Positions 1-64,000 of a DNA stretch of 64,000 bases are shown piece after piece (position 1 is the stretch's first letter; every line of letters starts with the position of its first letter). Below the pieces are notes generated by a model that was not told the origin of the DNA, did no database searches, and worked only from the letters and a program-made list of their open reading frames with translations. This DNA is from Flavivirga aquatica (GTDB lineage: Bacteria; Bacteroidota; Bacteroidia; Flavobacteriales; Flavobacteriaceae): positions 558,001 to 622,000 of the forward strand of contig NZ_MDJD01000034.1 of assembly GCF_001747085.1 (NCBI RefSeq). The letters run 5' to 3'. Position numbers and translations under genes: made by a program.

Positions 1-1
1 A

Positions 2-424
2 TTAGTGAATGAACTTTCAAACAAATTTGGAAGCCAATGCGTTGTTGTTGCTATAGATGCCAAACAAATTAATGGACAATGGAAAGTGCATTTAGCAGGA
101 GGAAGTATACCTACAGAAATAGATTTATTTGAATGGGCAAAAGAGGTTGAAAACCGTGGAGCAGGTGAAATTTTATTCACATCTATGGATCATGATGGGA
201 CAAAAAATGGATTTGCAAATAAGGCCTTAGCCAAATTATCAGATACATTAAACATTCCAATAATAGCTTCTGGTGGAGCAGGTAGTGTACAACATTTTAA
301 AGACACCTTTATAGAAGGTAAATCAGATGCCGCTTTAGCTGCTAGCGTGTTTCACTTTGGCGAAATTCCAATTCCAGAACTAAAAAAAGAGTTAAAAGAA
401 AATAATATAGAAGTAAGACTTTAA
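2..424 (+). CDS. hisF: Imidazole glycerol phosphate synthase cyclase subunit HisF, 5'-truncated by window edge
   Basis: C-terminal ~140 codons of HisF, the (beta/alpha)8 subunit that uses HisH-derived ammonia to convert PRFAR to imidazole glycerol phosphate plus AICAR in histidine synthesis (cytoplasm). The frame is open from base 2; the GTG at base 5 is only an internal valine, so the true start lies before the window. Seen: 'VAIDAK', which carries the Asp equivalent to catalytic Asp130 of Thermotoga HisF, the phosphate-loop motif '[12 protein letters not shown]', 'IIASGGAGS' and the typical 'VRL' end. It is followed 36 bases later by hisIE, the usual order of the last histidine operon genes. 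The family is ~250 residues, so a little under half is missing. Confidence 0.95.
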
Positions 425-460
425 GTCTTCAAACTTGTTTCAACATATAAAGAAATTATT

Positions 461-1054
461 ATGACCATTAAATACGATACCAACGGATTAGTGCCTGCAA
501 TTATACAAGACGCAACAACAAAAAACGTCTTAATGTTGGGCTATATGAATAAAGAAGCATACAAAAAAACATTAGACACAAAACAAGTTACCTTTTTTAG
601 TAGAAGTAAGCAACGTCTTTGGACAAAAGGAGAAGAAAGTGGTCATTTTTTAAACCTCGTTGATATTAAAAACGATTGTGATAATGATACGCTTCTTATA
701 CAAGTAAACCCTGCTGGCCCAACTTGCCATAAAGGAACTGATAATTGTTGGGGAGAAAACAATACATCATCATATGGTTTTTTCTCAACTTTAGAAAATG
801 TTATAAAAGAGCGTGTTGCAAATAAAGACACAGATAAATCTTATGTAGCAAGCTTATTTTCAAAAGGCATCAATAAAGTCGCTCAAAAAGTAGGAGAGGA
901 AGCTGTAGAAACTGTAATTGAAGCTATGGATAATAATGATGAATTATTTTTATACGAATCTGCAGATTTAATGTTTCATTATTTAATGTTATTACAAGCT
1001 AAAGGTTTTACTCTAAAAGATATAGAAAAGGAATTAATGTCAAGAAAGAAATAA
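461..1054 (+). CDS. hisIE: Bifunctional phosphoribosyl-AMP cyclohydrolase / phosphoribosyl-ATP pyrophosphatase HisIE
   Basis: Catalyses steps 2 and 3 of histidine synthesis: PR-ATP to PR-AMP (HisE half) and PR-AMP ring opening to ProFAR (HisI half). Residues ~1-105 are the zinc-dependent HisI domain, with the metal cysteines in 'DCDNDTLL' and 'TCHKGTDNCW'; residues ~110-197 are the helical HisE domain, with acidic Mg-binding residues in 'GEEAVETVIEA'. Length 197 is normal for the fused enzyme of Bacteroidota. It directly follows hisF and is probably the last gene of the his operon. Only a 57-base gap separates it from the lipoprotein gene at 1112, and I see no hairpin there, so read-through is possible. 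Confidence 0.96.
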   Translation: MTIKYDTNGLVPAIIQDATTKNVLMLGYMNKEAYKKTLDTKQVTFFSRSKQRLWTKGEESGHFLNLVDIKNDCDNDTLLIQVNPAGPTCHKGTDNCWGENNTSSYGFFSTLENVIKERVANKDTDKSYVASLFSKGINKVAQKVGEEAVETVIEAMDNNDELFLYESADLMFHYLMLLQAKGFTLKDIEKELMSRKK

Positions 1055-1111
1055 AAATGTAATCTTTTTTCTTTTTTTACTCGTAAAATAGTTAAACCAA
1101 ATCCCAAAAAA

Positions 1112-2524
1112 ATGACCAACCTATTTACACTAAAAAAACAAGCCTTACTTGTACTTTTAGTTTGCTCTGTATTTTCTTGTTTTGAAGATTCAGACGATTT
1201 AAGATTTCAATCTGTTGATAAGCCATTAAGTCTTACAGACCCAAATAACCCCAACCCATTTTCTGGAGTTATGAGTGCTGTAGAAACAATGCCATACAAT
1301 GAAATTCCTTCTAAAAAATATATTATAGAATTAGATAGATGGGATATTCCAAACAATAGAACAGAGCCAATTAAAACAACTGATAATATTCAAAGTGCAA
1401 TTGATTGGGCTGTAAGTGAAGGTTATGGACAAATTTGTTTACCAGAAGGTCATTATTTAATTGGTAAATATGGTAATGATATATACCAAGCAGGTCTTGA
1501 ACTTAAGGGCAATATGGCTTTTCTATTAAATGAAAATGCCGTTATTGAAATGGCTCCAAATAATAAATGGAATTATTGTGCTATTTCAATAAGCAACAAA
1601 TCTCATGTGGTGCTATCTGGAGGAACTATTTTAGGAGAAAGATATAATCATGAATACACACCAAGACCAAGCGATGGTGCCGTTACGCATGACGAAGGTC
1701 ATTTAATTTGTTTAGAGGGAGAAAGTGAAAATGTAACCATAGAAAATATGGTACTAGGAAAAGCAAATGGAGATGGTGTTTTAATTGTTGGAAGTAAACA
1801 AGGCGAAGAGCAAAAGCTTAAAAATATTGTAATTAAACGTAATAATTTTTCAGACAATCGTAGACAAGGTATTTCTATAGTAGGAGGCGCAGATATTTTA
1901 ATAGAAAATAATGAAATTCATCACACAATAGGAACATCTCCTCAATTTGGAATAGATTTAGAAGGCGCAGGACGAATTAATGAAAACGTAATTATAAAAA
2001 ATAATTATTTTCATCATAATAGAGGTGGAGATATTGTTAATACAGACGGTAAAAATGTTTTAATTGAAAATAATATTTTACTACAAGGCGAAGAAGGCAA
2101 GTATATTGATGGTCCCATAGTATATTGGAAAAAAGGAGATTTAACCATTAGAAATAATAACATTACAATGACCTCTGTTTCTGTTAATAATTGGAATGGC
2201 ATTATTATGTACTCTAATGATGCTCCAAAAACAAACCCAGCAACCACTTATATTTATGAGAATACCTGTAATAATTGTGGTTTCTACATGTATAAAGGAG
2301 CAGATTTAGTAGTTAGAGATAATTATTTAAATAATGGACATTTAGTTTTCTGGAAAATGTCTAACCTTACTATTGAAAACAATAAAGTAGAACACCCAAA
2401 TAAATGCTGGGCTTATCGTTTTCTTGAAGTTTCAGGAAGCGCTAACGGAAACACTTACAATAATGAAAATTTTGATATTCCATTACAACCAAATACCACT
2501 TGGGACGGTTGTTGGATAAACTAA
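1112..2524 (+). CDS. Right-handed parallel beta-helix lipoprotein
   Basis: Exported lipoprotein of 470 residues. Residues 1-22 are a hydrophobic signal ending in 'SVFSC', so Cys23 is the probable lipidated residue, and acidic residues follow it. From ~residue 90 the chain shows repeated short strands ending in N-rich turns ('IENNEIHH', 'IIKNNYFHHN', 'LIENNILL', 'IRNNNITM', 'IENNKVEH'), the signature of pectate-lyase-like beta-helix proteins, many of which bind or cleave polysaccharides. The specific substrate cannot be read from sequence. It stands alone between the his genes and a strong terminator at 2529-2558. A second, only distantly similar beta-helix lipoprotein is encoded at 32083-34044. 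Confidence 0.85.
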   Translation: MTNLFTLKKQALLVLLVCSVFSCFEDSDDLRFQSVDKPLSLTDPNNPNPFSGVMSAVETMPYNEIPSKKYIIELDRWDIPNNRTEPIKTTDNIQSAIDWAVSEGYGQICLPEGHYLIGKYGNDIYQAGLELKGNMAFLLNENAVIEMAPNNKWNYCAISISNKSHVVLSGGTILGERYNHEYTPRPSDGAVTHDEGHLICLEGESENVTIENMVLGKANGDGVLIVGSKQGEEQKLKNIVIKRNNFSDNRRQGISIVGGADILIENNEIHHTIGTSPQFGIDLEGAGRINENVIIKNNYFHHNRGGDIVNTDGKNVLIENNILLQGEEGKYIDGPIVYWKKGDLTIRNNNITMTSVSVNNWNGIIMYSNDAPKTNPATTYIYENTCNNCGFYMYKGADLVVRDNYLNNGHLVFWKMSNLTIENNKVEHPNKCWAYRFLEVSGSANGNTYNNENFDIPLQPNTTWDGCWIN

Positions 2525-2528
2525 AAAA

Positions 2529-2558
2529 AAAGGCATTAGATAAATTTCTAATGCCTTT
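2529..2558 (+). terminator. Rho-independent terminator after the beta-helix lipoprotein
   Basis: A perfect 12-bp stem, AAAGGCATTAGA / TCTAATGCCTTT, with a 6-base loop begins 4 bases after the stop codon. The A-tract before it and T-tract in the right arm suit termination from the left. Confidence 0.85.
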
Positions 2559-2600
2559 ATAAATTGGTTAGGATAGTTAGTTCTTTAATTTTTTTCAAAC

Positions 2601-2656
2601 ATATCAAAATACAAATCAAAGCCTTAACCAACCACTATTAACATGTATTTTGATAT
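2601..2656. repeat. 13-bp perfect inverted repeat in the 2559-2867 spacer
   Basis: ATATCAAAATACA at 2601-2613 is repeated in inverse as TGTATTTTGATAT at 2644-2656, separated by 30 bases. No T-tract follows, so it does not look like a terminator. It could be an operator, a small folded RNA or the remains of a mobile element. The rest of this ~310-base spacer shows no coding potential that I can recognise. Confidence 0.4.
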
Positions 2657-2867
2657 AATTGATTACTACAATATAAGATTTTTTTATTAAAAACCATATA
2701 TACGACTGGTTTTCAGCTTAATTATACGTGTTAAACAAAAGGTTATTCGTACACTATCTTCATAAAACATCTAATCTTAAACATAAATATTACTTTTATT
2801 TATGCATTTATTTTTTTTGCTTTAAATTTTAAATAACCTATATTTTCAGCATCAATTTTATTAAAAA

Positions 2868-3644
2868 ATGAAAAAATATTTTTACGTATTCACCATTCAA
2901 TATTTAGGTTATCGTTTTCATGGTTGGCAAAAACAACCCAATGTAAAGACCTTACATTTAATGGTAGATCGCACGCTCAACTTTATACTAGAAGGAAAAA
3001 CATTTAAAAGCTTAAGTTCCGGTAGAACAGATGCTATGGTTTCGGCAGAATGTGCTGCTTTTGAGTTATTTTTACAAGAACCAATAAAAGATCAAGCTGC
3101 ATTTTTAGAATTATTTAATTATAATTTACCCCAAGATATTAGAGCCTTAGATATTAGAGAAGTTGATGATAAATTTAATATTATAAATCATTCTAAAATA
3201 AAAGAATATTTATATCTGTTTACTTATGGTGAAAAATGCCATCCATTTTGTGCGCCCATTATGACTACTATTCTTGATGATTTAGATTTAGATATTATGA
3301 AACAAGGCGCTAAACTTTTTGAAGGTGAACATTACGTAAGGTCGTACTGCTATAAACCGACAGATAACGGTATATACACACGAGAAATTTTAACCTGCGA
3401 ACTTGTTGAAAATACTATTTATACAGCCAATTATTTTCCTAGTAAATCTTATATATTAAGGGTGAGAGGAAAAGGGTTTATGCGCAACCAAATACGATTA
3501 ATAATGGGAACATTAATAGATTTAGGAAAAGGTAAATTAACTCTAGATTATATTAAAGAAAGTTTAAAACCCGGCAGTACTATTAAAATGAATTATATTG
3601 CTCCAGCTTCTGGGCTAATTCTTAACAGTATTGAGTTTGAATAA
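2868..3644 (+). CDS. Divergent TruA-family pseudouridine synthase
   Basis: 258-residue protein of the TruA family, which isomerises uridines (classically positions 38-40 of the tRNA anticodon arm). The start 'YVFTIQYLGYRFHGWQKQPN' matches the family N-terminus, and the catalytic Asp loop is present as 'SGRTDAMVSA' near residue 52, where canonical TruA has GRTDxGVHA: Asp is kept, but Gly-Val-His is replaced. 'VRGKGFMRNQIRLIMGTL' matches the C-terminal family motif. Because the loop is altered, this may be a paralogue with a different RNA target rather than the housekeeping TruA. It stands 44 bases before the DUF2461 gene, probably in the same transcript. Confidence 0.8.
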   Translation: MKKYFYVFTIQYLGYRFHGWQKQPNVKTLHLMVDRTLNFILEGKTFKSLSSGRTDAMVSAECAAFELFLQEPIKDQAAFLELFNYNLPQDIRALDIREVDDKFNIINHSKIKEYLYLFTYGEKCHPFCAPIMTTILDDLDLDIMKQGAKLFEGEHYVRSYCYKPTDNGIYTREILTCELVENTIYTANYFPSKSYILRVRGKGFMRNQIRLIMGTLIDLGKGKLTLDYIKESLKPGSTIKMNYIAPASGLILNSIEFE

Positions 3645-3687
3645 TCATAATCCTTTTGTAATTTACAAGCATAAAAAATAATGTATA

Positions 3688-4365
3688 ATGAGTAATACCA
3701 TATCAAAAGACGTTTTTAAATTCTTCAAAAAGCTAGAAAAAAATAACAATCGTGATTGGTTTAATGAAAATAAACCTGAATTTAAAGCTCTTGAAAAGGA
3801 TTTAAAAGCTTTTTATAACACTGTATTAGAAGGTTTAAATACTCATGATGAAATAGATAAGCTAAAAATTTTTAGAATTTATAGAGATGTTCGTTTTTCA
3901 AAAAACAAACTCCCATATAAAACTCATTTTGGAGGCTCTTTTCATAGAACGAAACCAAGATTAAGAGGTGGTTATTATATTCATTTAGAACCTAACAACA
4001 AGAGTTTTATAGCTACTGGTTTTTGGGAACCAGCTCCAGCAGATTTACTTAGAATTCGTAAAGAAATAGAAATGGATGATGAGGAAATTAGAGAAATTAT
4101 AGAAAACAAAGCCTTTAAAACTGTTTGGGGTAATATTGTTGGAGATGAAGTTAAAACAGCTCCTAAAGGTTTTAGTAAAGACCATAAAGCAATCGACTTA
4201 ATAAAAAAGAAGCAACATATTTTTACTAAAAAATATACAGATGCAGAAGTTTTAGGTTCTAAATTTATAGACGATGTTAATACGTCCTTTAAAACTATAA
4301 GACCTTATTTTGATTATATGAGCGATGTACTTACTACAGATTTAAATGGCGTGTCTTTAATTTAA
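3688..4365 (+). CDS. DUF2461 (TIGR02453) family protein
   Basis: 225 residues matching the DUF2461 family, recognised by 'FFKKLEKNNNRDWFNENKPEF' near the N-terminus (written here as overlapping family words FFKKLEKNN and NRDWFNENK), 'FRIYRDVRFSKNKLPYKTHFG' shortened to RDVRFSK-NKLPYKTHF, and a 'YYIHLEP' strand. Members are widespread cytoplasmic proteins of unknown biochemical role. No signal peptide or membrane segment is visible. It follows the TruA-like gene closely and converges on the gene at 4450, with a two-way terminator between. Confidence 0.85.
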   Translation: MSNTISKDVFKFFKKLEKNNNRDWFNENKPEFKALEKDLKAFYNTVLEGLNTHDEIDKLKIFRIYRDVRFSKNKLPYKTHFGGSFHRTKPRLRGGYYIHLEPNNKSFIATGFWEPAPADLLRIRKEIEMDDEEIREIIENKAFKTVWGNIVGDEVKTAPKGFSKDHKAIDLIKKKQHIFTKKYTDAEVLGSKFIDDVNTSFKTIRPYFDYMSDVLTTDLNGVSLI

Positions 4366-4385
4366 ACCGCACAAACTAAAATAAA

Positions 4386-4428
4386 AAATAATGACATAAA
4401 ATGCTAGCTACATTCTATGTCATTATTT
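4386..4428. terminator. Bidirectional terminator between convergent genes
   Basis: AAATAATGACATA at 4386-4398 pairs perfectly with 4416-4428, and the inner ATG/CAT bases extend the stem. A and T tracts lie on the two sides, suiting both the DUF2461 gene (+) and the gene at 4450-4866 (-). Confidence 0.75.
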
Positions 4429-4449
4429 ATTTTATACAATTGAGAAAAG

Positions 4450-4866
4450 CTAAACAGCCTTTAAAAATTCAGGCTTTTCAAAAAGCTGAATATTACTCAA
4501 TAAGCGTTCCTTAACAATATTCATCATACGTTTATTTAAAGCAGACGAGTTTTCGGTATATATGGTGTATTCTTCAATAGTAAAAAGTCCTATAATCATA
4601 CCTTTTAAAGAATTACGGAACTTCATATCTTTTTGAATAGCGTTTTCAATATAATCAATTCGCTTTTCTAAAGATAAATCGTAGAATACAAATTTATGCT
4701 TAGCAGCATAATTTTTAAAAACAGAAATTAATAAATCATTCTGAAATTTTATTATTGGACGTAATACTAAATTCTGAAAACGTTCATCACTACTCATACT
4801 ATCATTAATTGTAGTACTTAAAATTTCTGGACGAATACTTTTAAGATTGAATTGTCTTGAGTTCAT
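4450..4866 (-). CDS. Conserved small flavobacterial protein of unknown function
   Basis: 138 residues, predicted soluble and mostly helical, no signal peptide. The stretch 'AIQKDMKFRNSLKGMIIGLF' and 'SSALNKRMMNIVKERL' is familiar from a Flavobacteriia-wide family that databases sometimes label glyoxalase. I see none of the metal ligands or beta-alpha-beta-beta-beta pattern of a VOC-fold glyoxalase, so I do not support that name. It is monocistronic, with the terminator at 4386-4428 behind it. Confidence 0.75.
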   Translation of the reverse strand: MNSRQFNLKSIRPEILSTTINDSMSSDERFQNLVLRPIIKFQNDLLISVFKNYAAKHKFVFYDLSLEKRIDYIENAIQKDMKFRNSLKGMIIGLFTIEEYTIYTENSSALNKRMMNIVKERLLSNIQLFEKPEFLKAV

Positions 4867-4949
4867 AATTTATGAGTTTTTAATAAAAATATAGATTATT
4901 AAACCTCATATTTTTCAAATCATTTATAATTATTAACTAGGTTATTAAC

Positions 4950-4982
4950 AAAAGGCTAAAACGATTGTTTTTTAGCCTTTTT
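4950..4982 (-). terminator. Orphan terminator left by a decayed gene
   Basis: AAAGGCTAAAA at 4951-4961 and TTTTAGCCTTT at 4970-4980 form a perfect 11-bp stem. It lies just downstream (on the minus strand) of the dehydrogenase relic at 5002-5110 and fits that gene's former terminator. Confidence 0.65.
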
Positions 4983-5001
4983 ACATGATATATTTAGATA
5001 A

Positions 5002-5110
5002 CTAAATCTGACTTAAACCTCCATCAACTTCTATTTCAATACCATTAACAAAAGATGAATCATCTGATTGATCCCTATTAAACAAAATATTTTTAAATTT
5101 AGACTCATTT
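5002..5110 (-). pseudogene. C-terminal relic of a short-chain dehydrogenase/reductase
   Basis: Minus-strand translation ending at a TAG at 5002-5004 gives 'SDDSSFVNGIEIEVDGGLSQ', the classical C-terminus of SDR-family oxidoreductases (S-x-F-V-x-G-x-x-x-x-V-D-G-G). Upstream the frame gives only ~17 more residues that no longer match the family. The rest of the 4867-5295 gap holds no further recognisable part of the gene, so about 90 percent has been deleted. Confidence 0.7.
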
Positions 5111-5295
5111 TATGAAAAAATTTATACGATTATTATAGCTATGTTTATGAAAACCACTAAATATTAGACTGTAAAATGTGAATTTTGTAAGTCAGAGTAT
5201 TGCTAAATACGAGTTCTATGATTATAAAATCTTACTTTAAATAAAAGCAAAAATTAGATTCTAAATTTTTACTTTTGAATAAACTCTCGTAAAAC

Positions 5296-6183
5296 ATGAA
5301 ATTTGGAAGTGTAGACAACCCTCAAGATATCGATTTTACCCTACCTATAGATCACCCAGATACCTATAAGGTTTTAAACAAAGTGAAAGATGATAATATT
5401 CCTGAAATATATGTAGGTTGTGCAAAATGGAATAGGGCAGACCTTAAAGGGTTTTATCCAAGAGGTACAAAAGATGAGTTAATTTATTATTCGTCACAAT
5501 TTAATGCTATAGAATTAAACGCAACGTTTTATCGAATTTTCCCTTCTTCACAATTTGAAACTTGGTACAACAAAACACCTAAAGGCTTTAAATTCTTTCC
5601 TAAATTAAATCAGGAAATTAGTCATTGGAAAAGATTACAAGACACTAATGCTATAGTAGATCACTATTTGTATAATGCTTCCAATTTAAAAGAAAAATTA
5701 GGTACAGTATTTTTACAAATGCACAATAATTTTTCACCAAAAGATTTTGATAGAGTGATATTTTTTATCGAAAATTGGCCAAAAGAAATACCACTTGCTG
5801 TTGAGTTTAGACATACCAATTGGTATAATGATACCTCGGTAGCAAACGATTTATATCAACTTTTAGAAACCAATAATATATCTAATATTATAGTAGATAC
5901 AGCAGGGAGACGTGATTTAATGCACATGCGTTTAACAAATGCAACAGCTTTTGTACGCTACGTTGGTGCTAACCACCCTTCAGACTATACTAGGTTAGAT
6001 GATTGGATTAAACGCTTAAGATTATGGAAAACTCAAGGTGTTAAAGAAGTTAATTTTTTTATCCATCAAAACATTGAAAAAGAATCCCCATTATTATCTG
6101 CTTATTTTATTCAAAAACTAAATACAAAACTAGGCTACGCTCTAACAATACCTAATGGGAATAAACAACAAGAATTATTTTAA
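5296..6183 (+). CDS. DUF72 (YecE-like) family protein
   Basis: 295 residues of the DUF72 TIM-barrel family. Diagnostic features are 'YVGCAKWNRADLKGFYP' near residue 38, 'YYSSQFNAIELNATFYR' near residue 68 and 'FKFFPKLNQEISH'. Later 'LAVEFRHTNWYND' and 'AFVRYVGAN' complete the pattern. Function is unknown; a nucleic-acid or sugar enzyme has been suggested for the fold but not shown. It is followed 19 bases later by a thioesterase gene, likely in the same transcript. Confidence 0.88.
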   Translation: MKFGSVDNPQDIDFTLPIDHPDTYKVLNKVKDDNIPEIYVGCAKWNRADLKGFYPRGTKDELIYYSSQFNAIELNATFYRIFPSSQFETWYNKTPKGFKFFPKLNQEISHWKRLQDTNAIVDHYLYNASNLKEKLGTVFLQMHNNFSPKDFDRVIFFIENWPKEIPLAVEFRHTNWYNDTSVANDLYQLLETNNISNIIVDTAGRRDLMHMRLTNATAFVRYVGANHPSDYTRLDDWIKRLRLWKTQGVKEVNFFIHQNIEKESPLLSAYFIQKLNTKLGYALTIPNGNKQQELF

Positions 6184-6202
6184 CAAATACAAATATTAAA
6201 AC

Positions 6203-6589
6203 ATGAGATTTCATACCCGAAAATGGATAAAACCTGAAGATTTAAATGCAAACGGAACTCTTTTTGGAGGCCGGTTATTAGACTGGATTGATGAAGAAGC
6301 AGCGCTTTATACCATTATTCAATTAGAAAACCATAAAGTAGTAACCAAATATATAAGTGAAATAGATTTTAAAGCATCTGCAAAACAAGGAGATATTATA
6401 GAAATTGGAATTCAAGCTGTGAAATTTGGAAAAGCCTCAATTACATTGAGTTGCGAAGTTAGAAATAAAATGACTAGAGAAACTATTATTACCATTTCTA
6501 ATATTGTTATGGTTAATATTGGACCCGATGGAAAGGCCTTACCTCATGGGAAAACACAAATAGAATTTGTATCAGATAGGTTAGGATAA
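6203..6589 (+). CDS. Hotdog-fold acyl-CoA thioesterase
   Basis: 128-residue single hotdog-domain protein. 'DLNANGTLFGGRLLDWIDEE' is the acyl-CoA thioesterase active-site helix of the YciA/BACH group (N...G-x-L-x-x-W-x-D/E), with the catalytic acidic residue in 'LLDWIDEEAAL'. 'EIDFKASAKQGDIIEI' matches the second conserved block. It probably hydrolyses medium- or long-chain acyl-CoA in the cytoplasm. It lies 19 bases after the DUF72 gene. Confidence 0.85.
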   Translation: MRFHTRKWIKPEDLNANGTLFGGRLLDWIDEEAALYTIIQLENHKVVTKYISEIDFKASAKQGDIIEIGIQAVKFGKASITLSCEVRNKMTRETIITISNIVMVNIGPDGKALPHGKTQIEFVSDRLG

Positions 6590-6738
6590 GAGTTATTTTC
6601 TTCTTTTAAAATTATAATCAAATTAAATGATTTATTGAATTTAATGCAATTAATACTATATCTGCTAGTTATTTTATAAAAATTCAATAATGAAGTATCT
6701 TATTTATTAAAATAGATGCAATAAAAAAACAGTTTTTA

Positions 6739-6746
6739 TAACTTTG
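6739..6746 (+). promoter_or_regulatory. Candidate -7 promoter element of the leu operon
   Basis: TAACTTTG matches the Bacteroidota -7 consensus TAnnTTTG, 75 bases before leuC. I find no convincing -33 TTTG at the expected distance, so support is partial. Confidence 0.3.
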
Positions 6747-6820
6747 TAGATCCTATGGCTACTTCTTTTGAATAAATAAGTAGTATTAGTATTTTAAAAT
6801 ACAAAAAAAATAAGATTTTT

Positions 6821-8215
6821 ATGAGTAAAACATTGTTTGACAAAGTGTGGGATTCACATGTTGTGAGAAAAATAGAAGATGGACCAGATGTGTTTTTTAT
6901 AGACCGCCACTTAATTCATGAAGTTACGAGTCCTGTGGCTTTTGTTGGTTTAAAAAGTAGAGGATTAAGTGTATTATATCCTGAGCGTACATTTGCTGTA
7001 GCAGATCATAACACACCTACAATCAATCAACATTTACCAGTACAAGATCCATTGTCTGCTAATCAATTAAAAACATTAGAAGATAATGCCAATGAATATG
7101 GTATAAGTCACTGGGGACTAGGACACCAAAATAATGGTATTGTACATGTTGTAGGACCTGAAAATGGAATTACATTACCTGGTGCTACAATTGTTTGTGG
7201 AGATTCTCATACATCTACACACGGTGCTTTTGGAGCTATTGCTTTTGGTATTGGTACTTCTGAAGTAGAAATGGTATTAACAACCCAGTGTATCATGCAG
7301 CCTAAGCCTAAGAAAATGCGTATTAGCATTAATGGGCCATTAAGCAAAGGAGTTACTCCAAAAGATGTTGGATTATATATTATATCTCAATTAACAACCT
7401 CTGGTGCTACAGGTTATTTTGTTGAGTATGCAGGTGATGTTTTTGAAAACATGACTATGGAAGGTCGTATGACGGTTTGTAACTTATCTATTGAGATGGG
7501 TGCCCGTGGTGGTATGATCGCTCCAGATGAAAAAACATTTGAATATATTAAAGGTCGTGCAAAAACTCCAAAAGGAGCCGATTGGGATAAGGCCATGATC
7601 TACTGGAAAACATTAAAAACGGATGATGATGCTTCTTTCGATAAAGAATTAACTTTTAGTGCTAGTGATATCGAACCTATGATTACATATGGTACAAATC
7701 CTGGTATGGGTATGGGTATTTCAAAAAATATTCCATCTGCAGAATCTGTTGAAGGCGGAAAAGCGACTTATGACAAGTCTTTAGCTTACATGGGGTATGC
7801 TGAAAATGAGCAAATGATTGGTAAAAAGATCGATTTTGTGTTTATTGGTAGTTGTACTAATGGACGTATTGAAGATTTTCGTGCTTTTGCCTCTATAGTT
7901 AAAGGAAGAAAAAAAGCAGATAATGTAACAGCTTGGTTAGTTCCGGGATCGCATATTGTTGAAGCAAAAATAAAAGAAGAAGGCTTATTAGATATTTTTG
8001 AAGATGCTGGATTTGTTTTAAGAGAACCTGGTTGTTCTGCTTGTTTAGCAATGAATGATGATAAAGTACCCGCAGGCAAATATGCAGTAAGTACCTCTAA
8101 CAGAAACTTTGAAGGTCGTCAAGGACCAGGATCAAGAACGTTATTAGCTAGTCCATTAGTTGCTGCTGCTGCTGCAGTTACAGGTGTAGTTACGGATCCA
8201 AGAGAATTACTATAA
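6821..8215 (+). CDS. leuC: 3-isopropylmalate dehydratase large subunit
   Basis: 464 residues, the normal LeuC length. With LeuD it isomerises 2-isopropylmalate to 3-isopropylmalate through an aconitase-like [4Fe-4S] cluster. The cluster cysteines are visible in '[11 protein letters not shown]' and '[10 protein letters not shown]', and '[13 protein letters not shown]' is the family signature. First gene of a leuC-leuD-leuA-leuB operon: 19 bases separate it from leuD. The 231-base leader shows no leucine-rich leader peptide that I can recognise. Confidence 0.97.
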
Positions 8216-8234
8216 TAATTTAGAATACGAAAAA

Positions 8235-8831
8235 ATGGCTTACGATAAATTTACAACATTAACGAGTACTGCAGTTCCATTGCCAATTGAAAATGTAGAT
8301 ACAGATCAAATTATACCTGCACGTTTTTTAAAAGCTACAAAACGTGAAGGTTTTGGAGATAATTTATTCCGTGATTGGAGATATAATGGTGATGATACAC
8401 CTAAAGAAGATTTTATATTAAACAATCCTATTTATACAGGAAAAATTCTAGTAGGAGGTATGAACTTTGGTTCTGGATCTTCTAGAGAGCATGCTGCTTG
8501 GGCAGTTTACGATTATGGATTTCGTTGTGTAGTATCTAGTTTTTTTGCAGATATTTTTAAGAATAACTGTTTAAATATTGGTGTGTTACCAGTACAAATA
8601 AGTCCAGAATTTTCAGCAGAAATTTTTGAAGCGATTTATGCAGACCCTAAAACAGAATTAGAGATTAATTTAGAAGATCAAACCATCACATTACTTTCAT
8701 CAGGAACGAAAGAATCTTTTGACATCAATGGTTACAAAAAAGGAAACATGTTAAATGGTTTTGATGATATTGATTATTTACAAAACATGAAAAGTGAGAT
8801 CGAAACATTTACAGAATCTCGCCCTTTCTAA
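8235..8831 (+). CDS. leuD: 3-isopropylmalate dehydratase small subunit
   Basis: 198-residue swivelling-domain partner of LeuC. 'NVDTDQIIPARFL' near residue 21 and 'GMNFGSGSSREHAAWA' near residue 76 are diagnostic substrate-binding motifs, as is 'FADIFKNNCLNIG'. It ends three bases before the next ATG, consistent with translational coupling in the leu operon. Confidence 0.97.
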   Translation: MAYDKFTTLTSTAVPLPIENVDTDQIIPARFLKATKREGFGDNLFRDWRYNGDDTPKEDFILNNPIYTGKILVGGMNFGSGSSREHAAWAVYDYGFRCVVSSFFADIFKNNCLNIGVLPVQISPEFSAEIFEAIYADPKTELEINLEDQTITLLSSGTKESFDINGYKKGNMLNGFDDIDYLQNMKSEIETFTESRPF

Positions 8832-8834
8832 AGC

Positions 8835-10355
8835 ATGAGTATTAGAAAAATAGAAATAATGGATACGACATTGCGCGATGGTGAACAAACCTCGAGTGTG
8901 TCGTTTTCTGCTTCTGAAAAGCTAACAATAGCAAAGCTTTTGTTAGAAGAATTAAAGGTTGATCGCATTGAAATTGCATCTGCAAGAGTATCTGAAGGTG
9001 AACTACAAGCTGTTAAAGATGTTACTGAATGGGCGTCTGAAAACAATTACTTAAATGCTGTAGAAGTATTAACTTTTGTCGATAAAGATGTATCCATTAA
9101 TTGGATGCTTGATGCCGGAGCAAAGGTTCAAAACCTATTAACAAAAGGTTCATTAAACCACTTAACTCACCAGCTTAAAAAAACTCCAAATCAACACTTT
9201 AAAGAAATAGAAGAAAATATACTTCTTGCTCAAAAAAACAATATAGAGACTAATGTTTATCTAGAAGATTGGAGTAACGGGATGCGTAATTCTAAAACTT
9301 ATGTTTTTGAATTTATAGCGTTTCTTTCAAATCTACCAGTTAAGCGTATCATGCTCCCTGATACTTTGGGCGTATTAACACCTAAAGAGTCCTTTGATTT
9401 TGTAAAAGAAATTAAAGATAAATACCCAAGTTTACATTTTGATTTTCATGCTCATAATGATTACGATTTAGGGGTTTCCAATGTTATGGAAGGCATAAAA
9501 GCTGGAGCAGATGGTTTACATTTAACAGTAAATGGTATGGGTGAGCGTGCAGGTAATGCACCAATGGCAAGTACTATAGCTGTTATCAATGATTTTATGC
9601 ACAATATAGAAATTGGAGTAAATGAAACATATTTACATACCATAAGTAAATTAGTTGAAACATTTTCAGGAGTTATGATTCCTGAAAACAAACCAGTTGT
9701 TGGAGCTAATGTTTTTACACAAACTGCTGGAATACATGCAGATGGTGATAATAAAAACAATCTTTATTTTAGTAAGTTAATGCCTGAGCGTTTTGGTAGA
9801 ACCCGAAAATATGCATTAGGAAAATCTTCTGGAAAGGCTAATATTCAAAAGAATTTGCAAGAATTAGGACTTCAACTTAATGATGAAGATCTAAAAAAAG
9901 TAACGCAGCGTATTATTGAGTTAGGAGACAAAAAACAAGTTGTAACCAAGGAAGATTTGCCTTACATTATTTCTGATGTTTTAGATCGCAATTACGAAGA
10001 GAAAGTTAAGATTAACTCTTATGTGTTAACACACTCTAAAGGACTAAAACCATCAACAACAGTTTCTGTGACTATAGAAAAGGAAGCATTTGAGGAAAGT
10101 GCTCAAGGTGATGGACAATTTGATGCTTTTATGAATGCTATTAAACAAGCTTTTAAAAAGAGAAAAATCACACTTCCAAAATTAATTGATTACGCTGTTA
10201 GAATACCACCTGGAAGTAATTCTGATGCCCTATGCGAAACAATTATTACATGGAAAAACGACGAAAAAGAATTTAAAACTCGTGGTCTAGATTCAGATCA
10301 AACAGTTTCTGCAATTAAAGCCACCGAAAAAATGCTAAACATTATTATTAATTAA
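8835..10355 (+). CDS. leuA: Alpha-isopropylmalate synthase family enzyme (LeuA-like)
   Basis: 506 residues. The N-terminal HMGL-like TIM barrel has 'DTTLRDGEQTSSVSFSASEK', with the catalytic Arg-Asp pair, metal ligands in 'HAHNDYDLG' and 'NGMGERAGNAP'. The ~120-residue C-terminal regulatory domain ends in 'SAIKATEKMLNIIIN'. In this operon the expected reaction is acetyl-CoA plus 2-oxoisovalerate to 2-isopropylmalate. The sequence belongs to a divergent Bacteroidota LeuA group related to citramalate synthases, so pyruvate as the acceptor cannot be excluded. It begins three bases after the leuD stop; leuB follows after a 190-base spacer with a folded element. Confidence 0.82.
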   Translation: MSIRKIEIMDTTLRDGEQTSSVSFSASEKLTIAKLLLEELKVDRIEIASARVSEGELQAVKDVTEWASENNYLNAVEVLTFVDKDVSINWMLDAGAKVQNLLTKGSLNHLTHQLKKTPNQHFKEIEENILLAQKNNIETNVYLEDWSNGMRNSKTYVFEFIAFLSNLPVKRIMLPDTLGVLTPKESFDFVKEIKDKYPSLHFDFHAHNDYDLGVSNVMEGIKAGADGLHLTVNGMGERAGNAPMASTIAVINDFMHNIEIGVNETYLHTISKLVETFSGVMIPENKPVVGANVFTQTAGIHADGDNKNNLYFSKLMPERFGRTRKYALGKSSGKANIQKNLQELGLQLNDEDLKKVTQRIIELGDKKQVVTKEDLPYIISDVLDRNYEEKVKINSYVLTHSKGLKPSTTVSVTIEKEAFEESAQGDGQFDAFMNAIKQAFKKRKITLPKLIDYAVRIPPGSNSDALCETIITWKNDEKEFKTRGLDSDQTVSAIKATEKMLNIIIN

Positions 10356-10413
10356 AGTGTAGCTATATTTGAATATTGAAATGAATTCTAAAGTTGATAT
10401 ATACTCCAAAATT

Positions 10414-10490
10414 GCGTTAGGGGTTGCAGTGGAAAGCCCACAACGAGGTACGAGTGAGGACTTGTAACGAAAAACCCGACCCGATAGGGT
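10414..10490 (+). ncRNA. Compact multi-hairpin intergenic element between leuA and leuB
   Basis: A G+C-richer island in an AT-rich spacer. Seen pairings: an outer GGGTT (10421-10425) / AACCC (10473-10477) stem enclosing two hairpins, GTGG-AAAGC-CCAC (10429-10441) and ACGAG-TGAGGA-CTTGT (10450-10465), followed by ACCC-GATA-GGGT (10479-10490). Elements that begin GCGTTAGGG and end CCCGACCC..GGG occur between genes in many flavobacteria in my recollection, but I cannot name an Rfam family. It could be a transcribed repeat, a processing site or an attenuator inside the leu operon. Confidence 0.5.
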
Positions 10491-10545
10491 AATGACCAAA
10501 GAATTATAATTATATAGATAATAAAAAGAATAAAATAAATAAACA

Positions 10546-11604
10546 ATGAAATTTAATATAGCCCTTTTAGCCGGAGACGGTATAGGACCAGAAGTTATAG
10601 AACAAGCAGTAAAAGTTAGTGATGCTGTGGCTAAAAAGTTTGGACATGAAATTACATGGAAACCAGCATTAACAGGTGCTGCAGCTATTGATGCTGTTGG
10701 AGAACCTTACCCAGATGAAACTCATGATATTTGCATGGCTTCTGATGCTGTATTATTTGGTGCTATTGGTCATCCTCGTTTTGATAATGATCCTTCTGCA
10801 AAGGTTCGTCCTGAGCAAGGTTTATTAAAAATGCGTAAAAAATTAGGTTTATTTGCTAATGTTAGACCTACATTTACATTTCCTTCTTTATTAGATAAAT
10901 CACCTTTAAAACAAGAGCGTATCGAAGGCACAGATTTAGTTTTCTTAAGAGAATTAACAGGAGGTATATACTTTGGAGAAAAAGGCAGAAGAGACGAAGG
11001 TGAAACGGCTTTTGATAATTGTGTTTATACAAGAGCAGAAGTACAACGTTTAGCTAAAAAAGGTTTTGAATTAGCGATGACACGTACTAAGAAATTATGT
11101 TGTGTAGATAAAGCCAATGTATTAGAAACTTCTAGACTTTGGAGAGAAACTGTTCAAGCAATGGAAAAAGATTACCCAGAGGTTGAAGTAAGTTATGAGT
11201 TTGTTGATGCTGTTGCTATGCGTTTAGTACAATGGCCAAATAGCTATGATGTATTAATTACCGAAAATTTATTTGGTGATATTTTAACAGATGAAGCTTC
11301 TGTGATTTCTGGGTCTATGGGATTAATGCCTTCTGCATCTATGGGAACTGATATTGCTTTATTTGAGCCTATTCATGGATCTTACCCACAAGCAACAGGA
11401 TTGAATATTGCTAACCCTATGGCAACTATTTTATCTGCAGCAATGATGTTTGAAACAGCATTTAATTTACCTGAAGAAGGAAAAGCTATTAGAGATGCTA
11501 TAAATAAAGCTTTAACCGAAGGTATTGTAACTGAAGATTTAGCAGATGGAGGAAAAGCTTATGGAACTAAAGAAGTAGGTGATTGGTTGGTCTCAAATAT
11601 ATAG
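10546..11604 (+). CDS. leuB: 3-isopropylmalate dehydrogenase
   Basis: 352-residue NAD-dependent enzyme that oxidises and decarboxylates 3-isopropylmalate to 4-methyl-2-oxopentanoate. 'LLAGDGIGPEV' at the N-terminus, the substrate arginines and Tyr in 'LTGGIYFG', catalytic Lys in 'VDKANVLETS', metal Asp residues in 'NLFGDILTDEAS' and 'EPIHGSYPQATG' in the NAD site are all present. Last gene of the leu operon, followed by a strong terminator. Confidence 0.97.
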   Translation: MKFNIALLAGDGIGPEVIEQAVKVSDAVAKKFGHEITWKPALTGAAAIDAVGEPYPDETHDICMASDAVLFGAIGHPRFDNDPSAKVRPEQGLLKMRKKLGLFANVRPTFTFPSLLDKSPLKQERIEGTDLVFLRELTGGIYFGEKGRRDEGETAFDNCVYTRAEVQRLAKKGFELAMTRTKKLCCVDKANVLETSRLWRETVQAMEKDYPEVEVSYEFVDAVAMRLVQWPNSYDVLITENLFGDILTDEASVISGSMGLMPSASMGTDIALFEPIHGSYPQATGLNIANPMATILSAAMMFETAFNLPEEGKAIRDAINKALTEGIVTEDLADGGKAYGTKEVGDWLVSNI

Positions 11605-11614
11605 AATTTTTAAT

Positions 11615-11662
11615 AACAAAAAAAAGCCTTGTATAATCATTAATATACAAGGCTTTTTTTGT
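11615..11662 (+). terminator. Strong terminator of the leu operon
   Basis: AAGCCTTGTAT pairs with ATACAAGGCTT; A-rich bases before and a T7 tract after extend the stem to ~19 bp. It starts 10 bases after the leuB stop codon. Confidence 0.9.
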
Positions 11663-11780
11663 TATTACATTAAAACAAAATAAAGAGCGATATTAATAAG
11701 TATCAATACATATAAACCTGATTTTGATTAATATTTAGTAAATTAAAGTGTTGAAATCCAATTTTTGAATCTAAAAATCT

Positions 11781-11975
11781 ATCCATTTGGTAGCATTATC
11801 AGATAAAACACTTCTTAGAAAACGTTCTGTGACTGAAACTTTAAATGATGAACTCAAAAATATACACCAAATAGAACATTCAAGATACAGAAGTTTAGGA
11901 AATTCCCTAAGAATATCATAGCTGTACTTATTGCCATGGTTTTTTACTTAAAAAACAAAAAATACTAACCAAATT
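11781..11975 (+). pseudogene. Relic of an IS982-family transposase C-terminus
   Basis: The frame from 11781 reads '..[17 protein letters not shown]' then '[16 protein letters not shown]', the characteristic C-terminal end of IS982 transposases ('LLRKRxxxET..DxLKNIxQIEHSRHRS'). A frameshift follows, after which another frame gives '[17 protein letters not shown]', matching the family's final 'GLIAYxFxPKKPS'. Everything upstream of this end is gone. The remaining part of the 11605-12318 gap is AT-rich; I see nothing else in it except a 7-bp inverted repeat, AACCAAA/TTTGGTT, around 11967-12003. Confidence 0.75.
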
Positions 11976-12264
11976 TATCTGTTTTAATAATTAAACTTTG
12001 GTTATTCCCTTTTTAGTAACAATCTTAAACTATTTATATCTGCCCATTTTAATACTATTCATTAAAATAGATTCTGTAAGTTGATTTTTTAAGGCTAACA
12101 GATTTTTTGTTATAATAAAGCTATAAATAATTATGTTAAAAAATTGCATATAATATATATATTTATTTTTTAAATATATATTTAACACAAATACATAAGC
12201 ATTTGTAATTCAAATACTTAATCCATGTGTTTTTATAAAACAAAATAAATAAGATAATATAGAA

Positions 12265-12272
12265 TAGTTTTG
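12265..12272 (+). promoter_or_regulatory. Candidate -7 promoter element before the secreted protein gene
   Basis: TAGTTTTG fits TAnnTTTG, ~70 bases before the likely start codon at 12343. No -33 partner is recognisable. Confidence 0.25.
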
Positions 12273-12342
12273 GGGTAAATTTTGACGTTTTTTAAATAGA
12301 ATATTAATCTAATTTTATATGAAATTAATTAAAATTAAAATA

Positions 12343-13122
12343 ATGATGAAAAAATTACTTAAAAGTTCTTTATTAATACTAACTGTATTTATAGCAGGAA
12401 CAATTCAAATGAATGCTCAAGCGGATATTGAATTTACTTTTGATGGAACAACATTTGAAGATTGGAATGGTCAAGGAGGAGACGGAGCTTTCGTTTCTGT
12501 TTTTGCTAACAGCAATCCTGGTGGAGCTTTAAATATTTCATGGCCAACTGTAGGAGCATCTACTAGAAACGTAATATTGTATGGAGCTCCATCTGTACAA
12601 ACCATGAATGCTGATGATCGTAAATTTATGCGAGTAAGACTTAGCAATACAGATCCTCAAATTGACGTACTTAGAATTAGAGGTAGAGTATCTGGAGGGT
12701 CATTTCTTAATTTTATTGATGTACCAATTGGTCTAGATACTGTAGGTAATTTCTCAACGTATTCTTTTGAAATTACTGACTCTGCTTTTGCTGGTGCATT
12801 AGATAGATTCCAAATTATTTTTAAAAATTCTTCTAATAATGTTCTTACAGCAAATGCTAATGCTAATGCTATATTAGTTGATAATATTTTAGTATCAGCT
12901 AACACAACACTATCTACTAATAGTTTTAATAAAAACGAGTTATCAGTTCGTGTATTTGATGGAAAACTAAACGCACCAGAAGCTTCTGATTATAAAATTT
13001 ATAACATTACAGGAGCTATAGCTAAAGAAGGAGAAGGAGCTAAAACTATAGATATTTCTAATTTAGCATCAGGATTATATATTTATAAGACTTCTAAAGG
13101 TTTTGCTAAATTTATAAAATAA
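12343..13122 (+). CDS. T9SS-secreted protein of unknown function
   Basis: About 259 residues. The frame is open from an ATG at 12319, but the ATG at 12343 or 12346 gives a cleaner signal peptide (MMKKLLKSS..., hydrophobic core, 'MNAQA' cleavage). The middle (about residues 30-195) is beta-rich with 'TFDGTTFEDWNG' and looks like a jelly-roll or carbohydrate-binding-like domain. The last ~65 residues, 'NKNELSVRVFDGKLNAPE...ISNLASGLYIYKTSKGFAKFIK' (broken quote), form a type A type IX secretion sorting domain: short strand, 'YNITGA', 'LASGLYIYK', basic end. Ligand unknown. It is monocistronic with a strong terminator. Confidence 0.78.
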   Translation: MMKKLLKSSLLILTVFIAGTIQMNAQADIEFTFDGTTFEDWNGQGGDGAFVSVFANSNPGGALNISWPTVGASTRNVILYGAPSVQTMNADDRKFMRVRLSNTDPQIDVLRIRGRVSGGSFLNFIDVPIGLDTVGNFSTYSFEITDSAFAGALDRFQIIFKNSSNNVLTANANANAILVDNILVSANTTLSTNSFNKNELSVRVFDGKLNAPEASDYKIYNITGAIAKEGEGAKTIDISNLASGLYIYKTSKGFAKFIK

Positions 13123-13152
13123 ATATTAGAGCTCATAAAAAGTAAACATTTT

Positions 13153-13189
13153 AAAAAAGGATTTAGTATAAAATACTAAATCCTTTTTT
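13153..13189 (+). terminator. Strong terminator after the T9SS protein gene
   Basis: AAAAAAGGATTTAGTAT pairs perfectly with ATACTAAATCCTTTTTT around a 3-base loop, followed by more T residues. Confidence 0.9.
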
Positions 13190-13590
13190 TTGTTGAATAA
13201 ATTTATGATTAGAAAATAAAATAAATTTACTTCCTAAAGGATTAAGAGTTTATTAATAATAGCTTCTGTCCTAAATAAATTTAGTTATTATATGATTGAT
13301 TTTTTTGACACTAAAATAAAAACAACCTAGAAAATCACACATCATTATTATTTAGAAGCTTTTATACGTATTATGAATCCGTAAATTATATTAAAATTTC
13401 AAAAGATAACTCCTTGTATATATTGATTTGGAGGAGGTTGTTTTTTTAGAAATCGTAGTAGCATCCAAAAAAAATCTTTAATGAGAATATTAACTAATTT
13501 TTTGAATTTTGATTTATCTAGTTTATTGATTATTTGAGAAAAAACAAAGTTATATTTAATATCAGAGAAGGTAACTTTGAGGAACAAATT
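13190..13590. other. 400-base spacer without a confident gene
   Basis: AT-rich. A 62-codon minus-strand frame (13399-13587) begins 3 bases after the channel gene's stop and encodes a basic peptide ending 'QPPPNQYIQGVIF'. I do not recognise it and cannot tell a small gene from chance. Nothing else is evident. Confidence 0.3.
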
Positions 13591-14835
13591 TTAACTTTTA
13601 AAACTTGAACTACTTGGGAGTTCAAATACTTCCAAATCAAAATAGGGAAGGGCAGCTATTAAATGATCGAAAAGGTCGGACATTATATACTCATAATTTT
13701 CCCAACGTTTATCACTACTAAACGCATATATTTCTAATGGTATACCTTGAGTCGTTGGCGCTAATTGACGAGCCATAATCATCATATCTTTATTGATCGC
13801 AGAATGATTGTTTAAATAAACATCAATATATTTTCTAAAAACCCCAATATTAGTAAGATTTCTACCATTCAACAGGTGGTTTTTATCAATATTATTAGAG
13901 GTATTATAAGCTTTAATATCGTTTTGCTTAGTTTCTAAATATGTCTTAATAAGCTGAATTTCTTTGAGTTTTTCTACCTCATTATCACTTAGATATTTAA
14001 CACCTTCTTGTTTAATTAATAGTGCTCTTTTAATACGTCTACCATCTGAACTAGTCATGCCTCTCCAGTTCTTAAAAGAATCTGAAATAAGCGCGTATGT
14101 GGGAATGGTAGTTATCGTTTTATCAAAGTTTTGAACCTTAACAGTTGATAAATTTATTTCAATAACATCTCCGTCTGCTCCATATTTTTCAAAAGTAATC
14201 CAATCTCCAATACGTACCATATCGTTAATAGACACCTGAATACTAGCAACAAAACCAAGGATGGTATCTTTAAAAACTAAAATAATAACTGCAGATATAG
14301 CTCCTAATCCTGTTACAAATTTTAAGAACGGAATACCTGTTATTATTGCAATGGCAGACATAGAACCCGCAAACCAAGCAAATATCATAAATACTTGAAT
14401 GTAACTATCTACAGGTTTATCTTTTAAACGTGGTAATGTTTTCAAGTAGTCTTTTAATGTGTTTAAAAAGCTCCTAACAATCCAAAGCGTTAATACAATA
14501 GCAAATACCTGAAGACCTTTTTCAACAATGTTTTCAAAATATTGAAAATCAAAGAACACTGTTGGAATAAACTCTAAGGCTATTAATAAAGGAATTATAT
14601 GTGCAATATTTCTTGGAACTTTATTTGAGACTAATAAATCATCAAAATTAGATTTTGATACTGATGCAAATTGATTAAAAGCCTTAACCAATAATTTTCT
14701 AATTATAAAATCTACAATAAACACTATAATTAGCAAAACTAGTAGTAAAGCTAACATGTTCAAATATTTAGCCATAGCCTCTGAAGCATTTATTGATAAT
14801 AAATAATCGTAAAATAAGTGTTTAAAAGACATCAT
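13591..14835 (-). CDS. MscS-family (YbdG-like) mechanosensitive channel
   Basis: 414-residue inner-membrane protein. Several hydrophobic helices in the first ~190 residues include the pore-lining segment 'FVTGLGAISAVIILVFKDT', the Gly/Ala-rich TM3 of MscS. It continues into the beta domain 'SIQVSINDMVRIGDWITF' with 'ADGDVIEINLSTVKVQNFD' and 'IPTYALISDSFKNWRGM', motifs of the YbdG branch, plus a long C-terminal cytosolic part. It would release solutes on hypo-osmotic shock. It is transcribed after the DUF3817 gene (4-base gap) in a small membrane-protein operon. Confidence 0.88.
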   Translation of the reverse strand: MMSFKHLFYDYLLSINASEAMAKYLNMLALLLVLLIIVFIVDFIIRKLLVKAFNQFASVSKSNFDDLLVSNKVPRNIAHIIPLLIALEFIPTVFFDFQYFENIVEKGLQVFAIVLTLWIVRSFLNTLKDYLKTLPRLKDKPVDSYIQVFMIFAWFAGSMSAIAIITGIPFLKFVTGLGAISAVIILVFKDTILGFVASIQVSINDMVRIGDWITFEKYGADGDVIEINLSTVKVQNFDKTITTIPTYALISDSFKNWRGMTSSDGRRIKRALLIKQEGVKYLSDNEVEKLKEIQLIKTYLETKQNDIKAYNTSNNIDKNHLLNGRNLTNIGVFRKYIDVYLNNHSAINKDMMIMARQLAPTTQGIPLEIYAFSSDKRWENYEYIMSDLFDHLIAALPYFDLEVFELPSSSSFKS

Positions 14836-14839
14836 TATG

Positions 14840-15124
14840 TTAACTTTTTAAATATTTTCTATCAATATAAAAAGTACCAAAAGGAATAACAGATGCTATA
14901 AGAACAGTAAAAAACATTTTGTTAGTCCAATTAAAATCTTTCTTAATTATGAATGCAAAAGCTATGTAAACGATAAATAATAGTCCATGTGGCATTCCTA
15001 AAAGCTTTACATATTGCGGATCGTTTGCTAAGTACTTTATAGGTGTTGCTATAAACAGCAATAAGAGATATGAAATACCTTCTAAAAGTGCTACAATTCT
15101 AAAAATATTTATAAAAGAAAACAT
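14840..15124 (-). CDS. DUF3817 small integral membrane protein
   Basis: 94 residues with three predicted membrane helices. 'FRIVALLEGISYLLLLFIATP' (split: FRIVALLEGISYLL and LLFIATP) and 'GMPHGLLFIVYI' are the DUF3817 hallmarks (E-G-x-S-Y and H-G). Function unknown; members often sit near transporters. Four bases separate it from the MscS-like gene. Confidence 0.85.
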   Translation of the reverse strand: MFSFINIFRIVALLEGISYLLLLFIATPIKYLANDPQYVKLLGMPHGLLFIVYIAFAFIIKKDFNWTNKMFFTVLIASVIPFGTFYIDRKYLKS

Positions 15125-15190
15125 GTTTAATTATTTTTAAATGTAAAAGTAGAACAGAAAGTATTAATAGTATAATTTTTAATACTTTTT

Positions 15191-15808
15191 TTACAATACA
15201 TTAAAGATAATAAGTCCATAAATAACAAAACGTAATAATCTTAAAGACCCGTAAAGCATCACATTTTTAAAAGAAAACTTAATGATACCAGCTGCAATAC
15301 AAGAAATTGAAAAGGGTAGTGGCAATAAAGCTCCAACAACTATTAAAAAACCTCCCCATTTTTTAGAGTTTTTAAGTTGCTTTTCCATTTTAACCTCTAG
15401 GTAATTATGAACAGAAGGTATTTTTGTAATAAATCTTCCGATCCAATACGATATAAGTCCACCAAAATATGATAAAAAAGCTAAAAACCCTAAGTAAAAC
15501 CAAGGGTTATCCATTTTTCCTGACCACGCGATAAACATTTCTGGAGGCACGAGACCTAATAGTGTCTCTGAAACAAAAAAGAAGCTCAAAACACCATAAA
15601 CAGGTAATCTCTCCGTAAGCTTTATGAGCGCATCATTAATATTAAAAAAATGATTTACAACGTAAAGAGCTATAACAGCTATTATTATATAAGGTATTGC
15701 TTTTTTAACAGCCTGCCATACAAAAGAATAAAACCCAGTATAGCCATAATACTGATGCAAGAGCTGCAAACGTGTTTTTTCTTGTTTAGATTTAGGACTA
15801 GGTTTCAT
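15191..15808 (-). CDS. VTT/DedA-like (YqaA-type) membrane protein
   Basis: 205 residues: a basic cytoplasmic N-terminus (about 30 residues) then four to five membrane helices. 'FFVSETLLGLVPPEMFIAWSG' (read as SETLLGLVPPEMF) resembles the E-x-x-x-P-x-P-x-E region of VTT/DedA proteins, and 'GALLPLPFSISCIAAGI' matches the re-entrant G-x-x-x-P-x-P loop. The superfamily includes lipid scramblases and undecaprenyl-phosphate flippases; the role of this branch is not established. It heads the three-gene minus-strand group. Confidence 0.72.
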   Translation of the reverse strand: MKPSPKSKQEKTRLQLLHQYYGYTGFYSFVWQAVKKAIPYIIIAVIALYVVNHFFNINDALIKLTERLPVYGVLSFFFVSETLLGLVPPEMFIAWSGKMDNPWFYLGFLAFLSYFGGLISYWIGRFITKIPSVHNYLEVKMEKQLKNSKKWGGFLIVVGALLPLPFSISCIAAGIIKFSFKNVMLYGSLRLLRFVIYGLIIFNVL

Positions 15809-16761
15809 GTTTATTTAAGGGATATTATAAAATGCAAATATAATACTTGATTTTTTTTAAGAAAAGCAATCTAGATAGAATTAAATCATATTTAACAATA
15901 AGTAGGAAAACAAACAAATTTATTATTATAGTTATTGATTTTAAAATACTCTATTTTACATAATATTAATTATAGTACAAATGTATTGTTTAGTTAATAA
16001 GAGTTGTTTATCCATTCGTAAGCTATAATTCCATATTATGTAAAATATCCCAGAATGCGTTCGTTTCTATTTGATGTGTAGTACTTGGGTCATTAAACAT
16101 TCGTGTTTTGCTTTTCGTTTAATTTTGATATTCTGTACAAATCGTTCATATTTTTTTAAATAAGCTATTCTCAAGAAACTTCACGTTTACACATTATGAA
16201 CTATAATTAGTCGTTATGTAAAATAGCCGCTACCAAGCGCTCGATTGCTTTTTAAAAATAATTATGCTGTCGCAATAATTTTTTTAAACACAATTATCCA
16301 TCGCTTGCCAACGCCAAAAAAAAGCTAGCTTTTAGATTCGTTTTAAACTTTTCGTTGGCAAGGATATTCTCGTTATATTTTTTTCACAAGCTTTTCGTTA
16401 AGTTGTCACAAGAGTATAAAATTTTCCCTCGCTCAAATCCACACTTTAAAATCTCTATACACTTGTTATATGTATAGCTCCGATTATACTTTTTTTGTTT
16501 AATACTTCTAAGATTATGTCAAATACGACAGAAATTTTAGAGATTAAATATCTCTGAAATTTTGTGCGAGTTGGTGCGCTGGCATCGACTACTAGATGTT
16601 TATTAAAGGTTTCATTATATCTTTTTTTCTTGATATTTTAGGAAACGGGCTAACTCTTAAAGACTGTTTTTAGGTACATTTGAAATTAGAATTCCTAAGA
16701 TTATGTATTATACTAGCCCCTAAAATATAAACGCTCCACTCTCCTATTTTTATCCAAAATT
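15809..16761. other. 950-base gene-free repeat island
   Basis: No credible coding sequence on either strand. It contains three copies of CTATAATT followed at 4-5 bases by TTATGTAAAATA: 16023-16047 and 16201-16225 in direct orientation with identical 5-base spacing, and 15952-15975 inverted with a 4-base spacer. It also holds a 10-bp inverted repeat CTTGCCAACG (16304-16313) / CGTTGGCAAG (16353-16362), and a 13-bp stem at 16532-16544 / 16550-16562 with one G-T pair. Base composition is locally richer in G+C than the other spacers. This looks like a repeat or former mobile region, not an ordinary promoter spacer. Confidence 0.55.
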
Positions 16762-18036
16762 TTATGAAGTCGTTTTAAAAAATGAAATGGTTTTTCTTTT
16801 TAAAAACAGATATACTATAGCTCCTAATAAAAAAGAATCTATAAAATACGCATGTGTTAATTGAAAAACTTCTAAATAAGTAAAAACTGTAATGACTGAG
16901 CTTATTATCCAACTTATTAAAGATGAAAATTCCCATTTATTTATTTCATCTAGGTTATAGTTTTGTTTTTTAATGAAAAAGAAATGGATGAAATATATGG
17001 AAGAAATGGATGGTGCTAGAATACCTAAAAATTCAAGAAAATTAAAAAGATAAGTTGCAAAACCTAATAAGGCTAATATAGTCCCGAATATACTTGCAGT
17101 AATAGTCACTTTTTTAAAAGTCCAATTTTTATTTATAGTCGTAAATGTTAAGCTCGCAGAGTATAGATTTGTAGCGTTTGTACTCCATGTTGCGATAAAC
17201 AATAACAAAAAAGCAGGGATCACCAATTTGTATTGTTCCATTATCTTAATAATATCTACTTCTCCTGTTCGAATAGAGGGCACAGCACTAAGTATATAAG
17301 CCAAAGGCGTACCAATGGTTAACCCCAATACGGAAAACAAACTTTGTTTATCGGTTTTTACGAATCTGGAAAAATCCGCCATTAATACAGGAAATAAGAC
17401 AGCTGCCCCTATTAATATAGATGTGGCTTCAAAAAGCGTCATTGTACTTTCTTTTGGTGCATAATCAAAAAGTTGTGATATACTTTCTAAATCTGATACG
17501 GAAAGATAAAAGACATAAGCCAAGAAAGCAGTTAAAATTGGTATGGATATGTTGGCAAGTTTTTCAATACTTCTTATACCATAAACGGTTGTAATTGTTA
17601 TAAATAAGCTGGTTGTAATAATGATAAGTTCCTTTGACACAACAACATTAAAAGTACTAATTGAGGTATCGTAAATGGCTACTGCTAATAATTCTATAGC
17701 TACAGCAAACCAACCTATTAGGGTAATACCAAAGATAAAATTTACAATCTTTGCTCCATACTTGCCAAAGCTAAAATGTAATATCATGTATGTTGATAAC
17801 CGTGAACGATTACCAATTAATGTGGTTGCCATACACATTATGGTTAAAACAAATGTAGATATACCAAATGCTATTAGCGCTTGCTTAAAACCTATTTTGA
17901 GTGCTATGTCCGAGCCTAGAAATAGTGTAGAAACTGATAATCCTGTGCTGGCAATAATGAAACCAACAACCCAACCAGAGACAAAGTCTTTTGGTTGAAC
18001 TTTTGTTCTTGCGTATTGATTTCCTCCTTCAGCCAT
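16762..18036 (-). CDS. NCS1-family (CodB-like) permease
   Basis: 424 residues, about 12 predicted membrane helices. 'VSGWVVGFIIASTGLSVSTLFLG' (broken: GWVVGFIIASTG), 'ADFSRFVKTDKQS' and 'GTPLAYILSAVPSIRTG' match the purine-cytosine/NCS1 permeases, sodium- or proton-coupled importers of nucleobases, hydantoins, allantoin or related heterocycles. The stop of the M29/NicX-like gene is 5 bases upstream, so the two are co-transcribed with the TonB-dependent receptor as outer-membrane receptor, enzyme, inner-membrane permease. The exact substrate cannot be read from the sequence. Confidence 0.85.
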   Translation of the reverse strand: MAEGGNQYARTKVQPKDFVSGWVVGFIIASTGLSVSTLFLGSDIALKIGFKQALIAFGISTFVLTIMCMATTLIGNRSRLSTYMILHFSFGKYGAKIVNFIFGITLIGWFAVAIELLAVAIYDTSISTFNVVVSKELIIITTSLFITITTVYGIRSIEKLANISIPILTAFLAYVFYLSVSDLESISQLFDYAPKESTMTLFEATSILIGAAVLFPVLMADFSRFVKTDKQSLFSVLGLTIGTPLAYILSAVPSIRTGEVDIIKIMEQYKLVIPAFLLLFIATWSTNATNLYSASLTFTTINKNWTFKKVTITASIFGTILALLGFATYLFNFLEFLGILAPSISSIYFIHFFFIKKQNYNLDEINKWEFSSLISWIISSVITVFTYLEVFQLTHAYFIDSFLLGAIVYLFLKRKTISFFKTTS

Positions 18037-18041
18037 GTATA

Positions 18042-19082
18042 CTAGTTATTTAATAATTTGTCTGCTAAAGGTCTTAAGTCTTTATGACAAACGTGTCCAT
18101 TATCTGTAATTTTAATCGCATCAAAATAAATACTGGTATTAGAAACTATACCATCAAAATGTGATTTTGCTATTTGTCCTAATGGCGGCATATCCATTGG
18201 ACTTGTGTAGCCAAATCCAAAATCTACGCCTCCCCATATACGTTCGTCTTCAACCAATTCGTGTGTTAACTCTCTAACCTTTGGATTAAAACCCAGCATA
18301 TTATGCGAAATCTTATACATATTTTCATCTTCGAATGATGATATATAGGTTTTAAATTTATTAGCATCTTCTCCTCCACTAATATCAACAATGTTACTAT
18401 TTTTCACAACAAATTTTACCTTACTAGTATTATTTGTATGCTGTAAATGATCGAACACTATGATGCCATTCATACTATTTAGTTTTGGAACTATATTTAC
18501 AAAACCTGGTGCTGTGCCGAATTTTGGTATTGAAAAATCACCATCATCAAAATCAAAAGCGTAGTTTAAATCTATATCGTAAGACACATCTGTACCATTT
18601 TCGCTAGTAATACGAACAGTTTTGGAAACCTTTACCATTTCTATAACTTTACTTAGTAACAGTTTTAAGCTTTGCACGTCAAAACCTGTAAAAACTCTGT
18701 GCAGCGATCCTATAGAGCTATCTGCAATAATAAGATAACGTAGGTTCTTGTTATCTCGCATTGCGGTTTCCCATATATCGGAATATAGCAAGACAACAGA
18801 GTTAGCTTCTATCCAAACATCAGCTTTACAAAGTGCAGCGGTTAGCGCTTCAGAAGGCCAATCTTTCATTCCTGCTTGACTATCTTTTTTTGCCTTCGGA
18901 ATCCACATTAGCAAAGGTAATCCGCCAATATCTTGGGTTGCTTTTGCTAAAGCTTCTACGATGTAGCGTTTAGAGCCTAAATCTACTGTTATGGCTACGG
19001 TCTCACCTTTTTTAACCTGAAACATCTCTTCTATTAATGTTTTAGAAAAATCTAAAGCCAATACTTGTTGTTCTTTTGTCAT
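18042..19082 (-). CDS. M29 aminopeptidase / NicX-like metalloenzyme
   Basis: About 346 residues from the ATG at 19082 ('MTKEQQVLALDFSKTL'); an upstream in-frame ATG at 19130 would add 16 unlikely residues. It belongs to the thermophilic aminopeptidase T (M29) fold shared with NicX, the 2,5-dihydroxypyridine dioxygenase. Seen: 'KKGETVAITVDLGSKRY' near the N-terminus, acidic and His candidates in 'IIVFDHLQHT', 'GGVDFGFGYTSPMDMPP' and 'SHFDGIV' near the C-terminus. I cannot decide between peptidase and ring-cleaving oxygenase. The operon with a TonB-dependent receptor and an NCS1 permease favours an N-heterocyclic substrate. Confidence 0.72.
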   Translation of the reverse strand: MTKEQQVLALDFSKTLIEEMFQVKKGETVAITVDLGSKRYIVEALAKATQDIGGLPLLMWIPKAKKDSQAGMKDWPSEALTAALCKADVWIEANSVVLLYSDIWETAMRDNKNLRYLIIADSSIGSLHRVFTGFDVQSLKLLLSKVIEMVKVSKTVRITSENGTDVSYDIDLNYAFDFDDGDFSIPKFGTAPGFVNIVPKLNSMNGIIVFDHLQHTNNTSKVKFVVKNSNIVDISGGEDANKFKTYISSFEDENMYKISHNMLGFNPKVRELTHELVEDERIWGGVDFGFGYTSPMDMPPLGQIAKSHFDGIVSNTSIYFDAIKITDNGHVCHKDLRPLADKLLNN

Positions 19083-19164
19083 AAAATTAGTTTGCGAAAA
19101 AGAGAACCAATATTTGCTCCCTTTTATCAATCAATCAACTCTAATAATTAATATAAAATTAATT

Positions 19165-21522
19165 TCAAAACTTTACTGAAATTGAAGTTCCTATGGTTAA
19201 TGGTTGTCCTCTCCAAGCTACATCGTCAGGACTTCCAACAAACTTTCCGGGCGAAAACTCTTGATAATACTGTTTATCTGTAAGGTTTCTACCCCAAATA
19301 TCCAGTTTCCAGTTTTTGTATGTAAATGCAATACGTGCATCCAGTAATGAATAGGCATCTGTGGTATGAATATCTAAATTGCTTTCATGATAATACGTTT
19401 TACCTGTTGTATCGAGGTTTAAAAATCCATTAAACTTCACACTATCTGTAAGGTTGAATGAAGACTCTAAGCCAATACTAAAAGTACTTACAGGTACGAA
19501 TGGTACTTTGTTTCCATTATAATTTGAATTATTGGTTGTTGTACCATCAGCACCACCTGTTGTTCCTCCTTCTAATATCTCAGCATCTGCTAATCCAAAA
19601 TTTGCAAATACATCAAAGTATTTGGATAATCTCGCACGAGATTCTAGCTCAAATCCAAAGACTTTAGTTTCATCATAGTTATAAACACCTGCTATAAACG
19701 TCGTAAGGTCTAAAATATATTGTTGTTGGTTTCTTATTCTAGAACTAAAAACAGAACCATTAAAGATTAGACGGTCATTCCAAGTCGTTGTTTTAAAACC
19801 TACTTCATAATTGTCTGATATTTCGTCGTCAAAACTTTTGTCAAAAAAATCGGTAGCACCTGCATTAAAACCTCCATTTCTATAACCTCTGCCATAATTT
19901 GCATATAAAAGTGCTTTTTTCGATACTTGATAAGATAATGACACTTTGGGTTGAAACTCGTTATTATCTCTATCTGAATTTGTTACAAATAAAAAATCTT
20001 CTTGAGTAAAATTATCTATATCATATCTAAAACCAGCAGAAACCGTTAATTTACTAGTTAGTTGATAATCTCCAAACCCAAATAAAGCTATAGTTTTGGT
20101 TTCATTAACATAATCCGCTGTATCATAAAAATCTGGTGCTCCATCAAAATCCACTCCAGTAGTTCCGTTTTGATAGACATCCTTTTTGATGTTCTGATAA
20201 AAACCACCTAAACTCCAATCGAATTTTGTATCTGTGTTTGTATTATTGATTCTTAACTCTTGGTTAAATGTTTTCGTTGTTATTTCCTCACCTTGTGTTA
20301 ATCCATCAAGGCTTAAAAAATCTAAATCGCCATTTGTAGATCGTTCTACTCTATTAAAGGATGTAATACTCTGAATTTTTACAGTACCTAAATTATAGTC
20401 CATTTTGAAATTGCCATAATTATTTTTCATATCCGAACGTCCTAAAATATTTGCAACGATAACATTATTGCCATCAGTAGGATTTGGATCTAAAACACCA
20501 CCTGGAAACTGCCCATCAAAACCTGTTGGATTCACCGAATAATATGTTGCTCCTCCATCTATATTAAAATGTTGAAAGGCTCCTGAGATTGTGAACTTGT
20601 CAGATAATCTAGCTTTAACCTGTCCTCTAATGTTAAAATCTTCAGAGAAATCTACTTTTTTATCAAGAAATTCATTTGTCAACAAACCATCAAAAGTCTT
20701 GTATTGTGTAGAAAAACGATAAAAAACCTTGTCTTTAGAAATCGCTCCAGAAGACACAAATTGTCCTTGTAAGTTCCCGCCATTACCAACGCCAAGCGTT
20801 ATTTTGTTAGACATCTTATTGGTAGGTTCTTTGGTGTAAATATTAATTGCTCCACCAATAGCGTTTTTCCCATATAAAGCTCCTTGTGGACCCTTTACGA
20901 CTTCAACCAATGCCAAATCGTATAACTCCTGACTTAATAAACTTGGGTCTGGAATTGTAACGCCATCAATTACAAAAGCCAATGGAGCATCTCCTCCTCT
21001 TACTTGTGGTATACCTCTAACCGTGATGAAATTCAGTCCTACGGCTTGTGCCGAATTAAATTTGAGGTTTGGCACTAAGGCTGAAAAAGAACTAATGTCT
21101 GTAACACCTGCTTTTTCTATACCTTCCGAATTTAGTGCTGTTACAGATTCTGGAGTTGTTTGAATGGACTCGGTTCGTTTTCTAGACTTACCAATAACGC
21201 CAGCAAATCCTTTAATGGAAACTTCTCCTAAAGATTCTTGGGACTCTTTTAACTCTATATCTATACGAGCGGAACCGCTTACTGTGACCTCCTGAGTTTC
21301 ATAACCTAAATAGGAAAATACCAAAATTGTGTTATCAGAGGAAACAGTAATTTCGTAATTACCGTTAAAATCGGAAACCACACCTGTAAATGTTCCTTTT
21401 TCAAGAATATTGGCCCCCGGAAGTGGTTCACCAAGCGCGTCCGTAACATTACCTGTGATTGCAACTTGCGAAAAGGTTAATGTAGTTACAAATAAGAATA
21501 TTAATAAAATACGTTGTTTCAT
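19165..21522 (-). CDS. TonB-dependent receptor with carboxypeptidase-like N-terminal domain
   Basis: 785-residue outer-membrane receptor. Signal peptide 1-18 ('LTFSQ' end), then a carboxypeptidase-D-like regulatory domain (~20-95, 'ITGNVTDALGEPLPGANI', 'VFSYLGYETQEV'), plug (~110-235, 'LAFVIDGVTIPDPS', 'VEVVKGPQGALYGKNAIGG') and a 22-strand barrel that ends in 'ISVKF' with C-terminal Phe. It lacks an adjacent SusD, so it is not a SusCD glycan system, and the barrel is of the size used for small ligands. It is the first gene of a minus-strand operon with the M29/NicX-like enzyme and the NCS1 permease. Confidence 0.93.
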   Translation of the reverse strand: MKQRILLIFLFVTTLTFSQVAITGNVTDALGEPLPGANILEKGTFTGVVSDFNGNYEITVSSDNTILVFSYLGYETQEVTVSGSARIDIELKESQESLGEVSIKGFAGVIGKSRKRTESIQTTPESVTALNSEGIEKAGVTDISSFSALVPNLKFNSAQAVGLNFITVRGIPQVRGGDAPLAFVIDGVTIPDPSLLSQELYDLALVEVVKGPQGALYGKNAIGGAINIYTKEPTNKMSNKITLGVGNGGNLQGQFVSSGAISKDKVFYRFSTQYKTFDGLLTNEFLDKKVDFSEDFNIRGQVKARLSDKFTISGAFQHFNIDGGATYYSVNPTGFDGQFPGGVLDPNPTDGNNVIVANILGRSDMKNNYGNFKMDYNLGTVKIQSITSFNRVERSTNGDLDFLSLDGLTQGEEITTKTFNQELRINNTNTDTKFDWSLGGFYQNIKKDVYQNGTTGVDFDGAPDFYDTADYVNETKTIALFGFGDYQLTSKLTVSAGFRYDIDNFTQEDFLFVTNSDRDNNEFQPKVSLSYQVSKKALLYANYGRGYRNGGFNAGATDFFDKSFDDEISDNYEVGFKTTTWNDRLIFNGSVFSSRIRNQQQYILDLTTFIAGVYNYDETKVFGFELESRARLSKYFDVFANFGLADAEILEGGTTGGADGTTTNNSNYNGNKVPFVPVSTFSIGLESSFNLTDSVKFNGFLNLDTTGKTYYHESNLDIHTTDAYSLLDARIAFTYKNWKLDIWGRNLTDKQYYQEFSPGKFVGSPDDVAWRGQPLTIGTSISVKF

Positions 21523-21644
21523 GATTAGTTGAGTTAAATATGAATACTTTATTTTGAATATAAATTTAGTGCATCAAATATTAATTATTATTAATTCTAC
21601 TTATTAAAAATATTTTTAATAATTTTATCTTTAAAATAGGAATT

Positions 21645-22871
21645 TTGAAAACCTCCTCATTATCAATAGTACTAACTTCTGATTATTTTAAAATATTATT
21701 AGAAAAAGTACACGAAACCTTTATGAATAAGCATAGGCTAGTCAAGCTTCCTAAAGCATTGCAGTTATATGGTTATGGTACGTTTAATGATGATAAGCCA
21801 TCTCTAAAAAAAGATTTTGAAGCTATTGGTTCTGAATTTATTAACGGAAAATACTTATATGATAAATCGAGAGCTTTTGAAAAAGGTCAACCAATAATTA
21901 AAATTAATCAACATTATAAAGACATCATATTGCATTATATAGGATATGATGATTTTAAACATTTTCTTGAAGACCATAAGGTATCTAGTATTGAATATGA
22001 AAAACAATATGACTTAATTTACAGCGGTGAAGAGGATAAAACTTATTATTACCTGAATTACTATTTTGGAGAGCATAACAAGATTTTAAAAGGACAGACT
22101 ATAATATCAAATAATTGGAAAACCATTCAACATATTTTTATTTATCCTCTAGAAGATGGCACTTATAGAGAGCACTATAGTAATGGTAGTATTAAGCGTC
22201 AAGGAGATACTATAACAATAAAGACCAGTACACTTTCTGGAGGAAGGTATATTGATGGAGCTAGTGAGATATATTATATCGGACATAAATCACCTTCGCA
22301 TTTAAACTATCTTATAGGAACTTATTGCACTTTCGATATTTACACGAATACGGTAGCTGGACGTTCGATTCTTGAAAAATGCGAAAGCAAAAAGGTTATG
22401 GAAGAACAATCTAAAACAGCTTTTATACCTCCATATATTGCTTTGGAAATTAGAAATAAACGTATTGTTAACAATAGATTTGTTCCTAGAAATGCTTTGG
22501 AATTATCAGACCATAGCCCTTATGCATCTTTATATGGTAAATTACCTGGTACCTATGAGTTAATTTTTAGATTTGATGAGGGTTTTAAAGAAACTTTAAA
22601 ATTTAAAATTTTAGAAACCGATTATCAGGTTGTTACTTTAACTGAAAATGTTTATATCGAGAAAGATAAGTTGGAATTACTAAACAAAGGCTCAATAGTT
22701 AATTTTAGGTTTAGCTTTTCGGGCATTATAGCTCTTGATAGCGTGAGTATTTTTTTTAAAACCTACTTTCTGAGAAATGAAAATGAAAAGCAAGAAGGTG
22801 TATTTAGTGGTATTGATAATGAAAATAGACTAATTAATGGAACTTTGGTTGTAAACTATGCCCCTAATTAA
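21645..22871 (+). CDS. Unrecognised 408-residue protein
   Basis: I do not recognise this family. The open frame begins with TTG at 21645; the first ATG is 26 codons on (21723, 'MNKHRLVKL'). Predicted soluble, no signal peptide or membrane helix. The N-terminal third is helical ('LPKALQLYGYGTFNDDKPS', 'FKHFLEDHKVS'); residues ~130-235 are beta-rich with many Tyr ('YYYLNYYFGEHNKILKG', 'HIFIYPLEDGTYREHY'), suggesting a sensor-like barrel. The C-terminal ~120 residues repeat the strand-rich pattern. It is divergent from the TonB-dependent receptor operon (122-base shared spacer) and convergent with the D-threonine-aldolase-like gene. Confidence 0.65.
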   Translation: MKTSSLSIVLTSDYFKILLEKVHETFMNKHRLVKLPKALQLYGYGTFNDDKPSLKKDFEAIGSEFINGKYLYDKSRAFEKGQPIIKINQHYKDIILHYIGYDDFKHFLEDHKVSSIEYEKQYDLIYSGEEDKTYYYLNYYFGEHNKILKGQTIISNNWKTIQHIFIYPLEDGTYREHYSNGSIKRQGDTITIKTSTLSGGRYIDGASEIYYIGHKSPSHLNYLIGTYCTFDIYTNTVAGRSILEKCESKKVMEEQSKTAFIPPYIALEIRNKRIVNNRFVPRNALELSDHSPYASLYGKLPGTYELIFRFDEGFKETLKFKILETDYQVVTLTENVYIEKDKLELLNKGSIVNFRFSFSGIIALDSVSIFFKTYFLRNENEKQEGVFSGIDNENRLINGTLVVNYAPN

Positions 22872-22928
22872 TTATGCCTTTCCGCACATTATTTTGACCA
22901 AAGTTTTCTGAGGCCAAGTTTCCATACT

Positions 22929-24038
22929 TTAAAAAGTAATTTTTCTTTTCCTCGCAGTAATATCCCAACTATCTACTTTCTTTCCTTTTGAAATTACAGA
23001 TACATCATCATGTAAATTTATTGTTGAACAAATATGATATGGAATTCCATAGTAAACATCACCAACCTTTATCTTTTCCCAATTTTTCACTTGTAAAATT
23101 CCGTGCTCTTCACTTTGAGAAATTAATTCATAGTTTTTTAAATTCAAAAATTTAACTCTTTGGTTAATAAGGTTTTCTGAACCTACAGATTTGTGTCCTA
23201 GGTCAATAGTTATGATGCCTCTTTTAGGCTTTGAAATAACGCGACATATTAATAAAGCTGCATATTTATACTCCTGTTCCTTTAGTTTTTCGCTATACCC
23301 CCAATCCCAAAGCACACAAGTTCCTGGACTAGTAATTCGATGCTCCTCAGTTATATGTGATGTGAATGATGGTGTGCCTCCGCATATTAATTTTATATCT
23401 GGATACGCTTGCTTTAGTGTATCAAATAAAACTTTGATAGGCCTAAATTCACTTTCTATGTAACTTTTTCTTTTTTGAAAATCAGTAGCTCTTAAATGCC
23501 CATCATATACATGTATACCTCCGAAATTAAGTGAAGTAAATTTTGGTATTTCTTGAATGAGTTTATCCAATTCAAAACCTATTTCAACGCCAGAACGATG
23601 CATTCCGCTATTAATATCAATATAGATATCTATTTTCAGAATCTGCTTCCTTGCTTCTTTATTCAACTTTTCAATTGAATCGATATTATCAACGATTGTA
23701 GAAAAAGTAGTATTAGAAAAATGTCGAAATAGAGAACAAAAACGTTCAATTTTTGGACCGACTAATTGATGTGCTATTAAAATACTATCTGCTCCTTCAC
23801 TAGCAGCAATTTCTGCTTCAGAAATGGTAGCCGCTTTAAATTTTTTAATACCTAAGGAAATCATAGCACTTATTACTTTCGGCATTTTGTTTGTTTTGAT
23901 ATGCGGCATAAGCAATGAAGTATCTCCGTTTACCATAGAAACTATTTTATGAAGATTGTACATCAAGTTTTCTTCATATAAGATAATAGAAGGAGAATCA
24001 ACCTTTTCAATATCTTCTATTTCATACCAATCTTTCAT
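22929..24038 (-). CDS. D-threonine aldolase / D-serine dehydratase-like PLP enzyme
   Basis: 369 residues of the fold-type III (alanine-racemase-like) DSD1 family. The PLP lysine is in 'LLMPHIKTNKMPKVI' near residue 48. 'IDINSGMHRSGVEIG' and 'FGGIHVYDGHLRA' line the barrel. The C-terminal beta domain has 'GIPYHICSTINLHDDV', where the conserved His and Cys bind the divalent metal of this family. Likely reaction: retro-aldol cleavage of D-3-hydroxy amino acids, or D-serine/D-threonine dehydration. It starts 7 bases after the stop of the serine hydrolase gene, so both are in one operon. Confidence 0.85.
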   Translation of the reverse strand: MKDWYEIEDIEKVDSPSIILYEENLMYNLHKIVSMVNGDTSLLMPHIKTNKMPKVISAMISLGIKKFKAATISEAEIAASEGADSILIAHQLVGPKIERFCSLFRHFSNTTFSTIVDNIDSIEKLNKEARKQILKIDIYIDINSGMHRSGVEIGFELDKLIQEIPKFTSLNFGGIHVYDGHLRATDFQKRKSYIESEFRPIKVLFDTLKQAYPDIKLICGGTPSFTSHITEEHRITSPGTCVLWDWGYSEKLKEQEYKYAALLICRVISKPKRGIITIDLGHKSVGSENLINQRVKFLNLKNYELISQSEEHGILQVKNWEKIKVGDVYYGIPYHICSTINLHDDVSVISKGKKVDSWDITARKRKITF

Positions 24039-24045
24039 ACTTATT

Positions 24046-25539
24046 TTAGTTTTCTATTTTTAAATCACTACTAAATTCAAATAAAGGTAGACCTTCTGAT
24101 GGTTTGGTAATATTTGGACTTTTATAATACATCGTTTTACCAGAAATAACACCATTATCTAATGAGATTTCTGTATACAATATCCCGTGAGGATGTATTA
24201 ATGCATATTTATTTTCTCTTTGCATATAGATGAGCTTATAGGTTATCTCATTTTCTATAATAAGATGGTCATTTTTACCATCTAATATAAGGGTTCCATG
24301 CTTTTTGATCTTTTCTCCATTACTATTTATAGTAATATTTAATTTAGTAACACCTCTAGGTTGAACTGAAGGAGAAGGTAATGTCAAAAACGGCAAAGCA
24401 AGCATATGTGCAGTTTCTTCTATACGCCTAGGCCTTTTTGCATTTCCCATAATAGAAATAGTTAATTTCTGATTTGGAAAGAGACATATTATGCTACGAG
24501 CACCGCCCATACCACCGGCGTGTTCATATACTTTTCGATTGTCCATATCCCAATTTTGACGCCAGCCTATTCCCACACCAGTTTCCTCTCCAGAATTTAG
24601 CTTTTGTGTTTCGAACATCATATCAATAATATCTTTTTTAATAAACCCATTCATATAAGAATTCGCCATTCTTACTAAATCTGTCGGTGTGGAAATTAAT
24701 CCTCCACCAGCCCATTTGTAGCTTGGGTCTTCAGGATTGTTGATTTTTATAGGAAGTCCTTTATTCATTCCTTTTTCATTAAAACTATATAGTTCTGTCA
24801 TTTCTACACCAGGATTTTTACGCATATCAGGACCCGTAGATACCATACCTAAAGAATTAAATAAATCATCCTCTAAAAGACTAAGAAAATCTTTATTGGA
24901 TGCTTTTTCCATAACTCTTGATAATAAGGTATAACTATGAGTACTATACTTGTATTTATCGCCAGGTTTATGTAATAGTTGCGTATGAGAAAAAACCCCT
25001 AAAGCATCTTCAACAGTAGCGTAATGACGATTTTCAATTTTATCATTACCTGAATAATGAGGAATTCCGGATAGGTGTCCTGATAATTGTTTAATGGTTA
25101 CAGAGTCTTTTGTTTGAGGATATGTTGGAATATATTTATTTACTAAATCATTAAAATTTAGTTTTTCATCTTCCACCAATTTTGCCAATGCCGTTGCTGT
25201 TATTATTTTAGATACGGATGCTGCTCTAAATTGTGTTTTGGGAGTAACTGGCTTTTTTGTTTCTAAATTTGAATATCCATATCCTTCTGAAAAGATAATT
25301 TCGTTTTTAAGACCAACAGCAACTGACATTCCTGGTGGTATATCTCGTAATTTCATAAGCTCTTCTACCATTGCTATTACTAATCTCTCGGGTTTATCAA
25401 TAGAACCTTGTTCATAAACTTTAGAGTGTTTTTCGTCTTTATTTCCTGATTTTGAAACACAATTTTGTACGCAAAGCACTATGAGTATTATACTCAATAG
25501 TTTTACAGAAATAGTTAAATAATTCCCTTCTTCTTTCAT
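24046..25539 (-). CDS. Serine hydrolase lipoprotein of the beta-lactamase/D-aminopeptidase (S12) family
   Basis: 497 residues. N-terminal hydrophobic signal ending 'CVQNC' (probable lipid Cys27). Catalytic motifs: S108-x-x-K111 in 'AASVSK', Tyr198 in 'YKYSTHSY' where most relatives have Y-x-N, and H340-A-G in 'HAGGMGG' replacing K-T-G. These features are typical of S12 esterases, D-aminopeptidases and LACT-type hydrolases rather than true beta-lactamases. The last ~110 residues form a small beta domain. First gene of an operon with the D-threonine-aldolase-like enzyme; transcribed divergently from a MarR gene across a palindromic operator. Confidence 0.83.
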   Translation of the reverse strand: MKEEGNYLTISVKLLSIILIVLCVQNCVSKSGNKDEKHSKVYEQGSIDKPERLVIAMVEELMKLRDIPPGMSVAVGLKNEIIFSEGYGYSNLETKKPVTPKTQFRAASVSKIITATALAKLVEDEKLNFNDLVNKYIPTYPQTKDSVTIKQLSGHLSGIPHYSGNDKIENRHYATVEDALGVFSHTQLLHKPGDKYKYSTHSYTLLSRVMEKASNKDFLSLLEDDLFNSLGMVSTGPDMRKNPGVEMTELYSFNEKGMNKGLPIKINNPEDPSYKWAGGGLISTPTDLVRMANSYMNGFIKKDIIDMMFETQKLNSGEETGVGIGWRQNWDMDNRKVYEHAGGMGGARSIICLFPNQKLTISIMGNAKRPRRIEETAHMLALPFLTLPSPSVQPRGVTKLNITINSNGEKIKKHGTLILDGKNDHLIIENEITYKLIYMQRENKYALIHPHGILYTEISLDNGVISGKTMYYKSPNITKPSEGLPLFEFSSDLKIEN

Positions 25540-25602
25540 AAAATTGTAATTGATTTACTTTTTAAACTATCTTTACATCAAGATAACTTAAGCAATGATA
25601 CA

Positions 25603-25630
25603 AAATATATCTTGATATCAAGATATATTT
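25603..25630. promoter_or_regulatory. Perfect 28-bp palindrome, likely MarR operator
   Basis: The half-site AAATATATCTTGAT is followed directly by its exact reverse complement. It lies 17 bases before the MarR start codon and about 64 bases upstream of the divergent hydrolase gene. A second half-site, ATCAAGATAA, is at 25577-25586. The core TATCTTGA/TCAAGATA resembles boxes bound by MhqR-type MarR proteins. Confidence 0.75.
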
Positions 25631-25646
25631 ATTAATTTTTATTTAA

Positions 25647-26150
25647 ATGATAGCAAACGAAAAGGATTTATTAGATAATTTAATTATTGATTGGAAAGAA
25701 GAAAGACCAGATTTAGATGCTTCAGCAATGTTAATAGTTGGTAGAATATTGAAATTAGGAAAAATTTTAGAAAAAAGTGCCAGTATAGCGTTACAGGACA
25801 ATAACATTAACTATACAGATCTAGACGTTTTAGCAACTTTAAGACGTTCTGGGAAGCCTTTCGAACTTACTCCTAAACAATTAATGAAAGATGTATTAAT
25901 TACATCTGGTGCTATGACAGCTTTATTAGATAGGTTGGAAAAATTAGATTTAATATACCGTTCTCCTGATGCAAATGATGGCAGGATTAAAAATGCTAGT
26001 TTGACAAAAAAAGGGATAAAATTGATTGATAAGGCTATTGAAATTAGATTTAATGAAGCAGACGAATCTATAAGTATGTTAAATAAAATTGAAAAGGAAA
26101 ACCTTTCAGTCTTATTAAAAAAAATGACATTGTATTTCGATAGTAAATAG
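25647..26150 (+). CDS. MarR-family transcriptional regulator
   Basis: 167-residue winged-helix regulator. Residues ~30-50 form the dimer helix, and the DNA-binding region is 'NYTDLDVLATLRRSG', 'LTPKQLMKDVLITSGAMTAL' (recognition helix) and 'LDRLEKLDLIYRSPDANDGR' with the conserved D-x-R wing. 'ASLTKKGIKLIDKA' follows. The palindrome immediately upstream suggests autoregulation and control of the divergent hydrolase/D-amino-acid operon. The effector is unknown; no thiol pattern typical of OhrR is evident. Confidence 0.92.
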   Translation: MIANEKDLLDNLIIDWKEERPDLDASAMLIVGRILKLGKILEKSASIALQDNNINYTDLDVLATLRRSGKPFELTPKQLMKDVLITSGAMTALLDRLEKLDLIYRSPDANDGRIKNASLTKKGIKLIDKAIEIRFNEADESISMLNKIEKENLSVLLKKMTLYFDSK

Positions 26151-26272
26151 TACTATGGTTTACCACTCCTACTAACATCATAATTCGAAAAAAAATTATA
26201 GTCAAACGTTAATTATAAAAGAACTCATCTTGACTTTTTATTTTTAACCAAAAATGAGCCAAAATTTGTTCA

Positions 26273-26510
26273 GATAAAGTTGTTTATAAAGTATCTGGAA
26301 AAGCCGAAAGAGACCTTTCCAAAAGGTACGAATATGGAATCGAAACATTTAGATTAAAACAGGCATAATACATGTTTATTAGAAATGCATATGCTTTTTC
26401 AAGTATTAGCTAATAATACTAACCTTGGACGTCATGCATCAGAATTTAGATTATAATTAAAACGATTTTTATATAAATATCATACTATTTTTTATTTAGC
26501 TTCAAACATT
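26273..26510 (+). pseudogene. Decayed ParE/RelE-family toxin
   Basis: Frame from 26273 gives 'VVYKVSGKAERDLSKRYEYG' then 'IETFRLKQA' stop. A second frame from 26385 gives 'LFQVLANNTNLGRHASEF', stop, 'LKRFLYKYHTIFYLAS'. Together they track a complete ParE toxin ('..KAxxDLxxIYxYG...F..KQA...F..LA..P.LGR...E.....RF.Y..H.IFY'), with one frameshift and at least two stops. A short 'MSQNLFR' frame just before it may be the remnant of an antitoxin. Not functional. Confidence 0.7.
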
Positions 26511-26753
26511 AATATTGAATCTTCTTGATTTTTTCTATTTCCTAAAAAATGTACAAAATTCGCCCATATTTCAGTTATCTTCTAATCCGTAATGATACCC
26601 ATCAGCTTGCATACCTTTTTCCTCTTTTTTAATAAATAATCGTTTTATTTAACCTATTTATTTAATTCTTTCAATATAAAAGATAGAATTTAAGTATAAT
26701 TTATTTGTAAGAATTTATTTGTAAAAAACTTACAGTGATTACATTTTTTTTCA

Positions 26754-26761
26754 TACTTTTG
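26754..26761 (+). promoter_or_regulatory. Candidate -7 promoter element of the protease gene
   Basis: TACTTTTG fits TAnnTTTG, ~105 bases upstream of the protease ATG. A -33 partner is not evident. Confidence 0.3.
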
Positions 26762-26865
26762 ACTCAAATGGTTATAATTTTATAACAAAAAACACTATTT
26801 ACAAATTATTTTGCAAAATTTATAAGTATACATTAAATTTCCATCAACCCTTAAATCATTTAAAA

Positions 26866-29800
26866 ATGAAAAAAACTATAAGCTTAACTTTAACAATACT
26901 TTGCTTATTTATCACATCAACATTTTTTGCTCAAACAAGACTTGAGATTAGTAAAATTAAAAAGGAGTATAATATTCAAAAATTAAAACAATTAGAAACG
27001 AATCTTAAAAAAAAGGCAGCTTCTGAAAAAGAAAAAGCAATAGAATTTGCTAAGCAAAACAATATACCTACAAAAATGACTACCAAAGATGGTAGAATAT
27101 TAGAACTACAAAGAATAGTTAACGAAAACCCCATTTATTACACTACTTTTAATATTGATGCAGCCGTTTCTACCAGAACAAATCATCTACAAAGTGGAGG
27201 ATCTTTAGGATTAAACCTAATGGGGCAAAATATGACTGCTTATGTCTGGGATGGAGGTGTTGCTAATAGAGCGCATCAAGAATATGATGGAAGTGGAGGT
27301 AATAATAGATTTTCTATTGGAGACGGTACATCTTCCCTTAATTTTCATGCAGAGCATGTTACAGGAACAATTATAGCTTCTGGTTTAGTAGCTAATGCAG
27401 AAGGAATGGCTCCTCAAGCCCAAGCTATTGGGTATGATTGGAATAATGACAAAGCTGAGGCTGCATCGGCAACGGCTAATGGCATGTTGATATCTAACCA
27501 TTCTTATGGCTTTGCCTTTAGAAACTCTCTAGGACAAGTACAATTACCTCAATATTATTTTGGAGGCTATATTGACGAGTCTCGAGACTGGGATAACATT
27601 ATGTTTAATGCTCCCAATTATTTAATGGTAGTTGCCGCAGGAAATGACGGTGATGATAATACGGCGAATAATAACCCTACAGGAGGTTCTGGTTGGGATA
27701 AACTAACTGGACACTCTACTTCAAAAAATAATTTAGTGGTTGCAAATGCTAACGATGCCAATATTGATGCTAATGGTAACTTAATATCTGTATCAATTAA
27801 TAGTTCAAGTAGTGAGGGACCAACAGACGACATGCGTATAAAACCAGATATTACTGGTAATGGAACACAATTGTACTCTTCATTTAATTTTGCGAGTTAT
27901 GATACTTTTGTCGGAACTAATTTTGCAGATGGAAATATTACTGATGATTATGCAAGCATTACAGGCACTTCAATGGCTTCTCCAAATGTTACTGGTTCCT
28001 TATTATTATTACAACAACATAATAATAATTTACACAGATCTTATATGAAAGCTGCAACTCTTAAAGGGTTAGCCCTTCATACAGCTGATGACGCAGGTGC
28101 TTCGGGACCTGATGCCGTATACGGGTGGGGGTTATTAAATGTGAAAGCTGCAGCCGAAATTATAACAGAGAAAGATACTGAAAGTAAGATTCAAGAATTA
28201 ACATTAACATCGGGGCAAACGTATTCAATTACAGTAAAATCTGATGGAGTTAACCCATTATTAGCTTCAATTTCATGGACAGACAGAGCAGGGACAGCTG
28301 TTACTAGAGTAAACTCAACTACTCCTGTACTTGTTAATGATCTGGATGTTAGAGTTACTCAAGGAAATAGCACCTATTTTCCTTATAAATTAACAGGTCC
28401 TACAACAAGCTCAAAACAAGACAATAATGTAGATCCTTACGAGAGAGTAGATATTACTGGAGCATCAGGAACTTACACCATTACGGTAACACATAAAGGT
28501 TCTTTAATTGGAGGAAGTCAAAATTTTTCTTTAATTATTTCAGGATTATCCGACACTCCTACAGTTTGTAACGCAACTATTCCTACAGGAGTCAATTCAT
28601 CAAATGTTTCAGATACAAATGCGACTATTTCTTGGACTGCAGTATCGGGAGCAACTTATGATGTACGCTATAGAGTTGCTGGGACTTCTGCATGGATTAC
28701 TAATGCTATAACTGGTACATCTATAACTTTAAACAACCTAAATACATCAACAGATTACGAAGCTCAAGTTCGCAGTAAATGTACTTCAACAAATTCTGAG
28801 TATAGTTCATCTATTAATTTCTCAACAACTAGCGGTTCATCAACTTCATGTATTTCTACAGTAGATGCTTTTCCTTATAGTGAAAGTTTTGAGTCTGGAG
28901 ATGGATGGATACAAGCAACGGGAGATGATGGCAATTGGATAAATGATGCATCTGGAACACCATCTAGTAATACAGGTCCAAGCTCGGGAGCAGACGGTTC
29001 TTTTTATATGTTCATAGAAGCTTCATCAAATGGAAGCACAGGAGCAATAGGTTCAAATGCAACAGCTATTTTAGAAAGTCCTTGTTTTGATTTATCTGCA
29101 GAATCCAGTGCAATGTTTACTTTTCAAAACCATATGTATGGAACAGCTGTTGGATCATTAGAATTAGAAATTTCTACAAATGCGGGCGCTTCTTGGGCAC
29201 CTCTATGGTCTTTATCAGGAAATCAAGGAAATCAATGGAATTCTATATCCATAGATTTAAATTCATATTTAGGACAAACTATTAGCTTGCGCTTTGTTGG
29301 TACAACTGGCTCAAATTGGTCAAGTGATATTGCTATTGACGATTTAGGGCTAACAACTGGATCTACTGCAAATGAGTGTGATACATTAAATTTCAATGAT
29401 TACTCAATATCTTCATTCTCTAATCAAGATAATGATGGTACATTTTCTGTTGCAAACGGTGGCACATCTTTAACATTAACAAATAATACATGGAAGTTTA
29501 TAAATTTCCCTTATGAAATAACTGCTAATACTGTTATTGAATTAGAATTTAATAGTACCTCAGAAGGTGAAATTCACGGTATTGGGTTTGAAAATGATAA
29601 TTCATTAACACCTTCTAACTATTTTAAACTCTATGGCACACAAAATTATGGGATAACTAATTATGATAATTATTCTAGTGGTACTACCACGTATGTAATT
29701 CCAGTTGGAGATTCTTATACAGGGACAATGGATAAATTAGTTTTTATTAATGATAACGATGTTAGTTCTGGCAATACTTCTGTATTCTCTAATATTAAAG

Positions 29801-30108
29801 TTTATGAAACTTCTTGTGTAAATTCTACATCTAAGGTTGTATTTGGAGAAAGAACAGATATTTTTGGAAGTGAGGATGAATTTTCACTTACAGTCTACCC
29901 TAGTCCAGTTAAAGAGGGCACATTATTTGTTAAAACTAATCAGAGTATTCAATTAACCTATCAGGTAATTAATATGCTTGGACAGACAGTTAAAACTGGG
30001 CAGCTTAAAAACAAATTAATAACGGTATCTGATTTAGAATCAGGAATATATATGTTAAAAATTAATAATAACGACCAAACAATCCATAAAAAGTTTATTA
30101 TAGAGTAA
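26866..30108 (+). CDS. Subtilisin-like (S8) protease with FN3, MAM-like and T9SS sorting domains
   Basis: 1,080-residue secreted protease. Signal peptide 1-22 ('STFFAQ'). S8 catalytic residues: Asp129 ('YVWDGGV'), His164 ('HAEHVTGT'), oxyanion Asn260 ('VAAGND'), Ser369 ('GTSMASPN'). A C-terminal beta domain of the protease (~435-560) follows, then an FN3 domain (~570-655, 'VSDTNATISWTAVSGATYDV'), a MAM-like domain (~660-830, 'FPYSESFESGDGW' and 'CFDLSAESSAMFTFQNHM'), another beta domain (~835-985), and the type A T9SS sorting domain (~1005-1080, 'VYPSPV...VINMLGQTV...LESGIYMLKI'). It would be exported across the outer membrane and cleaved or anchored. Monocistronic, with a terminator behind. 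Confidence 0.93.
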   Translation: MKKTISLTLTILCLFITSTFFAQTRLEISKIKKEYNIQKLKQLETNLKKKAASEKEKAIEFAKQNNIPTKMTTKDGRILELQRIVNENPIYYTTFNIDAAVSTRTNHLQSGGSLGLNLMGQNMTAYVWDGGVANRAHQEYDGSGGNNRFSIGDGTSSLNFHAEHVTGTIIASGLVANAEGMAPQAQAIGYDWNNDKAEAASATANGMLISNHSYGFAFRNSLGQVQLPQYYFGGYIDESRDWDNIMFNAPNYLMVVAAGNDGDDNTANNNPTGGSGWDKLTGHSTSKNNLVVANANDANIDANGNLISVSINSSSSEGPTDDMRIKPDITGNGTQLYSSFNFASYDTFVGTNFADGNITDDYASITGTSMASPNVTGSLLLLQQHNNNLHRSYMKAATLKGLALHTADDAGASGPDAVYGWGLLNVKAAAEIITEKDTESKIQELTLTSGQTYSITVKSDGVNPLLASISWTDRAGTAVTRVNSTTPVLVNDLDVRVTQGNSTYFPYKLTGPTTSSKQDNNVDPYERVDITGASGTYTITVTHKGSLIGGSQNFSLIISGLSDTPTVCNATIPTGVNSSNVSDTNATISWTAVSGATYDVRYRVAGTSAWITNAITGTSITLNNLNTSTDYEAQVRSKCTSTNSEYSSSINFSTTSGSSTSCISTVDAFPYSESFESGDGWIQATGDDGNWINDASGTPSSNTGPSSGADGSFYMFIEASSNGSTGAIGSNATAILESPCFDLSAESSAMFTFQNHMYGTAVGSLELEISTNAGASWAPLWSLSGNQGNQWNSISIDLNSYLGQTISLRFVGTTGSNWSSDIAIDDLGLTTGSTANECDTLNFNDYSISSFSNQDNDGTFSVANGGTSLTLTNNTWKFINFPYEITANTVIELEFNSTSEGEIHGIGFENDNSLTPSNYFKLYGTQNYGITNYDNYSSGTTTYVIPVGDSYTGTMDKLVFINDNDVSSGNTSVFSNIKVYETSCVNSTSKVVFGERTDIFGSEDEFSLTVYPSPVKEGTLFVKTNQSIQLTYQVINMLGQTVKTGQLKNKLITVSDLESGIYMLKINNNDQTIHKKFIIE

Positions 30109-30133
30109 TAATTTTATAAAACTTTAATAAAAG

Positions 30134-30165
30134 AATAAGGGTTTGGAATTTTCTAAACCCTTATT
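30134..30165 (+). terminator. Terminator after the protease gene
   Basis: AATAAGGGTTT (30134-30144) pairs perfectly with AAACCCTTATT (30155-30165), followed by T residues. Confidence 0.85.
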
Positions 30166-30343
30166 TACATTATATATACTTAATCTCCTCTCCATTAAAT
30201 TAGAAATAAACACTTTATACTATTAATTATATTTAAAGGACTTTAAGCAAATTCTAGAAATTTTAAATCATCTAAAAATAATAGTATTATTGGAATGTCT
30301 ACTTTAGTTGGTACAAATTTATATGATAAATTAAATTTGGAAT

Positions 30344-30622
30344 ATGCCAAGAAACAATTACGACAAGGAATTTAAAACTACAATTGTAGAATTACTAAAT
30401 ACAGGTAAAACAGTTCAATCTTTATCTGATGAATATAGAGTCAGTTCAGCTTCTATAAACAGGTGGAAAAAAGAATTTGATCCAAAGCATAAGACTGTAC
30501 CTAAAGAGTCCAACGAGAGCTTACTAAAGATTAGCGCTTTAGAAAAAGAGTTGAAAGAAATAAAGTTAGAGCGTGATATCTTAAAAAAGGCGGTAAGCAT
30601 CTTTTCCAAGAGCGACAGTTAA
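30344..30622 (+). CDS. IS3-family transposase orfA
   Basis: 92 residues. The helix-turn-helix 'YDKEFKTTIVELLNTGKTVQ' and 'LSDEYRVSSASINRWKKEF' is followed by a leucine-zipper-like coiled coil ('ISALEKELKEIKLERDILKK'). A slippery A6G run at 30583-30589, in the codons for 'LKKA', is positioned for the -1 frameshift that makes the OrfAB transposase in this family. orfA itself appears intact and could act as a regulator of related elements. Confidence 0.9.
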   Translation: MPRNNYDKEFKTTIVELLNTGKTVQSLSDEYRVSSASINRWKKEFDPKHKTVPKESNESLLKISALEKELKEIKLERDILKKAVSIFSKSDS

Positions 30623-31290
30623 GATATAAGTTTATAAAAAAACACAAGAGTATATTTCCTGTTGAGAAGATGTGTAAGTGTATGAAGGTTAGCAAAAATG
30701 CATACTATTCATGGCTTAGAACTCTAAAGAATAAAAGTGTTAATTCTAAATTAGAATTTATAAAACAACGTATTCAGAGTATTTATAAAAATAGTAATGA
30801 AATATATGGGAGTTTGCGTATTCAGAAAGTATTAGAAAGAGAAGGGCTTAGTTACAGTAGGTCTTACATAGCATACCTGATGAAGGAAATGGGACTTAAA
30901 AGCATTTTAAGTAAAAAGTTTAGGGTAACTAGGTTAATGGCTAGGAAGAAAAGAGAAATTACCGATAATCATATTTTTCATTCAGATAGAGGGGCTCAGT
31001 ACGCTTCTAATAAAATGGTAACTATTTTAAAATCAAACCCTAAAATAAAGCAGAGTATGAGTAGAAAAGGCAATTGTTGGGATAATGCAGTAGCTGAAAG
31101 TTTCTTCAAAACTTTAAAATATGAATGCACAAATAGATATAAGTTTTCGTCTTTTTTACAGGCTTTTAACATTATTAATGATTACATAAACTGGTATAAC
31201 AACGTAAGAATTCATTCCGCCATAAATTATAAAACGCCAGCAAAAAAAGAATTAGAATTGAAAATTAAAAAAATGAATAATGTAGCATAA
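30590..31290 (+). pseudogene. IS3-family transposase orfB with in-frame deletion of the first catalytic Asp
   Basis: The frame entered by -1 slippage at 30583-30589 continues to 31290; an ATG at 30670 gives 206 residues. The N-terminal HTH_21 part ('VSKNAYYSWLR', 'YGSLRIQKVLEREGLSYSR') joins abruptly at 'KKFRVTRLMARKKREITDNH' to the C-terminal half of the rve integrase core. That half has the second Asp in 'FHSDRGAQYAS' and the Glu in 'NAVAESFFKTLKYE'. The ~70 residues that normally hold the first Asp (around 'W.TDITY') are absent, so the enzyme must be inactive although the frame is open. Confidence 0.85.
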
Positions 31291-31320
31291 AAAATAGTAC
31301 CAAATTTATTAGGTAGTCCA

Positions 31321-32012
31321 TATCTAACGAAATATTTAGTGATACTCAAGGAGTGGTTTATCAAATTGTTGGCATTGGGGTTAAAAATCAAGTACCATTT
31401 TTCTTTCTATAGATTTCCAAAAAGACAAGGATAGTATTACTAGGTAACATTTTCTTAATTTCATCCCTTCCAAATGCTTAAATTTTGAGATTAATTTGTC
31501 TCCAATGAACTACTCAACGCAGAGCGTACGAGGCATCAAAATAAACGTAACTGATTCTTGTGAACAATTTTGTACTTAGACTCATTTACTCCTTGATTTT
31601 GCAAATATTTCTTTATTATACAATTTACGAATTTATATTAGACATAAAAACTTCTAAATACTACCGAAAAATCTCTTTTGCTGTTAATGCTTTTAACAGT
31701 ATTCGATATTTTCTTTACTGAAAACCATTGTAACACTCTGAATTAGAAAATGACTATGATTATCATCCAATCCTATTTCTAGAAAATGAATTTCATATCG
31801 ATTTTCTATTTCTTGACAAATCTTTTTCAAAGTCGTATAGACATCATTTATTAAAACATCTCTTCGATATTTGATAGGAAAAACAAAAATGATATAACAA
31901 CAAACTTTTGTTATCACTTTTTAAAATATGCTCACTCATATTTTCGAAAATACATATCTTTATGCTACACCCGACACAGAGTGCCGGGGAATTCTATTGA
32001 TTAAAAACAAAA
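31321..32012. other. 690-base spacer with IS200 relic
   Basis: Begins with the right part of the interrupted frame (to ~31410). 31411-31689 is AT-rich with nothing recognisable. It then holds the IS200 transposase relic and its end hairpin (31690-31988). Confidence 0.5.
31690..31988 (-). mobile_element. Truncated IS200/IS605-family element
   Basis: Minus-strand relic of TnpA, the single-strand Y1 HUH transposase. An ATG at 31939 starts 'MSEHILKSDNKSLLLYH'; one frameshift later the frame 31693-31917 reads 'IFVFPIKYRRDVL', 'LKKICQEIENRYEIHFLEIG' and 'DDNHSHFLIQSV'. The HUH pair is H-S-H instead of H-hydrophobic-H, and the protein diverges right after it, so the catalytic Tyr half is missing. 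Upstream, 31970-31988 folds into CCCGGCAC-TCT-GTGTCGGG (one G-T pair), the kind of imperfect hairpin that marks IS200 ends. Confidence 0.8.
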
Positions 32013-32047
32013 AAAACTCTAAAAGCTGTAAATCTTTTAGAGGTTTT
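32013..32047 (-). terminator. Terminator of the beta-helix lipoprotein gene
   Basis: TCTAAAAG pairs with CTTTTAGA, extended by AAAAC/GTTTT past a one-base bulge. On the minus strand it is followed by a T-rich run. Confidence 0.75.
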
Positions 32048-32082
32048 ATAATTTAAGTTCTATTAATTAATAGAATATAAAC

Positions 32083-34044
32083 CTAATTTGCTGCTTGTCC
32101 TGAACAATCATTTTTATCTATAAAAATATTTACAGAACCTAATGGTTGATAGACACAATTGTTATTCCCAGTCACTGAAATCACATTTTCACTAATATCA
32201 ATATCCCTACATCCACTTAATATTTCAATAGCATGGTTTCCGTCTCCATCTATAGTATTCTTATATAAGTTTATTAATTGAGCGTCTAGCAAACTTATTT
32301 TTTTGGAAGTATTATTTATAAAATCAACATTTTTTGTTCTACTAATTGTTATCGAAGATTGTTTAAAATCATTATTATCGATAATAACTTTATTATTACT
32401 TTCTTCTACTTCATTATTCACCATTACCATTTTAATACCTTCCCTACCAGTTTTAACAAAGTTGTTTTCATAAATTTTCACATTATCCATTGAGGTAATA
32501 TTTCCAAAAATTCCAACACTATTACTTAAATTACTTTCAAAAGTATTTTTATAGATATTAATATCTTTCACGTTTTTAGGCTGAACTCCTGTAACAAAAT
32601 TTATTATTTTATTATTATAAATTTCATTTTCTCTAGTGTATACTGCTATACCAACTGTATATCCATTAATTGTATTACCAGAAATAATGTTATTTGAAGC
32701 TGTTGTAGAGTCTGGATGACCTGTAATGATACCTGCTCCAGCTGTATCACCAGGCTTTGCAGTAATTTCATTATTCAATATTTTAACTCCAGAACCATCA
32801 GCAATGTTAATTGAGTTTTCAGTAGTATTATTTTCTATAGTAACATCTTCTCCTATAGCAACGATAAACGCTCCGTATTTACTACCTTTTTCTATATTAT
32901 TACTTAACGTAATATTATAGGCTTTTTCATATAAAATAAATTCACCATTGGTATCTCTTCTTCTTACAGCTTCAACATCTAATCCAAAACCAGGAGCTAC
33001 ACCTTTAGAGTTAGGCAAATCAATTCCTGCATTTAAGAAATTATTACTATCGATTAAAATATTAAATCCATCTGTTATAGATATATTATTCCTTCTATTA
33101 CTATCTAAAGTATTATTAGTTACTCTAATATTATTAGATGGTATATATCCTGCTTCAAAAGTAAAACCTATACTATTAATATTAAGACCATCACCTGTAC
33201 CATTAATCATTCTAACATTATCTATATCTATATTATTCGATCCATGAATCATTATTACATGACCAGAGTTACCTACCCCCTTACTATCATCATGATTTAA
33301 TCTATCTCCATGTAAATTACCTCCTTCTACTCTCGCGTTAGAAACATCTCTTAACGCTAATAAAGCATAATCACTACTACTATTAGGTTGAACTCTAAGG
33401 TGTACATTTTCCCCCATACTAAGTGTGAAATTAGATGGTACATTAACAGCTTCTTCACTAGGATAAAAATTTCTATTTGTAGTTGTACTAGTAACTTTAC
33501 TAACTTCAAAATAAGCATCCATTTTATCTATTTGAAATGTAGTTACTCCTAATTCTTTTGCCATCTTCATTGATGACTCCAAAATATCATTATTTTTTTG
33601 TGCATTTTCAGAAGTCGTAACTCCTTCAACTATCCCCCACCTTTTAGGGTTAAATTTAAATACAGGATCTTTTAAATGAGGACTATTTCCTGTGATTGTT
33701 AAATTAGAACTTAAAAGGTTACCATCTATAACATTATTACCTTCAGAAAAATTAATAGTTCCATTAATAATATCTCCTCCTTTTCCTTCAATAGTTACAT
33801 TAGCAGGAAGATTAACTGTTTGTCCTTTTAAATCTAAAAGGCAATCAATTATAATAGTTGAATTAGGTTCTACATTATCTAATGTAAAATTACAAGGTAA
33901 GTTTGTATCAGTTTCCTCATCAGGATCTTCTTTGGGGTCTACAACTTCTAAAGTTGGTTCTGCAAATAATTCTTCTTTATTACATGACAGCATTGATATC
34001 ATTAACATTAGAGCTAATAACATGTTCTTAAAAATCTTTTTCAT
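32083..34044 (-). CDS. Right-handed parallel beta-helix lipoprotein beside the glycan cluster
   Basis: 653 residues. Signal 1-20 ends 'SMLSC', Cys21 lipidated, followed by acidic 'NKEELFAEP'. Residues ~50-125 form a first short helix-like region ('TVNLPANVTIEGKGGDIING'). From ~140 the chain is a long beta-helix with N-stacks ('IRVTNNTLDSNRRNNISITD', 'VTIENNTTENSI', 'VKIYENNFVKTG', 'VIIDNNDFKQSS'). Related folds include polysaccharide lyases and epimerases, so cleavage or remodelling of the glycan made by the neighbouring cluster is an attractive guess, without proof. It is divergent from the cluster across a motif-rich spacer. Confidence 0.85.
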   Translation of the reverse strand: MKKIFKNMLLALMLMISMLSCNKEELFAEPTLEVVDPKEDPDEETDTNLPCNFTLDNVEPNSTIIIDCLLDLKGQTVNLPANVTIEGKGGDIINGTINFSEGNNVIDGNLLSSNLTITGNSPHLKDPVFKFNPKRWGIVEGVTTSENAQKNNDILESSMKMAKELGVTTFQIDKMDAYFEVSKVTSTTTNRNFYPSEEAVNVPSNFTLSMGENVHLRVQPNSSSDYALLALRDVSNARVEGGNLHGDRLNHDDSKGVGNSGHVIMIHGSNNIDIDNVRMINGTGDGLNINSIGFTFEAGYIPSNNIRVTNNTLDSNRRNNISITDGFNILIDSNNFLNAGIDLPNSKGVAPGFGLDVEAVRRRDTNGEFILYEKAYNITLSNNIEKGSKYGAFIVAIGEDVTIENNTTENSINIADGSGVKILNNEITAKPGDTAGAGIITGHPDSTTASNNIISGNTINGYTVGIAVYTRENEIYNNKIINFVTGVQPKNVKDINIYKNTFESNLSNSVGIFGNITSMDNVKIYENNFVKTGREGIKMVMVNNEVEESNNKVIIDNNDFKQSSITISRTKNVDFINNTSKKISLLDAQLINLYKNTIDGDGNHAIEILSGCRDIDISENVISVTGNNNCVYQPLGSVNIFIDKNDCSGQAAN

Positions 34045-34532
34045 GGTAATTGTAATTTTGAGAGTGATTATATTTTTTAAATATCAAAAATTATTCTTGA
34101 ATCATCGTTTAAAAGAGTGTTTTTTTCGATAAAACGCACCGTATAGGCAAAAAAAATATCGATAAAAAACGATTTTAAACGATAAAACGACAAAATTATT
34201 CTTGTTTAGTTTACATATACGTTGAAAAAAACGATCTGGATCTTAATTAAAAAAAATAATAATTAAATAATAAAACCTTAACATTCAACAAATTAAATAT
34301 TAACAACTCCCTATGTCATTATATATCTGCAATTATATAACAAAAAGCTAAAAAAACCTACAATTATATTCACTTCATCGATAAAGTTATTAACGATGAT
34401 ATGCATAAGTATTCGTTAACATAACAAGGAAAAGATGTTAAACCATTTTATTTTCATTTTGGCTTATTTTTAAAAAAATATAACCAAATTGATTTATGTT
34501 TGTTTATGTGCCAATGATTTTTTAAACTATTT
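34045..34532. promoter_or_regulatory. 490-base divergent control region with CGATAAAACG repeats
   Basis: CGATAAAACG occurs at 34127-34136 and 34180-34189, and a near copy with two extra A residues at 34160-34171. An 11-bp inverted repeat, ATCGTTTAAAA (34104-34114) / TTTTAAACGAT (34173-34183), encloses them. TATGTTTG at 34495-34502 fits the -7 element for the MBOAT gene. The extended 11-mer CGATAAAACGA recurs at 47422-47432, before the second half of the cluster. No gene is visible here. Confidence 0.55.
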
Positions 34533-35978
34533 ATGCTATTTAACTCATTCGAATTCCTTCTCTTTTTTCCAATTATGATCATTGGATTTTATGTTATACC
34601 CCATAAGTATAGATGGCTATGGCTTTTACTTGGAAGTTATTTTTTTTACATGGCTCATCAACCTGAACTTATAATTTTACTATGTATCTCTACCTTGGTC
34701 GATTATTATTGTGGTATAAAGATGTTTAAAACAAACAATGCTAAAATTAAAAAGATATTTTTAACATTTAGTATAATAACTAATGTTGGAATTCTTTTTC
34801 TTTTTAAATACTTCCTTTTTTTTACATCCAGTCTTGATGCTCTCATAGGTTTCTTTGGTGCAGAAATGTCACTAGAAGAAACAGCTAACTCTTATAACTT
34901 TAATAACATATTATTACCAATAGGTATTAGCTTTTACACTTTTCAAACAATGAGCTACTCTATTGAAGTTTATAGAGGCAGTATTAAACCTGAAAAGCAT
35001 TTAGGAAAATTCGCTTTATATATTGCATTCTTCCCTCAACTAGTTGCTGGTCCTATTGAGCGCGCCTCAAGACTTATCCCTCAATTAAAACAAAAAGTTC
35101 AAATTAACATACCTAATATAAAAAAAGGTTTAATACTTATGGCTTGGGGCTTTTTCCTAAAAGTTATTGTTGCAGATAGATTAGGTATATATGTAGATCA
35201 GGCTTTTAACAATCCTGAATCACCTCATAATATATCACTAATTTTAGGTGGTTTTTTCTTTTCGTTTCAAATTTACTACGATTTTTCTGCTTATACATCT
35301 ATAGCTATTGGGGCTGCAAAAACTATGGGTTATGATTTAATTCAAAATTTTAACAAACCTATATTTTCAACTTCTTTTTCTCAATTTTGGAAACGCTGGC
35401 ATATTTCCTTTATGCAATGGCTTAGAGACTTTTTATACAGACCACTAGTAAGAGATCAAAAAACAAATAGACTAACAGCTGTAATTATTGTTTTTTTTAT
35501 AAATGGTCTTTGGCATGGTGCAAATTGGACTTTTATAGTCTGGAGTCTATTAAATGCTTTGATACTTATTATAGAAATTGCGACAATTCCTATTAGAAAA
35601 AGAATTTTTAAAATGATGAGAATTCCTAAAAGAACAATACGTATACTTGGCTGGTTTACAGTTATTAATTACCTAACATTCACTTTAATTTTTTTCCGTT
35701 CTCCATCCCTATCTCAAGCCTTTTTATATATTAAAAACATGTTCTCCTTTGGTAGTTTACATATTGATATTTTAGGTAATTATTTTGAACTTTTTCTTTG
35801 CATAATTTTAATTTTAATTGTTCAGATAATTCATTACTATAAGGGTAACAACAAAGTATATGAAATCGTAACACAACGCCCTAACCATATAAGATATAGC
35901 ATGTATTTAGCATACATACTAATCATCGTTTTATTTGCTATAAATAGGCAAAATACTTTTATTTATTTTCAATTTTAA
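34533..35978 (+). CDS. MBOAT-family O-acyltransferase (AlgI/DltB-like)
   Basis: 481-residue polytopic inner-membrane protein of the AlgI/DltB/PatA group that moves acyl groups across the membrane onto glycans or teichoic acids. Family motifs: 'LPIGISFYTFQTMSYSIEVY' (~132), 'FPQLVAGPIERASRLIPQ' (~165), 'FWKRWHISFMQWLRDFLYRP' (~285) and the catalytic His328 in 'GLWHGANWTF'. It ends 'FIYFQF', as does the second MBOAT at 57129. The SGNH-type partner starts 10 bases after its stop. First gene of the plus-strand glycan cluster. Confidence 0.93.
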   Translation: MLFNSFEFLLFFPIMIIGFYVIPHKYRWLWLLLGSYFFYMAHQPELIILLCISTLVDYYCGIKMFKTNNAKIKKIFLTFSIITNVGILFLFKYFLFFTSSLDALIGFFGAEMSLEETANSYNFNNILLPIGISFYTFQTMSYSIEVYRGSIKPEKHLGKFALYIAFFPQLVAGPIERASRLIPQLKQKVQINIPNIKKGLILMAWGFFLKVIVADRLGIYVDQAFNNPESPHNISLILGGFFFSFQIYYDFSAYTSIAIGAAKTMGYDLIQNFNKPIFSTSFSQFWKRWHISFMQWLRDFLYRPLVRDQKTNRLTAVIIVFFINGLWHGANWTFIVWSLLNALILIIEIATIPIRKRIFKMMRIPKRTIRILGWFTVINYLTFTLIFFRSPSLSQAFLYIKNMFSFGSLHIDILGNYFELFLCIILILIVQIIHYYKGNNKVYEIVTQRPNHIRYSMYLAYILIIVLFAINRQNTFIYFQF

Positions 35979-35988
35979 AGTGTTTAAA

Positions 35989-36933
35989 ATGAGGTTTTTA
36001 ATTAAATTTTCTGTTTTCTGTTTACTATTAGCAACTACATATTTCATACTTATTCATAAGCTATCAAAAGGTTATGTAGATGAATATTACAATAAGTTTA
36101 CACAAGAAGCTGGTAGTTTAATAATAGGAGCCTCTAGAGCACAACAAGGAATTTCTCCTACTATTTTAGAAAATGAATTAAAAGAACACAACTTTAACAA
36201 GCCTGTAATAAATTTTGCTTTTGACGGTTTTCAATCTCCTTATGGGGAAGTTTACTTTAATGCTATTAAAAAAAAATCTAGCAACATTATTAACAATGGA
36301 CTATTCATCTTATCGGTATCTCCAGCAAGCTTTACTGCTTTTACTAAAGACGTAGAAATGGTATTAAATATGGATAAAAAAATGCGGATTGGTAAAGTGG
36401 ACAACTTTTCCTCTAACCCAAATTATAATTATATAATGAAATGCTATGAAAGTCCTTTATATAACTCTTTCCTACCTACTAATACATGGAAACATGCTTT
36501 ATGTCATACAAATGGATGGAATGAAATAAAAATAAAAAAAGGAAAACATATTATAAATGAAGCTGATATTAAACAATGGAAAAAACAAACACTAGATGGT
36601 TATAACAAGAAACTAGAAACAGAAGTTGACTCAAAATATCGCCTTAATAGCTTTTTAAATACTATCAAATTTTTAAAAAACAAAGGAACAGTTGTAATAA
36701 TTAGAATTCCAGCGGATTCAGATTTTATTGCAATGGAGAATAATTTATGGAAAAACTTTAACAGCCAAATAGATAGTATAGCTAAAAAACACGAAGTTCC
36801 TTATTTTAATTACTCAAATGAAGTAGGTTTTAAAACTTACGATGGTTCTCATTTAGAATCTGAAAGTGCAAAAAAACTAACAAAACTTTTAAGCAAGAGT
36901 ATTAAATCTTATCTTAATAACGATTTTAAGTAA
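35989..36933 (+). CDS. SGNH/GDSL-like partner protein of the MBOAT
   Basis: About 314 residues from the ATG at 35989 (a GTG at 35980 would add three). One N-terminal membrane anchor, then a periplasmic SGNH-like domain: nucleophile Ser in 'LIIGASRAQQGISP' (block I) and D-G-S-H in 'YDGSHLESESAKKL' near the C-terminus (block V). This resembles DltD- and AlgX/PatB-type partners that complete O-acyl transfer after an MBOAT. It lies directly behind the MBOAT gene, and its stop overlaps by one base the ATG of the first FemAB-like gene, indicating translational coupling. Confidence 0.82.
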   Translation: MRFLIKFSVFCLLLATTYFILIHKLSKGYVDEYYNKFTQEAGSLIIGASRAQQGISPTILENELKEHNFNKPVINFAFDGFQSPYGEVYFNAIKKKSSNIINNGLFILSVSPASFTAFTKDVEMVLNMDKKMRIGKVDNFSSNPNYNYIMKCYESPLYNSFLPTNTWKHALCHTNGWNEIKIKKGKHIINEADIKQWKKQTLDGYNKKLETEVDSKYRLNSFLNTIKFLKNKGTVVIIRIPADSDFIAMENNLWKNFNSQIDSIAKKHEVPYFNYSNEVGFKTYDGSHLESESAKKLTKLLSKSIKSYLNNDFK

Positions 36934-37946
36934 TGAAACGTAACCCATTTTTATCTAAAACCTTTAAATCTGTATGGTTAAAGCATTTTAACCATAGTAA
37001 AAAATGTACTTTTTTTAGTTTTATTCCAGAATTACCATTCGTAAAAAATAAGTTTTTACCACTTTATTATAATATAGGAAAAAATAACACCAAGGGCGTT
37101 AACTATATTTTATCAAAAAATATCGCTCCAGATTACAAAGGTCGTGTTTTTATCGTTTACGATGTTCCAGATTACACTCCAACAGACACCTTTTTAAACA
37201 ACCTAGGTGTTCATAAAATCACTCAATATCATGGATTTAAATGTAATTTAAAAAACTACAATAGCCTAAACGATTACTTATTAAAAGTTATTAGTAAAAA
37301 AAGCAGATCTAAATTTAAGGGGTATTTAAGAAAAATAAAAGATGCACTTAATATTACGCATAAAGTATACTACGGTACTATAAGCTCTGAAGAATATAAT
37401 TCTATCTTTAACACTTTTGAAATTTTATTAAAAAAACGTTTTTTTAACAAAAAAACAAACAACAACAACTTGAATCCTAAAGAATGGGCGTTTTTCACAG
37501 AAGTCACCTTACCAATGATTAGAAATAAAAAAGCAGCACTTTTCGTAACTTATGACAACACAAAGCCTATTGCCATTACACTTACCAATTTTTCTGATAC
37601 AGTAATGTATGATGTTATTCGAGTTTTTGATATTGATTACTCAAAATACAGACCTGGCATTGTAGGTGTTATGAAACAAATTGAATGGTGTCTAGAAAAT
37701 AAATTTGAAGCTTTAGATTTCTCTAAAGGTTATTATGAATATAAAAAGAGATGGGCTAATGAGCCTTATTGGTTTGAATATCATATTTATTATGACAAAA
37801 AATCATTTTTAGCTTGCTACATCGCATTAATATACAAGCTATTTTATTCACTAAAACTCTTTCTAAGAAAAAACGATTTAATAAATTATGCTCACAAATT
37901 ATTGTTTCTAAGAAACAAAAAGAAAATACAATTACTAAACAATTGA
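36933..37946 (+). CDS. FemAB/BioF2-like acyltransferase paralogue 1
   Basis: 337 residues of the GNAT-fold Acetyltransf_6 (BioF2/CelD-like) family, soluble or peripheral. It shares with five downstream neighbours the N-terminal block 'YHGFKCNLKNYNSLNDYLLK', a basic 'KKSRSKFKGYLRKIKDALN', 'VYYGTISSEEYNSIF', 'KKAALFVTYDNTKPIAITL', the core 'FDIDYSKYRPG' and 'EWCLENKFEALDFSKG', and 'YKKRW'. Relatives transfer acyl or aminoacyl groups to sugars or peptides, using acyl-CoA, acyl-carrier or aminoacyl-tRNA. The donor here is unknown. It lacks the C-terminal extension found in paralogues 3-6. Confidence 0.82.
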   Translation: MKRNPFLSKTFKSVWLKHFNHSKKCTFFSFIPELPFVKNKFLPLYYNIGKNNTKGVNYILSKNIAPDYKGRVFIVYDVPDYTPTDTFLNNLGVHKITQYHGFKCNLKNYNSLNDYLLKVISKKSRSKFKGYLRKIKDALNITHKVYYGTISSEEYNSIFNTFEILLKKRFFNKKTNNNNLNPKEWAFFTEVTLPMIRNKKAALFVTYDNTKPIAITLTNFSDTVMYDVIRVFDIDYSKYRPGIVGVMKQIEWCLENKFEALDFSKGYYEYKKRWANEPYWFEYHIYYDKKSFLACYIALIYKLFYSLKLFLRKNDLINYAHKLLFLRNKKKIQLLNN

Positions 37947-37979
37947 ATTTTTGATTAATTAAAATAAATAAGTCACCTG

Positions 37980-38924
37980 ATGATATTTAACAAACTCTTT
38001 AATTCTTATTTGTTTGTTTTTGATTTATACTTGGAGCACCAAATAAGTCCTTTTTATACTCCAAATATTTCAAATACCATATCACGTAATAAACTTATTA
38101 TTTCAAAAAAAACGTCTCAAAAAAAATTAAATCAAATATTTATATCTCGAGACATACCTGGATACCTAAACCTCAATGTAAATCACAAACATTTCAAAAA
38201 AGTTAAACAATACAAAGGCTACCTATTAAACCTATCTGGATACAATAATGCAGACGACTATATAATTAAAAACTTAAGCAGTCGAAATAAAAAAAATCTA
38301 AATTCAAAAAAGAACAAGCTTTTTAGAAATCATAAAATTTCTTCCAATTTTTATTTTGGAACCATCAATAAAGAGCACTACAATACACTTTTTAAAGTTT
38401 TTTATACATTACTAAATAACAGGTTTGATGAAAAAAAAACACACAACAGGTATCTAACTAATTGGAGTGATTTAAAAACATCAACTTTTCAGAAAATTTT
38501 AGACAAAAAAGCCTCTTTACATGTTATTTATGATAACTTAAAACCCATAACTTTTACTTTAAATTTTCATTTAAACGACACTGTTTTTAGTCATATTCAA
38601 ACTTACGATGTAAATTATTCAAAATACAACATGGGAGACATTAGTATGCTATACCATTTAGAGTGGCTAACAGAAAATAGTGTAGCAATATTTGATCTAT
38701 CCATGGGAAAAACATATTATAAACAAAAGTGGTCCAACCATGAATACGACTACATATATCATGTTTTCTATAATAAAAAATCCATAATATCAAGTATATA
38801 TTCAAACATTATAATACAAGAATTAAAGTTTATTCAGTTTTTAAGAGATCGAAATATTATAGGAAGATTATTTATGCTTGACAAACTCATATACTCCTAT
38901 AAAAAACAGATAATAAAACAATAA
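37980..38924 (+). CDS. FemAB/BioF2-like acyltransferase paralogue 2
   Basis: 314 residues, the shortest of the six-gene tandem set. It has 'YKGYLLNLSGYNNADDYII', 'SRNKKNLNSKKNKLFRN', 'FYFGTINKEHYNTLF', 'KKASLHVIYDNLKPITFTL', the core 'YDVNYSKYNMGD', 'EWLTENSVAIFDLSMG' and 'YYKQKW'. The basic block after the first motif is the most diverged in the set. It ends four bases before the likely ATG of paralogue 3. The clear family pattern but low mutual similarity implies old duplications and probably different acceptors. Confidence 0.8.
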   Translation: MIFNKLFNSYLFVFDLYLEHQISPFYTPNISNTISRNKLIISKKTSQKKLNQIFISRDIPGYLNLNVNHKHFKKVKQYKGYLLNLSGYNNADDYIIKNLSSRNKKNLNSKKNKLFRNHKISSNFYFGTINKEHYNTLFKVFYTLLNNRFDEKKTHNRYLTNWSDLKTSTFQKILDKKASLHVIYDNLKPITFTLNFHLNDTVFSHIQTYDVNYSKYNMGDISMLYHLEWLTENSVAIFDLSMGKTYYKQKWSNHEYDYIYHVFYNKKSIISSIYSNIIIQELKFIQFLRDRNIIGRLFMLDKLIYSYKKQIIKQ

Positions 38925-38928
38925 CTTG

Positions 38929-40122
38929 ATGTTAAAAAAAATTAAACCAGATAATCTAGATGTTTTAAGCGCTTCTTTAGAAAAAAAAGAAGCTCTACCT
39001 ATTTATAATAGTATAATAAACAGTATTTCTGGTTCTGTATTTTATAAAGACACTAAACATATTGACATAGAAAATAATAGATACTTATACTGCATTTACG
39101 ATTTCCCTAGTTACTTAAAAGGAGTTATTACAAACAAAAACTGGAAACTAAAAAGCATAAACACATACAAAGGCTCTTTAATCCTTTTAAAAAACTATAA
39201 AAACGCAGACGATTATCTTAAAAATAAATTTAGCCCTAATAGAAGATCTAAATTTAAAACCTATAAAAGGAGGCTAGAAACCTGTTTCAATATTGAATAT
39301 ATAAGCTATTATGGCTCTATTACCAAAGATAAATACGACTATCTCTTTGAAGAATTTCACATAATGATAAAAAAACGCTTTTTAGAAAAAGAAGCAAAAA
39401 ACTACGATTTATCTCGTTGGGAAATTTACCATGAAATAGCATACTCTTTAATAAATAACAAAGAAGCTGTTTTATTTGTTATTTACAACAACGATAAACC
39501 TATTAGTATTTGTTTAAACCTTATTAGAAACAAAACTATTTATGGCTATATAAGGTCTTATGATATCGATTACTCAAAATTCTATATTGGTTTTACAGAT
39601 TTTATACAACAAATCCATTGGTGTTACAATAATGGTATTCAGATTTTTGACTTATTAAAAGGGAATTACCCATACAAAACAAAACTAATTGATTCTCAAT
39701 ATGACTTCCAAAAACATGTCCTATACAACTCGAGTTCTTTATTAACTTTTTTGTCGGCCAAAATTATAATCTACAAAACATTAGCATTTTATGACTTAGT
39801 AAGATTTTTAAAAAAATTCAACATAAATATTTTATATCATAAAATCCTAAAATATAGACATAAAAATAGCGAATCAAAAAAAACTAAAGAACACTTAAAA
39901 AGCATAGTTATCACTAATAATGTAAAAATTGAATCTTACCCTAAACTAACTAAAATCGATTCAAACAACAAATCGTTAAGTTATTTAAAAAGGCCTCTTT
40001 ATAATTTTCTATATACAAGCCAAGAATCTATAAATACGGTTGAGATATTCAGTATTAATGATTCATTAGACACATATCTTATAAAGGGTAAAAACTTAAC
40101 ACAACAAATACATTTTCAATAA
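38929..40122 (+). CDS. FemAB/BioF2-like acyltransferase paralogue 3, with C-terminal module
   Basis: About 397 residues from the ATG at 38929 (an in-frame TTG lies at 38926). It has 'YKGSLILLKNYKNADDYLK', 'NRRSKFKTYKRRLETCFNIE', 'SYYGSITKDKYDYLF', 'KEAVLFVIYNNDKPISICL', 'YDIDYSKFYIG', 'HWCYNNGIQIFDLLKGNYPY' and 'YKTKL', where other copies have a Trp after the basic residue. The last ~60 residues ('LSYLKRPLYNFLYTSQESIN', 'YLIKGKNLTQQIHF') form an extra module shared only with paralogues 4-6. Confidence 0.8.
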   Translation: MLKKIKPDNLDVLSASLEKKEALPIYNSIINSISGSVFYKDTKHIDIENNRYLYCIYDFPSYLKGVITNKNWKLKSINTYKGSLILLKNYKNADDYLKNKFSPNRRSKFKTYKRRLETCFNIEYISYYGSITKDKYDYLFEEFHIMIKKRFLEKEAKNYDLSRWEIYHEIAYSLINNKEAVLFVIYNNDKPISICLNLIRNKTIYGYIRSYDIDYSKFYIGFTDFIQQIHWCYNNGIQIFDLLKGNYPYKTKLIDSQYDFQKHVLYNSSSLLTFLSAKIIIYKTLAFYDLVRFLKKFNINILYHKILKYRHKNSESKKTKEHLKSIVITNNVKIESYPKLTKIDSNNKSLSYLKRPLYNFLYTSQESINTVEIFSINDSLDTYLIKGKNLTQQIHFQ

Positions 40123-40124
40123 TT

Positions 40125-41306
40125 TTGAGACACATTAAGCACATAACTTTTTTAAAAGCACTTTTATCTAATAATAGCTTACCTCTTATTTATAAAGCGA
40201 TTACAAATAATACTAATCTATTTTATAATACTAAAACAGATTCAATTCTAAATTTAAAAAACCATGTTCTTATAGTAAAAGACATCCCTAACTATCTAAA
40301 CATAACAATAGAAAAACACCTCAATAAAACCTTTATTAATAAAATAAAAACCTTAAAAGGGCATTTAATAGAGCTTCATAATTATCAAAGTATTTCAGAC
40401 TATTTAAATCATAATTTCAGCACAAAAAGTAGATCGAATTTAAGACGCTATAAAAACAGATTAGAAACATGCTTCAATATAAAATATGTATCATACTACG
40501 GAAATATTGAAAAACAAGAATACGATAGATTATTTATTGTTTTAAAAGATTTATTAGAACGAAGATTTAACGAAAAAGGAGAAATCAACTATGAATTACA
40601 GTATTTAAATGAGTTTAATAACATCGTATACGAGCAAATACTAAACAAGAAGGCTAATTTATTTGTAATATATGATGGAAATAAACCTATAAGTATTAGA
40701 ATAAATATGCTGAAAGACAAACTCAATTTCTATATTCTTAGTGGTTATGATATTGATTATTCAAAATTTCACATAGGAAGTCTTGATATGCTAAAAAATA
40801 TAGAATGGAGCATCCAAAATAACATTAAAAGTTATGACCTTTTAAAGGGATATGATTATTACAAAAAAAAGTGGGCAACTAAATCATATTACTACAGCAA
40901 TCATATTATTTACAACTCCAATAGCATTAAAATATTCATAATCGGGAAACTCACATATATTAAATATACACTTAAATACAAGACTTATAATCTACTTAAA
41001 AATAAATACATAGATATAATATATAGAAAATTCAAAAAAGGCTTTTTTAGCAAAAACAATCTTTACCAAAAAAAAGATAAAACATTTATTTTATCAAATT
41101 CAAACACAAAAAATTCAAACAAAATCACTAAAATAAATATTGAGCAAAATAATGAATATCAGTTTCTTAGAAAGCCCGTTTACGATTTTCTGTTTTTAAA
41201 TAATGAATCCATAAATAACATAACAGTTAACAAATTCACAGATTCGACACAGAAATTTCAAATTCAATCAAAAAATAAAATACATTTATTAACAGTAATA
41301 AATTAA
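40125..41306 (+). CDS. FemAB/BioF2-like acyltransferase paralogue 4, with C-terminal module
   Basis: 393 residues; starts with TTG two bases after the previous stop, and no ATG exists nearby that would keep the conserved N-terminus. It has 'LKGHLIELHNYQSISDYLN', 'KSRSNLRRYKNRLETCFNIK', 'SYYGNIEKQEYDRLF', 'KKANLFVIYDGNKPISIRI', 'YDIDYSKFHIGS', 'EWSIQNNIKSYDLLKGYDYY' and 'KKKW'. C-terminal module 'YQFLRKPVYDFLFLNNESIN' as in paralogues 3, 5 and 6. It is closest to paralogue 3 in the N-terminal half. Confidence 0.8.
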   Translation: MRHIKHITFLKALLSNNSLPLIYKAITNNTNLFYNTKTDSILNLKNHVLIVKDIPNYLNITIEKHLNKTFINKIKTLKGHLIELHNYQSISDYLNHNFSTKSRSNLRRYKNRLETCFNIKYVSYYGNIEKQEYDRLFIVLKDLLERRFNEKGEINYELQYLNEFNNIVYEQILNKKANLFVIYDGNKPISIRINMLKDKLNFYILSGYDIDYSKFHIGSLDMLKNIEWSIQNNIKSYDLLKGYDYYKKKWATKSYYYSNHIIYNSNSIKIFIIGKLTYIKYTLKYKTYNLLKNKYIDIIYRKFKKGFFSKNNLYQKKDKTFILSNSNTKNSNKITKINIEQNNEYQFLRKPVYDFLFLNNESINNITVNKFTDSTQKFQIQSKNKIHLLTVIN

Positions 41307-41321
41307 AAATAACACCTGTAT

Positions 41322-41337
41322 AAAAAAAAAAAAAAAA
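41322..41337 (+). repeat. A16 homopolymer ending in the start codon of paralogue 5
   Basis: Sixteen consecutive A residues; the last is the A of the ATG at 41337. Tracts of this length change size by polymerase slippage, here inside the initiation region. Confidence 0.9.
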
Positions 41338-42542
41338 TGAAACTAACTAAAAAGCAAATAAATAAAAGCTTTTTCTTAGATCTTTTCTTTAAAGACAAAG
41401 CCTTCCCTCCTTTTTATAAAAAAATAACCAATTTGCTCTCCAAAAATGTTAGTTATAATTGCAACTCTAATTCAAAATACAATCCACCTCATATATATAC
41501 CATAATTGATATACCTAGTTATTACTCAATTGAATTCAGTAAAGACTATACATATTTAAAATCGCTCACTACACCTCTTTACTCTGGATACTTAATAAAC
41601 CTAACAGCATACAACAACCTTGAAGACTATCTTAACAACAAATTAGGGAAAGCAAGAAAATCACAATTAAAACGCTACAGAAAACGATTAGACCTATGTA
41701 TATCTCCTATTTATAAAATATTTTATGGCGATATTACAAAAGAAGAATACACATTTCTTTTTAAAGAGCTGGTAATAATGACTAAACGTCGTTTTACTCA
41801 AAAAGAGGAATCAAATTTCGAATTACCTTTTCTAAAACTATACGAAAATATGATGTACAAGTTGATATTAGAAAAGAAAGCTAGCATATTTACCATTTAC
41901 GACAATGATAAACCCATAAACATAAGTTTAAATTTCACAGACCAAGATACCGTTTTTCACTGGAATAGCTGCTATAATATCGATTACCAAATGTTTAACC
42001 TAGGTCATATAAATATGGTAAACCATCTAGAATGGGCTTATAAAAATGAATTTAAATTATTCGACATGAGTAGAGGTGATTTTTTTCACAAAAGGAAATA
42101 CGTAAACGAAAGCTATACGTATAATGCAAACATCATATACAATCCTAGCAAATTATCTAATTCTTTTAAAGCTAATTTACAATTTTTAAAACTAAAAATA
42201 CGCTATGCAATAATTCAATTACTTAAAAAATATAATTTACATTTATGGTACAGTAAATACCTAAAGTATAAATACAGGTTAACTAGCTCAAAAAACAACA
42301 TATCATTACAAAACAACATTAAAATAGACAATATTATTTCAGAAATACCTAATTTTAATAAACAAATTCAAATTAACTTAAATAAAAATAAATATGCTTT
42401 CTTAATTAGGTCCTTAAATTATTTTTTACATAAAAACCAAGAACAAATTAAAAACGTTACAATTTATAATGATTTTAAACATAAACAAACTTACTATTTT
42501 AAAGGTGCCAAAACCCATCAAAAAATAACAATTATAGACTAG
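41337..42542 (+). CDS. FemAB/BioF2-like acyltransferase paralogue 5, with C-terminal module
   Basis: 401 residues. It has 'YSGYLINLTAYNNLEDYLN', 'KARKSQLKRYRKRLDLCISP', 'IFYGDITKEEYTFLF', 'KKASIFTIYDNDKPINISL', 'YNIDYQMFNLGHINM', 'EWAYKNEFKLFDMSRGDFFH' and 'KRKY'. The usual YDIDYSKF is YNIDYQMF and the final Trp is Tyr, so it is the most atypical copy in the core. C-terminal module 'YAFLIRSLNYFLHKNQEQIK'. It starts at the end of an A16 tract, 30 bases after paralogue 4. Confidence 0.8.
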   Translation: MKLTKKQINKSFFLDLFFKDKAFPPFYKKITNLLSKNVSYNCNSNSKYNPPHIYTIIDIPSYYSIEFSKDYTYLKSLTTPLYSGYLINLTAYNNLEDYLNNKLGKARKSQLKRYRKRLDLCISPIYKIFYGDITKEEYTFLFKELVIMTKRRFTQKEESNFELPFLKLYENMMYKLILEKKASIFTIYDNDKPINISLNFTDQDTVFHWNSCYNIDYQMFNLGHINMVNHLEWAYKNEFKLFDMSRGDFFHKRKYVNESYTYNANIIYNPSKLSNSFKANLQFLKLKIRYAIIQLLKKYNLHLWYSKYLKYKYRLTSSKNNISLQNNIKIDNIISEIPNFNKQIQINLNKNKYAFLIRSLNYFLHKNQEQIKNVTIYNDFKHKQTYYFKGAKTHQKITIID

Positions 42543-42565
42543 TCATAATTTAAGCATTTCTTTAA

Positions 42566-43696
42566 ATGAGCATAAAAAACAAAATACCAATATTCCCAAT
42601 ATTATTTAGAAATGCCGATATCCAGCAACTATACAAAAGCATTGAATACTTTAATTTAAAAGTTTACAATAACAATCATAACTCTAAGACAAACAGCACT
42701 TACTCCCATAAATTAGTTCCAGAATATTTTAAACTAAAGCTTAGAGATACCTCTTTTAAAAGAAAAATAATACCTCAATTTAATTGGGGATATTCTATTT
42801 TATTAAATCACTCAGACTCTATTGAAGATTATATCCAGCGCCAATTCAACTCCAAAAAAAGAAACATTTTACTTAGATACAAAAAACGTTTAGAAACATG
42901 CTTTAATATAAAATATAAAATGTTTTATGGAGAAATATCTAAAGCTCAATATAGATTTATTATGGAATCGCTTCGTAACATGATAGTTCGCAGATTTAAA
43001 GAACGTAATGAAGCTCACAAAAATTTATATGAATGGGATTACCTTCTTGAAAACACATATTTAGAAATTATAAACCAAAACGCCTCTTTTTTCGTAATAT
43101 ACAATGAAGATAAACCTATTGAAATTTCTTTAAACTACCATTTTGACAAAGTATTATTTAGTTTTATATCTTCTTACGATATTGATTATTCAAAATTTGG
43201 CTTAGGTCATGTAGAAATTTACAAACAAGTAGAATGGTGTGCCAATAATAACTACATACTTTTTGAAATGGGTGTTGGAGGCATGGATTATAAACGAAGA
43301 TGGAGTAATAATATTTATAGATATAATCATTACATCGTTTATAAAACCATGTCTACCAAACTAAAACTAACACTTATTAAAATACAGTTGAAAGAGTATT
43401 TAAAAGCAAAAAAAATAAATGAAATACCACCAAGAATAAACCGGTATTTAACAAAAAAAACATTGAAACAAAATTTAGTTATCTGCTCTAAAATAAACAC
43501 TATTGAAGAAATAAATATAAATAACTATAAAGAAGTTAACCATACCTCTAAAAATTATAATATCCTTAAAAGACATATTAATGATTTCTTATACCTAACT
43601 TCAAGCCATTATAATACTATAACACTATACAAAAAAGACAACTCTTTCATAATTAAAGGAATAAATAACTATCAAAAACTATCACTCCCACAATAA
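42566..43696 (+). CDS. FemAB/BioF2-like acyltransferase paralogue 6, with C-terminal module
   Basis: 376 residues. It has 'WGYSILLNHSDSIEDYIQ', 'KKRNILLRYKKRLETCFNIK', 'MFYGEISKAQYRFIM', 'QNASFFVIYNEDKPIEISL', 'YDIDYSKFGLGHVEI', 'EWCANNNYILFEMGVGGMDY' and 'KRRW'. C-terminal module 'YNILKRHINDFLYLTSSHYN', 'FIIKGINNYQKLS'. Last of the uninterrupted tandem array; 143 bases separate it from the likely start of the glycosyltransferase gene. Confidence 0.8.
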   Translation: MSIKNKIPIFPILFRNADIQQLYKSIEYFNLKVYNNNHNSKTNSTYSHKLVPEYFKLKLRDTSFKRKIIPQFNWGYSILLNHSDSIEDYIQRQFNSKKRNILLRYKKRLETCFNIKYKMFYGEISKAQYRFIMESLRNMIVRRFKERNEAHKNLYEWDYLLENTYLEIINQNASFFVIYNEDKPIEISLNYHFDKVLFSFISSYDIDYSKFGLGHVEIYKQVEWCANNNYILFEMGVGGMDYKRRWSNNIYRYNHYIVYKTMSTKLKLTLIKIQLKEYLKAKKINEIPPRINRYLTKKTLKQNLVICSKINTIEEININNYKEVNHTSKNYNILKRHINDFLYLTSSHYNTITLYKKDNSFIIKGINNYQKLSLPQ

Positions 43697-43839
43697 CACT
43701 ACTATTTTAAATCACAAAAAAATAAAATAAACCGTTCATCCCAAAACCTAGTAATAGAAAGAGAAAATCCAATGAAAACTAATTACTTTTATATATTTGC
43801 CATCTTATTTATTAATTGGCTAATCCAACCCTTTGTTTT

Positions 43840-44997
43840 ATGAAAAAGAAAATTATCAGAATTACAACAGTCCCTCTATCACTTAGCGGTTTATTACAAG
43901 GCCAATTAAAGTTTATGTCAAACTATTTTGATATCCTAGCGGTATCATCAAAAGGAAAAGATAATGCACTTGCAAGAGTATCAAAATACGAAAGTGTACC
44001 AACTACTCCTATAGAAATGACTAGAAAAATAACTCCAATAAAAGACCTTATTGCAGTATGGCAACTTTATAAATTATTTAGAAAAGAAAAACCTTTTATT
44101 GTACATTCACACACCCCTAAAGCAGGAACCTTATCTATGCTAGCATCAAAACTTGCAGGTGTACCACATCGACTACACACCATAGCTGGTCTCCCTCTAG
44201 TTGAAGCTACAGGTTTTAAACGAGTTATCCTTAATATAGTAGAAAAAACAACTTATAAATGTGCTACAAAAATATATCCAAACTCTTATGGTTTAGTAGA
44301 TATTATACTTGAGCATAAATTTACAAATAAAGACAAGCTAAAAGTTATAGCCAACGGTAGTTCAAACGGTATAGACACCTCCTATTTTAATCCTGCAATC
44401 TTTGATGACAATACTAAAAAATTAGAATTTAGAACAAGTTTAAACATTACTAAAGACGATTTTGTATTTGTATACACAGGAAGGTTAGTTTCAGATAAAG
44501 GCATAAACGAATTACTTATTGCTTACGATAAAATAAATAAACAGCACAAAAAAACAAAGCTATTACTTGTAGGTACATACGAAAATGAATTAGATCCACT
44601 CCTACCTAAATCTATGGAAATAATTCAAAACAACAAAAATATTATTTCTACAGGATGGGTAGACGATGTTAGACCTTATTTTGCTATCGCTAATACCCTT
44701 GTTTTCCCTAGTTATCGTGAAGGATTCCCTAATGTTGTTATGCAATCTGGAGCCATGGAACTTCCAAGCATAGTTACTAATATTAACGGGTGTAATGAAA
44801 TAATTAAAGATAAAGAACACGGTATTATTATACCCGTAAAAGATGATAACGCTATATACCGAGCTATGAATTACATTATAGCCAATCAAGAAGAAGCAGC
44901 TAAAATGGGTATAAAATCTAGAGAGAATATTGTTAAAAAATTTGAAAGAAAAAGAGTATGGGATGCATTACTATCTGAGTATGAATGTTTAAAATAA
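43840..44997 (+). CDS. GT4-family glycosyltransferase, PglA-like
   Basis: About 385 residues from the ATG at 43840; a longer frame from a TTG at 43816 adds eight poor residues. GT-B fold: N-terminal domain with 'IVHSHTPKAGTLSMLASKLA' and 'HTIAGLPLVEATG', C-terminal nucleotide-sugar site 'FVYTGRLVSDKGINELL', 'FPSYREGFPNVVMQSGAMEL' with the E-x7-E-like region. The architecture resembles PglA/WcaJ-neighbour transferases that add the second sugar to an undecaprenyl-diphosphate-linked sugar. It precedes an ATP-grasp gene by 60 bases. Confidence 0.88.
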   Translation: MKKKIIRITTVPLSLSGLLQGQLKFMSNYFDILAVSSKGKDNALARVSKYESVPTTPIEMTRKITPIKDLIAVWQLYKLFRKEKPFIVHSHTPKAGTLSMLASKLAGVPHRLHTIAGLPLVEATGFKRVILNIVEKTTYKCATKIYPNSYGLVDIILEHKFTNKDKLKVIANGSSNGIDTSYFNPAIFDDNTKKLEFRTSLNITKDDFVFVYTGRLVSDKGINELLIAYDKINKQHKKTKLLLVGTYENELDPLLPKSMEIIQNNKNIISTGWVDDVRPYFAIANTLVFPSYREGFPNVVMQSGAMELPSIVTNINGCNEIIKDKEHGIIIPVKDDNAIYRAMNYIIANQEEAAKMGIKSRENIVKKFERKRVWDALLSEYECLK

Positions 44998-45057
44998 CTA
45001 CTAAGACGTAATTAAACACTTATTTATTTTTAACTTTACAGTCTAAAATAAATATTC

Positions 45058-46101
45058 ATGCTCTCAAGAATAAAATACATTAAAGTTTTTTTTAATGATC
45101 CAGACAAAAAAAATTATTTAAAAATATTAATAGAATTACTCCATTTTGCTTGGATAAAAAAAGAGATTCCTTCAGATTATTTTAGAAAATTTTTATACAG
45201 AACAGATGTTCTTGATTACAAAAACTACCTAAGCTTAAATCAATACTACAAAATTATTAGTCATCCAGAAATACGTCTTCCCGAAATAGCTTCTATTTTA
45301 AATAACAAATTAAGTTTTGCTCACTATTCAGAAAACAACAATCTACCCACTCCTACTGTAATAAGCTATAACTTAAGAAATAATTTCTTCTTCAATAATG
45401 AAATTACTACCATTTTTACAAAAGAGGATATCGTTCTTTTTTTTGAAAAAATATTTAAAAAAACTAATAACGACAAACTATTTCTTAAGCTCTTAGAAGG
45501 CTACGGTGGTCATGGTTATATTTTATTAGATGAAAGTAAGCTAATAGATCAAATAAAAACATATGGCAATTCAATGCTAAAAACAAGCTACATACATCAA
45601 GAACTAGTAATACAACACCCAGACATTAATAAAATATATTCTAACTCAATAAACACGCTAAGAATTGATACTTATATTGATAAAAAACTAGAAGCACATG
45701 TACTATCTGCTTTAATACGCTTTGGCTCTGGAAATAGTCATGTAGACAATACTTCTGGTGGAGGCTATTCAATATCTATTAATGCAGATAGTGGCAAATT
45801 ACAAGGGAAACTAAGACAAGATGTAACCAAGGGAGGACGTGTCCATACTAAACACCCAGACTCGAATGTAATTCTAGAAGATTATAAAATACCTTTTTTC
45901 GAAGAAGCATGTCTTTTAGCAAAACAAGCATCTAAAAATTTACCAAATAGAATTATTGGATGGGATATAGCTATTACTAAAAATGGTCCTGTAATTATTG
46001 AAGGAAATGAAGGTCCATCACTTCATATGACAGATGTAGCTTATGGAGGATACTGTAAGCACCCAATAATCCAAGAACTTTTACTTGAAACAAATAAATA
46101 A
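45058..46101 (+). CDS. Sugar-transfer-associated ATP-grasp protein
   Basis: 347 residues matching the ATPgrasp_ST type. ATP-binding loop 'KLLEGYGGHGYILLDES', 'SNSINTLRIDTYID', 'FGSGNSHVDNTSGGGYSISI' and metal/phosphate-site 'IGWDIAITKNGPVIIEGNEG'. Such enzymes probably join a carboxylate and an amine (or hydroxyl) on a surface glycan with ATP; none is well characterised. One base separates its stop from the ATG of the AMP ligase, so they are translationally coupled. Confidence 0.85.
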   Translation: MLSRIKYIKVFFNDPDKKNYLKILIELLHFAWIKKEIPSDYFRKFLYRTDVLDYKNYLSLNQYYKIISHPEIRLPEIASILNNKLSFAHYSENNNLPTPTVISYNLRNNFFFNNEITTIFTKEDIVLFFEKIFKKTNNDKLFLKLLEGYGGHGYILLDESKLIDQIKTYGNSMLKTSYIHQELVIQHPDINKIYSNSINTLRIDTYIDKKLEAHVLSALIRFGSGNSHVDNTSGGGYSISINADSGKLQGKLRQDVTKGGRVHTKHPDSNVILEDYKIPFFEEACLLAKQASKNLPNRIIGWDIAITKNGPVIIEGNEGPSLHMTDVAYGGYCKHPIIQELLLETNK

Positions 46102-46102
46102 C

Positions 46103-47407
46103 ATGAAATTACTCACTTATACACTTGAAAACTTAAGAAACAACAGCTACTGGTTTTTAGATTTTATAAAAAATAGTCCCATAAAAAAACATACAAACGA
46201 TATATCTTTTATTTTAGAAAACTTCTCTAATAAGAAATCTGAAGATTTAAGAAAAAATAAATTAGAAAAAATAGTAAATCACGCAAGAGAAACAACTCCT
46301 TTTTATAAGGAATATAAAAAATTTGAAGACCTACCCATTGTAAATAAAAATACAATTAGAAATAGTCGTGAAGCATTTCAATCTAACGCTTTTAATAAAG
46401 AACAATTAAGAACAGTATCAACCAGTGGATCTACTAGTATTGCTTTAGAAATAGATCAAAACCCTAATAAAATAAAAAGAAATACAGCCGACTCAATATA
46501 TTTTGGTAAACTAGCTGGATTTAGAATAGGATACAAACTCCTATACTTAAGAAACTGGGATAAACATCTTAAAAAATCTTCAGTCACTAAATTTTTACAA
46601 AATATTGATGAATTTGAAGTTGTAGATATTAATGATAAATATATCAAACAAATAATAGACAGCATTAAAAATGATGCTTCTAGAAAAGGCTGGCTAGGTT
46701 ATCCTTCTGCTTACGAATTAGTATGTAAATACTTAGACAAAACAAATGCCAAACCCATAAATTGCAATATAAAATCAATTATTACGATGTCTGAAGGTGT
46801 TAATAAATACACCAAGGAATCTATGAGCAAATATTTTAAAGCGCCTCTAGTATCTAGGTATTCAAATATGGAAAATGGTATTATAGCTCAACAAGCAATA
46901 AACCAAGATTACTACATTATAAACTGGGCGAGTTATTACGTTGAAATATTTGATTTAAACGATGACACCCCTGCTGAACTTGGAGAACCTGGCAGAATTA
47001 TAGTTACAGATTTATACAACTACGCCAATCCTTTTTTAAGATACGACACAGGAGATATAGGCATGATAGATTATTCGGTAACCCCTCCTATTTTAAAACA
47101 TGTTGAAGGTAGAAAAACAGACGTTATTTTTAACACAAAAGGCGATATTGTTTCATCTTTTATAATAACAAATATTGTAGATTATAAAGGCGTAATACAA
47201 GGGCAATTAATTCAAGAAAAACAAAAAGAATACACTATAAAACTTAATACAACAAAAGAGTTTAATCAAGAAAAAGAGGTTTTATCTGAGTTTACAGGCT
47301 ATTTAGGTAGTGATGCAATTATACAAATAGATTATGTAAAGGAAATTCCTTTACTAACATCTGGAAAAAGAAAAGCAACAGTAAATAACTATTCCGTATC
47401 ACAATAA
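46103..47407 (+). CDS. CapK/PaaK-like AMP-forming ligase
   Basis: About 434 residues from the ATG at 46103 (an overlapping ATG at 46085 is less likely). Member of the phenylacetate-CoA-ligase-like adenylating family found in capsule clusters. P-loop-like 'VSTSGSTSIALEID', aromatic motif 'SRYSNMENGIIAQQ' and 'RYDTGDIGMIDYS' are present; the C-terminal lid ends 'LLTSGKRKATVNNY' with a candidate catalytic Lys. Its acyl substrate is unknown. Last gene of the first transcription block, ahead of a 157-base spacer. Confidence 0.85.
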   Translation: MKLLTYTLENLRNNSYWFLDFIKNSPIKKHTNDISFILENFSNKKSEDLRKNKLEKIVNHARETTPFYKEYKKFEDLPIVNKNTIRNSREAFQSNAFNKEQLRTVSTSGSTSIALEIDQNPNKIKRNTADSIYFGKLAGFRIGYKLLYLRNWDKHLKKSSVTKFLQNIDEFEVVDINDKYIKQIIDSIKNDASRKGWLGYPSAYELVCKYLDKTNAKPINCNIKSIITMSEGVNKYTKESMSKYFKAPLVSRYSNMENGIIAQQAINQDYYIINWASYYVEIFDLNDDTPAELGEPGRIIVTDLYNYANPFLRYDTGDIGMIDYSVTPPILKHVEGRKTDVIFNTKGDIVSSFIITNIVDYKGVIQGQLIQEKQKEYTIKLNTTKEFNQEKEVLSEFTGYLGSDAIIQIDYVKEIPLLTSGKRKATVNNYSVSQ

Positions 47408-47421
47408 AATAAGCACCTTAC

Positions 47422-47492
47422 CGATAAAACGATAAGATAGAACGGAAATTTGAAATTCAAAACTAAAAGTTTTGCATATAGTTATATATTTG
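47422..47492 (+). promoter_or_regulatory. CGATAAAACGA box and candidate promoter of the second gene block
   Basis: CGATAAAACGA at 47422-47432 is identical to bases in the 34-kb control region (34180-34190). TATATTTG at 47485-47492 fits the -7 consensus, ~73 bases upstream of the next ATG; no clear -33 is visible. Confidence 0.45.
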
Positions 47493-47564
47493 ATCTAAAT
47501 CAGTGTATAAATAACTATAATATTCATTTTATTTAGTCAAAAAACTGCCCTATTATATATTTAA

Positions 47565-48662
47565 ATGAGTGAGGATTTAGAAATAATTGGTTTATCAAAA
47601 AACATGCTTCGTGGCATGGTTGAAGCAAATACTTTATGGAAAAAAGATTTAGCTCCAATGCCAAAAAGTAAAGCTTCATGGTTAATTTCTAACGAAAGAA
47701 TCCTTGAAGATGACTATTGCGGCGTTATAGCCTACGAAAACAAACAAATGATTGCTTTCATTTACATGTTACCAGATTTAATTAACACTAAAGATGGCAA
47801 AGGTAGTAAAGCATACTGGATGATCGATTGGTGGGTTACAGACAAGTACAAAGACTCTATATTAGGCACTTACATCTATAACCACGCTATAAAACTAGCC
47901 AACAAACAAGTTCTTATTAAAGGATATACAGAAAATGTTGAAGAATTTTATCAAAAACAGCCATTTACCGTTATAACATCAAGATTAAGACACACTCTAT
48001 TTTTTAGCCTAGACTCATCAATGCTAATTGGTAAATTTAATTTTTTAAAACCTGTTAAATTTATAATAGATGGTATTGATGCTATAATTAGCAAAACAAT
48101 ACGCTTCATAAACAAATACAAACTAAATAAAAAAACTAGCGAAATTAAATATGATTTCATAAATCATTTAGACAACGAAACCTGGAATTTCATTGAACCT
48201 TTATGTAAAAATGATTTGATATATAAAACTAAAGAATACGTGAATTGGCAAATTAACAATAGCCAGTATTTACAAATACCATTAGCTAATAAAAAGGCTT
48301 ACAGTAATTTACAAACGGGATCAAGTGACAATATTAAAATTCACAATGTAAAAATATTATTGGATGATAAAATTATAGGTTTCTTATCTTACGTAATAAA
48401 TTATAATGAATTTAATGTAAAGTATTTTTTAGTAAAAGATGACAATCATTACGATTTATGTATCGACGCATTAATTGAGAATTTAATTAAATCTAAAAGA
48501 AATTTTATTTTCACAGACGATACCAGACTATCAGACACTATAAATAAGCGCTACTTTACTATATTCACGCATAAAGTATTAAAAAAAGGCTTAGCTCACA
48601 ATGATACTAAACTGGACAACAATAATGTTACAATGTTGAATAGAGACGGACATTTCTACTAA
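47565..48662 (+). CDS. GNAT-like acyltransferase of the glycan cluster
   Basis: 365 residues. The N-terminal ~140 residues look like a GNAT half ('CGVIAYENKQMIAFIYML', 'AYWMIDWWVTDKYKDSILGT', which would be the acetyl-CoA-binding strand-helix). A basic linker with hydrophobic helices (~155-205) and a second, weaker GNAT-like half ('DDKIIGFLSYVINYNEFNVK') follow. Proteins of this layout are found in other bacterial surface-glycan clusters; the donor and acceptor are unknown. First gene of the second block, 14 bases before the adenylation gene. Confidence 0.65.
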   Translation: MSEDLEIIGLSKNMLRGMVEANTLWKKDLAPMPKSKASWLISNERILEDDYCGVIAYENKQMIAFIYMLPDLINTKDGKGSKAYWMIDWWVTDKYKDSILGTYIYNHAIKLANKQVLIKGYTENVEEFYQKQPFTVITSRLRHTLFFSLDSSMLIGKFNFLKPVKFIIDGIDAIISKTIRFINKYKLNKKTSEIKYDFINHLDNETWNFIEPLCKNDLIYKTKEYVNWQINNSQYLQIPLANKKAYSNLQTGSSDNIKIHNVKILLDDKIIGFLSYVINYNEFNVKYFLVKDDNHYDLCIDALIENLIKSKRNFIFTDDTRLSDTINKRYFTIFTHKVLKKGLAHNDTKLDNNNVTMLNRDGHFY

Positions 48663-48676
48663 TTTATAAAAGTAAA

Positions 48677-50170
48677 ATGAAATATATAGGTAATTTACAT
48701 AAATCCATTGAAAAGCATTTAAAAAATAATGCCTTTTATATAGATAATACTTTTTTTACTTATAAAGATTTTGCTATTAGGATATCTAAAATCAGACATA
48801 CTATTACTGGTACAGTAAATAACTCTGTAAAATTAATAGGACTAATCACTAATGATGACATAGATACATATGCTGCTATTGTCGCTTTTTGGCTAGAAGG
48901 AAAAGCCTATGTACCTATTAATCCAGACCACCCTATCGATCGAAATGTAGACATACTAAACTCACTAGGTACTAGCTATGTTTTTGATTCATCAAAAAAA
49001 ACAGATTTTCCAAATTTTATACTTTTAAAACCATCTGAACCTGAAATAACAGCCATAAATCTTAAACCTAAAAAAGTGTCTGATAAAGATTTGGCATATA
49101 TTTTATTTACATCAGGCTCTACAGGTGCTCCAAAAGGTGTTCCAATAACCTATAACAATTTAAATGAATTTATAGAAGGCATCAATTACGATAACGAATT
49201 TAAACTTAATTCATCAGATAAGTGCCTACAAATGTTTGAGCTTACATTTGATTTTTCTGTAGTATCATATATTTTCCCTTTACTTGAAGGCGCTTGCATA
49301 TATACTGTTCCAAGAGAATCAATCAAGTATTTTTACATATATAAACTCATAAAAACCCATAATTTAACAGTATTATCCTTAGTACCATCGATAATACATT
49401 ATTTAAGACCCTATTTTAATGAAATTCATGCTCCAGAAGTACGATACTGTAGCTTTGGTGGCGGTGCGTTATATAATGATATTATAGAAGATTGGAGCAA
49501 ATGTATACCTAACAGTAAAACATTTAATTACTATGGCCCAACAGAAAACACGATTTATAGTAGTTATTATAAATTAAATAAAAATAGCAGCTTAAATAAA
49601 ACTCATAATGGAGTTATTACTATAGGTCAACCATTAAACAATGTTCTTTATACTATAGTTGACAAAAGCAATCAAGAAATTCCTATAGGTGAATCTGGAG
49701 AATTAGTTCTAGCAAGCGGACAACTAACTCCGGGATATTGGAAAAATGAAAAAAAAAATAAAGAGTCTTTTTTTACTAAAACCGAAAATGGTAAAACTAT
49801 ACGCTATTATAAAACAGGAGATTTATGTTTTAAAGACTCCGAAAACAATTATATGTACTTGGGAAGAATTGATTTTCAAGTAAAAATAAGAGGATTTAGA
49901 ATAGAATTATCTGAAGTAGAATTTCATGCAAAAGCTAAATGTCATGAAAAAATCAATATGGTTGCTATAGACATCTTTAATGATCTGGGTAATGCAGAAC
50001 TAGCTTTAGCAATTGAATCCGAAGCTTTTAATACAAATAATATAGTGAACCATATGAAAGCAAAAATGCCAGACTATATGGTTCCTGCTCACATAAAATT
50101 TATAAAAGAATTCCCATATAACAATAATGGAAAAATTGATAGAAAAAAATTAAGAACCTATTTTAAATAA
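48677..50170 (+). CDS. DltA-like amino acid adenylation enzyme
   Basis: 497 residues, the size of D-alanine:carrier ligase DltA. Adenylation motifs: A3 'ILFTSGSTGAPKGVP' (144-156), A4 'LTFDFSVVSY' with Asp192 where amino-acid-activating enzymes including DltA bind the substrate amino group, A5 'YYGPTENTIY' (285), A7 'YKTGDL', A8 'GRIDFQVKIRGFRIELSEVE' and A10 'NNGKIDRKKL' with the catalytic Lys. It should activate a small amino acid as aminoacyl-AMP and load the carrier encoded next. A stand-alone A domain beside one carrier and no condensation domain points to aminoacylation, not peptide synthesis. The exact amino acid is unknown. Confidence 0.85.
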   Translation: MKYIGNLHKSIEKHLKNNAFYIDNTFFTYKDFAIRISKIRHTITGTVNNSVKLIGLITNDDIDTYAAIVAFWLEGKAYVPINPDHPIDRNVDILNSLGTSYVFDSSKKTDFPNFILLKPSEPEITAINLKPKKVSDKDLAYILFTSGSTGAPKGVPITYNNLNEFIEGINYDNEFKLNSSDKCLQMFELTFDFSVVSYIFPLLEGACIYTVPRESIKYFYIYKLIKTHNLTVLSLVPSIIHYLRPYFNEIHAPEVRYCSFGGGALYNDIIEDWSKCIPNSKTFNYYGPTENTIYSSYYKLNKNSSLNKTHNGVITIGQPLNNVLYTIVDKSNQEIPIGESGELVLASGQLTPGYWKNEKKNKESFFTKTENGKTIRYYKTGDLCFKDSENNYMYLGRIDFQVKIRGFRIELSEVEFHAKAKCHEKINMVAIDIFNDLGNAELALAIESEAFNTNNIVNHMKAKMPDYMVPAHIKFIKEFPYNNNGKIDRKKLRTYFK

Positions 50171-50175
50171 ATTTA

Positions 50176-50418
50176 ATGAAAAAAGAAGAAATTTTTGAAA
50201 AAATCACCCCCATATTTGCTAAAGTTTTAGAGCACAATAACTTTAACTTAACAGAAACAACCACAACAAATGATGTTGATGGCTGGGGATCGCTAACTCA
50301 TATGATAATAATTGAAGAAATTGAAAAAGAATTCAATATAAAATTCAAATTATTAGACCTAATGAACATGGATAATGTTGGTGACTTGGTAAAAGCCATT
50401 ACATCTAGTATATCTTGA
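50176..50418 (+). CDS. Acyl/aminoacyl carrier protein (DltC-like)
   Basis: 80-residue acidic four-helix carrier. The phosphopantetheine Ser39 is in 'VDGWGSLTHMIIIEEIEKEF', equivalent to the D-S-L motif (here G-S-L, as in several cluster-specific carriers with W-D-S/W-G-S). It starts five bases after the adenylation gene, so it is the probable acceptor of that enzyme's product. A pantetheinyl transferase is not in the window. Confidence 0.88.
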   Translation: MKKEEIFEKITPIFAKVLEHNNFNLTETTTTNDVDGWGSLTHMIIIEEIEKEFNIKFKLLDLMNMDNVGDLVKAITSSIS

Positions 50419-50439
50419 ATTTAAAAATAACCCCCTAAA

Positions 50440-51072
50440 ATGTATAAATCTACTTTAAAACCTTTATTTGATTATACCATTGCTCTAACAGCAATTGTAA
50501 TATTATCACCAATAATAATAATAACTACCATATTGCTATATTTTGCAAATAATGGTAAGCCATTCTTTTTTCAAGTAAGACCGGGCAAAAATGAAGCGCT
50601 TTTTAGCATCATAAAGTTTAAAACAATGAACGATAAAGTTGACGCAGAAGGAAAATTACTTCCCGATACTTTCCGTTTAACTCCTGTGGGGAAATTTGTT
50701 AGGAAAACCTCTATAGATGAATTACCACAGTTATTCAACATATTAAAAGGAGATATGTCACTAATTGGTCCAAGACCATTACTACCCCAATACCTACCCT
50801 ACTATACTACAAACGAAAAAAAAAGACACACTGTTAAACCTGGCATAACAGGACTAGCTCAGGTTAACGGAAGAAATCATATAGATTGGGATACTAAATT
50901 AAAATTTGATGCTGATTACGTTGATAACTTATCCTTTAAAATGGATTTTAATATTTTATTAAAAACAGTATACAAAGTAATTGCTTCAAAAGACGTAGCT
51001 ATTGATAATACCAATGTTGAAACGCTACTTAATGTATTAAGGCAAAATAATGTTAAAAAAACATCTAAGTAA
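50440..51072 (+). CDS. Polyprenyl-phosphate phosphoglycosyl transferase, PglC-like
   Basis: 210 residues: one N-terminal re-entrant membrane helix ('IALTAIVILSPIIIITTILL'), then the monotopic PGT core 'PGKNEALFSIIKFKTM', 'RLTPVGKFVRKTSIDELPQL' with catalytic Asp-Glu, 'GDMSLIGPRPLLPQYLP' and 'PGITGLAQVNGRN'. It starts the glycan by moving a phospho-sugar from a UDP-sugar onto undecaprenyl phosphate on the inner face of the membrane. The small size places it with PglC rather than the long WcaJ type. Confidence 0.93.
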   Translation: MYKSTLKPLFDYTIALTAIVILSPIIIITTILLYFANNGKPFFFQVRPGKNEALFSIIKFKTMNDKVDAEGKLLPDTFRLTPVGKFVRKTSIDELPQLFNILKGDMSLIGPRPLLPQYLPYYTTNEKKRHTVKPGITGLAQVNGRNHIDWDTKLKFDADYVDNLSFKMDFNILLKTVYKVIASKDVAIDNTNVETLLNVLRQNNVKKTSK

Positions 51073-51094
51073 TTAGATACATCCCTCAATTAAA

Positions 51095-51760
51095 ATGAAA
51101 AATATATTAATTATTGGTGCTTCAGGGCATTCAAAAATGATTATAGATATTATTAAAAAAAATGATAAATATAATATAGTTGGACTAATAGATTCATTCA
51201 AAACTATTGGTCAACAAGTTTATGGATATGAAATTATAGGAAATGAAAAAGATATTCCTAACTTAACAGAAAAACATAACATTATCGGTGCTGTAATTGG
51301 TATTGGAGATAACTGGACAAGAAAACAATTGAAAGAAAGTATACAAATAAAAAACCCTAATTTATTTTTCCCTGCAATAGTGCACCCTAGTGCAATACTT
51401 GCAGATGACATATCTATTCCCAATGGAACCGTTATCATGCCTGGAGCTATAATTAATGCCAACTCAAAAATTGGTGAATTTTGTATTATAAATTCTAATT
51501 CGTCGCTAGGTCATGACTCAAAAATGGATGACTTTTCGAGCTTAGCCTCTGGAGTTACCATAGGTGGAAATGTTAAAATTGGTTTTTGTACAGCTATTTC
51601 TTTAGGAGCGTCTGTCATCCAAAATATTAATATAGGAAGACACACACTCATAGGTGCCGGAGCTTTAGTTATAAAAGACATAGAAGATTATAAAAAAGCA
51701 TTAGGTGTACCTATAAATAAAATTAAAAACAGGTCTTCTAATGAAAAATACTTATCTTAA
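51095..51760 (+). CDS. PglD/NeuD-like sugar O/N-acetyltransferase, copy 1
   Basis: 221 residues. N-terminal Rossmann-like UDP-sugar domain ('ILIIGASGHSKMIIDII') and a C-terminal left-handed beta-helix of hexapeptide repeats ('IPNGTVIMPGAIINANSKIG'), with the catalytic His in 'SNSSLGHDSKMDDF'. In PglD such an enzyme acetylates a UDP-4-amino-sugar from acetyl-CoA. No PglE-type aminotransferase is encoded nearby. It follows the PglC-like gene by 22 bases. Confidence 0.88.
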   Translation: MKNILIIGASGHSKMIIDIIKKNDKYNIVGLIDSFKTIGQQVYGYEIIGNEKDIPNLTEKHNIIGAVIGIGDNWTRKQLKESIQIKNPNLFFPAIVHPSAILADDISIPNGTVIMPGAIINANSKIGEFCIINSNSSLGHDSKMDDFSSLASGVTIGGNVKIGFCTAISLGASVIQNINIGRHTLIGAGALVIKDIEDYKKALGVPINKIKNRSSNEKYLS

Positions 51761-51812
51761 AAGGAAGTAAAAAGGAAACAATAAAATATTACGAATTTTT
51801 TCTTAAATAAAA

Positions 51813-52460
51813 ATGGAAAAAACTAAAGAAAATAATAAAAATATTAGAATTTATGGAGCTGGCGGTCACTCGCAAGTTATCAAAGAAGTTCTTAAACAAA
51901 ATGGATATGCCATTAGTGACACCTTTGATGATAAACCCGAAGGTAGCCATTATGCATCTAAAAATGTAACAACAGGGGCTAGAAAAGACTTAACTAGCTT
52001 CCCTCATGCAGGGGATCCTGTGATAATTGCTGTGGGTACAAATGCGCATCGTGCAGAAATTGCCCAATTTCTTAATTGCAAATACGAAAAAGCCATTCAC
52101 GCTTCAGCTATTATATCACCAACATCAAAAGTTGGAGAAGGTACTGTTGTTTTTGCAGGCGCAATAATACAACCAAATACAACTATAGGAAAACATGTCA
52201 TTATTAATACAGGAGCAAGTGTCGACCATGATAATATTATAGGAGACTTTGCTCACATCTCTCCTAAAGCTGCTTTGTGTGGGCATGTTGAGGTTGGAGA
52301 AGGTAGTCATGTAGGGGTTGGAGCCGTTGTAATTCCAAAAGTCAAAATTGGAAAATGGTGTACAATTGGAGCTGGCACAATTGTTATAAAAGACATTCCT
52401 GATTACTCAACTGTTGTTGGTAATCCTGGTAGAATAATTAAAACTAACAACCCTCTTTAA
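51813..52460 (+). CDS. PglD/NeuD-like sugar acetyltransferase, copy 2
   Basis: 215 residues with the same domain order as the preceding gene but clearly diverged. 'IRIYGAGGHSQVIKEVLKQN', then hexapeptide repeats, catalytic His in 'INTGASVDHDNIIGDFAHIS', acetyl-CoA site 'GVGAVVIPKVKIG' and the end 'VVGNPGRIIK'. This copy is closer to canonical PglD (VDHD). The pair may acetylate two different amino positions or sugars. Two bases separate its stop from the GTG of the giant fusion gene. Confidence 0.9.
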   Translation: MEKTKENNKNIRIYGAGGHSQVIKEVLKQNGYAISDTFDDKPEGSHYASKNVTTGARKDLTSFPHAGDPVIIAVGTNAHRAEIAQFLNCKYEKAIHASAIISPTSKVGEGTVVFAGAIIQPNTTIGKHVIINTGASVDHDNIIGDFAHISPKAALCGHVEVGEGSHVGVGAVVIPKVKIGKWCTIGAGTIVIKDIPDYSTVVGNPGRIIKTNNPL

Positions 52461-52468
52461 AAGTGAAT

Positions 52469-55400
52469 ATGCAGAATACAACATCTAATATTACATTTAT
52501 TGGCTCAGGAATTTCAACATCCTTCAGCATTTTAAATTTTTTAGACCTCATTGATTATGAAACCCGTCTAAATAATAAAATATCAATAAATATAATTGAA
52601 AAGTATTCTGAATTTAATCTAGGAATCCCTTATGGTTCAAGATCAGGGTTTTCTACGCTTTTAATAACATCATTAGAGAATTTTTTAATAGAGCCTGAGT
52701 TAACTTTATTTATTGACTGGCTTAATAAGAATAAAACATGGCTTTTAGATAAATTTAAAAAAGAAGGTGGTAGCCTATCTAAAAAATGGCTTACAAATAA
52801 CGAAGAAGCTATACGTAATAACAAATGGAAAAAACTCTTTATCCCAAGACGTTTTTTTGGTTGTTACATTAATTCAAAAATTAATGATAAAATAAAAAAA
52901 CTCACAGACAAGGGGTTAATTACAGCCAACTTTATTCAAGGAGAAGTTATAGATTTAGAAGAAATTAATGATTCATATAAGGTAATCTTAAGCGATGGCT
53001 CTAAAATTAATTCTAAAAAAGTAGTTTTATCTACAGGCTCTTTACCTGTTAACCAACTATGGAAAAATGAAGAACTCATAGAGAAAGAAAACTTAATGTT
53101 TATAAACAACCCCTATAAACCTGAGTTAGGAATTGTTTTAAACAAAATTAATAAATACCTTGATAAAAGAATTAATAAAACAACAAACATCCTCATAGTT
53201 GGTGCCAATGCTAGTGCCCTAGAGTTAATTTATAAAATTAATGATTTTGCTAAAAAAAACTATAGCAACACTAATTTTACTTTTCTATCTTCTCAAGGTA
53301 GAATCCCTGATGCTGTAATTGATGAAGAACGAAAAAAGAATTTTGTACCTAAACATTTAGAAGCACTAAACAAAGAAGAAAAATTAACCGCTAAATTAAT
53401 TAACGAAGCGACTATCAAAGACATTGATGTTGCAGATAAAATTAAATTAGGTCCAGCATCGACAGTTAATATTATTTCAAAATCTTTTGGAGTATTACTT
53501 AATAAACTTGACACTAAAGAACTTGAAATATTTGCTTATAAATATGGAAACGAAATAGGCAAAAGACAACGTTGTGCAGGAGAACATTACACAAATAATG
53601 TAAACCAATTAGAAGCCGAAAATAGATTTGAGCATATTTCTGGACGCTTTAGCAATATGCAATGTGATAATTCAGAAAACTACAGCTTACTATATTTAGA
53701 TTCATTAGCTAAAAAAGAAAAACTTCACAATAAACACTTTCATATAGTTATTAATTGTGTTGGAAGCAAAAATTTAAATCATGAAGATATACCCCAACTT
53801 CATAAAAACTTAATTAAAAAGAAGTATTGCGTACCAAATAAATCAAAAATTGGATTTTATGTAAACGAAGCACTAGAAACTAGAAAAAATTTACATATAA
53901 TGGGACCATTGCTTGCTGGTAATGTTATAGAAAATAGAGCTGTATGGCATATTGAGCATTGCGGAAGAATTATCTGGCTTTCAAAAGTGTTATCAAAAAT
54001 CATATTTAATGATTTAAAAGAAGTTAAAATGTTCATTCAAAAAGATTACACATTAGAAGTCAATGACCTAGGCAATGAATCTGATATCAAAAAATACAAT
54101 ACGCTATTAGAAAAAAATTGGGATAATAATATTTATTATGCTTATGATCACTTAAAGTATTTTAAAAAAGATTTAAATTTATTAAAATATTTTTTATTAA
54201 AAATTAATGGTACTCCAAAAGTTTTAATGCCAATTGTTTTAATGCCAATTGTTTTAAATGAAAAAAAATTAGATTATTACGATGCCATTACCCCTTATGG
54301 GTATAGTGGCCCTTTACATAACAGTGATTTAATTACTGAGCTAGATTTAAAAAAATTCTGGAAAGCTGTTGATACTTGGTATAAAAATAATAATGTAATT
54401 ACTGAATTTACAAGATTTAGTTTAAATAATAACCAATTAGGATATTCCGGTTTATTATTAACTTCACTTTTAAATGTAAAAGGCGTACTTAGTGATAATT
54501 TCGAGGATCAATGGAATGCTTTCTTACCTAAAGTTAGAAACAATTATCGTAAAGCAACATCGTATAACCTAAGTATTAAAATTTTCTGTAGAGAAATGAT
54601 AACCAATGATGCCATTCAAATATTTTTTGATATTTACACAAAAACGATGGTACGAAATAATGCAAAAACTATATACTATTTCTCATTGGATTATTTTAAA
54701 AGTCTGATTAAAAACAATATAAATCAATTCTTAATAGCCATAGTTTACCTTGGAGAAACTCCTATTTCAACAGAATTAATAATAAAAAACAATAATACAT
54801 TATTCGCTTTTTTAGGAGGTACTGACGCTGATTATTTTTATTCTAGACCTAATGATTACTTAAGAGTAAGAATTATTAAATGGGCTGTAGTAAATAACTT
54901 CAAATATTATATATTAGGGGGCGGCTTAAAAGATGGAGATGGACTGTATAAAAGCAAGAAATCATTTTTTCCTAAAGATATTGATATTCCGTTTTTTACA
55001 GGAAGAAAAATTATAAATAATAAAGTTTATAATGATTTAATTAAGCAAGTAAAATATAAATGTAGCCATATTGATAATTTAATGAAAGACACAAATACTT
55101 TTTTTCCTGTATATAGACTCAATAATGAAAAAAAAAAGACTTCCTCATTTGATGTAATATCATCAAAAGAAGATTGGGTAGAAGCTCTTGACAGTGTAAA
55201 AAACTACGATTTCTACCATACCTATGATTATCATAATTTATCAAAGGAAAAGGATGAAAAAGCTGTTTTATTAAAATATATAGAAGAAGACAAAATAATT
55301 TGCTTACCAATAATTATAAGAAAAATTGAAGGTACCGAATATTGTGACATAACATCTGTTTATGGATATTCAGGACCTATACAAAAAAACATTGATCCTT

Positions 55401-56158
55401 CTTTTGATAACACAAACTTACTTAAGGAATTAAATGCTTTTTTTGAAGAGCATAAAATAGTATCTGTTTTCTCTAGGCTAAACCCTTTTATTAATAATCA
55501 AGAAAACATACTAAATAACCTTGGAGAAGTTGTAACAATTGGAAACGTAGTTAATGTAGATGTTACCAAAGACTTAGATGCTCAACGTACAGATTTTTCT
55601 AAAACTACAAAAAGGTATTTAAATAAAGCAAATAAACATTTAGAGATAAAAATAAGTAGAGACAAAAAAGATATTGTTGAATTTATAAATCTATATTATG
55701 AAAATATGGATCGAGTAAATGCAGAAGAAAAATATTATTTCACAGAAGAATATTTTCATAAATTAATTAATAGTACAGATTATGAAACAGATGTTTTATT
55801 TGCAATAAATAAAGAAACCAATAAAATAATATCTGCAGCAATGATGATCAAAACTAATAACATCATTCAATATCATCTTTCTGGAACTAAATCTTCTTTC
55901 TTAAACCTATCACCAATACGCTTACTTATTGACGAAATGCGTATTCGAGGTACAAAAGAAAACTATACTTATTTTAATTTAGGAGGAGGGCTTGGTAATA
56001 ATAATGATGAATTATTTAGGTTTAAATCTTCTTTCTCTAAAGATTTTAAATCGTTTAAAATATGGAGACATATAGTAAATCAATCCGTTTATGACAAACT
56101 AGTAAAAGAAAAAACTAAAAATCAAGAATCTACCTTTTTCCCGCTGTATAGAGGTTAA
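52469..56158 (+). CDS. Fusion of FAD/NAD(P)-binding domain with two FemAB-like acyltransferase domains
   Basis: About 1,229 residues from the ATG at 52469 (a GTG at 52463 adds two). Domain 1 (~1-540) is an FAD/NAD(P)-binding oxidoreductase of the NAD_binding_9 type: 'ITFIGSGISTSFSI', 'GIPYGSRSGFSTLLITSLEN', a second Rossmann motif 'ILIVGANASALELI' and 'IVINCVGS'. Domain 2 (~550-880) and domain 3 (~885-1229) are FemAB-like and duplicate each other: 'PYGYSGP' / 'VYGYSGP', 'ILGGGLKDG' / 'NLGGGLGNN', and ends 'FFPVYR' / 'FFPLYRG'. This combination is very unusual. Its 3' end overlaps the convergent SGNH gene by 4 bases. A 15-bp tandem duplication encodes 'VLMPIVLMPIV' near residue 590. Confidence 0.85.
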   Translation: MQNTTSNITFIGSGISTSFSILNFLDLIDYETRLNNKISINIIEKYSEFNLGIPYGSRSGFSTLLITSLENFLIEPELTLFIDWLNKNKTWLLDKFKKEGGSLSKKWLTNNEEAIRNNKWKKLFIPRRFFGCYINSKINDKIKKLTDKGLITANFIQGEVIDLEEINDSYKVILSDGSKINSKKVVLSTGSLPVNQLWKNEELIEKENLMFINNPYKPELGIVLNKINKYLDKRINKTTNILIVGANASALELIYKINDFAKKNYSNTNFTFLSSQGRIPDAVIDEERKKNFVPKHLEALNKEEKLTAKLINEATIKDIDVADKIKLGPASTVNIISKSFGVLLNKLDTKELEIFAYKYGNEIGKRQRCAGEHYTNNVNQLEAENRFEHISGRFSNMQCDNSENYSLLYLDSLAKKEKLHNKHFHIVINCVGSKNLNHEDIPQLHKNLIKKKYCVPNKSKIGFYVNEALETRKNLHIMGPLLAGNVIENRAVWHIEHCGRIIWLSKVLSKIIFNDLKEVKMFIQKDYTLEVNDLGNESDIKKYNTLLEKNWDNNIYYAYDHLKYFKKDLNLLKYFLLKINGTPKVLMPIVLMPIVLNEKKLDYYDAITPYGYSGPLHNSDLITELDLKKFWKAVDTWYKNNNVITEFTRFSLNNNQLGYSGLLLTSLLNVKGVLSDNFEDQWNAFLPKVRNNYRKATSYNLSIKIFCREMITNDAIQIFFDIYTKTMVRNNAKTIYYFSLDYFKSLIKNNINQFLIAIVYLGETPISTELIIKNNNTLFAFLGGTDADYFYSRPNDYLRVRIIKWAVVNNFKYYILGGGLKDGDGLYKSKKSFFPKDIDIPFFTGRKIINNKVYNDLIKQVKYKCSHIDNLMKDTNTFFPVYRLNNEKKKTSSFDVISSKEDWVEALDSVKNYDFYHTYDYHNLSKEKDEKAVLLKYIEEDKIICLPIIIRKIEGTEYCDITSVYGYSGPIQKNIDPSFDNTNLLKELNAFFEEHKIVSVFSRLNPFINNQENILNNLGEVVTIGNVVNVDVTKDLDAQRTDFSKTTKRYLNKANKHLEIKISRDKKDIVEFINLYYENMDRVNAEEKYYFTEEYFHKLINSTDYETDVLFAINKETNKIISAAMMIKTNNIIQYHLSGTKSSFLNLSPIRLLIDEMRIRGTKENYTYFNLGGGLGNNNDELFRFKSSFSKDFKSFKIWRHIVNQSVYDKLVKEKTKNQESTFFPLYRG
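54221..54250 (+). repeat. 15-bp tandem duplication inside the fusion gene
   Basis: GTTTTAATGCCAATT occurs twice in direct succession and a partial third copy, GTTTTAA, follows. It inserts five residues (V-L-M-P-I) in frame at the start of the first FemAB-like domain. Confidence 0.9.
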
Positions 56159-57123
56159 TCAGTTTTCGTTTTTTCATCTTTTATATAGTTATAAATAACA
56201 CCTGCAACCAAATTTCTACCATGGTTATTCCAATGCCTATCGTAAATTAATGTCGTAGGTTTTTTTGATTCATTAAAACTTTGAGAAAAATCTATATATT
56301 TAAAATTATTATCATCCAAATAATTTAAAAATACTTGGGGAGTAATTCCCTTATCTATAAGAAGCATAAATCGCTCTTTATCAAAACCATATATATCTAT
56401 TAGATTTTGAAAATTTTTAATATAAGTTGCATGCTTGATTTCAAGATCTTGTTTAGTTTCTTTTTTTTGATGCACATAAGGCTTTTTCTTTTTTCCTATT
56501 GAAGCCAAACGTCCTGCTAATTTCCATAAAGGCGCTAATACTCCTATGTTTTGAGCATAAACTAATAACTTTATTCGACGTGCTTTTTTGTACAATGGAG
56601 ATTCTAAGTGCATTCTATCTTGTACAACATGATACTCTCCCCTATTTAAGTCATTTTTAAATTTTAAACCCAAAACAACATGGTCTATTAAATCAAATGT
56701 TTCTTTATACGCATAAATTAAATGTAATTGATCCGCTAAATCATATCCTGCATATCCATATTCATAAACCTCGGTGTCGACTAATTTATCTTCTATTTTT
56801 TTACCTATCGAATTATAATAATTTTGATGAAAACCTTCAATAAATGAATCTCCTACTAATGCTAATTCAATTTTATCCTTAGATGGTGTAAACTCCCTAT
56901 AAGAATTATATCCAAAACTGTTTATATAAAACTTTGAGAAATTTTGACGCCTATTTCCTGTAACAGAATATCCTTCTTGATTGGGTATCCATTTTTCAAC
57001 TTTATATTCGTCAACAAATCGTGATGGATTATCCTTATTTAAGTGGAAGACACGCACAATAAATTCTAATGAAATTAAAATCAAAATGATATACAAAGCA
57101 CTTTTTATAATTATCTTTTTCAT
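56155..57123 (-). CDS. SGNH-family partner protein of the second MBOAT
   Basis: 322 residues. Membrane anchor ~4-22, then periplasmic SGNH domain: nucleophile Ser93 in 'ALVGDSFIEGFH' (block I, G-D-S), 'VVLGLKFKNDLNRGEY' and C-terminal block V 'YDRHWNNHGRN' with Asp and His. The D-x-H-W-N-x-x-G ending is typical of AlgJ/AlgX-like glycan O-acetyltransferase partners. It is transcribed after the MBOAT gene at 57129 with a 5-base gap, mirroring the MBOAT-SGNH pair at the other end of the cluster. Confidence 0.85.
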   Translation of the reverse strand: MKKIIIKSALYIILILISLEFIVRVFHLNKDNPSRFVDEYKVEKWIPNQEGYSVTGNRRQNFSKFYINSFGYNSYREFTPSKDKIELALVGDSFIEGFHQNYYNSIGKKIEDKLVDTEVYEYGYAGYDLADQLHLIYAYKETFDLIDHVVLGLKFKNDLNRGEYHVVQDRMHLESPLYKKARRIKLLVYAQNIGVLAPLWKLAGRLASIGKKKKPYVHQKKETKQDLEIKHATYIKNFQNLIDIYGFDKERFMLLIDKGITPQVFLNYLDDNNFKYIDFSQSFNESKKPTTLIYDRHWNNHGRNLVAGVIYNYIKDEKTKTD

Positions 57124-57128
57124 CTTTC

Positions 57129-58580
57129 TTAAAATTGAAAATAAATAAATGACCTATCAATATTACTATCATAAAACAAAAGCATTCCAAGAATTACTAT
57201 AGTATAAATAATAAATCTAACTATTTTAGACTTAAACTTAAATGGAGAGCGCTCATCCTTTCTAATACGATATTCGTATAAAACAAAAACTATAATAAGA
57301 ATATAATAATCAATCATGCGATACCCCATAGGATGACAGTATGATTTATAAGAAAAATCACTTAAAATTCTTTTTATAAACCCAAAAGCATCAGTAATCG
57401 ATTCAGATCTAAAAAATATTCTTGAAAAAGTTACTATTGAAAAAGTAAATAGCATCTGCCCTACTTCTATTAATGAAGGAAAATAAGAGTTCTCACCTAC
57501 TACACTATTTTTATATATAGTATTTCTTCCCATTAAAAATACAGGAATAAATACTAAAGCATGAAAAGCTCCCCAAAAAATAAAAGTCCAATTCGCACCA
57601 TGCCAAAAACCACTAACTAAGAAAATAATAATAATATTTCTAACAGATTTCAACTTACTAACTCTTGAGCCTCCTAATGGAATATAAATATAATGTCTAA
57701 ACCATGTTGAAAGTGATACATGCCAACGCTGCCAATACTCCGCTACATTTCTAGAAAAAACTGGAAATTTAAAATTTGACATTAATTCTATTCCAAATAA
57801 TTTTGCTGTACCTATAGCTATATCTGAATATCCACTAAAATCACCATACACCTGAAAACTAAACAATGTTACTCCTAAAATAAGACTAGAAGCTGGGTAG
57901 GATGTATAATTAGAAAAAATATCATCTACTATTGGAGCTAAAGCATCAGCTATAACTACCTTCTTGAATAAACCCCAAAGTATTAATTTTAAACCACCAA
58001 CAGATTGATCATAATTAAATATTCTTTTTTTATTAATTTGAGGCAGTAAATTAGATGCCCGTTCAATAGGACCAGCTACTAATTGGGGAAAGAAACTAAC
58101 AAATGTTGCAAAAGATAAAAAATCTCTAGTAGGCTTAAGTCTTCTATAATAGATATCAAAAGAATAAGACATAGTTTGAAATGTGTAAAAAGAAATACCA
58201 ACAGGAAGAATAATCTTTAATGTCCATACACTATTCATATTATATCCAATCGCAGAAAACATATCTACCCAGGAGTCAACAAAAAAATTATAATATTTAA
58301 AAAAACCTAAAAGACCTACATTAAATAAAACGCTTACCCAAAGCCATTGTTTTCTTTTAAACGTTGTCTCATTGGAATCTATCATTATTCCAACAAAATA
58401 ATCTACAATTGTACTCAACATTATTAAAGAAAGAAACCTCCAATCCCACCAGCCATAAAATACGTAACTTGAAATAAGTAAAAGGATATTTTGAGACTTA
58501 ACATATTTCTTAAAAAAAAACCAATAAAATATAAAAATAGTTATAAGAAAAATGAAGAACTCTAAAGAATTAAATACCAT
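57129..58580 (-). CDS. Second MBOAT-family O-acyltransferase (AlgI-like)
   Basis: 483-residue polytopic membrane protein. Motifs 'LPVGISFYTFQTMSYSFDIY', 'FFPQLVAGPIERASNLLPQ', 'YWQRWHVSLSTWFRHYIYIP' (canonical AlgI wording, unlike the first copy) and catalytic His327 in 'GFWHGANWTF'; ends 'SFIYFQF'. It exports and transfers an acyl group, probably acetate, to the periplasmic glycan together with the SGNH partner downstream. It is transcribed toward the cluster from the right, whereas the first MBOAT enters from the left. Confidence 0.93.
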   Translation of the reverse strand: MVFNSLEFFIFLITIFIFYWFFFKKYVKSQNILLLISSYVFYGWWDWRFLSLIMLSTIVDYFVGIMIDSNETTFKRKQWLWVSVLFNVGLLGFFKYYNFFVDSWVDMFSAIGYNMNSVWTLKIILPVGISFYTFQTMSYSFDIYYRRLKPTRDFLSFATFVSFFPQLVAGPIERASNLLPQINKKRIFNYDQSVGGLKLILWGLFKKVVIADALAPIVDDIFSNYTSYPASSLILGVTLFSFQVYGDFSGYSDIAIGTAKLFGIELMSNFKFPVFSRNVAEYWQRWHVSLSTWFRHYIYIPLGGSRVSKLKSVRNIIIIFLVSGFWHGANWTFIFWGAFHALVFIPVFLMGRNTIYKNSVVGENSYFPSLIEVGQMLFTFSIVTFSRIFFRSESITDAFGFIKRILSDFSYKSYCHPMGYRMIDYYILIIVFVLYEYRIRKDERSPFKFKSKIVRFIIYTIVILGMLLFYDSNIDRSFIYFQF

Positions 58581-58948
58581 AACAGACTTAATAAGTGATT
58601 TTTATTCTAAAATTTAGTTTAAATATGCTACATATAATAACACTAAAAAAATAAAATCTTTAAACTCACCTTTAATCACTTTAATCAACATAAAATACAA
58701 AAAATCACTTCATTTTTTTTCTTCAAAAAATCATTTTTAAACACTTTTATACGCTTTAAATGATTTAATAATTTTTCATTTTACAACTTAATAAACCCTT
58801 TTTTATCATCAATTGTGCTTTTAAAAGAAGAAGTTAGCTAGTTAAAAGACTTTTTTTGATCATTTAAACTTTATTATAGATATTTCAAAAAATCAGCCCT
58901 TAATAAAATAAAAAAAATCCTACATTATGAATACGTAAACATTAAATA
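58581..58948. other. 370-base divergent spacer, no gene
   Basis: Strongly AT-rich region between the second MBOAT (-) and the ATP-grasp gene (+). I see no convincing operator, hairpin or small ORF; it presumably holds the two promoters. Confidence 0.5.
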
Positions 58949-60067
58949 ATGATAGATAGAAAAATATCCATTTTAATCCCTGATGGTGAAGCACCTGTTT
59001 TAATGATAGTATTAAATTGCTTATCAGAAGCAAGAGGAATTAAAATTCATGTTATGTCCAATGATAAGGACATTCCTATGAAGCATTCTAAGAATGTTGA
59101 TAAATTTTCTTATTACCCAAAAACAGATTCTGAAACAGATTTAATAGATAATATAAATAAAGAGGTAGAAAAGTACAATATAGACTTAATATTACCAATT
59201 TTCGAAGATAGTATTGGTATAATTTTAAAGCACAAAAACTTAATTAATTCAATTGATAAACTAGCATTATTACCATCTTACGCTAATTTCAATATAGCAA
59301 ATAATAAAGGTAACTTAACAAAACTCTTAGAAAAAAACAATTTACCTTATCCTAAAAGTAAAATAATAGAAAAAAATATTCCTTTTGATATAAAGGAAAT
59401 TAGATACCCTGTACTTGTAAAGCCAGTAGAAGGTATTGGTGGCGGGCTTGGTATATATGTATATAAAGATGAAAAAGAGTTTACAGAATTCCTTAATTCA
59501 GATAAATTTAACTGTACATATCTTGCACAAGATTATGTAGAAGGTTATGATATTGATTGTAGTGTTCTATGTAAAAATGGAGAAATAAAAGCTTATACTA
59601 TACAAAAAGCCAATATGCACGGCGTTAGTAAATTTGAGCCACAATATGGTATAGAATTTTTAAAAGAAGATGTTTTATATGGAATTATTAAGCAACTCAT
59701 GAAAACATTAAATTGGTCTGGAGTAGCTCATATTGATATGAGATATGATAAAAACACTAATGAGTTTAAAATTATTGAAGTAAACCCTAGGTTTTGGGGA
59801 TCTGTAGAAGCTTCTTTACTTGCTGGAGTAAATTTCCCATATTTATATTGTGCCGCTAGCTTGAATTATAATTTTGATATCCCTAAATATAATTTTATAA
59901 AATATTTAAATATGAAGGGCTTAATAAAAAGTATCAAAAACAATAAAAGTAATCTATTCAAGTTTAATTTTATTTTGAAAAACACACCTTTAAAATACTC
60001 AATAAAGGATCCAATGCCAACACTTTATAGGTTTAACCGTTTTATTTTAAGAAAAATTAAGTCTTAA
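58949..60067 (+). CDS. ATP-grasp ligase (CarB-like) of the glycan cluster
   Basis: 372 residues. N-terminal Rossmann-like pre-ATP-grasp domain ('ISILIPDGEAPVLMIVLNCL'), then ATP-grasp motifs 'YPVLVKPVEGIGGGLGIYVY' (phosphate loop), 'LAQDYVEGYDIDCSVLCKNG', 'GVAHIDMRYD' and Mg-binding 'FKIIEVNPRFWGSVEASLLA'. The family joins carboxylates to amines through acyl-phosphates. Substrates are unknown; near a glycan cluster, amidation of a uronic acid or linkage of an amino acid is plausible. Its terminator is interrupted by an IS4-family element. Confidence 0.85.
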   Translation: MIDRKISILIPDGEAPVLMIVLNCLSEARGIKIHVMSNDKDIPMKHSKNVDKFSYYPKTDSETDLIDNINKEVEKYNIDLILPIFEDSIGIILKHKNLINSIDKLALLPSYANFNIANNKGNLTKLLEKNNLPYPKSKIIEKNIPFDIKEIRYPVLVKPVEGIGGGLGIYVYKDEKEFTEFLNSDKFNCTYLAQDYVEGYDIDCSVLCKNGEIKAYTIQKANMHGVSKFEPQYGIEFLKEDVLYGIIKQLMKTLNWSGVAHIDMRYDKNTNEFKIIEVNPRFWGSVEASLLAGVNFPYLYCAASLNYNFDIPKYNFIKYLNMKGLIKSIKNNKSNLFKFNFILKNTPLKYSIKDPMPTLYRFNRFILRKIKS

Positions 60068-60109
60068 TTTTTTCTTAAAATTACAATATTAAAAAAGCCC
60101 TTATATGAG

Positions 60110-61211
60110 CAGTCATGGTCGGAAGAAATTCCGACCATTTTTTAAGTCTCAAAATGGTTTAAGTTTCCATCACAATCTACAACAATCATAGCAATAGCTA
60201 AATTTCTGAGTTCCATTTTAAATCTTCTTTTAGCAGTTTTATAACCTATTTGGTTGGCTTTTTTATAGATTAAGATTAACATGGCCACGATTAAGGTCAT
60301 GTATAGCATAACCTCTATTCCATTTTTATTTAATGACACTAAATGATTTACATTGATTTCTTGCTTTATAAAACGAAAAAAGACCTCAATATCCCAACGC
60401 CTTCTATAAGCTTGGGCTACTTGTTTAGCAGATAAATCAAAATCATTGGTAATGAACCAAAATTCTTTTGGATCGTCTGTTATTGTTTTCGCTATAATTA
60501 AACGAAAAGGGGTTTCTATCAACTCTTCTCTGTAATGAATATTTCCTTTTTTGTTATGGATGGCTTTTCCTGTGTAAAGTTGCACTTTACTATCTTTGAT
60601 AAGAGTTAATTCTCCTAAATCTGAATCTTGAGCTTGCCTGACTAAAGATTGTAACTCTACATGTTTTCGGTTTTCCTTTGCTCTGGCAATAAAAGTAACA
60701 GCATCATCAGTAAATGAGTTCATTGTTCTTGTAGATTGAAGTCCTCTATCAATGACATAGATATTCTGATGATGTGTTTCTTGCTTTACATGATTCATTA
60801 TAGCCTCGGGCAGAGCCATATCTTCACTGGAATACTCCGCCCTGGTGAACACCTCTGAATGGCAAGGTAACAAACCATCAAAAGCCATACTGTATTTAAC
60901 AGATTTCTTCCCATTTTTATGGTCAGAACCAAATAGAACATTTTTTTGCCATGAAGAACCTTGGTGTAGTAATCGACTTTTGTAGTTAATGATAATTTGG
61001 ACAAAAGCGCCTCTGGTATAACACCTAATAATTGACTTACAGAAATTTTGTGATCTTTAAATACTGACATGATATATTGATTATCAGATAATAAGATACG
61101 AAAAATACATCACAAAAACAAAGTAATTAACTGATAATCAAATAATTAAAACTAAAATATTGCCCAACATAAAATAAAAAGTCGGAAGAAAAAATCTTCC
61201 GACCATGACTG
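60110..61211 (-). mobile_element. IS4-family insertion sequence, internally deleted
   Basis: 1,102-bp element bounded by perfect 17-bp inverted repeats CAGTCATGGTCGGAAGA and flanked by the 10-bp direct repeat CTTATATGAG (60100-60109 and 61212-61221), a target duplication length usual for IS4/IS231 relatives. Each end can itself fold: GGTCGGAA/TTCCGACC on the left and GTCGGAAG/CTTCCGAC on the right. The left hairpin would also end the transposase transcript. Perfect repeats imply a fairly recent insertion. Confidence 0.92.
60142..61070 (-). pseudogene. IS4-family transposase with internal, frame-shifting deletion
   Basis: The N-terminus 'SVSQLLGVIPEALLSKLSLT' and 'KVDYYTKVLHGKKMFYL' is intact to about residue 55. 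The sequence then jumps into 'HKNGKKSVKYSMAFDGLLPC' in another frame, continuing to 60142 with 'NIYVIDRGLQSTRTM' (second Asp) and the Y-R-E-K signature 'YRRRWDIEVFFRFIKQEI'. Intact relatives are about 400 residues, with the first catalytic Asp in 'VDSTM'; roughly 85-100 residues including that Asp are missing. The product cannot transpose, though the ends could be used by a complete copy elsewhere. Confidence 0.88.
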
Positions 61212-61263
61212 CTTATATGAGGGCTTTTTTAATATTGTAAAATGAATTACTGTACTTACTACA

Positions 61264-61743
61264 CTACATGTCACTAAATATGGAATGCATTAAGCGTTTT
61301 TTATCATTAATACTTTCTTCAAGAGAAATCATTGTTTCAGTTCTATAAACTCCCTCTATGTCATCTAATAAAAAGATTACCTCTTTAGCATGTTCTGTAC
61401 TTCTTGCTCTAATTTTACAAAAAATGTTAAATTTTCCAGTTGTAATATGAGCAACTGTAACATAAGGTATTTCATTAATGCGCTCTAATACAAACTTTGT
61501 CTGAGAGGTATTATTCAAATACACACCAACGTATGCAATAAATGAATAACCAAGCTTTTTGTAGTCTAACATTAGTGAAGACCCTTTTATAATTCCTGAC
61601 TCTTCCATTTTTTTAACACGTACATGAACTGTACCGGCAGAAATCAACAATTTTTTTGCTATATCTGTAAATGGAATTCTTGTGTTATCAATCAACATAT
61701 CAAGAATTTGATGATCGATTTCGTCTAATTTTATTTTTCCCAT
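61264..61743 (-). CDS. Lrp/AsnC-family transcriptional regulator
   Basis: 159 residues. N-terminal winged HTH 'DEIDHQILDMLIDNTRIPFT', 'DIAKKLLISAGTVHVRVKKM' (recognition helix) and C-terminal RAM ligand domain ('IPYVTVAHITTGKFNIFCKI', 'IEGVYRTETMISLEESI'). It senses an amino acid or related metabolite and controls amino-acid genes. It is monocistronic; the terminator behind it is the one split by the IS4-family element. Confidence 0.93.
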   Translation of the reverse strand: MGKIKLDEIDHQILDMLIDNTRIPFTDIAKKLLISAGTVHVRVKKMEESGIIKGSSLMLDYKKLGYSFIAYVGVYLNNTSQTKFVLERINEIPYVTVAHITTGKFNIFCKIRARSTEHAKEVIFLLDDIEGVYRTETMISLEESINDKKRLMHSIFSDM

Positions 61744-61813
61744 AATTAACTATTCTTAAATAAAGCCCAAAATTAATACATTTTCGTCAATAATAATAAA
61801 CAATCGATACGTT

Positions 61814-62965
61814 TTATTTCGATAATAATGATATTTCATTATTATTTAACATCACGAAAACGTTTTCGCTACCAACTTTCAAACATTGTTTATTAGCATC
61901 AAAGATTTCAAAACCATTAGCTTCTATTTCTTTATGGCCATAAAACCCATTTAAATTTTCAATTTTGTTAATTTTTGGAATAAATTCAATTTTACCATCG
62001 ACTAACCGTTCCTCGTATAAAATACCTATATCTATCTTAGAATAATCTTTAGTTTTAGCATTTCTTATAATAATATCAAAAAAACATTTACCATTTTCTG
62101 GTATTTTAAAATAAGATTCATATTTACTGCCATCAATAATAGATGTATTAGCAATATAATTTAAAGATGTTATGTATGATATATATATAAGCTCACGAGT
62201 ATTTTCACGCTCATAATCATTATAAGAATGACCAGCTTCAAATAAAATTGTTGGTACATTTTCGCTCTGAAACGTATCTCCTACGCAGTTTAAATTAAAC
62301 GCATCATCATATACCCCTACTTGATTAGGTATAATAGACTGCAAAGCATCGTTCATTACCCCAATAACCTCCATAGCCACCTTTCTAGTAGGCGTTATTG
62401 TACAATCCTTATCCTGAGCAGGTGCCAAAAATGATACTGTAGCAATTTTTCTCGTATTTCCTGCGCTAAAAATAGTACGTTGTCCGTGTAAATTATAACA
62501 AAAATGAGGTTTAAAACTTTCAAAAACAGTTCTTAAAACCTTGCTTTCTGGTTGAGATAAATTTTGCGCGTCCCTATTTAAATCAACTTTATTAGCATTT
62601 ATACGTGTATAAGCCTGTGCTCCATCTGGGTTTAATATAGGTATAATATAAAGCGTACAACTGCTTAATATATCTTTTGTCTCTGTACTTTTATCTAAAA
62701 GTGTATTTAAGAGATCAAACAAAGCCTTGGTAGTTGTAGATTCATTTCCATGCATTTGAGACCATATTAAAATTCTTTTATCTCCGTTTCCAATTTTTAG
62801 TCCATAAATAGAATCTTTTAAAACAGATTTTCCTATAGTTTCTATCGTAAGGTGTTTACTTAAATTATTTAATAATGGTTTTATATGCTTATTAGTTATA
62901 TAACGATGAAATAAGCTAGTCTCTTTATGTTTTAAAAAAAGGGATTTTAATTCTTCTATTTGCAT
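61814..62965 (-). CDS. M14-family zinc carboxypeptidase
   Basis: About 383 residues from the ATG at 62965 ('MQIEELKSLFLKHKETS'); a longer frame from 63013 would start inside the palindrome described next. Zinc ligands His72 and Glu75 in 'WSQMHGNESTTT' (H-x-x-E), 'VDLNRDAQNLSQPE' for substrate binding, third ligand region 'CYNLHGQRT', and the general-base Glu in 'TILFEAGHSYNDYE'. The C-terminal ~90 residues form a beta domain ending 'EISLLSK'. No signal peptide is seen, so it is probably cytoplasmic, acting on amino-acid conjugates or short peptides. Confidence 0.88.
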   Translation of the reverse strand: MQIEELKSLFLKHKETSLFHRYITNKHIKPLLNNLSKHLTIETIGKSVLKDSIYGLKIGNGDKRILIWSQMHGNESTTTKALFDLLNTLLDKSTETKDILSSCTLYIIPILNPDGAQAYTRINANKVDLNRDAQNLSQPESKVLRTVFESFKPHFCYNLHGQRTIFSAGNTRKIATVSFLAPAQDKDCTITPTRKVAMEVIGVMNDALQSIIPNQVGVYDDAFNLNCVGDTFQSENVPTILFEAGHSYNDYERENTRELIYISYITSLNYIANTSIIDGSKYESYFKIPENGKCFFDIIIRNAKTKDYSKIDIGILYEERLVDGKIEFIPKINKIENLNGFYGHKEIEANGFEIFDANKQCLKVGSENVFVMLNNNEISLLSK

Positions 62966-62982
62966 TGTTTTTTTATTATATA

Positions 62983-62998
62983 GTTTACATTTGTAAAC
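62983..62998. promoter_or_regulatory. GTTTACATTTGTAAAC dyad upstream of the M14 gene
   Basis: Perfect 6-bp arms GTTTAC/GTAAAC with a 4-base centre, 17 bases upstream of the M14 start. The same half-site recurs through the next 650 bases up to the XRE regulator gene. Confidence 0.6.
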
Positions 62999-63638
62999 AA
63001 TTAAAAAATCCATACGTAAGTAGCTATTTTTATAAGAATATCTTAAGGAAAGATTTTATAAGTGTACTTAGTTAGCAAACATACGATATTTAGTCTAAAA
63101 AGTAGCTATGTATAGTCAAATAAGTGTTGTGTAAAAGTATTTAAAAGCTTGTAGTAGTTATAAAAGAGACTATAAAGCTATATGCTTTTAAAATAAATTA
63201 AAGGTTGTTGACAAACTGTTACATATGTAAACAATATGTATAATATACAAGTTACTTCTTTACAGTACTCTAAAGAAATTAATCACGATTTCGGAGCCTG
63301 TTTTAATAACTGTCTTTCTAATTTCTTATAGTATCTGAAATATTTATGGAAAAACATCTTATGTTTACAACGGTAATAAGCTTATTGTTTACATTAAAAA
63401 TACCTAACAATAGATTTAATCTATCATTCTTTATCAAAATTCAATAAATTATAAATTTAATATATAAATAACTATAAACTAATTAATTATGTGTTATTAA
63501 TTAAAGTGTTTATTTGATTAAAAATAGTATAAACGACTATAATTTACTTTAAATAACTCTATATATACAGCATGTGATTAGTTTTTATTCAATTTATTGC
63601 CTAAGTTTACAATTCACAACAATAACACTTGTTTACAA
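62999..63638. promoter_or_regulatory. 640-base divergent spacer studded with GTTTAC half-sites
   Basis: No gene seen. GTTTAC half-sites lie at 63363-63368, 63387-63392, 63606-63611 and 63632-63637, and a dyad TTACATATGTAA followed by AC is at 63219-63232. The last site touches the XRE start codon. The density suggests an operator array for the XRE protein. Confidence 0.5.
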
Positions 63639-64000
63639 TGTTAAACATTGACGATTTTACTAAAAGACTGCAAAAAGTAATGGATTACTATGAGGAATCA
63701 GCTTCTTCTTTTGCTGAAAAAATTGGTGTACAACGCTCAAGTATTTCTCATATCTTATCAGGAAGAAACAAACCTAGTTTAGACTTTGTTTTAAAAATAC
63801 TTTCAACATATCCAGATGTTAACCTCTATTGGCTTTTTAATGGTAAAGGAGAATTTCCTTCTAAGCAAAAATCTCTTGAAAAAGATAAAATAAAAGAAGA
63901 AACAAAACAGGAATTGCAACTTCCTTTCCCTGTCATGAATGAAAAAATAAATACTAAAATTAAAAATAACAAAACTATCGAACAGATCGTTATTTTTTAT
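63639..64000 (+). CDS. XRE-family helix-turn-helix regulator, cut by window end
   Basis: The frame from the ATG at 63639 is open to the window end (120 codons). 'SASSFAEKIGVQRSSISHIL' and 'SGRNKPSLDFVLKILSTYPD' form the Cro/C1-type HTH, followed by 'VNLYWLFNGKGEFP', typical of flavobacterial XRE proteins, and then a Lys/Glu-rich, probably coiled linker. The C-terminal part is outside the window. Divergent from the M14 carboxypeptidase; the GTTTAC dyads between them suggest autoregulation and control of the M14 gene. Confidence 0.9.

Follow-up and report, generated by a model that had tools for sequence, protein, structure and literature searches.

A candidate three-gene aminoacylation module in a surface-polysaccharide locus of Flavivirga aquatica

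The stretch of Flavivirga aquatica DNA analyzed here (64,000 nucleotides of contig NZ_MDJD01000034.1; hereafter the window, in whose numbering positions are given) has at its core what we take, with moderate confidence as the best explanation of the whole, to be a three-gene aminoacylation module lying in a Wzx/EpsG-type surface-polysaccharide locus. In gene order the module comprises a putative acyltransferase termed GN* (47565..48662, + strand), a stand-alone amino-acid adenylation enzyme (A-domain; 48677..50170, +), and a dedicated carrier protein (50176..50418, +), and is followed by a PglC-like initiating sugar-phosphate transferase (50440..51072, +; PF02397, 1.4e-59). The co-travelling of the three genes in related species suggests, at the sequence level, amino-acid decoration of surface sugars in a manner unlike known Dlt. 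A preliminary description had named the adenylation enzyme, the carrier, two MBOAT plus SGNH pairs, and Pgl-like sugar genes; all of these genes lie where it had read them. Gene 47565 was not among the partners it gave.

The 48677 product contains an AMP-binding domain (Pfam, 1.2e-52), and its best model in the library is the amino-acid-adenylation model TIGR01733, at 287.9 bits against a cut-off of 317.4, which only one of the five relatives' A-domains scanned exceeded (326 bits). The closest solved structures are the NRPS domains of LgrA. Asp192 and Lys486 align at the positions of Asp235 and Lys517, which we take to be the numbering of the amino-acid anchors of adenylation domains; both are present in 20/20 aligned A-domains. 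By sequence the enzyme belongs with those that activate amino acids, and specificity for a fatty or aryl acid, which the preliminary description had named as grounds for rejecting its own reading, receives no support. The same description had called the enzyme DltA-like. The enzyme retains both anchors yet falls well short of the DltA equivalog TIGR01734 (245.3 bits, cut-off 559.85), and Gly261 occupies a position, assigned by aligning the members of the group with one another and with LgrA but with no DltA sequence, which is Cys in the Dlt-like (type II) relatives. Cys at that position (Cys269) is presumably the mark of DltA that sets D-Ala. The window pocket reads DFVSSGYIYK, and we know of no specificity code matching the DFV[ST]SGY[IV]YK type. 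Pocket types among the GN*-coupled A-domains include DFV.., DATK.., and DMV..; DATK[IV]GHVCK, found in seven loci, resembles what we understand to be the Asp code of the NRPS field.

The carrier, as had been claimed, is recognized by PF00550 (8.9e-06; 26.3 bits, cut-off 20.8) and retains the phosphopantetheine Ser in DGWGSL. Linkage was surveyed for 70 GN* genes in 69 loci; two of the genes lie at contig ends, leaving 68 with room, and an A-domain is directly downstream in 68/68, and chance association is therefore unlikely. A first survey had found the two adjoining in 14/15. A carrier motif occurs within 500 bp of the A-domain in 64 of the 68 cases, and BLAST recovers a carrier in three of the remaining four. 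Spongiivirga citrea (L137) possesses two tandem GN*-A pairs with two pocket types. In G214 one further GN* sits beside a carrier without an adjoining A-domain, the sole A-domain found there being of the MBOAT-coupled type and approximately 6 kb from GN*. Over 36 loci the tree distances of GN* and A-domain correlate more strongly (r 0.88) than those of any other of the 15 gene pairs compared (next best, 0.67), with L137 dropped and pooled paralogues among the comparison genes. Correlated trees could arise from tight linkage alone. A PglC-like gene is present in the flank of 65/69 loci and FemAB-like domains in 66/69, and the G239 module sits in a Wza-Wzx-EpsG locus. The proposal of an amino-acid-activating enzyme beside its carrier in a surface-glycan setting thus holds in nearly all relatives examined; the converse, in which the pair would be found consistently outside glycan clusters, is not supported by the survey.

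GN* is proposed, from its modeled structure, to be an aminoacyl-carrier-dependent N-acyltransferase. Its AlphaFold2 model (pLDDT 84.1) has a predicted double-GNAT fold in common with eukaryotic N-myristoyltransferase (NMT), superposing (VIA) on NMT 4cax with Z 18.9 and rmsd 3.9 over 294 aligned residues; Foldseek's top row is another acetyltransferase, not NMT. The C-terminal end (DGHFY here) aligns in the predicted model to NMT ends, for example residue 455 of 2nmt, and in 70/70 GN* genes of these loci the C terminus conforms to the six-residue pattern [RQS]D[GA]xxx. In excerpts of PMC4964394, L455 is named as the C-terminal base of NMT and carboxylate catalysis of that sort is called unique to NMT among GNATs. 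GN* differs from the eukaryotic enzyme in being bacterial, in sharing only about 10% identity with it, and in its linkage to a carrier for amino acids in place of myristoyl-CoA. Among 12 GN* members no Pfam NMT domain passes its cut-off, one member giving a weak PF01233 match (E 0.03), and eight show a weak Acetyltransf_1 match. This last result, together with the frequency of FemAB-like domains in the loci, would fit a plain acetyl-CoA-dependent amino-sugar GNAT, with the product of the A-domain and carrier passing to the FemAB-like domains. We consider that improbable given that GN* adjoins the A-domain, that its tree tracks the A-domain's more closely than do those of four other tested genes, and that two NeuD/PglD-like amino-sugar acetyltransferases (51095..51760 and 51813..52460, both + and above the TIGR03570 cut-off) are already present. 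Double-GNAT folds are numerous, and the donor of GN* could instead be acetyl-CoA or aminoacyl-tRNA. The F. aquatica genome also encodes a distant GN* paralogue without an adjoining A-domain.

Those two acetyltransferases and the PglC-like initiator had been recognized previously, as had a glycosyltransferase, here assigned to GT4 (43816..44997, +; PF00534, 2.1e-31). Between the last and GN* are a sugar-transfer-associated ATP-grasp ligase (45058..46101, +; PF14397, 1.7e-40) and a PaaK/CapK-like AMP-forming enzyme (46085..47407, +; NF045666, 7.1e-18, below cut-off, with no Pfam match at 0.01); a further ATP-grasp ligase lies at 58949..60067 (+; PF02655, 1.1e-12). PglF-, DegT-, Wzx-, EpsG-, and Wza-like genes are found in relatives and also on the window's own contig, those of the PglF and DegT types some 72 kb before the start of the cluster and the PglD and PglC types inside the window. 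By sequence, these PglF-, DegT-, PglD-, and PglC-like sugar genes are of the 4-amino-sugar kind, and, though spread over that distance, they may correspond to the PglF-, PglE-, PglD-, and PglC-type set of the Pgl bacillosamine pathway.

The Dlt system (DltA, DltC, DltB, DltX, DltD) and the Bordetella dra locus, which we take to be Dlt-like, have in common with the window a stand-alone adenylation enzyme and a separate carrier, and MBOAT and SGNH-like genes share the locus with them. The dra locus is described, in an excerpt of PMC4448142, as a Gram-negative locus adding D-Ala to the outer membrane. The window contains two such pairs: MBOAT 1 (34533..35978, +; PF03062, 6.2e-27) with an SGNH-like partner conserving Ser and DGSH (35980..36933, +), and MBOAT 2 (57129..58580, -; PF03062, 2.4e-30) with a partner conserving GDSF and D-x-HWNN (56155..57123, -). 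The MBOAT half of this earlier assignment is borne out by Pfam; the SGNH label rests on the aligned GxS/GDS and DxxH/DxH motifs, since 35980 has zero Pfam matches and 56155 matches no SGNH family in Pfam, only another family weakly and below cut-off. With all four activities within the locus, the aminoacyl-carrier could feed a window MBOAT and thence a tyrosine shuttle and SGNH protein, giving an exported glycan ester. Among solved structures DltB is the closest relative of MBOAT 2 (86 bits), and a cassette of Cys-pocket A-domain, carrier, MBOAT, and SGNH, in that order, occurs near the module in G019, G239, G070, and G214, showing that such an arrangement exists in these loci. We nevertheless judge this route unlikely. 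The cassette is missing from the F. aquatica genome at the site that it occupies in G070; the window A-domain and carrier, unlike those of a Dlt operon, do not adjoin MBOAT and SGNH genes, and the A-domain is of the GN*-coupled type lacking the pocket Cys, its constant partner being GN* and not DltB. Dlt also includes DltX, whereas no plausible frame for a DltX-like small gene ending in FxYxxF was found in 33-61 kb, and both window MBOATs themselves end in this shuttle motif as FIYFQF. (One 51-residue frame with an FxYxxF end, antisense to 58949, is probably due to chance.) Each MBOAT has its SGNH-like neighbor and no carrier of its own, and fused-motif pairs without a carrier evidently use acyl-CoA, according to excerpts of PMC12148441. 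The Dlt-like transfer step of the preliminary description finds no support in these comparisons. From the fused shuttle and the lack of their own A-domain/carrier pair, both MBOAT/SGNH pairs are probably ordinary O-acylation pairs.

The eight PF13480 (FemAB-like) matches of the whole genome are all inside the cluster. Six are tandem genes on the + strand, each above the cut-off: F1 (36933..37946; 4.9e-12), F2 (37980..38924; 1.6e-07), F3 (38926..40122; 7.2e-13), F4 (40125..41306; 9.6e-12), F5 (41337..42542; 4.1e-08), and F6 (42566..43696; 7.6e-07). The other two are stretches of 52463..56158 (+), where they are fused to an FAD/NAD(P) domain (NAD_binding_9, N-hydroxylase-like; PF13454, 2.2e-10). 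No solved structure was matched by profile to the six-gene array at E 0.1, and its alignment with 52463 (hhalign) gives E 7.7e-05 at 62% probability. The middle domain of 52463 matches FemX by profile (E 3.6e-05); the 52463 model, with a pLDDT of only 60, scores Z 17.8 to FemX and 15.6 to FzmM, which like SidA is an N-hydroxylating flavin monooxygenase, the FzmM match spanning 420 residues and being tied in Z by thioredoxin-reductase-type chains. The FemX-like domain is also matched by solved aminoacyl-tRNA-dependent peptide synthases (Sba18 and Sbb17, some with streptothrisamine). Compared with FemX and these streptothricin-type synthases, which the middle domain of 52463 resembles in fold and profile, the present proteins belong to a surface-glycan locus, with six tandem paralogues and one copy fused to a flavodomain. 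These matches, the resemblance of the flavodomain to natural-product N-hydroxylases, and the nearness of the A-domain to NRPS domains could indicate a peptide-like secondary metabolite made by the A-domain, carrier, flavodomain, and FemAB-like proteins, with the glycan genes as mere neighbors. We think this quite unlikely: a Pfam scan (E 0.01) of 21 cluster proteins revealed no thioesterase, condensation domain, or NRPS module, and the flanking PglC-like genes and the placement of the G239 module speak for a glycan setting. The eight FemAB-like domains and the flavodomain are candidates for the addition or modification of further amino acids.

Under the favored reading, that of a surface-glycan aminoacylation module, the A-domain would very probably adenylate an amino acid and load it on the carrier as an aminoacyl thioester. 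GN* would then, on somewhat better than even grounds, move the aminoacyl group from the carrier to an amino group, with its C-terminal carboxylate serving as base as in NMT; the acceptor would most likely be an amino sugar linked to UDP or undecaprenyl, acylated at its free amine. The acceptor might instead be a lipid or protein. The chances seem evenly balanced that the FemAB-like domains add more amino acids, probably from aminoacyl-tRNA, and only tentatively do we suggest that the flavodomain might oxygenate an amino-acid nitrogen or related group. Polymerization and export by Wzx/EpsG/Wza, followed by O-acylation of the product outside by both MBOAT/SGNH pairs from acyl-CoA, is rather likely. 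In a fuller version, which we offer with little confidence, the locus would work as a ribosome-free assembly line that builds a surface glycopeptide: GN*, as a bacterial NMT-like enzyme, would begin by placing a carrier-activated amino acid on a lipid-linked amino sugar; each of the six ordered FemAB-like paralogues and the two fused FemAB-like domains would contribute one particular amino acid, taken from aminoacyl-tRNA, and the flavodomain would N-oxygenate one of these; and swapping of pocket types between species would alter the first amino acid, so that exchanging a single module would diversify the surface.

Two other systems invite comparison. The VimA pathway of Porphyromonas gingivalis (2-N-seryl linking sugar) offers a Bacteroidota precedent for a surface glycan in which an amino sugar is N-aminoacylated: excerpts of PMC7468200 present VimA as a putative N-acetyltransferase, propose that it attaches Ser or Gly to the linking sugar, and tie VimA-related proteins to PEP-CTERM loci. 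Those excerpts mention no A-domain/carrier partner for VimA, whereas here there are GN* and eight FemAB-like domains. XrtA/PEP-CTERM exopolysaccharide loci contain an AMP-forming ligase (TIGR03098) and a FemAB protein (TIGR03019), and window proteins match both, far below cut-off (177.6 of 592 and 38.7 of 260, respectively); the scan of the 21 cluster proteins found no exosortase.

In chemical terms, Gram-negative surface polysaccharides commonly bear amino acids; to our knowledge, the enzymes attaching them are known in few cases. The module is a compact, testable candidate, being three adjacent genes in cultured marine Flavobacteriaceae, and its several pocket types would be expected to correspond to different amino acids. 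Should GN* prove to draw on an aminoacyl-carrier, it would also represent an N-myristoyltransferase-like fold in bacteria whose acyl donor is of a new kind.

The cluster at 34533-60067 of the window, which has 29% G+C over 64 kb of a 4.64 Mb genome, opens with genes for an MBOAT, an SGNH-like protein, six FemAB-like (PF13480) proteins, a GT4 glycosyltransferase, an ATP-grasp and a PaaK-like protein. These are followed by a double-GNAT protein (GN*, 47565), an adenylation enzyme (A-domain, 48677), its carrier (50176), a PglC-like protein, two NeuD-like proteins and a fusion of an FAD domain with two PF13480 domains (52463); SGNH-like and MBOAT genes on the opposite strand come next, and then another ATP-grasp. 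Gene order and family matches thus confirm the genes listed for this region in the preliminary description. The genome has eight PF13480 matches, all of them within the cluster.

The adenylation enzyme had been described as DltA-like. Its best NCBIfam model is TIGR01733 (288 bits; cut-off 317), whereas the two DltA models gave 245 and 255 bits, neither reaching its cut-off (560 and 476). Among solved structures LgrA comes nearest, its two A-domains totalling 345 bits; DltA chains among the listed matches scored 134-151 bits. Alignment of A-domains places Asp192 and Lys486 at what we take to be the amino and carboxylate anchor positions. Judged from its sequence, 48677 is an amino-acid-type A-domain; model scores, structure matches and anchors therefore make it like DltA in kind, yet it fails the DltA tests. 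The pocket DFV[ST]SGY[IV]YK is not known to correspond to a specificity code from which its amino acid could be assigned.

Scanning of the GTDB genome collection with a GN* alignment yielded 69 loci; the scan was seeded by two short peptide patterns, so that more distant relatives will be missed. The genera named include Aquimarina, Wocania, Flavivirga, Algibacter and Hyunsoonleella, presumably all Flavobacteriaceae, and a few loci come from MAGs named to class, order or family only. The loci hold 70 GN* genes, two of them at a contig edge. In every case with room (68/68) the A-domain gene lies directly downstream, with a gap of -36 to 191 bp (median 15), and a carrier motif occurs within 500 bp in 64 of these 68 pairs. 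In three of the pairs without it (L085, L126 and L141) BLAST found a carrier; the fourth is the first of the two tandem pairs of locus L137. Stricter ORF-order counts are lower (A-domain 66/69, carrier 57/69), since contig ends and short ORFs that were either missed or spurious reduce them. Among 395 genomes across the phylum, strong GN* matches were found in the own genome and G219 only, with weak ones in four others. A-domain and carrier nearly always co-occur in these loci, but the constant neighbour is GN* and not an MBOAT. L137, from Spongiivirga citrea, combines two tandem GN*-A pairs, whose pockets are DATKIGHVCK and DFVTSGYVYK, with a single carrier. The own genome also encodes a distant GN* paralogue (L150, G000:C7:772441-773544; 107 bits), which adjoins a polysaccharide deacetylase gene and has no A-domain relative next to it.

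The 68 pockets read from the 69 loci comprise DFVTSGYVYK (50), DFVSSGYIYK (4), DATK[IV]GHVCK (7), DMVICAYIYK (3), DFVVCGSVTK (2) and two singletons. The DATK[IV]GHVCK enzymes, here termed type III, form a single clade in the A-domain tree (support 1.0), and six of the seven corresponding GN* copies do so in the GN* tree (support 0.97), the L137 copy falling outside. In neither tree does type I as labelled (D[FM]V[ST]S[GA]Y[IV]YK) form a single clade. With L137 excluded, GN* and A-domain distances correlate at 0.88 (36 loci), part of which could be explained by linkage alone. Six genes were compared in all, and the 14 remaining pairs gave 0.07-0.67; those involving the MBOAT (0.07-0.24) are unreliable because a locus may hold several paralogues, which were pooled according to best score, a weakness shared in part by PglC and GT4.

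The AlphaFold2 model of GN* is a double GNAT (pLDDT 84.1). Foldseek placed a Legionella acetyltransferase first, followed in the best rows mostly by N-myristoyltransferases (NMTs). All VIA-align matches listed were likewise NMTs, the title of 8hbs not spelling out the name; one alignment covers residues 1-364 (Z 18.9, rmsd 3.9, 294 aligned, 10% identity). The end of the model aligns with the final residues of NMT chains, such as 455 of 2nmt. PMC4964394 identifies NMT residue 455 as a C-terminal base and such catalysis as unique to NMT among GNATs. The last six residues of GN* match [RQS]D[GA]xxx in all 70 genes. The NMT-like predicted fold, the end aligned to the NMT base and this constant terminus lead us to propose, by reasoning and not as a result, that GN* may be a carrier-dependent N-acyltransferase. 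Profile comparison detected no relation of GN* to the FemAB array (probability 0.2%).

Relatives of the A-domain were surveyed in 299 genomes drawn from the family, with up to five A-domain candidates scored per genome. The A-domain was found at E <1e-100 in 15 genomes, own included, and neighbourhoods were compared in these and G118. Three main pocket types emerged: type I in the window and seven further genomes, type III in six, and type II (DL[VM]LLCVI[YF]K, with the Cys motif LFCGEALP) in G019, G239, G070 and G214; the pockets of G223 and G118 resemble none of these. In all four type II genomes carrier, MBOAT and SGNH-like genes lie downstream of the A-domain, forming Dlt-like cassettes with a Cys-type pocket at L044/L045 (G239 C3:616058-620165), L047/L048 (G070), L042/L043 (G019) and L069 (G214). 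The two type II enzymes scanned scored 270.5 and 271.7 bits with the DltA model (types I and III, 245-250), and the G239 type II MBOAT scored 171.5 with the DltB model (the window's MBOATs, 135.6 and 140.1), all of these scores being under cut-off. The cassette of G070 sits between a hexapeptide gene and an EpsG-like gene, which are adjacent in the own genome; there it is absent from this site, and no other close A-domain was present among the candidates scored. G070 also has an extra carrier-MBOAT-SGNH set lacking an A-domain.

The motif FIYFQF ends all 32 MBOATs of more than 400 residues in this survey, type II included, and 64/64 in the named loci. According to PMC12148441, this motif is an acyl-tyrosine shuttle, which Dlt has as a separate protein (DltX) and which is fused to the MBOAT in carrier-less pairs evidently using acyl-CoA. 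Type II cassettes, unlike Dlt, have it on the MBOAT itself, an unusual mix given that they also include a carrier. Neither MBOAT/SGNH pair of the window has its own A-domain or carrier, and 33-61 kb contained no plausible small gene resembling DltX. In this survey 14 of 15 GN* genes adjoin an A-domain. Since GN* is the A-domain's usual neighbour and the shuttle is fused in both MBOATs of the window, delivery of the amino acid by the MBOAT/SGNH pairs, as first envisaged, was rejected as first choice. Against so simple a picture, the GN* of G214 lies next to a carrier but no A-domain adjoins it, and in G223 and G118 the stretch compared contains no GN*.

The six-gene FemAB-like array (F1-F6, 36933-43696) matched no solved structure in a profile search at E 0.1. 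Its order is kept in G006, G019, G239, G070 and G247 as well as in L139, L141, L142 and L148, and is partly visible in further loci with a cut flank; G239, G070 and L148 have an additional F3-like copy. The window's copies share 51-68% with their orthologues in the first five genomes, and the window's F3 has 29-35% in common with its five paralogues. The product of 52463-56158 is an unusual fusion, 1231 residues long, of a flavodomain with FemAB-like aminoacyltransferase domains; whole-length phmmer gave no match for it at E 1, and the flavodomain is a separate gene in G176. The middle domain is FemX-related (E 3.6e-05; predicted model Z 17.8, rmsd 2.5, 160 aligned). The best Foldseek rows for the flavodomain are DesB, SidA and PvdA, with FzmM lower, so that the model looks like N-hydroxylating monooxygenases; thioredoxin-reductase-type chains equal them in Z, and a pLDDT of 60 is too low to fix the class. 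Uncorrected for ancestry, the flavodomain accompanies type I pockets in 46/55 cases, type III in 0/7 and others in 1/6; its presence in G214, with a type II A-domain only, counts against a tight link to type I.

In G239, the genome scanned for gene families, the locus that includes the GN*, A-domain and carrier module also has Wza-, PglF-, DegT-, Wzx- and EpsG-family genes, and G120 appears similar. Similar genes occur inverted on the own contig at 505-524 kb, and the surface-polysaccharide locus seems to have been split by an inversion of ~84 kb, the evidence spanning window positions 26866-34044 and C34:504-524 kb (L159, L160). An IS3-type transposase pair (30344-31290) lies near the breakpoint, upstream of the beta-helix protein 32083; in G070, and judged by position also in G239, relatives of this protein directly precede MBOAT 1. 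The Lrp-type regulator and M14 peptidase genes (61264-63013) may mark the downstream border of the locus, since their relatives come after it in G239 and G120 as well.

Searches of the open-licence PubMed Central literature listed no description of the module, which is weak as evidence of absence. Precedents named are VimA (PMC7468200), Dlt (PMC12148441) and dra (PMC4448142), with XrtA-type loci added from the names of models matched. From the preliminary interpretation, an amino-acid-type A-domain with a carrier in a glycan locus is retained and Dlt-like MBOAT transfer is not. Most likely, GN* would N-aminoacylate an amino sugar in a carrier-dependent manner, and the FemAB-like enzymes would add more.
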